Translations under genes and position numbers: made by a program | IMG/VR virus record: IMGVR_UViG_3300037847_004236 | Coordinates: 1 to 31,961 of that record | Source: a virus | Strand: one strand, 5' to 3' | Length of the DNA stretch: 31,961 nucleotides | Shown here: piece after piece, positions 1-31,961 of the stretch | How positions within the stretch are numbered: position 1 is the first letter of the stretch | How the letters are laid out: each line of letters opens with the position of its first letter | Notes under the pieces: model-generated | Databases searched by the model: none | The model's input: only the letters and a program-made list of their open reading frames with translations | What the model was told of the DNA's origin: nothing

Positions 1-100
1 GCTCAAATTCTGTGCTAACCGTTTCTGCTGGCGCAGTCGCTTCGCTCTCGTCATTTAACCACAGAGTGTCCTCTGCCCTCCAGACACTTCTTTGCTATCT
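1..100. repeat. Terminal redundancy, left copy (circular closure)
   Basis: These bases are repeated at 31862-31961 with one difference: C at position 2 and T at 31863. The repeat lies inside the coding sequence of two leftward genes, the lipoprotein and the 50-aa membrane protein. It therefore looks like an assembly overlap of a circular or circularly permuted genome, not a natural end. A true short terminal repeat cannot be excluded without reads. Confidence 0.9.
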
Positions 101-356
101 TGTGGTGGTTCAATTCTCTCTTTGGAATCAATCCCAGTGTGCCCCAGTGGAAATACATATTTCCTGCCTGTGCAGAATAGTCCATCAATATGTTGGTGTT
201 CTGTGATGCCAATTCATTGCAGTGCTGTATGTCGTTGGTGATTTCCTTTGCTTTGTCTTGATCAAATGTGCCTGATCTGCCTGCTGTGTCAATCACAGGT
301 TTGTAAGCACAATTTGTGAGCATCAGTGCTGTCAATATTATCATTATTAGTTTCAT
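51..356 (-). CDS. Small lipoprotein (101 aa)
   Basis: The protein has a short hydrophobic signal peptide (residues 3-15) followed by Cys16 in an LTNC context. This is a lipobox with an unusual Asn at -1, so outer-membrane lipidation is likely but not certain. The sequence after it (YKPVIDTAGR, Cys46) and the C-terminal KKCLEGRG motif (Cys91) resemble small lipoproteins of marine bacteria that usually carry a glycine-zipper segment, which is absent here. It may be host-derived. A surface or superinfection-exclusion role is inference. Its start follows a strong GGAGGAGGC Shine-Dalgarno, and its stop overlaps the start of the next leftward gene (ATGA). It is the fourth gene of the leftward sigma70 operon. 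Confidence 0.75.
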   Translation of the reverse strand: MKLIMIILTALMLTNCAYKPVIDTAGRSGTFDQDKAKEITNDIQHCNELASQNTNILMDYSAQAGNMYFHWGTLGLIPKRELNHHKIAKKCLEGRGHSVVK

Positions 357-370
357 ATTATGCCTCCTCC

Positions 371-556
371 TTAATTATTTGGTCCAATTAAACCTTGAGC
401 TGATGCTATATCGTCTCTCAAGTCTTGAACGCCTTGTGCTATTTTGTGTAGATTATCACCGCTTGATGAAAAATCTTCAAATTTGCTTAATTCATCTGCC
501 AAGTCTTGTATCTTGTAAGTGATGTCTGATATTTGGTTATATTCTTTCTTGTTCAT
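371..556 (-). CDS. Small hypothetical protein (61 aa), helical
   Basis: I do not recognise this protein. It starts MNKKEYNQISDITYKI and has heptad-like spacing of Ile/Leu through residues 5-50 (DLADELSKF, IAQGVQDLRDDIASA), which suggests one amphipathic or coiled-coil helix. The start at 556 is preferred over a longer in-frame start because GGAGGCATAAT lies directly upstream, identical to the spacing used by both neighbours. The upstream gene's TAA stop lies inside that ribosome-binding cassette, so translation is likely coupled. It is acidic and soluble, with no signal peptide. Confidence 0.65.
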   Translation of the reverse strand: MNKKEYNQISDITYKIQDLADELSKFEDFSSSGDNLHKIAQGVQDLRDDIASAQGLIGPNN

Positions 557-557
557 A

Positions 558-746
558 TTATGCCTCCTCCCCAAACTTTGTAAATGATTTTTTTGGTCCA
601 AGTTCTAATCTGTTCCAGTTGTTTTCACCAGCCCATTCATTGGCTTCTGTAATCAGTTGATCACAATCCCAATCACTTGGCACCGTGCCATATGATACTC
701 TAACATCATCTTGAAACACATATAAAGTATAAAGTTTAGGTGTCAT
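558..746 (-). CDS. Small hypothetical protein (62 aa)
   Basis: No family is recognised. The protein starts MTPKLYTLYVFQDDVRVSYG, which predicts short beta strands, and has a Trp-containing middle (SDWDCD, NEWAGENNWN), consistent with a compact alpha/beta fold. It starts after the repeated GGAGGCATAAT cassette. Its own last codons (GEEA and stop) encode the Shine-Dalgarno of the next gene. It is the second gene of the leftward sigma70-driven operon, so early expression and a takeover or host-interaction role are plausible, but this is only inference from position. Confidence 0.65.
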   Translation of the reverse strand: MTPKLYTLYVFQDDVRVSYGTVPSDWDCDQLITEANEWAGENNWNRLELGPKKSFTKFGEEA

Positions 747-757
747 ATTATGCCTCC

Positions 758-1522
758 TTAAAATTCTGACACATTACAATAGATGCTGGCAAATGGTCCT
801 TGGTGTGGTATGCCATTGTGTCCCATCTCCATCCAACTGTGATTGTGTTTACGAATAAATGGTATGTTCGCCAATCGCTTTTCTAATGATTTTGCTGATA
901 TGGTCATACCCAATGATTTCATAGAATAATTGTCTTTGTGAGTGTATATGCTAATCATATCTGTGCCTGTTTTGTATTTTCTTATGCTCACCTTGAACTT
1001 GTTCACCAATCCAGAAGATTTCACACTTTTACGCACATCTTGTGCCAATTGTTTGATATCATCATCTGAAAATGTTGCTTTGGGTTTGAATCCAGGTATT
1101 TCTTTGTGTGCGTCTGACAACAAAGCCTGTTCAGTGTCATAAAGTCCCTTATACATCCAAACTCTGCCTTTAGCATCTGTGCCAAATGTTTTTCTGTGTG
1201 GCGTTATGGCAGTGGCACATTGACCCACTTGTCTCAAATCCATATGACATGGATCATTGTAAGAACATTTGATGCCAATATCTCTTGCTTGTTTTAGAAT
1301 AGTTTTTTTGTCAATTGGGGGTGGATTGTCTTGCATCCAATATTTGGAAAAATCCATTCTTGGTGAATAGGATTTTTTATTATGATAACTTTTTTCCAAT
1401 TTACCGTAAGTGTTGATAAAATCCAACAATGTTTGGTAACCAAGCGACTTTGCTTTCTGTTTGACTTGTTTTAACAATGCTTTCGCATCATATGTATAAT
1501 AATATACTTTTCTGTGTGCCAT
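758..1522 (-). CDS. Hypothetical basic protein, largest leftward-operon gene (254 aa)
   Basis: No confident family match. The N-terminal half is lysine-rich and helical (ALLKQVKQKAKSLGYQTLL). The middle has a Cys/His cluster (CSYNDPCHMD, then GQCATAITPHRK) and the C-terminal part has an alternating strand pattern (FKVSIRKYKTGTDMISIY) ending in a His-rich tail. The start is set at 1522 because AAGGAG precedes it and a perfect sigma70 promoter ends just upstream; a longer in-frame start at 1549 would lie inside the -10 box. As the largest gene of the putative early operon it is the best place to look for an unrecognised replication or takeover function, but nothing in the sequence proves that. 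Confidence 0.75.
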   Translation of the reverse strand: MAHRKVYYYTYDAKALLKQVKQKAKSLGYQTLLDFINTYGKLEKSYHNKKSYSPRMDFSKYWMQDNPPPIDKKTILKQARDIGIKCSYNDPCHMDLRQVGQCATAITPHRKTFGTDAKGRVWMYKGLYDTEQALLSDAHKEIPGFKPKATFSDDDIKQLAQDVRKSVKSSGLVNKFKVSIRKYKTGTDMISIYTHKDNYSMKSLGMTISAKSLEKRLANIPFIRKHNHSWMEMGHNGIPHQGPFASIYCNVSEF

Positions 1523-1547
1523 TGTGTCTCCTTCTCTTATACTATTC

Positions 1548-1576
1548 ATTATAGCATCATCACAATATCAAGTCAA
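1548..1576 (-). promoter_or_regulatory. Sigma70 promoter, leftward operon 1
   Basis: On the minus strand there is TTGACT (1571-1576), a 17-bp spacer and a perfect TATAAT (1548-1553). The predicted start near 1541 gives a leader of about 20 nt carrying AAGGAG before the ATG at 1522. It lies between two leftward operons, right after the stop of the HNH-like gene, and should drive genes from 1522 through the contig join. Confidence 0.8.
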
Positions 1577-1590
1577 CCTCACAGAAACCG

Positions 1591-2109
1591 CTATTTTCTT
1601 GACTTTTTTGGTGAAAATATACTAAAAAATTTGGCAATTCGGGATTTTTTTGCTGGTGTTCTACCGTGGCGATTACCATATCGGGGTGGCACATTGAGAG
1701 TGTCCTCATAACTCCATCCTCTACGCAGTCTGTTCCAAAATCTCACTCTTGTTTTTGCTGAGTATCCCCATTTTTCACACATTTTGATCAGATATCTGCC
1801 TCTTTCTGTGTATTTGTGGAATCTGCGGTTTCTGTTGTTCACTGTGGTAGTTGTCCAACGAACATTGTCAGGTGAATAATGGCCTCGCGGGTCCACTCTG
1901 TCTAAAACCAATTCTTCTCGGAAATCATCACCCATGTCTTCCACGAAATTGATGAATCCTTGGTCTCCAGATATGTCTATGTTCCAATCATCACACACTT
2001 TGACATCTTCATAGTATAATTCGTTGTCATTGCATCTTTTACACATTTTAAACCAACGCTCCCACAATTTTGGATATGCTTTTCTCATTGCTGTATATTG
2101 ACTTGTCAT
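1591..2109 (-). CDS. HNH-like endonuclease family protein (172 aa)
   Basis: Residues 15-95 match the pattern of a widespread phage HNH/homing-endonuclease-like family: W.RW..MCKRC, VKVCDDW at 37-43, then LDRVDPRGHYSPDNVRW at 69-85 and NNRNRR. These proteins nick or cut DNA and are often free-standing mobile genes or packaging helpers. A classic HH pair is not visible, so catalytic activity is uncertain. The C-terminal extension (about 100-172) is very basic and ends SPKKSRK, which suits DNA binding. AGGAG lies 7 nt before the start, and the start overlaps the upstream stop by 4 nt (ATGA). Last gene of leftward operon 2. Confidence 0.7.
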   Translation of the reverse strand: MTSQYTAMRKAYPKLWERWFKMCKRCNDNELYYEDVKVCDDWNIDISGDQGFINFVEDMGDDFREELVLDRVDPRGHYSPDNVRWTTTTVNNRNRRFHKYTERGRYLIKMCEKWGYSAKTRVRFWNRLRRGWSYEDTLNVPPRYGNRHGRTPAKKSRIAKFFSIFSPKKSRK

Positions 2110-2468
2110 GTAAAACTCCTGTTAATCATGTGTTTGGGTGTGACATCGTCCTCAAATGTCACAGGTTTACCTTTTTTGCTTTTGTTTTTGGGTGATCTAC
2201 TCAATATGCTGTTCAACTGTCTGCGTCTTGTGATGATCACGCAGTTGTGTGGTCCCCATGCTTCCGTCAAATCCACCCTTGACATCACATATCCAAACAC
2301 TTTTCCGTGTCTGTGTTCCAGCACACCTGAATTCTGCCACATACGCAACCAAGTCTCAGGAGTAAATGCCCATTCCTCTCTTCTGTATCGTGCTTGGCAT
2401 ATGGCCCTTGCATACTGTGAATTGTATGGCGAAGGAATATTGTATCTTCTTGCTCTAGTCCTCTTCAT
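2106..2468 (-). CDS. HNH-like / phage DNA-binding protein (120 aa)
   Basis: The middle of the protein (RWxxM-type spacing in WLRMWQNSG, then GYVMSRVDLTEAWGPHNCVI and TRRRQLNSIL) follows the same D...WGP.NC.....R..Q layout as HNH-like phage proteins, but the His and Asn positions of an active site are not clear. It may be a degenerate or non-catalytic relative of the downstream gene. The N-terminus (MKRTRARRYN) is very basic. It starts after AAGGAGT and overlaps its upstream neighbour by 14 nt and its downstream neighbour by 4 nt, so the three genes are translationally coupled. Confidence 0.55.
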   Translation of the reverse strand: MKRTRARRYNIPSPYNSQYARAICQARYRREEWAFTPETWLRMWQNSGVLEHRHGKVFGYVMSRVDLTEAWGPHNCVIITRRRQLNSILSRSPKNKSKKGKPVTFEDDVTPKHMINRSFT

Positions 2469-3387
2469 GCTGTTGACTCCTTAAATGATTTGCATCAGGA
2501 TGAACATCAATCCAACTCAATGTGTCCAGTTCAGGACGATTGTATGTGTATGCACAAACCTGTGTGATCCAGCGATCAGTTTCTGCCACAGTGGGCAGTG
2601 TGAATTCACCTGTTGCTACAAAGTCTGACCATGCAGTGGTCACGGGCCTTGCGGGATTCCAAGGTGAAGTGGTGATCACTGGATATCCTTCTATCACACA
2701 CTCTGAAGCACCTGCTGAGTGATTGGCAATGGCACAGTCAAAACCGCCCCTACGCATTTCATCTGCAATCTGATTACCATGCCTTTTCTGTTGTGCAACC
2801 TTTGTTCGCACTTCAAAAGTATATCCGTAATCACGCAACACTTCAGACACGGATTTAAACCATACATCATAAGTGATGTTGTAGAACTCTCTGTAGTTTC
2901 TATCTGATGATCTTATGATTAAACAATGTTTGCGAGTTACAGGTCTTGCTTCAATTATTTTACCACCCCAAATGTCTGTGATGTCCTTGTGGGCACCTCC
3001 TGACATTTTGTGCAGTTGCTTGTTTACCCGCTCACGGTGGAGATAATCCACCGGAGCAAGGCATTCTCCATTTTGATTGTGTGGCAGTGACCAACCGCAA
3101 TATGTCAATCTACTCCAATGTTTAGTCCCTTGAGGGTTGGAAGGCGAACGATATCTCAAGTGAGGCATCATTGAATTGTCCCACCACCACCAGCGAAAAC
3201 CAAATGGCTCGCGGTTGGGTTTAAACATAGTAGGCGGTTCACAACCTACCAACAACCAGTCTGCAGAGAAATCTGTAATTTTATCAGGCACTGTGTTGTC
3301 CACAGTTTTTCCATGCTCATCCTTTGGACGAGCGACTTGTGAATTAGGATCTATTTTCCAATAACCAAATGGCATAAGACTAGGCAC
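2455..3387 (-). CDS. Glycosyltransferase-like protein, GT-B type C-terminus (310 aa)
   Basis: Residues 221-238 (ANHSAGASECVIEGYPVI) resemble the donor-binding loop of GT-B glycosyltransferases, where a small-residue loop, Glu229 and a G-x-P-V-I strand contact the nucleotide sugar. An upstream helix (QIADEMRRGGFDCAI) fits the Rossmann-like C-domain. The N-terminal half is Trp-rich (RWWWWDNSMM) and not recognised. The reaction is inferred to be sugar transfer to a virion or host glycan. The start is either GTG at 3387, directly after the upstream stop (TAAGTG), or ATG at 3375; neither has a clear Shine-Dalgarno. It sits with HNH-like genes behind a late-type promoter. Confidence 0.55.
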   Translation of the reverse strand: MPSLMPFGYWKIDPNSQVARPKDEHGKTVDNTVPDKITDFSADWLLVGCEPPTMFKPNREPFGFRWWWWDNSMMPHLRYRSPSNPQGTKHWSRLTYCGWSLPHNQNGECLAPVDYLHRERVNKQLHKMSGGAHKDITDIWGGKIIEARPVTRKHCLIIRSSDRNYREFYNITYDVWFKSVSEVLRDYGYTFEVRTKVAQQKRHGNQIADEMRRGGFDCAIANHSAGASECVIEGYPVITTSPWNPARPVTTAWSDFVATGEFTLPTVAETDRWITQVCAYTYNRPELDTLSWIDVHPDANHLRSQQHEED

Positions 3388-3789
3388 TTAATGAACTGTG
3401 GGTTGAAACAGTTTGTAATAATTGTTGTTGGAATCGTAATGGTCTACAATACATTCTTCTATCAAACTAGGTTCTGCTAACAGTTCTATTTCAACATTAT
3501 CAGCATCAATCACTTTTAGTTTGTCTTTTGTTTTTATATTCAAACCTGTTTTTTTGTTTAATTTTTCTTTTAGACCTTTTACTATTACACCTTCTCCATT
3601 CAATACTTCTTCCAATATAGGTTCCCAATCTGCAAAATTCTTCATGCCTTCATCAATGTAGGTCACACACATTTCAGGGCCTTCTAAATTTTGTAAATCT
3701 ATCTGAATAAATTTTTCTTGTTTTTTGTATTGCTTTGCTTTTTTGCTGTATCTTGGTTTGTGTAATTGTGTTATGTAATAATAGTTCAT
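3388..3789 (-). CDS. Hypothetical protein (133 aa)
   Basis: No family is recognised. The N-terminus is Tyr/Lys-rich (MNYYYITQLHKPRYSKKAKQ) and the C-terminal half is mixed alpha/beta with acidic patches (KVIDADNVEIELLAEPSLIEE). No membrane segment or signal peptide is present. It is the first gene of leftward operon 2. Its start lies about 22 nt downstream of an exact TATAAATA late-type motif on the minus strand, and there is only a weak Shine-Dalgarno. Confidence 0.65.
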   Translation of the reverse strand: MNYYYITQLHKPRYSKKAKQYKKQEKFIQIDLQNLEGPEMCVTYIDEGMKNFADWEPILEEVLNGEGVIVKGLKEKLNKKTGLNIKTKDKLKVIDADNVEIELLAEPSLIEECIVDHYDSNNNYYKLFQPTVH

Positions 3790-3802
3790 TTTTGTGTCTC
3801 GT

Positions 3803-3818
3803 AATAAATATATTTATA
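3803..3818. promoter_or_regulatory. Divergent T4-type late promoter pair
   Basis: The 16-base sequence AATAAATATATTTATA is a near-palindrome. Read on the minus strand it contains an exact TATAAATA (3811-3818) facing the gene starting at 3789. Read on the plus strand it contains AATAAATA (3803-3810) facing the gene starting at 3878. TATAAATA is the known T4 late-promoter core. No sigma70 -35 box is visible. Confidence 0.55.
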
Positions 3819-3877
3819 CATACTAACAAAAAACCACAAAATAAGCAAGAAAAAATGTTACCGTTTTAAATAAAGGT

Positions 3878-4420
3878 ATGAAAGCACACTTTGTTGGCAA
3901 TGGCGCCTCTCAAGAAATATTTTTGGCAAGACAGCGATATGGTTTTGTTGCTGTGGGCAATTATCCAAAACAAATCAAGTTTTGGGACTCCACAACCATA
4001 ATAGATCACAAAATGGTTATATGGGTCAGCAACACCAACAAAAAATTATTCAAAGGCAAAGACATTTGGTGCACACCAGATGTAGCCAAGTGGGCAAGAA
4101 ACTTTGACCTGTTAGGCAAGTGGCACGCAATACTTGAACCAAAGATTAAATTTAGTTCAGGACATCAAGCAGTGCAAAATCTATCTAAAAAATTTATGTT
4201 TATTGATTTATGGGGTATGGATTCCATGTATAGCGAAGATTTGTTATCCAAGATGGATGAAGACATACCAAGACCTAAAAGACCTCCACTCAATAATGAT
4301 TGGAGACCTTATTGGCGTGATCTTTTTAAGAGATTCCCCAAAGTTAAATATACCATACACGCACCAGAAGGAGTGACAAAGATAGATTATGGCGAGAACT
4401 GTAGATACGAACTTCACTAA
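3878..4420 (+). CDS. MptE/DUF115-like sugar or nucleotide enzyme candidate (180 aa)
   Basis: The N-terminal VGNGAS loop (residues 6-11), the SSGHQAVQ helix start (93-100) and the FIDLWGMDS strand-loop (108-116) follow the order of conserved motifs in DUF115/MptE-like and related sialyltransferase-like proteins (GNGPS, SG..A, L.G.D). Such proteins are common in phages beside glycosylation genes. The likely role is nucleotide-sugar use in glycan modification, but substrate and activity are unknown. AAAGG lies close upstream of the ATG. It is the first gene of the rightward late block and overlaps the next gene by 32 nt. Confidence 0.6.
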   Translation: MKAHFVGNGASQEIFLARQRYGFVAVGNYPKQIKFWDSTTIIDHKMVIWVSNTNKKLFKGKDIWCTPDVAKWARNFDLLGKWHAILEPKIKFSSGHQAVQNLSKKFMFIDLWGMDSMYSEDLLSKMDEDIPRPKRPPLNNDWRPYWRDLFKRFPKVKYTIHAPEGVTKIDYGENCRYELH

Positions 4421-4838
4421 AAGAAAATTAGAGAAATGGTTAATTGGATTGACCAAGCCAAGAAAACAATTGGACGGTCTACCTGTGTGTCCTTATCTAA
4501 AACATTATAGAGATAGAATACATCTAGCAAGAAACAAAGACCCTGAAAGATTAGCAAGACATTTTGCAGAGGTAAAAGACATCTTTAAATTTGAGGCGTG
4601 TGTGGTGTTTGGTTTTTGGATGAGTTGGAACAAAATGGAAAAGATGGTAGATACATTAAACAAGGATCTAAAGAAGAAAGATGTGTGTTGTTTTATGATG
4701 CATCCAGATGGAGATGAAGATGTTTTACCAGTAGAATACCCATTTGACATACCTGTTTTAATTGTGCAAAAAATTAGCACATTAGAGAAAGCAAAAAAAC
4801 AGTTAAGTAAAACAAACTACTACAAACATTATAAATAA
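4389..4838 (+). CDS. Hypothetical protein with GLPVCPYLK motif (149 aa)
   Basis: The N-terminal part carries WLIGLTKPRKQLDGLPVCPY, where a Trp helix is followed by a G-L-x-x-C-P segment. The same arrangement occurs in small proteins of unknown function in marine phages. The middle (FEACVVFGFWMSW) and C-terminal strand (DIPVLIVQKIS) suggest an alpha/beta fold. It begins inside the end of the preceding gene in another frame (32-nt overlap), which argues for co-translation. Its stop codon overlaps an exact TATAAATA motif serving the fibre gene downstream. No function is assigned. Confidence 0.6.
   Translation: MARTVDTNFTKRKLEKWLIGLTKPRKQLDGLPVCPYLKHYRDRIHLARNKDPERLARHFAEVKDIFKFEACVVFGFWMSWNKMEKMVDTLNKDLKKKDVCCFMMHPDGDEDVLPVEYPFDIPVLIVQKISTLEKAKKQLSKTNYYKHYK
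4830..4837 (+). promoter_or_regulatory. T4-type late promoter motif (TATAAATA)
   Basis: An exact TATAAATA overlaps the last codons of the preceding gene, 22 nt before the ATG of the fibre gene at 4859. There is no -35 box. Confidence 0.5.
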
Positions 4839-4858
4839 TACACAATCAGGAGCATTGC

Positions 4859-5665
4859 ATGGCAATTACACTTAGAACAACAACACAAGCAGGAACAACC
4901 AACAAAGGTTCAACTCTTACACACGCAGAATTGGATGCCAACTTTGTTGATTTGTTAACAAGTAAATTAGCAGATATAATAGACGACACATCACCACAAT
5001 TGGGTGGCAATCTTGATGTGAATGGACAAAAAATTACTTCTACTTCAGATGGAAACATTGATATTGAACCTAATGGCACAGGTGATGTTCTTTTAGGAAA
5101 TTTTAAATTTGATGCTGATCAAACAGTTGATGCAGGAAAAGACAATTATGTCATGACATATGACAACGGCACAGGCAAGATCAGTTTAGAAGCGGCATCA
5201 GGCGGTGGCGGTGGAGATAGTGTTGGCGCAGGAAACAATATAGAAATTACAAATGCTGATTCGGCAGGTGAAAAAACAATAGCATTAAGAAGTCCACTTA
5301 ACCAACCTGTTGATGCAGGTGATCAACAATTGAGTAATCTCTCAATCAAAAATTATGGAGAAATTGTTTACACATCAGGCACAGCAACAGGCACAATCAC
5401 ACCAGATCCAAACAATGGCAGTGTCCAAAAAATCACATTGACTGGTTCAATCACATTGAACAGTCTTTCAAATGTGGCATCAGGTGATTCAATGACATTG
5501 ATTGTTAAACAACCTTCTTCAGGTGGACCTTACACACTTTCAAGTTCAATGAAATTTGCTGGAGGGTCAAAAGCATTATCAACAGATGCCAATGCCATAG
5601 ACATAATCACAATATTCTACGATGGAACAGATTATCTCGCTTCATTGAGCACCAACTTTAGTTAA
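4859..5665 (+). CDS. Tail fibre protein with T4-like-phage repeat module (268 aa)
   Basis: The start (MAITLRTTTQAGTTNKGSTL) and residues 43-53 (DTSPQLGGNLD, followed by VNGQKI and PNGTGDV) are modules seen in fibre proteins of marine T4-like phages. A Gly-rich linker lies near residue 120. The C-terminal ~60 residues (GSITLNSL, GGPYTLSSSMKFAGGS, ANAIDIITIFYDGTDYLA) form a beta-rich end domain that recurs in the gene at 7106. The role is receptor contact at the tail. It follows a TATAAATA motif and an AGGAG site, and is the first of a run of structural surface proteins. Confidence 0.75.
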   Translation: MAITLRTTTQAGTTNKGSTLTHAELDANFVDLLTSKLADIIDDTSPQLGGNLDVNGQKITSTSDGNIDIEPNGTGDVLLGNFKFDADQTVDAGKDNYVMTYDNGTGKISLEAASGGGGGDSVGAGNNIEITNADSAGEKTIALRSPLNQPVDAGDQQLSNLSIKNYGEIVYTSGTATGTITPDPNNGSVQKITLTGSITLNSLSNVASGDSMTLIVKQPSSGGPYTLSSSMKFAGGSKALSTDANAIDIITIFYDGTDYLASLSTNFS

Positions 5666-5674
5666 GGAGATAGT

Positions 5675-7081
5675 ATGCCATTAGGCGCGGCAAGATTAAA
5701 CACACTCGCAAAAGTATTAACTGTGACAGACACCAATAGATCCACAGGATTTTTGAATGTGACAGCAAATGGTGATGCCCAACTATCCAACGCACAATAC
5801 AAATTTAGAACTGGCACACGAGGCGGTAGCATCTACATGGATGGTAGCGGTGACTATCTGTCTATGAATGATAACAGCGATAACAATCTAGACTTTGGCA
5901 CAGATGATTTCACAATTGAATGGTTTCAATATCTCACATCATTGGACAGATTTGCAATTGATATGCGTAATGGTTCCAACGGCGCAAAAATTATGTTGTA
6001 TTCTTATCCCTCAGATGGATCAGCAGATGATTTATATCTATGGGTAAATTCAGCAAACCGAATATCTGCTATGAATGTGTTGAGTGCCAACACATGGCAA
6101 CACATAGCACTGGTGCGTGAATCAGGAACCACAAGTCTTTATGTGGACGGCACACAGAGTGGTGGAACATACTCGGACTCAAACAGTTACTCACATGATG
6201 AATTAAGAATATGGCACAATTCAATAGGGGGAGAATTTTATACCCCACCAGGTTATGTGGATGAATTTAGAATTTCAGACACAGCAAGATATTCAGGAGC
6301 ATCTTTCACAGTGCCCTCATCAGCATTCATACAAGACAACAACACAAGACTATTGCTACATGGTGATGGTCCTTACGGATCAAACGGTAACAGACACATT
6401 GTGGATGACATAGGCGATTTAAGACCACTGGACATACACATAGAACAAAATGTGACAGTGAACAGTGGATCCCCGGCATCAATATCCACAGCACAATCAA
6501 AATTTGGTAGTTCCAGTTTGAGAATGAACGACAACAATTCACACTGTCAATATGTTTCACCTGCATGGGGTGATGCATTCACAATAGAATTTTGGTTCAG
6601 AGCAGATTCACTGTCAGGCGATCAATGGATGGCAGGTGTATGGGGTGGATCGCCGCATGGTGGATTCAACTGGGGCATATATCTGAATGGATCCACAGTG
6701 AAAGCATATGTGTGGAACGGCAGTTATCAATTGAACAATGCCACTATTGGGACAGCATCCTCAAACACATGGCATCATGTGGCACTCACATGGGATGGTA
6801 GCACCTACAGAACATTTCTAGACGGCACCGCGGGAGGATCAAACTCCAGTTCAACTGCTCCTGCTTTTGATCAATGGCAGGTCACATGGGTGGGCACAGT
6901 GGGAGGCACAACCAGCACCTTTGCAGGTTACATAGACGAATACAGACAGAGTGACACAGCAAGATACACATCAAATTTTTCACCTTCAGGATCAGCATTC
7001 ACTAACGACAGCAACACAAAAGTTTTGCTACACTTTGATGGCGGAAATGGTGACACCACGACCACAGATGATGCCAGTTAA
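5675..7081 (+). CDS. Double LamG/concanavalin-like fibre protein (468 aa)
   Basis: The N-terminus (MPLGAARLNTLAK) is a short anchor seen on lectin-like proteins of marine phages. Two related jelly-roll repeats follow. Repeat 1 is around 35-215 (GDYLSMN, DDFTIEWFQYL, WQHIALVRESGTTSLYVDG, YVDEFRISDTARYSG). Repeat 2 is around 280-450 (AFTIEFWFRADSL, WHHVALTWDGSTYRTFLDG, YIDEYRQSDTARYTS). These are LamG/laminin-G-type carbohydrate-binding domains. It probably binds host glycans as part of the adsorption apparatus. It follows the fibre gene by 9 nt and belongs to the same transcript. Confidence 0.8.
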   Translation: MPLGAARLNTLAKVLTVTDTNRSTGFLNVTANGDAQLSNAQYKFRTGTRGGSIYMDGSGDYLSMNDNSDNNLDFGTDDFTIEWFQYLTSLDRFAIDMRNGSNGAKIMLYSYPSDGSADDLYLWVNSANRISAMNVLSANTWQHIALVRESGTTSLYVDGTQSGGTYSDSNSYSHDELRIWHNSIGGEFYTPPGYVDEFRISDTARYSGASFTVPSSAFIQDNNTRLLLHGDGPYGSNGNRHIVDDIGDLRPLDIHIEQNVTVNSGSPASISTAQSKFGSSSLRMNDNNSHCQYVSPAWGDAFTIEFWFRADSLSGDQWMAGVWGGSPHGGFNWGIYLNGSTVKAYVWNGSYQLNNATIGTASSNTWHHVALTWDGSTYRTFLDGTAGGSNSSSTAPAFDQWQVTWVGTVGGTTSTFAGYIDEYRQSDTARYTSNFSPSGSAFTNDSNTKVLLHFDGGNGDTTTTDDAS

Positions 7082-7087
7082 TAAATA
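7080..7087 (+). promoter_or_regulatory. T4-type late promoter motif (AATAAATA)
   Basis: The motif sits at the stop codon of the LamG gene and 19 nt before the next ATG. The cyanophage late consensus NATAAATA is met. Confidence 0.45.
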
Positions 7088-7105
7088 ACACAAAGGAGAA
7101 ACCAA

Positions 7106-7600
7106 ATGCCAACATTTCCAAGTATATCAGCGGCGTCAACTGCAAATGTTGATCAAGGATCAGATTCAATCAGTCTAGCAAGACCAGACATAAAAACAAC
7201 ATTTGACAATGTTAATTCTATTATTTCTACCTACAATGGCAAAGTGATTGTGGTAACGGATGAAAGTCAATCATTCACAGCACAACAATATTTCAATCAA
7301 CAAACATTAACAGATGGTGCAACAATCAATTGGAACCTTGCAACACAACAGGTTGCTGTTGTAACATTGGGCGGCAACAGAACATTGGCGGCACCCACAA
7401 ATCAACAAGCAGGCGGTGTGTATACGATTGTGATCAAACAGGATGGCACAGGTGGACACACTTTAGGATTCAATAGTGCATACAAATTTCCAGGTGGTTC
7501 AGCACCTGTCATAACAACAGCGGCAAATTCTGTGGACATTGTTAGTTTTATCAGTGATGGCAGTAATATGTTAGGATCATTTGTGCAGGATGTTAAGTAA
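7106..7600 (+). CDS. Tail fibre protein, short (164 aa)
   Basis: The N-terminal segment SISLARPDIKTTFDNVNSII (22-41) is shared with the fibre gene at 28010 (DSPASARADIKTAFDELSNV) and weakly with the one at 26336. It probably anchors the fibre to a common tail site. The C-terminal segment (GTGGHTLGFNSAYKFPGGSA, then NSVDIVSFISDGSN) is a copy of the end domain of the fibre at 4859. AAAGGAG precedes the start, and the stop overlaps the next start (TAATG). Confidence 0.7.
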   Translation: MPTFPSISAASTANVDQGSDSISLARPDIKTTFDNVNSIISTYNGKVIVVTDESQSFTAQQYFNQQTLTDGATINWNLATQQVAVVTLGGNRTLAAPTNQQAGGVYTIVIKQDGTGGHTLGFNSAYKFPGGSAPVITTAANSVDIVSFISDGSNMLGSFVQDVK

Positions 7601-8247
7601 TGCCTTTATTCAACACCAGCATACTAACAGGCAGTGAACAAGGTCAATTTGCTGTTGTGCAATTTGGTGGTCAAGAAGACAGTGGATCAACAGGCGGATC
7701 AAACATAGCAGGTGTAGTCAAACCAGGTAGTGGTGGAACCGTTGACAGTGCAGGACATACAGGTGCAGGCAACGAAACATTATATGATCCATTTAATCTT
7801 ACAGGAGGCAGTAAACAGACAACTGCCACAGGACCATTCATTTACAACGATGGTTTTTTGTATGAGTATTCACTTGGTAGTGGACAACAAATTTCCAATG
7901 TATATTTTCAGATGAATCCTTCCAACTACGGTCAACAACACAGGGTAACATTAATTAAAACCTATGACAGTTTTGATGCAGGCATAGACAAAGTTTCATT
8001 GGTGCAAAGACTTACCTCTAACCCCAGCAGTGGAGACACAACTTACAACAATGCGGTTGTGATTATGGACCTTTTAAATAGATTAGGTGATTCAACAAAT
8101 AACATCACTGACCTTGAAACCACTGCAACCTTTACACCTAGTTCAACATTCGGATATATCACAATGTTGCAAGTAGGTTTACCATTACAATCTAGTGGAA
8201 GTCGTAGAACAACTGGAACTTGTCGTTTCAAAATTGAACTTGTCTAA
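7600..8247 (+). CDS. Structural protein of the fibre cluster (215 aa)
   Basis: No named family. The protein is Gly/Ser/Thr-rich with alternating beta-type pattern (AVVQFGGQEDSGSTGGS, YEYSLGSGQQISNVYFQ, TFTPSSTFGYITMLQVGLPL) and has no membrane segment or signal. Composition and position between two fibre-type genes indicate a virion surface component, perhaps a fibre tip or a partner of the neighbouring fibre. It starts in the TAATG overlap with the upstream gene, so it is likely co-translated. Confidence 0.6.
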   Translation: MPLFNTSILTGSEQGQFAVVQFGGQEDSGSTGGSNIAGVVKPGSGGTVDSAGHTGAGNETLYDPFNLTGGSKQTTATGPFIYNDGFLYEYSLGSGQQISNVYFQMNPSNYGQQHRVTLIKTYDSFDAGIDKVSLVQRLTSNPSSGDTTYNNAVVIMDLLNRLGDSTNNITDLETTATFTPSSTFGYITMLQVGLPLQSSGSRRTTGTCRFKIELV

Positions 8248-8253
8248 TAAATA
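8246..8253 (+). promoter_or_regulatory. T4-type late promoter motif (AATAAATA)
   Basis: Located right at the stop of the upstream gene, 51 nt before the ATG at 8305. A small hairpin (TGTTCT, loop ACAA, AGAACA) follows at about 8258-8273 in the predicted leader. Confidence 0.45.
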
Positions 8254-8304
8254 AAATTGTTCTACAAAGAACACACTTAAAAACAACAAACAAGGAGAAC
8301 TACT

Positions 8305-8721
8305 ATGTCAGCGGCTAGTAATTATTTAGAAAACGAATTGTTGGACCATGCATTAGGAACAGGATCTGCATTTTCACAACCATCAAATGTGTATGTGGGT
8401 CTTTTCACTTCTGCGGATTCAACAGGAGCAACAGCGGCAAACCTTGAAGCAGGAACTATCACTAACGAGATATCAGGCAACGGATACAGCAGACAAACTG
8501 CTACATTTGGAGCGGCTTCAGGTGGATCAGCATCAAACTCAGGTAACTTGACCTTTACTGCGTCAGGCGGAAACTGGGGCACAATCACTCATGTGGCAGT
8601 GCATGATGCTTCATCATCAGGTAATGTATTGTTCTATGGAGCATTAACAACTCCTAAAACAATTGAAGATGGTGACTCATTCCAAATCGCAACTTCTAAC
8701 CTAACGATATCGTTAGCATAA
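8305..8721 (+). CDS. Phage tail fibre-family protein, Gp80-like (138 aa)
   Basis: The sequence follows a common phage structural family across nearly its whole length: NYLENELLDHALG at the N-terminus, VYVGLFTSADS (~30-40), EISGNGYSRQTATFGAASGG (~54-73), NWGTITHVAVHDASSSGNVL (~93-112) and GDSFQIATSNLTISL at the end. Members form part of tail or fibre attachment structures and are usually 110-140 aa, as here. AAGGAG precedes the ATG. Its last codons contain the 16-bp perfect palindrome CTAACGATATCGTTAG (8701-8716). Confidence 0.8.
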   Translation: MSAASNYLENELLDHALGTGSAFSQPSNVYVGLFTSADSTGATAANLEAGTITNEISGNGYSRQTATFGAASGGSASNSGNLTFTASGGNWGTITHVAVHDASSSGNVLFYGALTTPKTIEDGDSFQIATSNLTISLA

Positions 8722-8743
8722 TCCTTAACAATTAAAAGGATTA
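8719..8743 (+). promoter_or_regulatory. Hairpin sequestering the ribosome-binding site of the repeat-protein gene
   Basis: TAATCCTT (8719-8726) pairs perfectly with AAGGATTA (8736-8743) across a 9-nt loop. The 3' arm contains the Shine-Dalgarno AAGGA of the gene starting at 8748. The 16-bp palindrome at 8701-8716 abuts it. This could hold down translation until a ribosome from the upstream gene opens the stem. Confidence 0.5.
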
Positions 8744-8747
8744 CCTA

Positions 8748-11018
8748 ATGGCCGATTCCCGATATGTTGATCAGGGATATGTGGCCTCAGGCTATGTAGA
8801 GGTTACACTAGATGCTTCGGCTAGTCTTTCTAGCCAAGCATCATTGTCTGTATCAGCACTCAGAGTTAAAACTGCAACGATTAACCTTACGGTTGCGTGT
8901 AGTGTTTCCACGGGTGCAATACGGGCGGTCATAATCACTACAAATCTTTCTGCACAGGTATCTGTGTCTGCACAGGCACTAAAACAGATACCAGGCACTG
9001 CCACAGCGACAGGACAGTTCACACAGACTGCACAGGCAGACAAAATTTTACAGGAAGTAGGATTGACTCTTACTGCCGTCTTCACGGCACAACACCAAGA
9101 AGGTCTTTCATTCGAACTAGGTTTTTCTTCCTCTGCTACATTCCAAGCACCAACAACAAACGCAACAAGTTCATTTACACAAACTGCAACAGCAATAAGA
9201 ATTCAACAAGGCACATCAACAGTTAATGCAAACTCCTCTGTATCAAGTGATGCTGACATAATCAGAAAAGGGATTTCAACAATCTCTAGTAATGCAACAC
9301 TGACTGCTGATGCTGATGCCACTCTCAAAGGCATCCTGTCTATTGGATCATCTATCACAGTTGGAGCAAGTGCGGCGATTACTGCATCCGCAGGATCTAC
9401 CATTTCATCCGCATTCGCATCCACTGTGGTGGGTGTAAAAGTTAGACCAGGTCAAAGCACAATTAGTGCTACCAGTTCACAAAGTGCTACAGGACAACTG
9501 ATAGGTAAAGGTGCATCCACTGTTTCAGCGGCGGCAACAAGCACAGCAAACGCAATTAAGACAGCAGTATCCAATGCTGTGGTCACAGCACAATCTTCTA
9601 TCACAGCAGTTCCAACTTTTATAGGAACAGGATTGGAGGCAGTGGTTGGTCCATTCACAGTTTCTGTGAGTGCAATCATCACAGCAAGTGCCAGTGCCAC
9701 TCCAAGTGTTCAAGCCACAGTCACAGCAAATGCAATCAGCACAATTACCAACTCTGCAACACTGTCAGCACAAGGCACAGTTTCTGCAGATGGTGACTCA
9801 ACATTAAGAAGTGGCACAACAATATCCAGCAGTATTACACAAACTACTGATGGTGATGCAGTCACAAGTTCATCTACAACAATATCAGGTGCGTTTACAC
9901 AGACTGCAACAAGTGTAAAAATTAGACCAGGTGTTAGCACACAGACAATCCAAGCAGGTGTTTCTGCAAGTGGTATAAAAGTTGTTAATGGTGCGTCTAC
10001 ACAATCAACAGCATTCACACAGACAACAACAGCAACAAAACAAGTTTTAAGTTCTTCAACAATGTCCGCTGTGTTCAGTGTTGCTCCTGTGCCACAAACT
10101 GTAATTTTAGGAACAATAGACATCTTTGTTAACCAAAGTAATAAAACTTGGGACACAATGGGAACATGGCAAGAACCATTACAAGAATATTGGGCAAACA
10201 ATTTTGTAGTTTCAGCAGACTTTATAGCAGGTGGTAGAACATTACCAACAGCGGTGTTCACACAAACTATTGATCCCACTATTGTTTGGGGACCTACACT
10301 TTCTATCACAGGTGCGTTTTCACCAACCTTGACAGCAACTAAGACAGGTTTCTTACAAACAACACCTAGCAGTCAATTCACTGCCACAATAACAGCAATT
10401 AAAACAGCGGTGGGCACAGCAACGCCAACAGCACAGGCAACTGTGACACCTACAGCAGTCAAGACCACAAGAATTACACAGACATTGAGTGCTCAGGCAT
10501 CTATCACAGAGGCTGTCACAAAATTAGTAAGAACAGGTTCAACACCAAGTTCACAATTCACAACAAACGGTGTGCTACCACCAACTAGAGTAAGAACAAG
10601 TGCTATACCGGCTTTAAGTTCAACATTCTCAATAAGTGCCGCAGTGCCACTCATTGTTGCATTTGGTATATCAACCAAATCCAGCAGTTTCTCTATGTCT
10701 GTGTCAGCAGATAGAATAAGATTAGGTATAAATGAAGTTTATATCAGTATTGCAACAGTGGCAGATGTCAATCCTACAATAATTTGGGGACCAACAATTA
10801 CATTCCAATCTGTGGCAAGCATTTTAAGTTTAGGATTGGGTTATGCCATAGATCCATGGAGAACATTACCTATCAGGTCAGAGACTCGTATAAATATCTT
10901 AGAACAAGAAACAAGAACCTACATGATACCAAGTGAAACAAGAACTTTAAAAGTTCTGCCAGGCGCAAACACTAGAGTTGTTAATGAACCAGGTATAATT
11001 GACAGGAGAGAGGGATAA
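8748..11018 (+). CDS. Ser/Thr/Ala-rich repeat virion protein (756 aa)
   Basis: After an N-terminus MADSRYVDQGYVASGYVEV, residues ~25-460 are a run of imperfect units of about 20 residues, each with a G-x-S-T-[IV]-S/N core followed by alternating small residues (for example GISTISSNATLTADADATLK and GASTVSAAATSTANAIK). This pattern predicts a long beta fibre or solenoid. Two blocks around 470-520 and 665-690 contain Trp (TIVWGPTLSI, TIIWGPTITF). The C-terminus has ETR repeats (SETRINI, QETRTYMIPSETRTLKV) known from marine phage surface proteins. The role is inferred to be an elongated fibre or tail decoration, next to the fibre-tail adaptor. Its stop overlaps the next ATG. Confidence 0.7.
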   Translation: MADSRYVDQGYVASGYVEVTLDASASLSSQASLSVSALRVKTATINLTVACSVSTGAIRAVIITTNLSAQVSVSAQALKQIPGTATATGQFTQTAQADKILQEVGLTLTAVFTAQHQEGLSFELGFSSSATFQAPTTNATSSFTQTATAIRIQQGTSTVNANSSVSSDADIIRKGISTISSNATLTADADATLKGILSIGSSITVGASAAITASAGSTISSAFASTVVGVKVRPGQSTISATSSQSATGQLIGKGASTVSAAATSTANAIKTAVSNAVVTAQSSITAVPTFIGTGLEAVVGPFTVSVSAIITASASATPSVQATVTANAISTITNSATLSAQGTVSADGDSTLRSGTTISSSITQTTDGDAVTSSSTTISGAFTQTATSVKIRPGVSTQTIQAGVSASGIKVVNGASTQSTAFTQTTTATKQVLSSSTMSAVFSVAPVPQTVILGTIDIFVNQSNKTWDTMGTWQEPLQEYWANNFVVSADFIAGGRTLPTAVFTQTIDPTIVWGPTLSITGAFSPTLTATKTGFLQTTPSSQFTATITAIKTAVGTATPTAQATVTPTAVKTTRITQTLSAQASITEAVTKLVRTGSTPSSQFTTNGVLPPTRVRTSAIPALSSTFSISAAVPLIVAFGISTKSSSFSMSVSADRIRLGINEVYISIATVADVNPTIIWGPTITFQSVASILSLGLGYAIDPWRTLPIRSETRINILEQETRTYMIPSETRTLKVLPGANTRVVNEPGIIDRREG

Positions 11019-11347
11019 TGGCAACACTCACAGGATACAAACAAGACAGAGTTGGACAATTCATAGAAAAAGATCCATTTGCGGTGCTGGACTTCAGTCT
11101 AGATTTTACAAATTGGATGCCTACAGGCGATACAATTTCCTCAATCACAGTGACAGCAGAAACTATCTCAGGCGATGCCGCACCATTAGTGATTGATTCT
11201 ACTAACAACACAAATTATGTGGCAACAGCAAATATATCAGGCGGCACAGCAGGCAATATCTACAATGTTGAATACAAAATTATTACAAACAATTCATTAA
11301 AAGATTCTAGAAACATTAGAATAAAAGTATTGGAAAGACAAGCATAA
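11018..11347 (+). CDS. Fibre-tail adaptor protein, Ig-like (109 aa)
   Basis: The pattern F.EKDPFAVLDFSLDFTNWM, GDTISSITVTAE, NISGGTAGNIYNVEYKIITN and DSRNIRIKVLER matches a small phage protein family commonly annotated as fibre-tail adaptor (ILE-type strands, GGTAG turn, Y-x-V strand). It is expected to join the neighbouring surface fibre to the virion. Length is typical. It overlaps the repeat-protein gene by 1 nt and the terminase small subunit gene by 1 nt, in one tightly packed operon. Confidence 0.7.
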   Translation: MATLTGYKQDRVGQFIEKDPFAVLDFSLDFTNWMPTGDTISSITVTAETISGDAAPLVIDSTNNTNYVATANISGGTAGNIYNVEYKIITNNSLKDSRNIRIKVLERQA

Positions 11348-11661
11348 TGGATAAAGAAAAAGATAATCACAGAGGCAAGAAAGTAGATAAAGAAATAATC
11401 TACAAGTTATCTTGCGAAATGGCAACCTATGAAGAGATTGCTGTGACTGTGGGTATATCTGTAAAAGCATTAAAAAAGAAATATAAAAATTTAATTCTGA
11501 AAGGCAGAGAAGACGGAAAGAAAAGTCTTCGTAGAGCACAGTTTCAGAAAGCATTAAATGGTGATACTAAAATGATGGTATGGTTGGGCAAACAATATCT
11601 TGGTCAAAAAGATTCACCAGAAGACAAAGAAGGAACACAACCACTACCATGGGAGGATTAA
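11347..11661 (+). CDS. terS: Terminase small subunit candidate (104 aa)
   Basis: Residues ~15-45 form a helix-turn-helix (IIYKLSCEMATYEEIAVTVG followed by ISVKALKKKY). The C-terminal half contains KALNGDTKMMVWLGKQYLGQ, the signature of many phage small terminases and related packaging regulators. The protein recognises genome DNA at packaging and feeds it to the large subunit. It lies 3 nt upstream of the large-subunit gene, as usual. Confidence 0.8.
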   Translation: MDKEKDNHRGKKVDKEIIYKLSCEMATYEEIAVTVGISVKALKKKYKNLILKGREDGKKSLRRAQFQKALNGDTKMMVWLGKQYLGQKDSPEDKEGTQPLPWED

Positions 11662-11664
11662 CAA

Positions 11665-12918
11665 ATGGCACTGTCAGACGCCCAAAAGTCAATATGCGAT
11701 TCACCAGCACGGTTCAGAGTGGCAGTGACGGGAAGACGATTCGGGAAAACTTATTGTGCTATCCGAGAATTGGCAAGGCACGCGGCAAAACCCAATCAGG
11801 AGTGTTATTATGTGGCACCAAGTTATCGCATGGCAAAATCCATTGTGTGGGATCAGTTCAAAACAAAACTGAAACAACTGAGATGGATAGAACAAACTAA
11901 CGAGGCAGAATTAACAATGAGATTAAAGTCAGGTTCAAAAATATATCTAAAAGGTGCAGAAAACAAAGATGCATTAAGAGGTGTTGGTTTGGATTTTTTA
12001 GTTATGGATGAGTTTCAAGATTTAGATAATGAATTATGGACTGCTGTATTAAGACCTACACTGTCTGACAAAAAAGGCAAAGCATTGTTCTTAGGCACTC
12101 CAAGAGGTGTTGGATCATTCAGTCATGATATGTATTCAATGGCACAAAGCACAGACGACTGGGAAGCATTCACATACAAAACTGTGGAAGGCGGACAAGT
12201 TGAAGAAACAGAAATAGAAGAAGCAAAGAGAGACCTAGACACAAAAACATTTGAACAAGAATACTTGGCAACTTTCAACACATATTCAGGCATGGTATAT
12301 TACAATTTTGACAGAGCAAAAAATGTTGTGCCTTGTAATGGTTTAGACACAAAAGAAATACACTGTGGGATTGACTTCAACATAGATCCAATGAGTGTGG
12401 CAATCAGTGTAATTGTAAACAACAAAATTTATTTTATAGATGAAATTAACATGACAGGATCAAACACAGATCAAGTGTGTGACGAATTAAGAAGAAGATA
12501 TCCAAACAGCAGAATCATAATGTATCCAGATGCCGCAGGTAGACAGAGAAAAACATCTGCAGGTGGTAGAACAGATATATCAATTTTACAGAACGCAGGA
12601 TTTAGAATAAATGTCAAGATGGCCAATCCACCAATCAGAGACAGAGTAAATGCTGTAAATAGTAAGTTAGAAAATTCAAAAGGAGAAAGATCATTATTTG
12701 TAGATCCAAAATGTAAGCAGATAATCAAAAGTTTAGAATCAATGACATACAAACCAAACACATCAGTAATACACAATGACGATAACACGCACATGGCAGA
12801 TGCTGTTGGTTACCTTGTTGATTTCTTATATCCATTAAGAACAAATTATTCTGCCCAACAACCTACAAGATGGGCATTCTCAAAAAACACACAAGGAGTA
12901 AGCAATGCCCGTTATTAG
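11665..12918 (+). CDS. terL: Terminase large subunit (417 aa)
   Basis: This is the DNA-packaging motor ATPase and nuclease. Walker A is GRRFGKT at residues 23-29, Walker B is FLVMDEF at 111-117 with catalytic Asp115-Glu116, and a coupling segment follows (FLGTPRG). The RNase H-like nuclease domain is visible as CGIDFNIDPMSVAI (first Asp), YPDAAGR in the middle and HMADAVGYL near the C-terminus (last Asp). Length and motif order are typical. It overlaps the portal gene by 14 nt. The short ATPase domain and lack of recognisable cos flanks leave the packaging mode (headful or otherwise) open. Confidence 0.95.
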   Translation: MALSDAQKSICDSPARFRVAVTGRRFGKTYCAIRELARHAAKPNQECYYVAPSYRMAKSIVWDQFKTKLKQLRWIEQTNEAELTMRLKSGSKIYLKGAENKDALRGVGLDFLVMDEFQDLDNELWTAVLRPTLSDKKGKALFLGTPRGVGSFSHDMYSMAQSTDDWEAFTYKTVEGGQVEETEIEEAKRDLDTKTFEQEYLATFNTYSGMVYYNFDRAKNVVPCNGLDTKEIHCGIDFNIDPMSVAISVIVNNKIYFIDEINMTGSNTDQVCDELRRRYPNSRIIMYPDAAGRQRKTSAGGRTDISILQNAGFRINVKMANPPIRDRVNAVNSKLENSKGERSLFVDPKCKQIIKSLESMTYKPNTSVIHNDDNTHMADAVGYLVDFLYPLRTNYSAQQPTRWAFSKNTQGVSNARY

Positions 12919-14437
12919 AGATAGACTTATAAAAGGTGATTCAAGATACGCAGTGGACTATATCACTGACGCTCATGCAGGATACAAATATTATCACAAC
13001 AGATGGCAGTTCCTAGGTGATTCTTACACAGGCGGTTATGACTTCTTTGCAAGTAGATATCTAGAACCATACTACTATGAATCAAGAGATGATTACGAAA
13101 AAAGATTAAGACAGGTTGCATTGGACAACCATGTGTCTTCTATTGTGGGCATTTACAATTCATTCTTGTTTAGAAAAAATATCAAAAGGGAAGTTGAATC
13201 ATTAGAAACAGATACAAACTATCAAGCATTTATTAAAGACGCTGACCTAGATGGAAGAACATTTGCTTCTTTTATGAGAGATGTCAGTGCAATGGCAATG
13301 GTGTATGGAAACGCATGGGTTATTGTAGACAAACCAAACAATCAAGTATTCACAAGAGCAGAAGCATTACAGCAAAACATCAGACCATATGTTTCAATGT
13401 TCACACCAGACAATGTGTTGGATTGGAAATATGAAAGACAAGCAAATGGTTTATACCAACTGACGTATCTAAAAGTAAAAGAAGAAGTAATTGAAGACGA
13501 ACAATTTATTAGAGAATACACACCTACAGAAATTAATGTATACAAATTGTATGGCAAAGAGAAGAAAGGTGAATATATCGAAACAATACCAAACACATTA
13601 GGCAGAATACCTGCTGTATGTGTGTATGCAAAAAGATCAAACATAAGAGGTATTGGTATAAGTGCTGTGGGCGATATTGCTGATCAGCAAAGAATGATTT
13701 ATGAAGAATATTCAGAGATAGAACAAATTATAAGATTAACCAATCATCCAACTTTGGTTAAGACAGCGGACACCGAAGCAAGTGCAGGCGCAGGTTCAAT
13801 TGTGCAACTACCACAAAACCTTGATCCAGGTTTAAAGCCATACCTTTTACAGCCTAATGGATCGTCAATTGAATCTGTGCTATCATCTATACAAAGAAAA
13901 GTAGATGCCATAGACAGAATGGCGTGTTTGGGTGGAATAAGATCAGTGGAGTCTAGAAGATTATCAGGCATAGGATTACAAACAGAGTTCCAAATGCTTA
14001 ATGCTAAATTGGCAGATTTTGCAATGAATCTAGAACACGCAGAAGAACAAATTTGGGACCTTTGGACTGCTTTGGAAGGCAAAACATTTGAAGGTCAAAT
14101 AACATATCCAAGATCCTTTTCAATACAGGACAAAGCGAACGATATCTCAGTGTTAAAAATAGCAAAAGACGCCAAACCAGCAGATCCTATGATTGTAGAA
14201 AAAATTGATAGAATGATTATTGAAACAATCACAGAAAAAACTTATGACGAAGTCAAAGAGGCAATGGCGGAAGAACAACCTGCGAAAGACATGATGCAAC
14301 ACGCACCAATCACTGACTTGAATGACATGGTGATGCATTTAAGAAAAATGGTTGAAGCAGGTTACACAGACGAAGAAATAAAATCATTACATCCAGAATT
14401 AGCACAATTATTCACGACTGGTCAAAATGAAGAATAG
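12905..14437 (+). CDS. Portal protein (510 aa)
   Basis: Size, position directly after terminase, and sequence support a portal. The N-terminus has YFASRYLEP-type aromatic segments with HNRWQFLG and YLEPYYYES, then LRQVALDNHVSSIVGIYNSF, and a central DNA-channel region including SAVGDIADQQRMIYEEYSEI. The C-terminal domain is helical and acidic. It resembles the DUF4055-type portal group. It forms the dodecameric ring at one capsid vertex through which DNA enters. It overlaps terL by 14 nt and is followed after 8 nt by small basic genes. Confidence 0.85.
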   Translation: MPVIRDRLIKGDSRYAVDYITDAHAGYKYYHNRWQFLGDSYTGGYDFFASRYLEPYYYESRDDYEKRLRQVALDNHVSSIVGIYNSFLFRKNIKREVESLETDTNYQAFIKDADLDGRTFASFMRDVSAMAMVYGNAWVIVDKPNNQVFTRAEALQQNIRPYVSMFTPDNVLDWKYERQANGLYQLTYLKVKEEVIEDEQFIREYTPTEINVYKLYGKEKKGEYIETIPNTLGRIPAVCVYAKRSNIRGIGISAVGDIADQQRMIYEEYSEIEQIIRLTNHPTLVKTADTEASAGAGSIVQLPQNLDPGLKPYLLQPNGSSIESVLSSIQRKVDAIDRMACLGGIRSVESRRLSGIGLQTEFQMLNAKLADFAMNLEHAEEQIWDLWTALEGKTFEGQITYPRSFSIQDKANDISVLKIAKDAKPADPMIVEKIDRMIIETITEKTYDEVKEAMAEEQPAKDMMQHAPITDLNDMVMHLRKMVEAGYTDEEIKSLHPELAQLFTTGQNEE

Positions 14438-14445
14438 GACTTCAG

Positions 14446-14640
14446 ATGGCAAAGAGAAGAAGAGTAGCAAAAGATAAAAGCACAGGTATTCCAAAGAAAT
14501 ATCTATCAGGTGTTAAGGGTGGCAGAAGAACACAATTAGCAAGTGTCATCAATCAAATATCCAGATTATACAAACAAGGCAAAACTGTGCCGCGTAGTCT
14601 AATACAAAGGAGAATGAATCTTGGCAAAAAAAAGAAGTAG
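14446..14640 (+). CDS. Very basic small conserved phage protein (64 aa)
   Basis: MAKRRRVAKDKSTGIPKKYL followed by SGVKGGRRTQLA, ISRLYKQGKTVP and GKKKK. The pattern (GIPKKYLSG, LYKQGK, R..LGKKK) recurs in small proteins encoded near the portal or capsid genes of marine phages. About a third of residues are Lys or Arg. It may bind packaged DNA or the capsid interior, but no function is proven. It overlaps the next gene by 20 nt. Confidence 0.7.
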   Translation: MAKRRRVAKDKSTGIPKKYLSGVKGGRRTQLASVINQISRLYKQGKTVPRSLIQRRMNLGKKKK

Positions 14641-14875
14641 ACCATTAAAAGCATCAACTCTTAAAACATTAAGAGCAAAAGCAAACAAAAGCAAGACATT
14701 CAATCTTGCTGACCTTAGATCCGTGTATAGAAGAGGACAAGGTGCTTTCCTTAGTGCAGGTTCAAGACCAGGCGTAGGAATGAATCAATGGGCAATGGGC
14801 AGAGTGAACAGTTTATTGAGAGGTTCTAGAAAACACGACCTTGATATAAGAAGAAGAGCAAACAGGAGAAAATAA
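14621..14875 (+). CDS. Basic conserved phage protein, DUF5824-like (84 aa)
   Basis: The segment SVYRRGQGAFLSAGSRPGVG, then NQWAMGRVNSLLRGSRKHD, fits a small family found in marine and cyanophages with the pattern Y+RG.GA...SGSRPGV...WAM.RVNS. The function is unknown. The N-terminus is highly basic. It begins inside the previous gene (20-nt overlap) and its stop TAA overlaps the ATG of a 21-codon open frame at 14875. The family name is from memory of the pattern. Confidence 0.7.
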   Translation: MAKKRSRPLKASTLKTLRAKANKSKTFNLADLRSVYRRGQGAFLSAGSRPGVGMNQWAMGRVNSLLRGSRKHDLDIRRRANRRK

Positions 14876-14940
14876 TGAAAAAGATAAAAGATTTTTTTAA
14901 CAAGATATGGACATGGATACATGGCAAAATATCAAGGTAG
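14875..14940 (+). CDS. 21-aa cationic amphipathic peptide (candidate)
   Basis: An ATG that overlaps the upstream stop (TAATG) and is preceded by AGGAGA opens a frame for MKKIKDFFNKIWTWIHGKIS plus Arg. Alternating Lys and Phe/Ile/Trp give a strongly amphipathic helix like membrane-active peptides. It overlaps the next gene start (14921) by 20 nt, so it could simply be a coupling leader. With no other lysis gene evident, a membrane-active role is worth a look but is unproven. Confidence 0.4.
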   Translation: MKKIKDFFNKIWTWIHGKISR

Positions 14941-15178
14941 AACAGTAAAACTTAACACACCATCCAGAGGTGATGTAAAAAAATTTAAAGTGTTTGTTAG
15001 AGACAGACGCACAGGCAATGTCAAAAAAATAAACTTTGGACAAAAAGGCATGACTATTAAGAAAAATAATCCTGCAAGACAAAGATCATTTTTGGCACGA
15101 ATGGGTGCTGTGCTTGACAAAGTTAAAGGACAAAAATCGTTATCACCAGCATACTGGAGTATGAAAGCATGGCGATAA
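14921..15178 (+). CDS. Basic conserved phage protein (85 aa)
   Basis: MAKYQGRTVKLNTPSRGDVK with KKFKVFVRD, then VKKINFGQKGMTIKKNNPAR and AYWSMKAW at the end. The order (YQGRTVKLN.P, KF.VYV+, V..F.G..M.I+..+P.R...F.AR, YWS.K.W) is characteristic of a small protein found near head genes in many environmental phages. I know of no demonstrated function. It is a beta-rich, basic protein, possibly a capsid or DNA-associated component. Its stop overlaps the start of the next short gene. Confidence 0.7.
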   Translation: MAKYQGRTVKLNTPSRGDVKKFKVFVRDRRTGNVKKINFGQKGMTIKKNNPARQRSFLARMGAVLDKVKGQKSLSPAYWSMKAWR

Positions 15179-15348
15179 CATCAGCATCAGCAGTTTCTTC
15201 TTTGATTGGTCCAAGACCGTCAAAAAGAAAATTTAAACTAAGAACAGGAGGACGCATAATGCCAGGGACTAGAGGAAAAAGAAAAATGTCATCTCGTCGT
15301 GGTGGTTCAAGAAGACCAGCGACTAGGGGCAAAAAGAAAAGAAGATAA
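15169..15348 (+). CDS. Short, extremely basic protein with internal start (59 or 29 aa)
   Basis: The frame starts in the overlap with the upstream gene (GCATGG). It has a neutral N-terminal part (MAITSASAVSSLIGPRPSK) and a protamine-like C-terminus (RGKRKMSSRRGGSRRPATRG then KKKRR). An internal ATG at 15259 has a much better Shine-Dalgarno (AGGAGG, 15246-15251), so the product may be a 29-aa Arg/Lys peptide, or both forms may be made. It may neutralise DNA in the capsid or be a cleaved packaging peptide; this is inference. Confidence 0.55.
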   Translation: MAITSASAVSSLIGPRPSKRKFKLRTGGRIMPGTRGKRKMSSRRGGSRRPATRGKKKRR

Positions 15349-15354
15349 TAAATA
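15347..15354 (+). promoter_or_regulatory. T4-type late promoter motif (AATAAATA) with following palindrome
   Basis: The motif directly follows the TAA of the basic-peptide gene. It is followed by an 18-base inverted repeat at 15363-15380 (ATGTGTTT, GT, AAACACAT) in the leader of the scaffold gene, which starts at 15418. Confidence 0.45.
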
Positions 15355-15417
15355 AGTTTCTAATGTGTTTGTAAACACATGGAGGGCACTCTAACTCATT
15401 ATACAAAGGAGGACATA

Positions 15418-16119
15418 ATGGACGCAGAAACACAAGCGGTAAAAACACAGGACACTGCACCTGTAAACGAACAGCAGGCACAGACAACAGTCAGTGAAGA
15501 AAAAACTGAAACTTTCTCTCAAGAAGCAGTTAATAAAATAGTTGCAGAAAGAGTAGCAAAGGAAAAAGCCAAATACGATAAAAAGTATGGAAGCATTGAT
15601 GTTGATCACTACAACAGGTTGGTCGAAGCAGAAGAAAAGGCAAGACAAACTGATTTGGAAAAAAGAGGCGAGTTTGAAAAGTTGTTGAAAGAACAAGCAG
15701 ACAAATTTGCTTCAAAAATAAACCAATATCAGTCAGAACTTACTTCTATTAAGATTGACGGAGCATTGTTAAGTGAGGCTTCAAGTCTAAAAGCGGTTAA
15801 TCCTAATCAGGTTACACAACTTTTAAAAGGACAATTGAAGTTGAATGAAACAGGCACAGTTGATGTGATAGACACAAACTCGGGTCAAGTGCGTTATAAT
15901 GACAAAGGCGAACCGATACAAGTTAAAGACTTGGTGCAGGAGTTTCTTCAAGCAAACCCACACTTTGTCTCAGCAGGACCTTCAGGGTCAGGCACAGGAC
16001 AAGGAGCAGGCAAGCAACAGACTGTGACAGACAACGATATAAGCAAACTAAACATGAGTAATCCTGAACACAGGGAGCAATATCGAAAGATCATGGCATC
16101 CAAAGGGATCTCTGTTTAA
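15418..16119 (+). CDS. Capsid scaffold protein (233 aa)
   Basis: The protein is acidic and helical. It has a Gln/Thr-rich N-terminus, then a long coiled coil at about 33-118 (SQEAVNKIVAERVAKEKAKY, DLEKRGEFEKLLKEQADKFA), a small C-terminal domain and a Gly/Ser-rich linker (GPSGSGTGQGAG). This is the usual look of phage scaffold or DUF4355-like proteins, and it lies directly upstream of the major capsid gene. The start at 15418 is chosen because AAAGGAGG precedes it; an in-frame ATG at 15379 has no good site. No prohead protease was found, so the scaffold probably leaves intact or is cleaved by an unknown enzyme. Confidence 0.85.
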   Translation: MDAETQAVKTQDTAPVNEQQAQTTVSEEKTETFSQEAVNKIVAERVAKEKAKYDKKYGSIDVDHYNRLVEAEEKARQTDLEKRGEFEKLLKEQADKFASKINQYQSELTSIKIDGALLSEASSLKAVNPNQVTQLLKGQLKLNETGTVDVIDTNSGQVRYNDKGEPIQVKDLVQEFLQANPHFVSAGPSGSGTGQGAGKQQTVTDNDISKLNMSNPEHREQYRKIMASKGISV

Positions 16120-16144
16120 CATTTTATAACAAAGGAGAAATAAA

Positions 16145-17011
16145 ATGGCAAATGAAGTAACAAGTTCGATAGTAAGCGAACTATACTCAAACATCGTTCA
16201 GTCGGCTTTATACACATACAGTGAACAAGCAGTTATCAGACCTGTTGTAAGAAATTACGACATGACAGGAACTCCAGGCTTAACAGCACAGGTTCCAAAA
16301 TATCCTGCCATCACTGCAAGTGATTTAACTGACGGAACAGATCTATCAGCAAACACGGCTTTCAACACAACATCAATCACGATGTCAGCGGCTGAAAGAG
16401 GTGCTAAGGTAACTTTAACTGACCTTGCAAAAGAAACTGCACAAGAAGATGTTGCGGCGGCTATTGGAAGACAGTTAGGTGAAGCAATGGTTAACAAAGT
16501 AGACGGTGAAATCGCGGCATTGTTCCCATCATTCTCAAACAGAGTTGGTGCGGCAGGTGACGGTATCACAGCAGAGACTATCTTCAAAGCAGTTGGTCAA
16601 TTAAGATCACAAAATGCTAGAGGACAAGTATTTGTAGTTCTGCATCCATTCCAAGCAATGGATCTTAAGATCCAATTAGCAGGTGCTGGAAACACTAACA
16701 TGGCAAATCCACCACAAGTAGGTAACACAGTTCTTACTTCAGGTGTTGTTGGTTCAATCGGAGGAGCAATCATCCTAGAATCTAACAATGTTGGTAAAGA
16801 CACTAACGATTCAACTTCAGGAACAGGCAACTTTGTAGGTTGTGCATTCACACAAGATGCAATTGGCTACATGGTTAAGAGAAACATCAGAGTTGAGTCT
16901 CAAAGAGACGCTTCTTTAAGAGCAGACGAAATCGTAGGTTCAATGGCTTATGCAACAGCAGAACTATTTGACGAATACGGTGTTGGTGTTTTAGGAAAAG
17001 CATCGTTATAA
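16145..17011 (+). CDS. Major capsid protein (288 aa)
   Basis: The N-terminal helix (MANEVTSSIVSELYSNIVQS) and an E-loop-like segment (YDMTGTPGLTAQVPKYPAIT) are followed by a P/A-domain core (VTLTDLAKETAQEDVAAAIG, FVVLHPFQAMDLKIQLA). The C-terminal strand-helix is VKRNIRVESQRDASLRADEI followed by DEYGVGVLG. These features and the position after the scaffold identify an HK97-fold major capsid protein. It has the best-looking expression context of the window: AAAGGAG before the ATG and its own strong terminator 38 nt after the stop. Confidence 0.9.
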   Translation: MANEVTSSIVSELYSNIVQSALYTYSEQAVIRPVVRNYDMTGTPGLTAQVPKYPAITASDLTDGTDLSANTAFNTTSITMSAAERGAKVTLTDLAKETAQEDVAAAIGRQLGEAMVNKVDGEIAALFPSFSNRVGAAGDGITAETIFKAVGQLRSQNARGQVFVVLHPFQAMDLKIQLAGAGNTNMANPPQVGNTVLTSGVVGSIGGAIILESNNVGKDTNDSTSGTGNFVGCAFTQDAIGYMVKRNIRVESQRDASLRADEIVGSMAYATAELFDEYGVGVLGKASL

Positions 17012-17017
17012 TAAATA
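17010..17017 (+). promoter_or_regulatory. T4-type late promoter motif (AATAAATA) after capsid gene
   Basis: The motif overlaps the TAA of the capsid gene and lies about 32 nt upstream of a strong terminator. If it initiates, it would make only a very short RNA. Confidence 0.35.
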
Positions 17018-17048
17018 ACAGTCTGCAATTAATATTGCTAGGCATATT

Positions 17049-17084
17049 AGGAAGGGCGTTAGGAAACTTTCGCCCTTTCTTTTT
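17049..17084 (+). terminator. Rho-independent terminator after major capsid gene
   Basis: AGGAAGGGCG (17049-17058) pairs with CGCCCTTTCT (17071-17080) across a 12-nt loop, with one G-U pair, and is followed by TTTT. It would limit transcription beyond the capsid gene and help set a high capsid to tail protein ratio. Confidence 0.85.
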
Positions 17085-17092
17085 GAGTAGAA

Positions 17093-17101
17093 GAATAAAT
17101 A
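17093..17101 (+). promoter_or_regulatory. T4-type late promoter motif (GAATAAATA)
   Basis: Located just after the terminator and 60 nt before the ATG at 17161. It would restart transcription for the neck and tail genes. A small inverted repeat (GCAAGT, AGA, ACTTGC) follows at 17113-17127 in the leader. Confidence 0.45.
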
Positions 17102-17160
17102 ATCATATCAAGGCAAGTAGAACTTGCTTGAATTAACGGAAAGGGCAGGAACCCATACTA

Positions 17161-17612
17161 TGGCAACACTTTTAACCATTGCAGATCTTACACAATACGA
17201 ACCAGACATCTTAGGATACGGTATACCTGATTTCGATGCAGAGATCACAAAAGCACAGAACGATGTGTTCCGTGATTTACGCATCAGATGGTGGCCTACT
17301 CATATGTCAGGACTGTATGATCTCAAATACATCACAGGTGGCAACAACGAACCAGATGATGACTTATACACAGCAAGCCAATTGACAAGAGCGGCTTGTT
17401 ATCAAGCATTAGGGTTTCACATCTATCCAAAATTAGCAAAATTTGACGCAGATCAAGATATCTTTGAAAGAAAGATGGAGTTCTATCGTAAAGAGTATGA
17501 ACGCGAATTTGATCTTGTGTTGAGGGACGGCATAGAATATGATTTGGATTCATCAGGCACTGTCACAGACGATGAAAAAGAACCAACTCATTATCTACGC
17601 CTAAAAAGGTAG
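17161..17612 (+). CDS. Head-tail connector / adaptor protein (150 aa)
   Basis: Gene order (first after the capsid gene), length and helical sequence suggest the gp6/gp15-like adaptor that binds the portal. It begins MATLLTIADLTQYEPDIL, then ITKAQNDVFRDLRIRWWPTH, LTRAACYQALGFHIYPKLA and a charged helix FERKMEFYRKEYEREFDLVL. The start at 17161 fits the family N-terminus; an in-frame upstream ATG at 17124 would add 12 unlike residues. The next gene begins 3 nt after its stop. Confidence 0.7.
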
Positions 17613-17615
17613 TAG

Positions 17616-18065
17616 ATGTCAAACAGAGAAAACGCAACAACCAATATCATAGATGTCTTAACAGACATGAATTCACCAAGACCTTCTTTTGTCACACGTG
17701 AACCTATTGACATACTAAAATTAGCAATTACACAATTTCCTGCAATACTTGTAACCACAGGCAATGAAGTCAGAGAAGACCATGCAATGGGTGGAGCAAG
17801 AAGAGGCACAATACAGGTCAACATAAGAGGTTATGTGAGAGCAGATGGCAGATCAGGATCTGTGACCACAGTGGACCAAAAAAGAAATGAATTGATTGAA
17901 AGAATAGAAGAAACATTGAATTCAGATAGAACAAGAGAATTGAACACATTGAGGGCGGCGACGACACACATAACTTCTGTAGAAATAATTGATAGAACTC
18001 CACCATTAGGAGAGTTTTTAATGACAGCAGAAGTTAGATATTCATTTACGAAAGGAGCAGTGTAA
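17616..18065 (+). CDS. Neck / tail terminator-like protein (149 aa)
   Basis: The pattern NIIDVLTDMNSPRPSFVTRE, FPAILVTTGNEV, RRGTIQVNIRGYVRADG and EVRYSFTKG is typical of phage tail-terminator or neck proteins (a strand-rich core with a T-I-x-V-x-I-x-G-Y-V signature). They cap the tail tube and join it to the head. The stop overlaps the next start (TAATG). Confidence 0.6.
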   Translation: MSNRENATTNIIDVLTDMNSPRPSFVTREPIDILKLAITQFPAILVTTGNEVREDHAMGGARRGTIQVNIRGYVRADGRSGSVTTVDQKRNELIERIEETLNSDRTRELNTLRAATTHITSVEIIDRTPPLGEFLMTAEVRYSFTKGAV

Positions 18066-18361
18066 TGCAAGTAAAATATGTGAAAATGATTGACAACAAC
18101 GAAGAAGTTGTGCAAGTAGAAGCAGACAGAGTTTTAAGATTTCTTGATCAGGGATGGAGATTATTTGATGATATTCCATTGGGTCAGAAAGCGTCACAAG
18201 GGTCAAAATACAAACTGAGTATTGAGGCACAAGTGACTTCACCAACAACCAAAAAGAAGCGTAAGAAAACAACAACACCAAAGTTGAACGATGTGATTGA
18301 AATCACTGACGACGATGAAGGTGAAGATGTAATTTTACCTAACAATCTAAAGGAGGACTAA
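18065..18361 (+). CDS. Hypothetical protein in neck-tail region (98 aa)
   Basis: No family is recognised. The N-terminal half looks like a small domain (VKYVKMIDNNEEVVQVEADR, VLRFLDQGWRLF). The C-terminal half is charged and probably disordered: a Lys-rich run (TKKKRKKTTTPK) and then an acidic stretch (ITDDDEGEDV). Such charged tails occur in small virion-assembly proteins. It lies between the terminator-like gene and the tail tube gene, and its last codons supply the AAAGGAGG Shine-Dalgarno of the tube gene, 1 nt upstream. Confidence 0.6.
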   Translation: MQVKYVKMIDNNEEVVQVEADRVLRFLDQGWRLFDDIPLGQKASQGSKYKLSIEAQVTSPTTKKKRKKTTTPKLNDVIEITDDDEGEDVILPNNLKED

Positions 18362-18362
18362 T

Positions 18363-18776
18363 ATGGCAACATATACAGGCGAGAACGGCAAAGTATCTGT
18401 AGGTGCAGATAGTGCCGGTCAAACAACCGTTGCAGAAGTTCGTTCTTGGACAGTTGAACACACTAAAGATGTTATTGAGGACACTGTGATGTCAGATGCC
18501 GCTAGAACTTTTAAGAGTGGATTACATCAATTCACAGGTTCAATGGAGTGTATCTACGACGACACTACTGCTCAATTGGCTTTAGGCGCTTTTCAACCAG
18601 ACACAGATACGGCTCTTAGAGTTGAATTCTATCCAAACGACGGCGCGGGCAAAAAATTTGCAGGAAATGTTATCGTTACTTCGGTATCAAGAACAGCAAG
18701 TTTTGACGACTTGGTTACTGTGACTGTAAATTTCCAAGGCACAGGACCATTGAACACAGACGCTTACAACACATAA
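18363..18776 (+). CDS. Major tail tube protein (137 aa)
   Basis: The sequence ATYTGENGKVSVGADSAGQT, VRSWTVEHTKDVIEDTVMSD, KSGLHQFTGSMECIYDDTTA and VIVTSVSRTASFDDLVTVTV fits small siphovirus tail-tube proteins: a G.V.V start, W-x-V/E-x-x, SG..FTGS.E and a final F-D-D-L-V-x-V strand. It stacks as rings around the tape measure. It has an excellent AAGGAGGACTAAT start region, as expected for an abundant protein. Confidence 0.85.
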   Translation: MATYTGENGKVSVGADSAGQTTVAEVRSWTVEHTKDVIEDTVMSDAARTFKSGLHQFTGSMECIYDDTTAQLALGAFQPDTDTALRVEFYPNDGAGKKFAGNVIVTSVSRTASFDDLVTVTVNFQGTGPLNTDAYNT

Positions 18777-18785
18777 GAAATTATA

Positions 18786-19082
18786 ATGTTTACAGCGAAA
18801 GTGTCAAACATAAATGCGGTGCTATCTGCGGTTAAAAAAGACATATCGCAGATAGGCACCAAAGTGGCAAACATAATTTTGATTGAGGCAAAGAAATTAA
18901 CTCCAATCAAAAAAGGTAGAGCCAGAAAGGGATGGCGTGTTGAACGAAAAGGTAAAAATACACATATCGTTAACCGCGTTCCTTATATTGGACTATTAGA
19001 ACGAGGGCGATCAGAACAAGCACCTAGGGGAATATTACGACCCACAGTGCGTAGTTTAAAAAATAGGAGAAAACTAAAATGA
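18786..19082 (+). CDS. HK97 gp10-like neck/tail protein (98 aa)
   Basis: The motif AKKLTPIKKGRARKGWRVER, then NRVPYIGLLERGRSEQAPRG, is the core of the HK97-gp10-like family (a TP...G.L+.+W segment and Y...+E.G...+AP.G). These proteins act at the head-tail joint or in tail completion. It is very basic and slightly short. The stop overlaps the start of the chaperone gene by 4 nt (ATGA). Confidence 0.75.
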   Translation: MFTAKVSNINAVLSAVKKDISQIGTKVANIILIEAKKLTPIKKGRARKGWRVERKGKNTHIVNRVPYIGLLERGRSEQAPRGILRPTVRSLKNRRKLK

Positions 19083-19429
19083 GTAATATACTAAAAAATG
19101 CTAAAGAGCATTTCAGAAACAAACTCAACGGTGAACTTCACAAGGTCGCAGTTGAAGAATGGAAACAAGATGTCTATTATAAAGGCACTTATTCCTTTGC
19201 AACAGAATCAAAAATAATGCAACTGCAACAAGAAGGCAAAGTGGCAGAAGCATTAGTTGAAAGTATTTTGCAAAAAGCATTGAATCCAGAAGGTAAACCT
19301 TTGTTTTCAAAATTTGACAAGCAGACACTGATGCATGATGTGGATCCTGCTGTGTTAATTAAAATTGCAAGTGCAATTAACAAGGCGACTACTGAATACA
19401 GAAGTGTGGATGAAGTCGCAAAAAACTAA
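19079..19429 (+). CDS. Tail assembly chaperone, gpG-like (116 aa)
   Basis: Located between the tail tube and tape-measure genes, the canonical place for the chaperone pair. The protein is helical (VEEWKQDVYYKG, AEALVESILQKALNPEGKPL) and ends exactly at a canonical slippery heptamer A_AAA_AAC (19420-19426) followed by TAA. It is expected to coat the tape measure during tail assembly. A share of ribosomes should shift to -1 and make the extended form. Confidence 0.75.
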   Translation: MSNILKNAKEHFRNKLNGELHKVAVEEWKQDVYYKGTYSFATESKIMQLQQEGKVAEALVESILQKALNPEGKPLFSKFDKQTLMHDVDPAVLIKIASAINKATTEYRSVDEVAKN

Positions 19430-19620
19430 GAGAGGATGTTGAACTATTTCTATTGTTGCGTATTGCTAAAGAATTAGGCAAGTCAATAGAAGAAGTTATG
19501 CAGTTTAGCATCCTAGAAATACAACTTTGGAGTGCGTATTTTAAATTAGAGCATGACGAACAACAGAAGGTAATGAAGAGTGGCGGAACGAATAAACATA
19601 GAACTAGTCGTCGTAGATAA
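19079..19620 (+). CDS. Tail assembly chaperone frameshift product, gpGT-like (180 aa)
   Basis: A -1 shift on A_AAA_AAC at 19420-19426, immediately before the zero-frame stop, continues in frame from CTA at 19426 to TAA at 19618. It adds 64 residues (LREDVELFLLLRIAKELGKS, VMQFSILEIQLWSAYFKLEH and a basic tail). The FS..E...W.AYF.LE pattern is that of gpT-type C-terminal domains. The shifted part overlaps the tape-measure start by 41 nt. This is the lambda G/GT arrangement. Confidence 0.85.
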
Positions 19621-21490
19621 AACAACTGCGGCACTAAAAAGAACAAAAGCAGGAGTTGTTAATGTCAATTCTAGTCTTATGAAGACTAGTGCATTGGCAA
19701 AGACAGCAGTTGCGGCTCTTGGTGCCTTTGGAGCGGCTAGGATTGTTAAGAGTGTTGTCAATGTTGGTCAACAAGTAGAAGAACTAGGATTAAGATTCAA
19801 GTTCTTATTTGGAACGGCTGAGGAAGGTGCAAAAGCATTTGACAACTTGGTTAATTTCGCCGCTAAAGTTCCTTTCACACTTGAAGAGATACAACAGGGT
19901 GCAGGTAACCTTGCTGTTATTTCTGAAAACGCAGACGAATTATCCACAAACTTAGAACTTGTGGGTAATGTTGCGGCGGTGACTGGACTTGATTTCAGAA
20001 CAACGTCAGAACAAATACAAAGAGCATTTGCAGGTGGTATTGCTTCCGCAGACATCTTTAGAGAAAGAGGTGTAAGGGCATTATTAGGATTTAAGGAAGG
20101 TGCTAAGGTAAGTGTTGAAGAAACACGAGAAGCATTCCAAAGAGTGTTTGGTAAAGGTGGACAATTTGGTAATGCCACAGATGAATTTGCAAACACACTT
20201 ACAGGAACGATATCAATGCTTCAAGATAAATTGTTCAAGGTGCAGAAAGCCATATCAGATGGATTCTTTGAAGAATTAAAAACACAATTTGGCGACTTGA
20301 ATGATGTATTGAATGAGAACGAACAAACCATAGAACAATTTTCCAAAACAATTGGTGAAAGTCTTGCAGAAGGTATTAGAAAAGCAGTAGATGCCTTTGC
20401 ATTTTTAAGAGAGAATCTTGCTGAAGTTGAAGCAGTGTTAGGATTAGTTTTCCTTGCTTCAAGAAAAGTTGTAAAAGGCATAACAGGATTGGTCTTAATT
20501 GTAGATTCAGTCAATAGAAAAATTAGAGAATTAAAAGAAAGATTAGGATTATTAGACACAGAATTTAACAAAGTTGATGCAAACGCACCTATGTATGACG
20601 ACTTTAGTCATTCTGTAGATAATGCAACAGAAAGCACAAAGAAAAACACAGAAGCAGTTGTAGAATCCACAGCGGCATATGATGACCATAATGATGCAGT
20701 GGCAGAAGCAAACAGAAAAGCACATGAACAAGAAGAAAGAGACAAAGCCGCGGCAAAAGAGAAAGCGGACCTTAAAAAATTATTAGAAGCAAACACAAAA
20801 AAATTGTTGGCAATGAACAAAGCAATGTCCAATGATTTATTAATTGGTGCATTAGAAAAAGTTACAGACGGTGCTGACCTATTACAAGGATCCATAGATG
20901 CAGTGGCTGGTGGATTTGAAACATTTAGAAGCACAGCATCAACGGCATTGACTGATGTTTTGATGGGCACAAAAAGTTTAAGTGATGCTTTAGGAAGCAT
21001 TGTCAAAGAAACACTAAGAGCATTAATACAAGGATTTATAAATTTAGGTATAACAATATTTGTATTAGAACCACTAGAAGATTTTTTAAGAAAAGTTTTC
21101 AAAAGACAAAGAGACATAAACAAAGAACTTAAAACAGAAATTGGTTTAAGAGCAATACTGGCACTATTTGGTGGTGGCGGTGGTGGAGGTATTCCTTTCC
21201 TAGCAGACGGTGGACCAGTATCTAAAAATCAACCATACATTGTGGGTGAAGAAGGACCAGAATTATTTGTGCCTAACAAATCAGGAACCATTGTTCCAAA
21301 CAACATGATGCCACAAGCAGGATCATCAGGTGGTTCAGCAATGGGTGGAGATGTCACTGTAAACTTTAATATTAACACAGTGGATGCGGCAGGCATGGAT
21401 GAATTATTGGTAGACAGAAGAACAACCATTGTTGGCATAATAAATCAAGCATTAAACCAAAGAGGAAGAGTAGGAGTGACAAATGGCTAG
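19580..21490 (+). CDS. Tape measure protein (636 aa)
   Basis: GTG start. Longest helical protein of the tail module: hydrophobic N-terminal region (SALAKTAVAALGAFGAARIV), a conserved tape-measure segment (FKFLFGTAEEGAKAF, VPFTLEEIQQGAGNL, VTGLDFRTTSEQIQRAFAGG), coiled coils, and a Gly-rich C-terminal end (FLADGGPVSKNQPYIVGEEG, PELFVPN) typical of siphovirus tape measures. By the usual rule of about 1.5 Å per residue this predicts a tail near 95 nm. It starts inside the frameshift product and overlaps the next gene by 8 nt. Confidence 0.92.
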   Translation: MAERINIELVVVDKTTAALKRTKAGVVNVNSSLMKTSALAKTAVAALGAFGAARIVKSVVNVGQQVEELGLRFKFLFGTAEEGAKAFDNLVNFAAKVPFTLEEIQQGAGNLAVISENADELSTNLELVGNVAAVTGLDFRTTSEQIQRAFAGGIASADIFRERGVRALLGFKEGAKVSVEETREAFQRVFGKGGQFGNATDEFANTLTGTISMLQDKLFKVQKAISDGFFEELKTQFGDLNDVLNENEQTIEQFSKTIGESLAEGIRKAVDAFAFLRENLAEVEAVLGLVFLASRKVVKGITGLVLIVDSVNRKIRELKERLGLLDTEFNKVDANAPMYDDFSHSVDNATESTKKNTEAVVESTAAYDDHNDAVAEANRKAHEQEERDKAAAKEKADLKKLLEANTKKLLAMNKAMSNDLLIGALEKVTDGADLLQGSIDAVAGGFETFRSTASTALTDVLMGTKSLSDALGSIVKETLRALIQGFINLGITIFVLEPLEDFLRKVFKRQRDINKELKTEIGLRAILALFGGGGGGGIPFLADGGPVSKNQPYIVGEEGPELFVPNKSGTIVPNNMMPQAGSSGGSAMGGDVTVNFNINTVDAAGMDELLVDRRTTIVGIINQALNQRGRVGVTNG

Positions 21491-22133
21491 TATAGGATTT
21501 TTCAACGGATCATCATCAATCTTGTCAAATGTAAACGAGATAGACTTTAGAGCAATAAATTTTAGACAGGAAACAATAACTGCCATCACAAAAACAAATT
21601 CGGGCAGAACAATAAGAGCAAGTGCGGCAACCACACTTTGGAGAGCAACACTGGACTTTCCTTCATTGTCATTTCAACAATTTAGACAGATACAAGGCTT
21701 TGTTGCATTGGCAAGAGGACCGTTGAATGATTTTAAAATTATACTAACAAACATTTCAAGCAGAACAGCAGGCGCGGCAACTGGCACAGTCACAGTGGGT
21801 GGCACAGATTCAAAATCTTACACAGCAGGCGCAACCAGTGTTGAAGTTAGTCTTGCAAGTTGGAGTTCAGGCACAATCATAAACATGGGTGATGTGATTA
21901 AATTTAGTAACCATGACAAAGTTTACATGGCAACAACAGATATAACTCCTGATTCTTCAGGTAATGTGCATATCAATTTTGAACCACCATTAACAGCGGC
22001 AGTGCCAAACGCCGCAACTGTGTCATATGACAATGTTGCATTCAAAATGATTTTTTCAAATGATTTGCAAGAATATAGATATAACACAGATGGCACAGTG
22101 AATTGTAGGATTGATGTTGAGGAGGTTATCTAA
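21483..22133 (+). CDS. Distal tail protein (216 aa)
   Basis: Follows the tape measure, in the lambda M-like position. The sequence starts MASIGFFNGSSSILSN and has a strand-rich core (SGRTIRASAATTLWRATLDF, FRQIQGFVALARGPLNDF, FEPPL). The pattern LWR..L.FP.L....F..I..F....+GP....F.I is typical of phage minor tail proteins near DUF2460 and gpM. The C-terminal EYRYNTDGTVNCRIDVEEVI closes a beta domain. It overlaps its neighbours by 8 nt and 1 nt. Confidence 0.7.
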   Translation: MASIGFFNGSSSILSNVNEIDFRAINFRQETITAITKTNSGRTIRASAATTLWRATLDFPSLSFQQFRQIQGFVALARGPLNDFKIILTNISSRTAGAATGTVTVGGTDSKSYTAGATSVEVSLASWSSGTIINMGDVIKFSNHDKVYMATTDITPDSSGNVHINFEPPLTAAVPNAATVSYDNVAFKMIFSNDLQEYRYNTDGTVNCRIDVEEVI

Positions 22134-22714
22134 TGACAAGGGAGTTTCCCGCAACATTAAGTTCATATCTAGCAGGCAATTCGTTTGTCAGCGTCTTACT
22201 GCTTAAGATACACTTACCCAGCGGTGCTTACACATATTGGACAGATGCGCCTTATGATATTTCATACCTAGGCAACACATATGAAGCACAAGGAGATTTT
22301 TTATCTGTGTCTGAAGGACAAGAAACTTCAGAGGTGCAGATACATTCTGTGCAGATACAGATCACAGCATTGAACACTGCCAACATTACCACTTATGGTG
22401 TTAGTGGCATAATCAACAGAAGTGTAGAAATATACAGAGGATTCTTAGATCCTATCACACAACAACTGCAAGGTGATTCTGCAGGTGACAGTGTGTTTCT
22501 CTTATTCAAAGGCAGGGTAGCGGCATATTCTGTAAGTAACAATGTGAATAACGCAGATGTCACATTGCAAGTGAGTAGTCAATTTATAAATTTTCAACGA
22601 ACATCAGGCAGACGCAGTAATTTGACCAACTTCCAAAGAGAACATCCGCAAGACTTTGGTATGCAATATTCACATGAAACACTGTCTGATATTAATTGGG
22701 GGAAATCTGCATGA
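22133..22714 (+). CDS. Minor tail protein, DUF2163/gpL-like (193 aa)
   Basis: The core YWTDAPYDISYLGNTYEA, EGQETSEVQIHSVQIQI, NRSVEIYRGFLD and the C-terminal RSNLTNFQREHPQDFGM with a final NWGK are the recurring features of phage tail proteins of the DUF2163/DUF1833 group, which sit next to the tip. Such proteins join the distal tail to the tip complex. The conserved Cys cluster of lambda gpL is absent. The stop overlaps the next start (ATGA). Confidence 0.75.
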   Translation: MTREFPATLSSYLAGNSFVSVLLLKIHLPSGAYTYWTDAPYDISYLGNTYEAQGDFLSVSEGQETSEVQIHSVQIQITALNTANITTYGVSGIINRSVEIYRGFLDPITQQLQGDSAGDSVFLLFKGRVAAYSVSNNVNNADVTLQVSSQFINFQRTSGRRSNLTNFQREHPQDFGMQYSHETLSDINWGKSA

Positions 22715-23208
22715 TAATAAGACAAATGAATAAAGAAGACATCAATGCCATGATTGATTGTATTAAGACACAGGCATTGGATGCTGATCTACCAAGTAGC
22801 GATGAAATAGATGTAGAACATCTAAGTCATGTTATAAGAGACGCATTGATAGATCCAAGATATTATGTGTTGGTTGCTGTGGAACAGGATCATATTATAG
22901 GATTCTGTGCAGGTATGCTGACAATGAAACATTGGAATCCTAAGATATATGGAGAAATATTTTTCATATACACACACCCAGAAAGACGCTCCAAGCAATT
23001 GGCGGACAGTCTTTTTGATGGTTTGGTCAAATGGTTCACAGAACAAAAATGTGCATATGTTATTACCAGTGTGCTACACTTTGATGAACACTTCAAACCA
23101 AGAGAAGATTATATGCGTAAGGGTGACATATATTTTAGATCAAAAAATTTACAACCAATAGGACAATACTACATCAAAGGAATAAACGGCTCGCATGAAG
23201 GTTTATAA
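22711..23208 (+). CDS. GNAT-family acetyltransferase in the tail module (165 aa)
   Basis: Starts MIIRQMNKEDINAMIDCI in the ATGA overlap, in preference to a longer frame starting at 22696. GNAT features: LVAVEQDHIIGFCAGMLTM (strands 2-4), EIFFIYTHPERRSKQLADSL (acetyl-CoA loop with R-R-x-x-x-x-A in motif A), and a final Y-rich strand. It should transfer an acyl group to an unknown target. It takes the position where lambda has K (NlpC/P60), directly upstream of the tip gene, which it overlaps by 14 nt, so it may modify a tail protein or host surface amine. Confidence 0.75.
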   Translation: MIIRQMNKEDINAMIDCIKTQALDADLPSSDEIDVEHLSHVIRDALIDPRYYVLVAVEQDHIIGFCAGMLTMKHWNPKIYGEIFFIYTHPERRSKQLADSLFDGLVKWFTEQKCAYVITSVLHFDEHFKPREDYMRKGDIYFRSKNLQPIGQYYIKGINGSHEGL

Positions 23209-25606
23209 GAAAATAGTTTACGACAAAGACATGAATGTCATAGAAGAAGATTCTTATGACTACAAAGGTCCTGTCACAGAGTGCAAAGGTGGAGGTGGTG
23301 GTAACCCCATTAAAAAAGTTTTCAAGAAAGTTTCTAAAATTTTCAAGAAAATAATTAAAAAGATCACTTCTTTTGTGGGTGATGTGTTTGGCTTTGTGTT
23401 AAAACCTTTTGGTTTACCAGAATTGGGTGGGTTTGACGCAGACAACATCGCATCAGGTGTAAAACTGACCAAACCAGGCACTAACATTGGAATCCCAGTG
23501 GTGTATGGTTATAGGCGTGTGGGGGCTATACCCATATTTGCTGAAACAGACGGATCCAACAACAGAGATCTGTATGTGGTTTATGCGGTGTGCGAAGGAG
23601 AAATACAAGGTTTTAGAAAAATCTTTGTCGACGGACACTTTGTTGGTATTTCTCCCAGCGGCACTTATTACACAAAAGAAACTCCATTAAATGGTGCAGG
23701 CAGATACGCTGGTAACCTACAATTTGAATGTATGAATGGCACAGAAACACAACCAGAATCTCAACTTATGCAAGGTTCACCCACTTGGCGAAGCAAACAG
23801 AGAACAATGCCAGGATTGGCATATGTTGCATTTAAGTTTAGTTGGTTTGCATCCACACAGGAAGAAGTAGATGCCAATCCTTACGGAGGTGGACTACCAC
23901 AAATAGAATTTGAATTGAACGGCAGAAAAATTTATGATGTAAGAACACATTCAGGCGGATTGGACCTAGCAAATGATTACGAAAATCTTACAAAAACATT
24001 TACAAGCAGTTCACGGGGTGATGTTGGTTGTAATCCAGCAAACATTGTGTTAGATTATCTTATGAATCCTAGATATGGCGCAGGATTTAAGAAAGAAGAA
24101 ATAAACGCAACCAGTTTCAAAATAGCGGCAGACAAATTGGCACAAACTGTGACCTTTGATCCCAATCTTACTTCCAATAACACAGGTCGTGTAATGGATT
24201 GCAACGCAGTGCTAGATACCACACAAAAAATTTTAGACAACTGTAAAACTTTGTTGTCAGGAGCAAGATCTTATCTACCATATGTGGAAGGCAGATACAA
24301 ATTAAGAGTTGAAGATGGTGGACATCCTACAGACATTACATCCAGCACAGTTTCTGTTGCATTTGACATCACAGAAGATCATCTTGTTGGTCCAGTCACA
24401 CTGTCAGGTGAACAGAAAGACACAAAATACAATCAGGTTATTGTGAACTACATAGATCCAATGATGGAGTTCAGTTCGCAACAAGTGTTCTTCAGCACAG
24501 CGGGTGACAAAGCAATAGATGACGATGAAGACCTAACAGGAGAATTTACATTTGAAACATTGACCAATAGAGCAATAGCACAAGACATAGCAAGAATGAT
24601 CTACAAAAAATCTAGAGCACAAAGACAGATACAATTTGTAGCAACACAAGAATTGTTAAATGTTGAAGTGGGAGACATTGTAAGAGTCACAGACACAATA
24701 CTGGGATTGAATCAGCAAACATTCAGAGTGATGGGACTCACATTGGAATTGAATGGCAATGTAAAAATAGAAGCAGTTGAACACGATGCCACTGTGTATC
24801 CCCATGTTGCAACAGAACAACAAGAATTACCACCACCAGTGTTCTTACCTAATCATTATTTCAACAAAGTAAGAACAAAACCACAGGAACCTGTAAACAC
24901 AAACTATCAGAATCCAGATGGAACACCACCAGAGAGAGAACAAGAACCTGCACAACCTATTGTGGAAAGATTTATAGATCCTACCATAGTAACTGTGAAC
25001 ACAGCCATTTATGAAAACAAGAGTGCAGACTCATTCCTGTTTCAGAACAAACAGACCAACGCAAAAACAAATATGACACCTTCTCCAAACGGCTTGAATG
25101 GTGCTGTAAGGATTGACAACGGTCCAGATGTAATTTTCAAAAGAACCTTTTCAACAACAATGGTGCCAATTGCACAAATGGCGCCAACATTTCCAGATGG
25201 TGATGCCAACGGTATTGAAATATCAGTGTTGAACCAAGACGGTAGCAAGTTTTTTAGAACCTATGACTTTAGGGAAGAGATTGGTATCAACCGCCCATTA
25301 CCAAATTCACAAACACAAACAGGTCAGGTTACAACCATTCAACCTAGTAAAGGAATACCTACATTGATTTACGAAGTATTAAATGTGCCATTATACAAAG
25401 GATCTGAATACACAGTGAGATATATCAATTTCAGCACAAGAAAAACTTACATAACAGGTGGCAGTATAGGCAGTTGGTCAGGATTTTCAACACACACTTA
25501 CACCAGAAAAGGCAACACCATCAGCAACTCAGGTCTAGAAGGCTTTATAAATTATTTGGCAGAGAATTTTGGATTGGATGGATCGAGAGTGAATCTAGGA
25601 GGATAA
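23195..25606 (+). CDS. Tail tip attachment protein, gpJ-like (803 aa)
   Basis: This is the large central tip protein. Residues 30-75 are a Lys-rich amphipathic hydrophobic stretch after a CKGGGGG turn. Residues 88-147 (VKLTKPGTNIGIPVVYGYRR, DLYVVYAVCEGEIQG, KIFVDG) are the conserved N-terminal region of gpJ-type proteins. A phage-tail-3-type segment follows near 425-560 (KYNQVIVNYIDP, QDIARMIYKKSRAQRQIQFV, NVEVGDIVRVTD). The last ~200 residues are less conserved and may bind the receptor or fibres. The gene is the end of the core tail module. Confidence 0.88.
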   Translation: MKVYKKIVYDKDMNVIEEDSYDYKGPVTECKGGGGGNPIKKVFKKVSKIFKKIIKKITSFVGDVFGFVLKPFGLPELGGFDADNIASGVKLTKPGTNIGIPVVYGYRRVGAIPIFAETDGSNNRDLYVVYAVCEGEIQGFRKIFVDGHFVGISPSGTYYTKETPLNGAGRYAGNLQFECMNGTETQPESQLMQGSPTWRSKQRTMPGLAYVAFKFSWFASTQEEVDANPYGGGLPQIEFELNGRKIYDVRTHSGGLDLANDYENLTKTFTSSSRGDVGCNPANIVLDYLMNPRYGAGFKKEEINATSFKIAADKLAQTVTFDPNLTSNNTGRVMDCNAVLDTTQKILDNCKTLLSGARSYLPYVEGRYKLRVEDGGHPTDITSSTVSVAFDITEDHLVGPVTLSGEQKDTKYNQVIVNYIDPMMEFSSQQVFFSTAGDKAIDDDEDLTGEFTFETLTNRAIAQDIARMIYKKSRAQRQIQFVATQELLNVEVGDIVRVTDTILGLNQQTFRVMGLTLELNGNVKIEAVEHDATVYPHVATEQQELPPPVFLPNHYFNKVRTKPQEPVNTNYQNPDGTPPEREQEPAQPIVERFIDPTIVTVNTAIYENKSADSFLFQNKQTNAKTNMTPSPNGLNGAVRIDNGPDVIFKRTFSTTMVPIAQMAPTFPDGDANGIEISVLNQDGSKFFRTYDFREEIGINRPLPNSQTQTGQVTTIQPSKGIPTLIYEVLNVPLYKGSEYTVRYINFSTRKTYITGGSIGSWSGFSTHTYTRKGNTISNSGLEGFINYLAENFGLDGSRVNLGG

Positions 25607-25607
25607 T

Positions 25608-26336
25608 ATGCCAGGCACAGGTTATTTTGATAAAACATCACAGACATACAAATCCTTACCCACGGAGACTTGGGCATCATACACCAATTGGAGCACATTT
25701 ACATCTTGGGCAGGCACGCCCAGTGCAAGTGTGTCCTTTACCACACCTATTCGAGACGCAGGCAAGATAGCAAATTGGAATCCCATAGTGAATGTGTCAG
25801 CATCAATACCACCAGACATCACAATCTTTGCAGGCGAAACATTGGAAAGCACAGGGCAGATGGATATCGCATCTACCACTGTGATCACACCAGGCACCGA
25901 TCCTGTGAGTGCTGTGTATGGCAGATATTTCCAATTCAAGTTCACATTGAACAAAGACAGTGCCACACAGAATGATCCTGAGATAGCGGCAATAGATATT
26001 GACCTTAGAGAGAACACAATCACAGTAAATCAAGCAGACATTGACACCAGCACATTGGGTGGCAGTGTGGGACAGCGTAATCTCACATTCAATCAGAACA
26101 TAGGAAAATTAACCAGTGTGATTGTGCAACCGCACTACACGGGTTTGGATGATTCTGCGGGAGACAAGCAAACACCCATTGTCTACATAGACAAAACATC
26201 AACACCCACTGTATTAAATATATTCAACATAGACACATATGGCAAACGCACACGCATGGACTGTATCATAGATGTTCAAGCAACAGGTTTGCCCAAATTA
26301 GTCAGCGATGACACAGGCATAAGGGAGGACAACTAA
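25608..26336 (+). CDS. Tail tip-associated structural protein (242 aa)
   Basis: No named family. Short N-terminus with aromatic repeats (YFDKTSQTYKSLPTETWASY), then beta-rich domains (NVSASIPPDITIFAGETLES, AIDIDLRENTITVN, TPIVYIDKTSTPTVLNIF). It sits 1 nt after the gpJ-like gene and overlaps the next fibre gene by 1 nt. It is probably a tip or fibre-linking component. Confidence 0.6.
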   Translation: MPGTGYFDKTSQTYKSLPTETWASYTNWSTFTSWAGTPSASVSFTTPIRDAGKIANWNPIVNVSASIPPDITIFAGETLESTGQMDIASTTVITPGTDPVSAVYGRYFQFKFTLNKDSATQNDPEIAAIDIDLRENTITVNQADIDTSTLGGSVGQRNLTFNQNIGKLTSVIVQPHYTGLDDSAGDKQTPIVYIDKTSTPTVLNIFNIDTYGKRTRMDCIIDVQATGLPKLVSDDTGIREDN

Positions 26337-27904
26337 TGGCTTGGCCAACAAGTAAACCAGATTCAAATAAATTTTCTTCTGACGGAGATTCCATAAAAGA
26401 TTCAAGACCAGAACTGAAAACAATGTCAGACGCTGTGAACAACATAGTGGATTTCATAGATACCAGCAGTATTGCAAACAACAAAATTTTAAAATACAAT
26501 TCAACATCAGGTGCATTGGAATTTGTAACAGAATCAGGCGGTGGTGGTGGAGGATTGGCAAATGTTGTAGAGGATACCTCTCCACAATTGGGTGGTAACT
26601 TAGACATGAATGGTCAACAAATTGTGACCACTTCAAATGGCAACATAAAATTATATCCTAATGGAACAGGTGTGGTTGAAGTGGGAGGAGACGGTGCAAG
26701 TGCAGACGGAACCATACAATTAAACTGTTCACAAAATTCACACGGAATAAAATTGGCATCTCCACCTCATTCAGCGGGACAATCCTACACATTGACCTTT
26801 CCCAGCACAGCACCTGCCAGCGGAAAAATATTACAGACTGATGGCAGTGGTAATTTAAGTTTTGTGGATTTACCCAGTGTAATAGACACACAGATTGTGG
26901 CAGGCACAGGCATTTCAGTATCACAACCAGACTCAGGAGGTGCGTTCACAATCACCAACACCTCACCAGGAGGAGGATCAATCAGTCCACTCACAGCAGA
27001 CTTGGATACCAAAGGATTTGAAATAGGTAATCTAACCACAGACTCAGCAGGTGAAGTATCTCCTATGGCAATGGCTTTTACAGATGGTGGCTCGGGTGGT
27101 GGCAGTAGACACATCAATATGTATAACAAGGATTATGGCGGTCTCACAGCATTTTTACAGAACTATAAACCAGGCAGAACCAATTATGATTATGGTGGAT
27201 TACAATTTAGATCCTATCAAAGTTCTAAGAACATGACATCTACAGCAGGTGTTCATCTTGATTATGTTGAATTAAAAAGTATAAAATCAAATCTTACAAC
27301 CCACGACCATTCTATTACTTTAGGAGAGACTGGACTCAATATTAGTGCCAGCGGTGGGACACAATATGGCGGAAGAAATTCCAATTTATCAATCTCGTCC
27401 AGTCACAAGATACAGTTAAAGGCATCAGGAGGTGTTGTGTTGAGCAACAGCACTGTTCCGGGAGCAGGACAACAAATCACTTTGGACATGAAAGGCAACT
27501 ACCTAAATGATTACAAGTTGGTGTTCCCAGCAAGTTTAAGTGACGGACCATTGTTTGTCACACAGGTCACGGCGGACAGTGCAGGTGATCCAATAGAACA
27601 ATATGATATCAGCATTGGTGGATTGCGGAATGCAGTTTTAGTAAATGAAGGACTACGGTCAAGCAATTTCACAGCGATACAAGGTAAGTCATACATTATA
27701 TCTGCTTCATTGACAGTAGATCTACCTGCATCACCACAACAAGGGGACAGAGTAGAATTCATATACATAACAACAGGCACAGTGACAGTGGATAGAAATG
27801 GTAGCAACATAAATGGTAGTTTATCAAACTTAACCAACACTACCAAAGGTGCAGACTGCTTCGTTTACACAGATGCAACAGAAGGTTGGAGACAAATATA
27901 TTAG
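26336..27904 (+). CDS. Long tail fibre protein (522 aa)
   Basis: The N-terminal anchor (DGDSIKDSRPELKTMSDAVN) is related to the fibres at 7106 and 28010. Residues 80-90 repeat DTSPQLGGNLD, also seen in the fibre at 4859, followed by MNGQQIVTTSNGN and PNGTGVVEVGG. The middle is Gly/Ser-rich and beta-type, and the C-terminal ~90 residues (QGKSYIISASLTVDLPASPQ, VEFIYITTGTVTVDRNGS) form an end domain of the type found in marine T4-like fibres. Receptor binding is the likely role. No chaperone gene is recognised. Confidence 0.75.
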   Translation: MAWPTSKPDSNKFSSDGDSIKDSRPELKTMSDAVNNIVDFIDTSSIANNKILKYNSTSGALEFVTESGGGGGGLANVVEDTSPQLGGNLDMNGQQIVTTSNGNIKLYPNGTGVVEVGGDGASADGTIQLNCSQNSHGIKLASPPHSAGQSYTLTFPSTAPASGKILQTDGSGNLSFVDLPSVIDTQIVAGTGISVSQPDSGGAFTITNTSPGGGSISPLTADLDTKGFEIGNLTTDSAGEVSPMAMAFTDGGSGGGSRHINMYNKDYGGLTAFLQNYKPGRTNYDYGGLQFRSYQSSKNMTSTAGVHLDYVELKSIKSNLTTHDHSITLGETGLNISASGGTQYGGRNSNLSISSSHKIQLKASGGVVLSNSTVPGAGQQITLDMKGNYLNDYKLVFPASLSDGPLFVTQVTADSAGDPIEQYDISIGGLRNAVLVNEGLRSSNFTAIQGKSYIISASLTVDLPASPQQGDRVEFIYITTGTVTVDRNGSNINGSLSNLTNTTKGADCFVYTDATEGWRQIY

Positions 27905-27928
27905 TATGTTTAAGGCGTCATATCCATC

Positions 27929-27955
27929 GTTATACGGGCAAAACTTTGTTATACG
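27929..27955 (+). repeat. Two GTTATACG direct repeats upstream of a late motif
   Basis: GTTATACG occurs at 27929-27936 and 27948-27955 (19 nt apart), 25 nt before TATAAATA at 27980. The arrangement resembles a site for an activator or sliding factor. No partner protein is known. Confidence 0.35.
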
Positions 27956-27979
27956 AGTAAATGTATATGGTGACCAAAT

Positions 27980-27987
27980 TATAAATA
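27980..27987 (+). promoter_or_regulatory. T4-type late promoter motif (TATAAATA)
   Basis: Exact TATAAATA, 23 nt before the ATG of the fibre gene at 28010, with AAGGAG between. It sits in a 105-bp gap that has no convincing gene. Confidence 0.5.
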
Positions 27988-28009
27988 AAAAACAACAAGG
28001 AGACACATA

Positions 28010-28441
28010 ATGGGTTGGGCAAATGCAAGTAATGTAGTGACAACAAATTTGGATGATGCAACGGATTCACCGGCATCAGCAAGAGCAGATATCAAAACAG
28101 CATTTGATGAATTATCAAATGTAATCAACGGAAGAAACACGTCAAACGGTGTAGCAGGATTGGATTCTTCTTCAAAAATTTCTGCGGCACAACTGCCAGA
28201 TGAAATAAATTCATCAGCAACAAATCCATTAACAATAGATCCTGCCTCAGGCAAGGTCAAATTGGAAGAAATATTAAATCTTAAACCGCAAACCAAAGCA
28301 CAATTGAACGCAAGAACGGACAAAGCCACAGGAGATGTTGCTTTCTGTTCAGACGGTGGTGATGACTCCGGAGGAGTTGGCAGTATCGCTGTGTATGACG
28401 GTGCAGATTGGAGAGCAATACAACTAGGCGTAGTATTATAA
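28010..28441 (+). CDS. Short tail fibre protein (143 aa)
   Basis: The N-terminal segment (DSPASARADIKTAFDELSNV) is a clear relative of the one in the fibre gene at 7106. The middle (GVAGLDSSSKISAAQLPDEI) is a common fibre shaft motif, and the C-terminus (ARTDKATGDVAFCSDGG, GSIAVYDGADWRAIQLG) is a typical short beta end domain. It is probably a trimeric fibre or tip protein. It has its own late-type promoter motif and overlaps the holin candidate by 1 nt. Confidence 0.75.
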   Translation: MGWANASNVVTTNLDDATDSPASARADIKTAFDELSNVINGRNTSNGVAGLDSSSKISAAQLPDEINSSATNPLTIDPASGKVKLEEILNLKPQTKAQLNARTDKATGDVAFCSDGGDDSGGVGSIAVYDGADWRAIQLGVVL

Positions 28442-28605
28442 TGAAATTGAAAGATTTAGAAAAAAGAATCTGCAAGATTGAACGCACTTTGGAAAAAATA
28501 ATGAATAACCATCTTCATCATATCCAAGGCTACCAATTCTACATCCTTGCTTTGACAGGATTGATCGTTACCATGTTAATAGGCATCTTTATTAAGGTGA
28601 TGTAG
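28441..28605 (+). CDS. Holin candidate, XhlA-like layout (54 aa)
   Basis: Starts at the ATG overlapping the fibre stop (TAATG). The N-terminal half is a charged coiled coil (MKLKDLEKRICKIERTLEKI) and the C-terminal half is one transmembrane helix (~29-52, YQFYILALTGLIVTMLIGIF). This layout, coiled coil then C-terminal membrane helix, is that of XhlA-type holins and small phage membrane proteins of the lysis or tail-injection class. The position at the end of the late block fits a lysis gene. No endolysin accompanies it, so the call is tentative. Stop and next start overlap (TAGTG). Confidence 0.55.
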   Translation: MKLKDLEKRICKIERTLEKIMNNHLHHIQGYQFYILALTGLIVTMLIGIFIKVM

Positions 28606-28892
28606 TGCCCAGGGCAAAATACCATAATTACGGAGCGGATTATTATAGAAAATGGGGCACCAAACGACCCAAATACACCCCTCTCCAATTTCACGAACAG
28701 GACAACCGTTGTCCTAGATGCAAAGGCAGGTCTTTTGTGGCAGAAAGGCCCCTAAATCCACAAAGCAATTATAGGTCATACGGTTATATTACCAAAAGAG
28801 TGCTGTGGCGCATAAGGTGTGCCACTCCAAATTGCACGGAACCATATTGTGTTGTTCTCAAACCTGAATACTGGGACAGCACAGGATCATAA
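28605..28892 (+). CDS. Zinc-ribbon-like small protein (95 aa)
   Basis: GTG start overlapping the upstream stop. The N-terminus is Tyr-rich and basic. CPRC (Cys36, Cys39) and a second cluster CATPNCTEPYC (Cys72, 77, 82) could bind one zinc ion in a ribbon-like fold. A Tyr/Arg-rich segment (NYRSYGYITKRVLWRIRC) lies between. Function unknown; a DNA- or RNA-binding regulator or a virion protein are both possible. It is the last gene before the main late terminator. Confidence 0.55.
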   Translation: MPRAKYHNYGADYYRKWGTKRPKYTPLQFHEQDNRCPRCKGRSFVAERPLNPQSNYRSYGYITKRVLWRIRCATPNCTEPYCVVLKPEYWDSTGS

Positions 28893-28895
28893 ATA
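28888..28895 (+). promoter_or_regulatory. T4-type late promoter motif (CATAAATA)
   Basis: Overlaps the stop of the zinc-ribbon gene. Downstream comes only an untranslated stretch of about 90 nt and then a terminator, so any RNA made would be short and non-coding. Confidence 0.35.
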
Positions 28896-28908
28896 ACATA
28901 CACGACAA

Positions 28909-28965
28909 GATAACCAGTTTTTCTCTTTTTATAGACTGTCATCTTCGAAAAAAAGACAGGTTATC
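28909..28965. repeat. Nested inverted repeats upstream of terminator
   Basis: GATAACC (28909-28915) pairs with GGTTATC (28959-28965). Inside it CTGTC (28936-28940) pairs with GACAG (28955-28959), overlapping the outer arm by one base, so the two may be alternatives. An A-run follows TTCGAA. It looks like RNA structure in the leader before the terminator. Confidence 0.4.
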
Positions 28966-28983
28966 GACTTTTGTGCTCATATA

Positions 28984-29037
28984 AAGGGGCCTGCGTTTGG
29001 ACACTTATAGTCATTAAACCCAAATGCGGGCCTTTTT
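28984..29037 (+). terminator. Rho-independent terminator of the late block
   Basis: GGCCTGCGTTTGG (28988-29000) pairs over 13 positions with CCAAATGCGGGCC (29020-29032), with two G-U pairs, around a 19-nt loop. It is followed by TTTTT (29033-29037) and flanked on the left by AAA. It separates the late operon from the accessory region. Confidence 0.85.
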
Positions 29038-29048
29038 CACCTTTATTG

Positions 29049-29077
29049 TTGACTTTTTTCAATCTGTGCTATATACT
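29049..29077 (+). promoter_or_regulatory. Sigma70 promoter, accessory region
   Basis: TTGACT (29049-29054), 17-bp spacer, TATACT (29072-29077), with a TG upstream of an alternative TATATA -10. The predicted start near 29084 is one base before the ATG at 29085, so the messenger may be leaderless. Confidence 0.8.
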
Positions 29078-29084
29078 AGCGAAG

Positions 29085-29408
29085 ATGACAAACCAATCTG
29101 ACATATATCGCGAAATAAAGACATGGTGTGCTAGAGAACGCATTTCGTGGCAGTGGATCACCAAATATCCTCAGGATCTTTTTGAGGATATCCAATTGTT
29201 GCGTAAAACAAGGACTCAATGTTGGCACACATGGTCCAAGCATCACAGAGGTGTATGGGCAGGCATTTGGGGAGTCACAACCAAGAAGAAGAGGCGCATT
29301 TCACAAAAAAACTTAACTAAACTAGAACAGGCAGTCCAAACAGCACACACAATACAGCACACAATCAAGGCGCACAGACACCAAGTCACAAACGGAAACA
29401 TGATATGA
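29085..29408 (+). CDS. Trp/His-rich basic protein, possibly leaderless (107 aa)
   Basis: The start at 29085 (MTNQSDIYREIKTWCARERI) is chosen over a longer frame from 28971 because a strong promoter lies immediately upstream and a terminator lies inside the extension. The protein has five Trp in residues 13-64, a basic core (TKKKRRISQKNLTKLEQAV) and a His-rich C-terminus. No family is recognised. It may bind nucleic acid. It is followed by the tandem-hairpin region and may share its transcript. Confidence 0.6.
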   Translation: MTNQSDIYREIKTWCARERISWQWITKYPQDLFEDIQLLRKTRTQCWHTWSKHHRGVWAGIWGVTTKKKRRISQKNLTKLEQAVQTAHTIQHTIKAHRHQVTNGNMI

Positions 29409-29428
29409 TGGTAAAGGTTTCCGCGTTG

Positions 29429-29793
29429 CTGAACTGCTGGATAGGTTCAGACACACAACGGTATGCCAGTCTTCCTGTGAAGGTTGATCTACACATAGTC
29501 AAACTTTGATCGTAATTGATTGTCCAGTTCTCTTGCACTGAGGCGTAAAGAGAGGTTGAGAGATAGATAATGCTTGGTTGCATTATCCATTCTCTTGACT
29601 TCAGCGTAAAGGATCTCATTGAAAACAAAACAAAAGTGACGCAAGTCACTTTTAGACTGAACTTGTTCAGTCTCACTAAATACACAAGGATAGACTGTAT
29701 CTACTACTAATGCCATTGGGGTAACCTTAGTCTATCTTATCCTTAACGGGGGCACACAGGTTCACGATCTTCCCAGACCTTTCCTGTGTGTCC
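29429..29793 (+). ncRNA. Candidate structured RNA: tandem hairpins in an ORF-free stretch
   Basis: No convincing gene exists from 29409 to 29909. The stretch holds at least six helices: CTGAAC/GTTCAG (29429-29434 with 29445-29450); GATAATGC/GCATTATC (29566-29573 with 29580-29587) inside AGAGA/TCTCT; AAAAGTGAC-GCAA-GTCACTTTT (29632-29653, GNRA loop); AGACTGAACTTGTTCAGTCT (29654-29673), stacked directly on it; an 11-pair helix with bulge (29686-29696 with 29729-29744); and an 11-pair helix (29750-29760 with 29783-29793). GCGTAAAG occurs twice (29543-29550 and 29604-29611). Large phage RNAs such as GOLLD are one comparison, but no known family is recognised. The strand is assumed plus. Confidence 0.5.
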
Positions 29794-29801
29794 AAAAAAG
29801 A

Positions 29802-29830
29802 TTGACTTTCCCAAACATCTGTGTTACTAT
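29802..29830 (+). promoter_or_regulatory. Sigma70 extended -10 promoter for methyltransferase operon
   Basis: TTGACT (29802-29807), 17-bp spacer, TACTAT (29825-29830) with TG one base upstream of the -10. It shares the string ATCTGTG with the promoter at 29049. Predicted start is near 29837. Confidence 0.75.
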
Positions 29831-29843
29831 GCCAACAACACTA

Positions 29844-29890
29844 AGGAACCTTCCCTAACAACATTATCGTTTTAACATATCAAGGTTCCT
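29844..29890 (+). promoter_or_regulatory. Leader hairpin before methyltransferase gene
   Basis: AGGAACCTT (29844-29852) pairs perfectly with AAGGTTCCT (29882-29890) around a 29-nt loop, in the ~75-nt leader of the gene starting at 29910. No Shine-Dalgarno lies between hairpin and ATG. It may be a cis-acting RNA element. Marine manA and wcaG RNA motifs occur before sugar genes and are worth comparing, but I cannot assign it. Confidence 0.5.
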
Positions 29891-29909
29891 CAGTGACTTA
29901 AATATTGTC

Positions 29910-30437
29910 ATGCACAATTGGCACAAAGTATTTCCCAAATCAGGCGTAGGCAAACAGATGGTGCCCATCGTGGATTGGATTCAGCGTCATGAATTGCAGA
30001 CCAAAAGTCTATTGGACTTTGGATGTGGCAAGGGAGGAACCATGCGTTGGTTACAAGGTCTATACCCAAAGATTGCGGTGACAGGATGGGACATTGGCAC
30101 AGAAGTCTACAGACGAAGACCACGCAATCAATCATTTGACGGCATATATTCCATAGACTGTTTTGAACACATAGAGCAGGCGGATATACCAGACGCCATA
30201 GAAAACCTCAAACGCATATCACACACAGACACACAGTGGTGCCACATCATAGACATGACCCCGGCAAAAAAGAAGTTACCAGACGGCAGGAACGCCCATG
30301 TTACTCTGCTGACAGCAAGAGAATGGCAGGATGTGTTTGAAGGCAATCACTGTTATGTGCAGGAAGTTCGCAACCATGTGGAACCAGATCCCAACTTTGG
30401 AGAACGACACAGATGCATCATACACTGCCGCCTTTAA
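29910..30437 (+). CDS. SAM-dependent class I methyltransferase (175 aa)
   Basis: Motif I LDFGCGKGG is at residues 35-43, the acidic motif II region at GWDIG (59-63), and motif IV-like FDGIYSIDCFEHIEQ at 76-90. This is a compact Rossmann methyltransferase of the type that acts on small molecules or glycans; no target-recognition domain for DNA is present. The pairing with a glycosyltransferase, overlapping by 25 nt, suggests methylation of a sugar or lipid-linked product. No Shine-Dalgarno precedes the ATG; a leader hairpin does. Confidence 0.8.
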   Translation: MHNWHKVFPKSGVGKQMVPIVDWIQRHELQTKSLLDFGCGKGGTMRWLQGLYPKIAVTGWDIGTEVYRRRPRNQSFDGIYSIDCFEHIEQADIPDAIENLKRISHTDTQWCHIIDMTPAKKKLPDGRNAHVTLLTAREWQDVFEGNHCYVQEVRNHVEPDPNFGERHRCIIHCRL

Positions 30438-31195
30438 TTGTCACCTCAATGAACAGAGACCTGCACAAACAATATGCACATCGTTTCTTTGACACATTTG
30501 ACAGACGCTATGACCTCATTGTGTATCATGAAGATGCCTCAGACTCCGCAGGAGATCCGCCAGATTATATTCCAGACTGGGCAGGACACTGCCACACACC
30601 AACCACACAACCAGAGGCATACAGATGGATTGCGGCACATAAAAATGATACAATCACAAGTTATAAACATCATGCCACAAGATTCGCACACAAAGTATTT
30701 GCAATATGGCACGCTGTGATGACATACACAGGATGGGGAGCACTATATTCAGGAGTGATATGGATGGACGCGGATATAGTATTCAAACAAATGCCTTCAC
30801 CACAAGAACTTACAGAATGGTGCCGCAGAGACAAGGAACACATAGCACTATATGATAGACCAGAGCACCCAGAAACAGGATTCATTTGGTTTGATAATCA
30901 CCACAAATGTATCAATGAATTCAACTCAACCTACTACAATGTGGGCACACACTTTGTGAACATACTGAGAGAATACTATTTGGAAGACAAGATATACCAA
31001 TTGAAAGAACAGCATGATGCATATGTGATAGGACATATACTGAGGACAATGTTTCCCACAAGATATAGATCATTAAGCACAACAACGAGAGCACCAGGAA
31101 GACATCCACAAGCAGTTTCAGAGTCAGCCGTGTGGTGGGATCATTGCAAAGGTCCTAGAAAGAAGACAGGAAGAAGTCAAGAGAACCAGCAGTAA
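30413..31195 (+). CDS. Glycosyltransferase with DxD motif (260 aa)
   Basis: The strand-loop WMDADIVF with Asp119-Ala-Asp121 is the DxD signature for a metal and nucleotide sugar in GT-A enzymes. Residues 5-36 (PPLIVTSMNRDLHKQ, FDTFDRRYDLIVYHED) fit the N-terminal Rossmann-like strands, and LYDRPEHPETGFIWFDNHHK (~145-164) fits the acceptor region. The last 25 residues are basic and likely flexible. The ATG at 30413 overlaps the methyltransferase gene; an in-frame ATG at 30449 is the alternative. It is expected to modify a virion or host glycan. Confidence 0.7.
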   Translation: MHHTLPPLIVTSMNRDLHKQYAHRFFDTFDRRYDLIVYHEDASDSAGDPPDYIPDWAGHCHTPTTQPEAYRWIAAHKNDTITSYKHHATRFAHKVFAIWHAVMTYTGWGALYSGVIWMDADIVFKQMPSPQELTEWCRRDKEHIALYDRPEHPETGFIWFDNHHKCINEFNSTYYNVGTHFVNILREYYLEDKIYQLKEQHDAYVIGHILRTMFPTRYRSLSTTTRAPGRHPQAVSESAVWWDHCKGPRKKTGRSQENQQ

Positions 31196-31487
31196 AACCG
31201 CTCAAACCATAGTGATATTCTATACAGAAATGAATTGACATGGTGCTTGTATGGTTCTGTATGATAGATATACAGAATTTATTGTAGGGAGGTCACCGCT
31301 TCTCAACCTTTCAAAACCTGTCTACACTGCCAGAATCAACCAAATCACCACCATGCCAACCACTCCTAATGGTCCAGATGGTCCAGGAATGGTTCAGATC
31401 CTGTGTGACACCGTGTGAAAATGGTGCCCAATGGCGGAAAAATTTGTAAAAATCGTGACAGTTCAGTCACACCTCGACTTATTCTAT
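31196..31487. other. Non-coding stretch with repeats, downstream of glycosyltransferase
   Basis: No convincing gene. TTCTGTAT (31255-31262) pairs with ATACAGAA (31270-31277); a further TATACAGAA at 31221 can pair with the same arm, giving alternative hairpins. TTGACA at 31235 has a possible -10 (TATGAT) only at 19-bp spacing. Three ATGGTYCAG repeats lie at 31369-31397. GTGAC and GTCAC (31455-31470) form a short inverted repeat. Confidence 0.5.
31369..31397. repeat. Three short direct repeats ATGGTYCAG
   Basis: ATGGTCCAG at 31369-31377 and 31378-31386 in tandem, and ATGGTTCAG at 31389-31397. Partial copies (GGTTCAG, GGTCCAG) occur at 31533-31539 and 31561-31567. They flank an AT-rich patch (31437-31454) and a strong promoter. 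They could be iterons or operators. Confidence 0.4.
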
Positions 31488-31516
31488 ATTATAGCATGAT
31501 TTCAACCATGTGTCAA
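31488..31516 (-). promoter_or_regulatory. Consensus sigma70 promoter, leftward
   Basis: On the minus strand, TTGACA (31511-31516), 17-bp spacer, TATAAT (31488-31493): perfect consensus in both boxes and spacing. It points into the non-coding stretch 31196-31480 and then antisense to the glycosyltransferase. No gene above trivial size lies downstream, so an RNA product or antisense control is possible. Confidence 0.8.
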
Positions 31517-31569
31517 CCATGGAGGGGGGGTAGGTTCAGATTTCTGCACGGTCAGGAGCCGGTCCAGAA

Positions 31570-31743
31570 ATGGTGGGGTGGGGTGTCCTACGCGGTATAC
31601 CAGCGGTTGTAGGACTATTGTGTTATAAGTCTTCTCGCCAAAACCAGGTAAGTAATCATATGCTGACCACTTCATTGTTCATATTGGGAATATGTGCGGG
31701 ATTAGTGTATGCTGACTATCTCAAACGGCAACTCAAAAAATAG
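31570..31743 (+). CDS. Possible two-helix membrane protein (57 aa), weak
   Basis: The frame encodes a first hydrophobic stretch (WGVLRGIPAVVGLLCY) and a second (LTTSLFILGICAGLVY) followed by a basic end (YLKRQLKK), a holin-like shape. An internal ATG at 31660 would give only the second helix (27 aa) and has a better site (AGGTAAG). AGGAG lies 11 nt before 31570. No promoter is evident, and the leftward operon runs towards it, so it may be chance. Confidence 0.3.
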   Translation: MVGWGVLRGIPAVVGLLCYKSSRQNQVSNHMLTTSLFILGICAGLVYADYLKRQLKK

Positions 31744-31762
31744 CCGCCAAGAAAAACCAGGT

Positions 31763-31915
31763 CTATTTCAGGAACTCCAACAATTCAATTATCAGCAGTC
31801 CCCACAAGGGTATCACCAGCATGGTGTGATATATGGTCCACAACAGCCAGCGGGGGTGACGGTTCAAATTCTGTGCTAACCGTTTCTGCTGGCGCAGTCG
31901 CTTCGCTCTCGTCAT
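31763..31915 (-). CDS. Small membrane protein across the contig join (50 aa)
   Basis: Starts in an ATGA overlap with the lipoprotein stop (position 54 in the left copy, 31915 in the right copy) and is complete only in the right copy. The N-terminus is strongly basic (MTRAKRLRQQKRLAQN), followed by one long hydrophobic helix (residues ~23-48, WLLWTIYHTMLVIPLWGLLI). By the positive-inside rule the N-terminus is cytoplasmic. Next to a lipoprotein gene, it might act with it at the envelope. Spanin-like organisation is not supported because the periplasmic part is too short. The two contig copies differ at residue 18. Confidence 0.65.
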   Translation of the reverse strand: MTRAKRLRQQKRLAQNLNRHPRWLLWTIYHTMLVIPLWGLLIIELLEFLK

Positions 31916-31961
31916 TTAACCACAGAGTGTCCTCTGCCCTCCAGACACTTCTTTGCTATCT
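31862..31961. repeat. Terminal redundancy, right copy
   Basis: Right copy of the 100-base repeat at 1-100. Joining the copies gives a unit of about 31,861 bp. The single mismatch changes codon 18 of the leftward 50-aa membrane protein (Asn in this copy, Ser in the left one), as expected for strain variation in a metagenome. Confidence 0.9.

Follow-up and report, generated by a model that had tools for sequence, protein, structure and literature searches.

The window, i.e. the whole 31,961-nucleotide stretch of viral DNA analysed here, carries in front of its virion operons a set of ATAAATA elements that are, judged by sequence comparison, well supported as T4-type late promoters, specific to one phage clade and conserved as elements. 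Promoters of this type are known from gp55-encoding phages. The first-pass annotation had remarked on such promoters without visible gp55 or gp45 and had proposed a satellite borrowing from a T4-like phage: the former observation extends to the whole clade, and the borrowing is neither shown nor refuted. The explanation we favour, at about even confidence, is an autonomous phage whose late factor has escaped recognition and which grows without a helper.

The window is a complete tailed-phage genome of about 32 kb. A 98-nt direct terminal repeat (3..100, with an identical copy at 31864-31961) closes the contig into a circular map of 31,861 b; the missing genes were therefore not lost by truncation. 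The full virion module described earlier was confirmed, including a tail terminator and the virion genes listed here; the last entry is a sialyltransferase-like gene outside this module:

11347..11661 (+), terminase small subunit (TerS)
11665..12918 (+), terminase large subunit (TerL)
12905..14437 (+), portal
15379..16119 (+), head scaffolding protein
16145..17011 (+), major capsid protein
18363..18776 (+), major tail protein
19580..21490 (+), tape measure protein
23195..25606 (+), J-like tail tip protein
3878..4420 (+), sialyltransferase-like (GT29-like) gene, from the annotation of its DSL-LC06 homologue

The genome is that of a virulent-type, lambda-tailed siphophage, and its clade, an uncultured group with genome sizes of 29-33 kb, is sister to the HTVC111P-type pelagiphages (SAR11 phages). 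In TerL and capsid trees the window lies outside the HTVC111P-type group in a separate clade (100/100 support in the TerL tree), the long-branch G011 being an exception. The closest relative, G017, has a 94% identical capsid protein. HTVC111P, HTVC202P, HTVC112P, and HTVC026P share with the window a homologous head-tail module in largely the same order (TerL, 48-51%; portal; scaffold; capsid; connectors; major tail; tape measure; tail tip). These phages are also about 32 kb in size and have no annotated DNA polymerase; unlike the window, they lack the ATAAATA signal, and three of the four possess a DnaD-domain gene. Their database records give Pelagibacter hosts, list them as isolates and mention no helper. 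DSL-LC06 (OR003941, Dishui Lake metagenome) belongs to the window's own clade (TerL 64%, synteny) and shares with it ATAAATA before the orthologues of gene 8305 and the scaffold gene, surface-sugar genes and a zinc-ribbon protein, but differs in its accessory genes. Replication proteins were stated to be present in all genomes of the corresponding study (PMC10611076); contrary to this, record OR003941 contains no annotated replication protein. The genome contig scan revealed one close contig, located within a Porticoccaceae MAG, which is too weak a basis for naming a host.

All ATAAATA sites reported by the first-pass annotation are present, although the core of the one listed at 17093 is located at 17095. 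An additional site, at 10890, lies within coding sequence. The remaining sites and an adjacent folded region are:

3804..3810 (+), ATAAATA of a divergent pair, upstream of the GT29-like gene 3878-4420
3811..3818 (-), TATAAATA, late-promoter element and leftward partner of the pair, upstream of 3388-3789
4830..4837 (+), TATAAATA, in front of fibre gene 4859; ATAAATA equivalently placed in 9/11 relatives
7081..7087 (+), ATAAATA upstream of 7106; 7/20 relatives
8247..8253 (+), ATAAATA upstream of 8305, followed by a dyad and a Shine-Dalgarno sequence; 25/32 relatives
15348..15354 (+), ATAAATA in front of scaffold gene 15379, with a 5' hairpin after it; 9/10 relatives
17011..17017 (+), ATAAATA at the major capsid gene's stop codon
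17095..17101 (+), ATAAATA that starts the connector/tail operon, directly after a GC-rich hairpin and T-run behind the major capsid gene
27981..27987 (+), ATAAATA preceding 28010 (genes for a fibre-type, an XhlA-like and a zinc-ribbon protein)
28889..28895 (+), NTAAATA at the zinc-ribbon gene's stop codon, kept in 8/8 aligned loci
28901..29046 (+), region of strong folding (z -5.3) that separates late element 28889 from the early promoter

The folded region is possibly a late non-coding RNA. Hairpins also occur in the 5' parts of predicted late transcripts, downstream of ATAAATA.

The genome-wide number of ATAAATA sites is unremarkable (11 versus 7.2 expected; reached in 11 of 100 shuffles), and sites 4830, 7081, 8247, 17011, and 28889 coincide in part with the stop codon of the gene before them. 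Both facts would fit a motif arising incidentally from A+T-rich intergenic sequence, TAA TAA stop codons and the surroundings of ribosome-binding sites, an origin to which we give almost no credit. Ten of the 11 sites are intergenic, with 1.4 expected (0 of 2000 shuffles; the intergenic set of 2,603 b included 10-nt gene ends), and the 29.3 kb of coding DNA contain a single site. In divergent relatives the element recurs upstream of orthologous genes (25/32, 9/11, and 9/10 contigs), being retained at distances of ~12-106 nt from the start codon despite differing flanks. Its orientation in the clade is strongly biased (54 sense to 8 antisense), and it ranks first of 21 words of the same composition in this clade but is not top-ranked in the A+T-richer sister phages. 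A stop-codon artefact was rejected on the intergenic placement, orthologous conservation, strand bias and permuted-word ranking.

No second conserved block or -35 element was detected in 83 aligned sites, and a T precedes the motif in just 25 of them. The late promoter of T4-like marine phages is NATAAATA (PMC2984593), and late transcription in T4 and in Kyanoviridae such as Mosig and S-RIM2 likewise uses a single-block NATAAATA/ATAAATA promoter (PMC2984593, PMC2988020). Mosig and S-RIM2, taken as positive controls, displayed the same ATAAATA signature; the signal was absent from Venkman, C72C1, and CRP-5. The succession of capsid gene, terminator and promoter is common to the window and Mosig. 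T4-like phages, however, are 140-200-kb myophages with gp55 and gp45, whereas neither was found in this 32-kb siphophage.

The early and leftward genes are organized as follows:

29049..29077 (+), sigma-70-type early promoter TTGACT-N17-TATACT; across 8 aligned loci the -35 and most of the -10 do not vary
29085..29408 (+), first early gene, 107 aa, function unassigned; its N-terminus resembles the start of an ORF in L133 (by eye)
29802..29830 (+), sigma-70-type promoter preceding the methyltransferase gene
29910..30437 (+), methyltransferase (Methyltransf_23)
758..1549 (-), 263-aa protein, likely start 1522 (254 aa), behind a sigma-70-type promoter at 1576-1548
1591..2109 (-), HNH endonuclease (phrog_3377)
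2106..2468 (-), phrog_16521 protein; DSL-LC06 homologue annotated as PacI-like endonuclease
2455..3387 (-), surface-sugar enzyme; DSL-LC06 homologue annotated as KpsC-like

Ordinary host-type sigma-70 promoters, as judged by sequence, precede early genes of the window and occur also in relatives. The proteins encoded at 758, 3388, and 29085 had no match in G017, and no relatives of 758, 29049-29408, or 3388 were found in the viral contig collection. The 3388 protein matched one from G009 at 25%, which gave no function, and the AlphaFold model of the 254-aa early protein, with a pLDDT of 43, was of insufficient quality for fold comparison. TGGTYCAGA repeats at 31.37-31.57 kb were considered as iterons but, over the window, are not above chance.

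The use of a host-type RNA polymerase indicated by the early promoters would also suit direct reading of ATAAATA by a host sigma factor, with no need of a phage or helper factor, and an unusual alternative sigma factor is conceivable. We consider this improbable. The -10 pattern of sigma-70 is TAnnnT, which ATAAATA does not fit; the preceding T is infrequent, the -35 block is missing, and the signal does not occur in Venkman, C72C1, and CRP-5. We are aware of no bacterial sigma factor whose consensus is ATAAATA without a -35 element.

The survey for replication and late-transcription factors agreed with the earlier statement that no replication module is recognisable. Namely, Pfam, PHROGs and NCBIfam scans of the non-virion ORFs of the window yielded only the methyltransferase, the HNH endonuclease and matches of unknown function; the profile check for sigma, clamp and helicase families (gp55, gp45, Sigma70_r2, DnaB_C) was empty, and no replication initiator was found. 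In the window and the relatives searched, there was no match to gp55 (phrog_234, phrog_12791), to the gp45 sliding clamp (phrog_223; T4 control positive), to Sigma70_r2 or to DnaB (DnaB_C). An 8-sequence gp55 profile (hmmsearch --max) also had no match in the clade members searched; it recovered Mosig with E 6e-58 when this phage was excluded from the profile. BLAST clustering showed that the genes common to all six full-length clade genomes are those of virion operons only, and 54 non-virion proteins from four relatives produced matches solely to surface-modification, metabolic and similar families.

One possible candidate regulator is a zinc-ribbon protein:

28605..28892 (+), 95-aa zinc-ribbon protein; four Cys equivalently placed in DSL-LC06, G008, G009, and G010

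Its position is kept in five of the six full-length genomes. In Pfam it displayed no more than weak generic zinc-ribbon matches, and among solved structures none; its AlphaFold model, with a pLDDT of 59, was likewise of insufficient quality for fold comparison. An Ogr/Delta-like late activator was rejected: the C-x2-C ... C-x4-C spacing is similar, but the P2 Ogr profile comparison gave a probability of 7%. Location of the gene within a late operon makes it awkward as a first trigger.

A different, rather unlikely, explanation is that growth of the phage depends on co-infection by a T4-like (Kyanoviridae-type) helper: the gp55, gp33, and gp45 of the helper would activate the ATAAATA promoters, and the helper's replisome would copy the DNA. 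Its wider form, a complete-virion clade growing only in T4-like co-infected cells by means of helper gp55-directed RNA polymerase, as a bacterial counterpart of virophages, is unlikely too and, if anything, slightly more doubtful. Dependence on a helper agrees with the identity of the window motif to NATAAATA of T4-like marine phages (PMC2984593), the lack of any match to gp55, gp45, DnaB or sigma region 2 in those clade members that were searched, the restriction of the genes shared by all six genomes to virion operons, the families of the 54 non-virion proteins, and the absence of the motif signal from the four HTVC sisters, three of which have a DnaD-type gene. Also, the proteins nearest to the product of fibre gene 5675-7081 are those of T4-like cyanophages. 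Phage satellites (P4, PICI, PLE, PICMI) and virophages resemble the window in missing replication and late-transcription genes and in promoters matching those of another phage group. Known bacterial satellites, however, borrow virion parts; rather than missing its own virion genes or being packaged in a helper particle, the window encodes a full virion module. To our knowledge, no bacterial satellite encodes a complete virion. No credible-level integrase match was obtained among the scanned non-virion proteins of the window and relatives, so every growth cycle would require simultaneous co-infection. The window has early promoters of its own, and the records of the deposited sister-group isolates are silent on any helper. 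Activated late transcription in T4 also requires the sliding clamp (PMC2988020). The claim that the window is a satellite is unproven.

An autonomous phage is the most likely reading in view of the isolates in the sister group and of other phages in which polymerases are reportedly missing. Tailed phages with few replication genes are already known (PMC11348598, PMC9860041, PMC10504331), and Skadi reportedly depends on the polymerases of its host (PMC10504331). Host RNA polymerase would read the ATAAATA sites only after gaining gp55-like specificity, the most likely source of which is a small phage protein or a recruited host factor unrecognised by sequence comparison; the DNA would be copied by the host replisome. 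With such a source of specificity, the phage could grow without a helper.

In favour of autonomy we counted the intergenic placement, orthologous conservation, 54:8 strand bias, position of the terminator-like hairpin and T4-like controls, as well as the early sigma-70 promoters and the sister phages, which are deposited with Pelagibacter hosts and have no polymerase annotated. Counted against it were the lack of non-virion genes common to all six genomes, the early proteins unmatched in G017 and the initiator that was not found. The equality of the motif to that of T4-like phages favours gp55 over an unrelated invention and also speaks against autonomy.

A whole clade of 29-33-kb phages thus retains a T4-type late promoter without a recognisable reader. 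If this reader is an unrecognised protein, it would represent a promoter-specificity factor of a new kind; should it be borrowed, these phages would be the first full-virion bacterial viruses known to depend on the late transcription of another phage.

Bases 3-100 of this 31,961-b virus contig are repeated exactly at 31864-31961, and closure by this end repeat yields a circle of 31,861 b. Genes not found in the contig are therefore missing from the genome and were not lost through assembly. The full virion module proposed in the first-pass annotation was confirmed and extends from TerS (gene 11347) to a fibre-type protein (gene 28010). PHROG matches within it cover TerS (weak match), TerL, portal, scaffold, capsid, tail terminator, neck/tail-completion, major tail, chaperone, tape measure, and J-like tail tip proteins. 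Judged from sequence, the gene layout is that of a lambda-type siphophage. Another fibre-type protein (5675-7081) has its top matches, among annotated phages, in structural proteins of T4-like cyanophages (33-37%).

The top annotated relative by TerL is Phage DSL-LC06 from a lake metagenome (64%), followed by the Pelagibacter phages HTVC111P, HTVC202P, HTVC112P, and HTVC026P (48-51%). These phages possess counterparts for most virion genes of the window, in largely the same order. Additional relatives were taken from IMG/VR. G008 (33,047 b), G009, and G011 close into circles via end repeats of 77, 91, and 127 nt, respectively, and the DSL-LC06 record was deposited as circular; G010 (28,928 b) and G017 (31,729 b) lack an exact repeat but are full length. 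G017, whose capsid is 94% identical to that of the window, is the closest relative. In the TerL tree, the window, DSL-LC06, and G001-G011 form one clade (support 100/100) apart from the HTVC and G012-G016 phages, while in the capsid tree G011, on a long branch, falls outside this clade. A further close relative (L105, contig NZEU01000001.1; TerL 71%) is binned in the Porticoccaceae MAG MED754, which is a weak host hint or a binning error.

The absence of a recognisable replication module and of visible gp55 and gp45, the T4 late sigma factor and sliding clamp, was also borne out. In scans against Pfam, PHROGs, and NCBIfam, the non-virion proteins of the window matched nothing beyond methyltransferase, HNH, and unknown-function families. 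Neither the two late sigma families, phrog_234 and phrog_12791, nor the clamp family phrog_223 had a match in the window, DSL-LC06, and G008-G011, nor did DnaB_C and Sigma70_r2 in these genomes and G017. As positive controls, both phage models, sigma and clamp, detected T4, and gp55 of the T4-like phage Mosig matched Sigma70_r2 below the cut-off. An eight-protein gp55 profile, run with all filters off on 13 clade genomes or fragments, returned nothing above chance (best E 0.61); Mosig, when left out of the profile, was recovered at E 6e-58.

BLAST clustering, which may overlook small fast-evolving proteins and used relatives' ORFs called by a simple greedy rule, showed that all genes common to six of six clade genomes belong to the virion operons. 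Among them is a GNAT acetyltransferase gene of the tail-tip operon (22711-23208 in the window); HTVC111P, HTVC112P, and HTVC026P carry an annotated lysine or RTX acyltransferase in a similar place. The 54 non-virion proteins of G008-G011 matched only methyltransferases, asparagine synthase, glycosyltransferase, oxidoreductases, cupin, a histone-like protein, a small AAA protein, an ExoX-like C-terminal domain, and similar surface and metabolic families. The asnB-like asparagine synthase genes (L019, 8102-9790 in G008; L116, 670-2292 in G010) lie amid surface-sugar and methyltransferase genes. The early unknown proteins of the window have no match in G017 and are therefore unlikely to include the initiator of the lineage. 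Weak candidates that remain are the HNH-type nucleases, of which these genomes carry one or the other of two types, and the Zn-ribbon protein encoded where the late region ends, which in DSL-LC06, G009, and G010 was recognised only through position and cysteine pattern. Replication proteins are stated for all seven genomes of the DSL-LC06 paper (PMC10611076), but record OR003941.1 annotates none.

The total number of ATAAATA words in the window is not notable (11 versus 7.2 expected). Ten of them, however, lie within 2,603 b of intergenic DNA and gene ends, where 1.4 are expected (0 of 2000 shuffles), versus a single site in the 29.3 kb of coding DNA. Among related contigs, which are not independent of one another, the word precedes the orthologues of genes 8305, 4859, and 7106 in 25/32, 9/11, and 7/20 cases, the scaffold gene in 9/10, and portal or major tail genes in 0/34. 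In the upstream strips of the clade (n=459) it occurs 54 times in sense versus 8 in antisense orientation and is the commonest of 21 words of the same composition; the corresponding strips of the HTVC111P-type sister phages are unremarkable (23 versus 15). It ranks first of 21 in the window, DSL-LC06, G008, G009, G010, G001, G002, G004, G005, and G017, second in G003 and G007, and third in G011. The partial genome G006 has no ATAAATA, and CTAAATA precedes its scaffold gene. The word also ranks first in the T4-like phages Mosig and S-RIM2 but not in the small marine phages Venkman and CRP-5 or in phage C72C1. Mosig shares with window positions 17011-17101 the order capsid gene, terminator, ATAAATA.

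Comparison of 83 distinct sites revealed no other strongly conserved position, and thus no -35 or further upstream block. T4 late promoters likewise lack a -35 element (PMC2988020), and the late promoter of S-PM2 is NATAAATA (PMC2984593). We conclude that these sites are putative T4-type late promoters, as the first-pass annotation had claimed.

Sigma-70-type promoters were located as follows:
29049-29077, plus strand: TTGACT-N17-TATACT, kept at the same place in eight divergent loci
29802-29830: sigma-70-type promoter in the non-virion region
31516-31488, minus strand: perfect extended sigma-70 promoter, TTGACA-17-TATAAT
1576-1548, minus strand: sigma-70-type promoter

By simple count, such matches are no more numerous than chance would give; consensus sigma-70 promoters also occur in intergenic DNA ahead of genes in other clade genomes. 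The promoter at 31516-31488 is followed within ~20 nt by a terminator-like hairpin, and this unit (31516-31454, minus strand) could possibly specify a tiny RNA or primer.

Averaged across all sites, the sequence downstream of late elements folds slightly better than its shuffled counterparts (mean z -0.46, se 0.12). A short dyad follows ATAAATA upstream of 8305 (8254-8304) and its orthologues; its sequence varies among relatives (GTTATAAC, ATCGCGAT, GTTCGAAC), and often CCTTATAAGGAG, a palindrome spanning the Shine-Dalgarno sequence, comes next. Small 5' hairpins with varying stems lie directly 3' of two late promoters, the one before the scaffold gene (15355-15400) and the one behind the capsid gene (17102-17140). 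At 28889-29077 and in loci L131, L133, L134, L135, L137, L139, and L140, NTAAATA stands where the Zn-ribbon gene stops. The following 84-149 nt form more stable folds than shuffled sequences do (z -2.1 to -6.4), are little conserved in sequence, gave no Rfam match, and lead to the conserved early promoter TTGACTT..TATATA. This stretch may represent a non-coding RNA made late, an insulator, or else an origin.

Alongside the observed gene content, motif placement and conservation, and early promoters, we infer that host sigma-70 polymerase would transcribe the early genes and then acquire gp55-like specificity, so that late operons would begin at ATAAATA, and that a replisome not encoded by the phage would copy its DNA. 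A T4-like helper, as first proposed, would supply exactly the two missing functions, and ATAAATA would be its own promoter; a dependent phage that does not integrate would, however, require co-infection each time, and we consider this origin rather unlikely. Less probable still is that a host sigma factor reads ATAAATA. Autonomous growth, with the specificity coming from an unrecognised phage factor or a recruited host factor, is given about an even chance. It is favoured because of this burden of co-infection, because the sister phages, deposited with Pelagibacter hosts, have no annotated polymerase, and because there are known phages that rely on the replisome of their host (PMC11348598; PMC9860041; PMC10504331). 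Phages of this clade may thus be autonomous, with T4-type late promoters served by a factor of their own or of the host.

Follow-up and report, generated by a model that had tools for sequence, protein, structure and literature searches.

To our knowledge, few structured RNAs of phages have been described, and the best-studied of the ornate ones have no known function. GOLLD and ROOL are phage-encoded folded RNAs with elaborate secondary structure and pseudoknots, of unknown function, which have been reported near tRNA islands and which form homo-oligomeric RNA cages (PMC12286853). The manA and wcaG motifs, from marine metagenomes and cyanophages, are structured RNAs in the 5′ UTRs of metabolic genes (PMC2864571). 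The present study analyzes a structured region in the window, by which we mean the whole 31,961-nt stretch of viral DNA. The RNA predicted there resembles GOLLD and ROOL as a folded RNA of a phage with no known function, and manA and wcaG as a structured RNA in marine phages. Unlike GOLLD and ROOL, it has no Rfam match and no tRNA nearby (ARAGORN predicted no tRNA or tmRNA in the window), and it and its counterparts in related phages have small genes as partners at a locus that varies and measure about 265–385 nt, compared with over 800 nt for many GOLLD RNAs. Unlike manA and wcaG, it lies 3′ of a small gene, again without an Rfam match. Two or more RNA types backed by compensatory changes (A and B1, and likely B2 too) fall outside every Rfam model, the phages that carry them have cultured pelagiphages as nearest isolated relatives by terminase, and the tie between RNA type and protein, together with swapping at one locus, offers a direct handle on the function of such RNAs.

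Genome and layout of the locus

The virus record is 31,961 bp long and is probably a complete genome, as a 98-nt repeat is common to both of its ends (1–100 and 31864–31961). The large terminase is closest to that of lake phage DSL-LC06 (64.5%), followed by those of pelagiphages HTVC111P and HTVC202P (about 50%); DSL-LC06 has been reported to make up an orphan cluster together with 50 uncultivated viral genomes (PMC10611076). Records of phages and plasmids contained no similar DNA. A scan of ten mostly non-structural proteins revealed no replication gene, and the cumulative GC skew reaches its minimum near 4 kb, away from the RNA locus.

About 20 related loci were gathered from tandem-hairpin searches and from a scan with a conserved 54-aa protein encoded just upstream. 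Their order is constant: the 54-aa protein, a zinc-ribbon-like protein, TAAATA with a hairpin, a promoter, a small gene, the RNA and its tandem hairpins, after which come TAAATA, further hairpins and then variable cargo genes (Table 1 gives the features of the window). The preliminary description had placed the structured span between two strong sigma70 promoters. The upstream one is highly conserved, with identical TTGACT-N17-TATA spacing and the ATG 6–7 nt past the −10 box in all 14 loci listed (the window and 13 related), yet it is the small gene that comes first downstream of it. Because the −10 box ends so close to the ATG, the 107-aa gene and the small genes of the related loci are probably translated from leaderless mRNAs. 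The second promoter exists as a match at 29802–29830, but no counterpart was seen in the relatives inspected, and matches of this kind occur here no more often than chance predicts.

Table 1. Positions of features at the RNA locus of the window
Feature	Position	Strand	Remarks
Zinc-ribbon-like gene	28605–28892	+	Precedes the locus in related phages
TAAATA, late-promoter-like	28890–28895	+	Followed by hairpin 28909–28965
Terminator-like hairpin GGCCTGCGTTTGG / CCAAATGCGGGCC, then TTTTT	28988–29037	+	Read from sequence; long loop
Sigma70-type promoter TTGACT-N17-TATACT	29049–29077	+	Conserved
Small gene for a basic 107-aa protein of no family	29085–29408	+	Homologue in L042
Type B1 RNA core	29409–29612	+	Conserved with L042:4964–5167
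Helices CGUUG/CAACG and CUGAACU/GGUUCAG	29424–29460	+	C-G to U-A compensatory pair 29434/29445
Hairpin with GNRA loop	29469–29488	+	U-A to C-G compensatory pair 29476/29481
Long hairpin, 12-bp lower and 8-bp upper stem	29552–29602	+	C-G to U-A compensatory pair 29573/29580
H5	29566–29573/29580–29587	+	Upper stem on the 12-bp lower stem
H6, first tandem perfect hairpin	29632–29653	+	3′ end of the RNA
H7, second tandem hairpin	29654–29673	+	Arms vary between phages, complementarity kept
TAAATA, late-promoter-like	29677–29682	+	Second unit begins
H8, leader stem-loop, loop with TGCCATTG	29689–29736	+	Arms 29689–29696/29729–29736
H9, stem-loop, loop with ATCTTCCC	29750–29793	+	Arms 29750–29760/29783–29793
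H10, 14-bp hairpin	29839–29895	+	Just past the weaker promoter match 29802–29830
TAAATA	29899–29904	+	5 nt ahead of the ATG of methyltransferase-like gene 29910–30437

Fold and conservation of the predicted RNA in the window

All of the hairpins listed in the preliminary description are present where it had placed them, as are the immediate adjacency of H6 (9 bp, loop GCAA) and H7 (9 bp) and the repeated octamer GCGTAAAG (29543 and 29604). The density of structure, which had been called unusual, exceeds chance by both shuffling and a genome-wide scan. The fold of 29400–29820 has a z-score of −5.1 on the plus strand, where none of 100 shuffles did as well, and of −4.9 on the minus strand. In the genome-wide scan 29551–29750 comes first of 212 segments of 200 nt (z about −9), its energy lying 31.6 kcal/mol below the shuffle mean as against 18.4 for the second-ranked segment. 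Taken on its own, 29409–29612 exceeds its shuffles only weakly in stability (z −1.9), so that support in this 5′ part is comparative; the homologue in the related locus L042 is strong (z −4.2).

The window and L042 make up RNA type B1, with sequence and fold in common at the same locus and downstream of the same gene. They differ by 26 substitutions in 205 columns, and on the two-sequence consensus fold these give three compensatory pairs, five one-sided consistent changes and no disrupted pair. Since that consensus was derived from the same two sequences on which it was scored, simulated partners that were re-folded served as a fairer control, and here the consensus energy beats 99.75% of simulated pairs (P 0.0025), with P 0.07 for the count of double changes. 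Scoring the window's own fold against L042 gives three double, five one-sided and five broken changes (P 0.0175 for double changes). From these comparisons the B1 structure appears well supported by compensatory changes, for a sample of two sequences. A search with the pattern CACACAACGGTANGCCAG returned, beyond the contig of L042, only two near-identical stretches that are protein-coding in look.

At the 3′ end of the RNA, five of the nine H7 pairs vary among loci and are complementary every time. The GNRA loop that had been attributed to H6 is present as GCAA, but in relatives the same loop reads GCA, TCA, GCCA, GTCA, GTGA or GACA, and H7 loops vary freely as well, so that GCAA of H6 is not a conserved GNRA loop; an exact search with the joined H6–H7 sequence found no match for the same reason. 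A GNRA loop held in both B1 sequences is that at 29477–29480, GUGA in the window and GCGA in L042. As to features of an intrinsic terminator, TTTTAG comes after H6, its T run lying within the stem, and H7 has no U-tract after it. Palindromes resembling H6 in L023–L025 look unrelated.

That the stretch contains no plausible gene is borne out, in that stops interrupt each of the six frames of the L042 homologue, which also carries an indel, and the minus-strand ORFs at 29386–29685 and 29489–29716 were rejected as genes for want of conservation in L042. Covariance models of Rfam 15 (GOLLD, ROOL, HEARO, manA, wcaG, phi29 pRNA and others) gave no match in the window at gathering score; at relaxed thresholds, the region in the window, type A and the related loci gave chance-level matches only, far below gathering scores. 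Two of the checks proposed at the outset, against Rfam and for compensatory changes in related phages, favor the original suggestion and, at the level of sequence comparison, support a structured phage RNA that belongs to no known family. The suggestion of a single large RNA did not hold, as the span is two units: the structured 3′ portion of a putative early transcription unit (roughly 29409–29673) and a putative late-promoter leader (29677 onwards). By the comparisons above, 29409–29673 is noncoding, conserved and structured.

RNA types at the locus and their possible role

Related phages carry other RNAs in the same place, and each RNA type has a single small-gene type as its companion. Type A (L018, L019, L022, L031, L032, L046, L047, L055 and L056, nine distinct sequences) sits 3′ of a DUF3820-like gene (Pfam QSregVF_b), B1 3′ of the 107-aa gene, B2 (L020, L030/L033) 3′ of an 83-aa basic gene, and C (G1, L043) 3′ of a 93-aa gene. 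In the fold of type A, a 9-bp stem surrounds three hairpins as well as one of the two strands of a likely pseudoknot of 7 bp (GGCAGGU with ACCUGCU), which is invariant and hence outside covariation support. Across 71 type A pairs tested, 98.0% of cells were paired and 16 pairs had two-sided changes, compared with a mean of 9.7 in shuffled controls, none of 500 reaching 16, and with 0–2 for slid structures; the shuffle control ignores relatedness, and the slid control allows for it yet favors a structure derived from the same sequences. The consensus energy of B2 is better than that of 400 of 400 controls, and C has too few changes for a covariation test. Types A and B1 have the support of compensatory changes, and B2 likely has it too.

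Comparison by covariance model did not show type A to be homologous to B1, B2 or C: neither the window nor L042 matched type A model R1 significantly, and R2 misses type A. Because the A and B1 models are blind to one another, membership in one family is not claimed. The string ACGGTA, common to the types, was set aside as a sign of homology since its pairings differ between types and it may be chance. In bacterial genomes, 47 pattern matches to type A were found, none significant with R1, and these were attributed to chance.

On several counts the locus looks hypervariable, and its unit seems accessory and subject to diversifying pressure: gene and RNA change together, the RNA is sometimes missing, with coding-looking sequence in its place after a relative of the C gene in L048 and L050, and assemblies break, contig ends soon past the locus being commoner than uniform placement predicts (three loci with >4 kb downstream left out). 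In L019, type A lies at a different place, with tail genes on one side, terminase genes on the other and no DUF3820-like gene, and similarity begins at the RNA, which argues that type A is an independent unit, a gene in its own right.

Several smaller observations concern the same region. Most contigs of L038–L058 stop within about 3 kb past the gene of the 54-aa protein, as if strain variation broke the assembly. The 31,729-bp contig G001 opens with 3′-terminal sequence of a type A RNA (L026) and finishes in a type C RNA (L027), its ends perhaps deriving from two strains with different cassettes. L055 and L056 are nearly identical loci that differ sharply in the type A core, as if type A variants had recombined. 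In L003 (OR003941) an unannotated relative of the C-type small gene with an in-frame TGA occupies 607–760, and after it comes a structured noncoding stretch with tandem hairpins.

The explanation that we favor, held with a little more belief than doubt, is that 29409–29673 is an early-transcribed, trans-acting accessory RNA in swapped small-gene cassettes, followed from 29677 on by a separate late leader. We infer its transcription, processing and trans action as follows. Host RNA polymerase would start early at the 29049–29077 promoter, translation of the 107-aa protein would begin at or beside the 5′ end of the transcript as on a leaderless mRNA, and the 29409–29673 RNA would be the 3′ part of the mRNA of that gene or be processed from it. 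The downstream RNA would then fold, with the tandem hairpins bounding its 3′ end, and would work in trans as an accessory RNA, perhaps paired with the 107-aa protein, and the stem-loops from 29677 would form the separate leader of the late promoter. A role in host takeover or counter-defence is a guess, as is the thought that an accessory unit under diversifying pressure would fit a host-directed role better than a core role. The wider proposal, that a family of uncultured phages has a dedicated hypervariable locus for interchangeable cassettes, each of one small protein with one ornate RNA and in no fewer than four pair types, which serve as RNA-based tools for taking over the host or countering its defences, is tentative and we would sooner doubt it than accept it.

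The main rival, which we judge rather unlikely, is that the structure acts in cis as a 3′ UTR, terminating, stabilising or regulating the small-gene mRNA and having no role of its own. Position counts in its favor and against an RNA gene, as the RNA is directly 3′ of a coding gene in all loci but one, 3′ UTR-like, including the window, L042, B2, C and most type A loci; each RNA type is tied to one gene type, and terminal tandem hairpins could stop exonucleases. It accounts poorly for L019, where type A stands without its gene and similarity runs from the RNA start, for the long invariant unpaired stretches and likely pseudoknot of type A, which exceed the needs of a stabiliser, and for H7 having no U-tract. 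An element acting as DNA (replication origin, packaging or recombination site), with palindromes mimicking RNA hairpins, is improbable: an origin is needed somewhere, as no replication gene was recognised, and several perfect palindromes are present, but substitutions preserve G-U pairs in an RNA-like manner, the structured stretch is missing from some relatives and the GC skew minimum is elsewhere. DNA methyltransferase genes downstream of the RNA in L018, L022/G1 and L030, and a class-I methyltransferase in the window, could suggest a riboswitch-like leader controlling these or other cargo genes; the different downstream genes of L019, L020, L031 and L055, and the fact that downstream genes mostly have their own TAAATA past the tandem hairpins, make this quite improbable. 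Finally, 29677 onwards is indeed a leader and the 5′ core is only mildly stable by itself, as would be expected if terminators and leader hairpins of the ordinary kind had clustered by chance with no defined RNA, but with folds conserved in three RNA types and compensatory changes within B1 we consider such a cluster very improbable.

TAAATA elements and putative leader stem-loops

The element with which the second unit begins recurs in the window at 3805, 3867, 4832, 7082, 8248, 15349, 17012, 17096, 27982, 28890, 29677 and 29899. In intergenic DNA it favors the gene strand over the other by 10 to 1 in the window and similarly in G1 and G12, the counts in the three genomes being 10, 7 and 10 against 1 each, and it precedes ribosome-binding sites, starts 5–6 nt off, or stem-loops. 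Across relatives, the loops of H8 and H9 are kept (TGCCATTG and ATCTTCCC) and the arms change with complementarity, and from this pattern both are read as putative leader hairpins of late transcripts. The T4-type late promoter is TATAAATA. By analogy TAAATA may be like a late promoter, as it shares an AT-rich core and a place ahead of late genes, here with strong strand bias, and differs in that a stem-loop or a leaderless start often comes after it.
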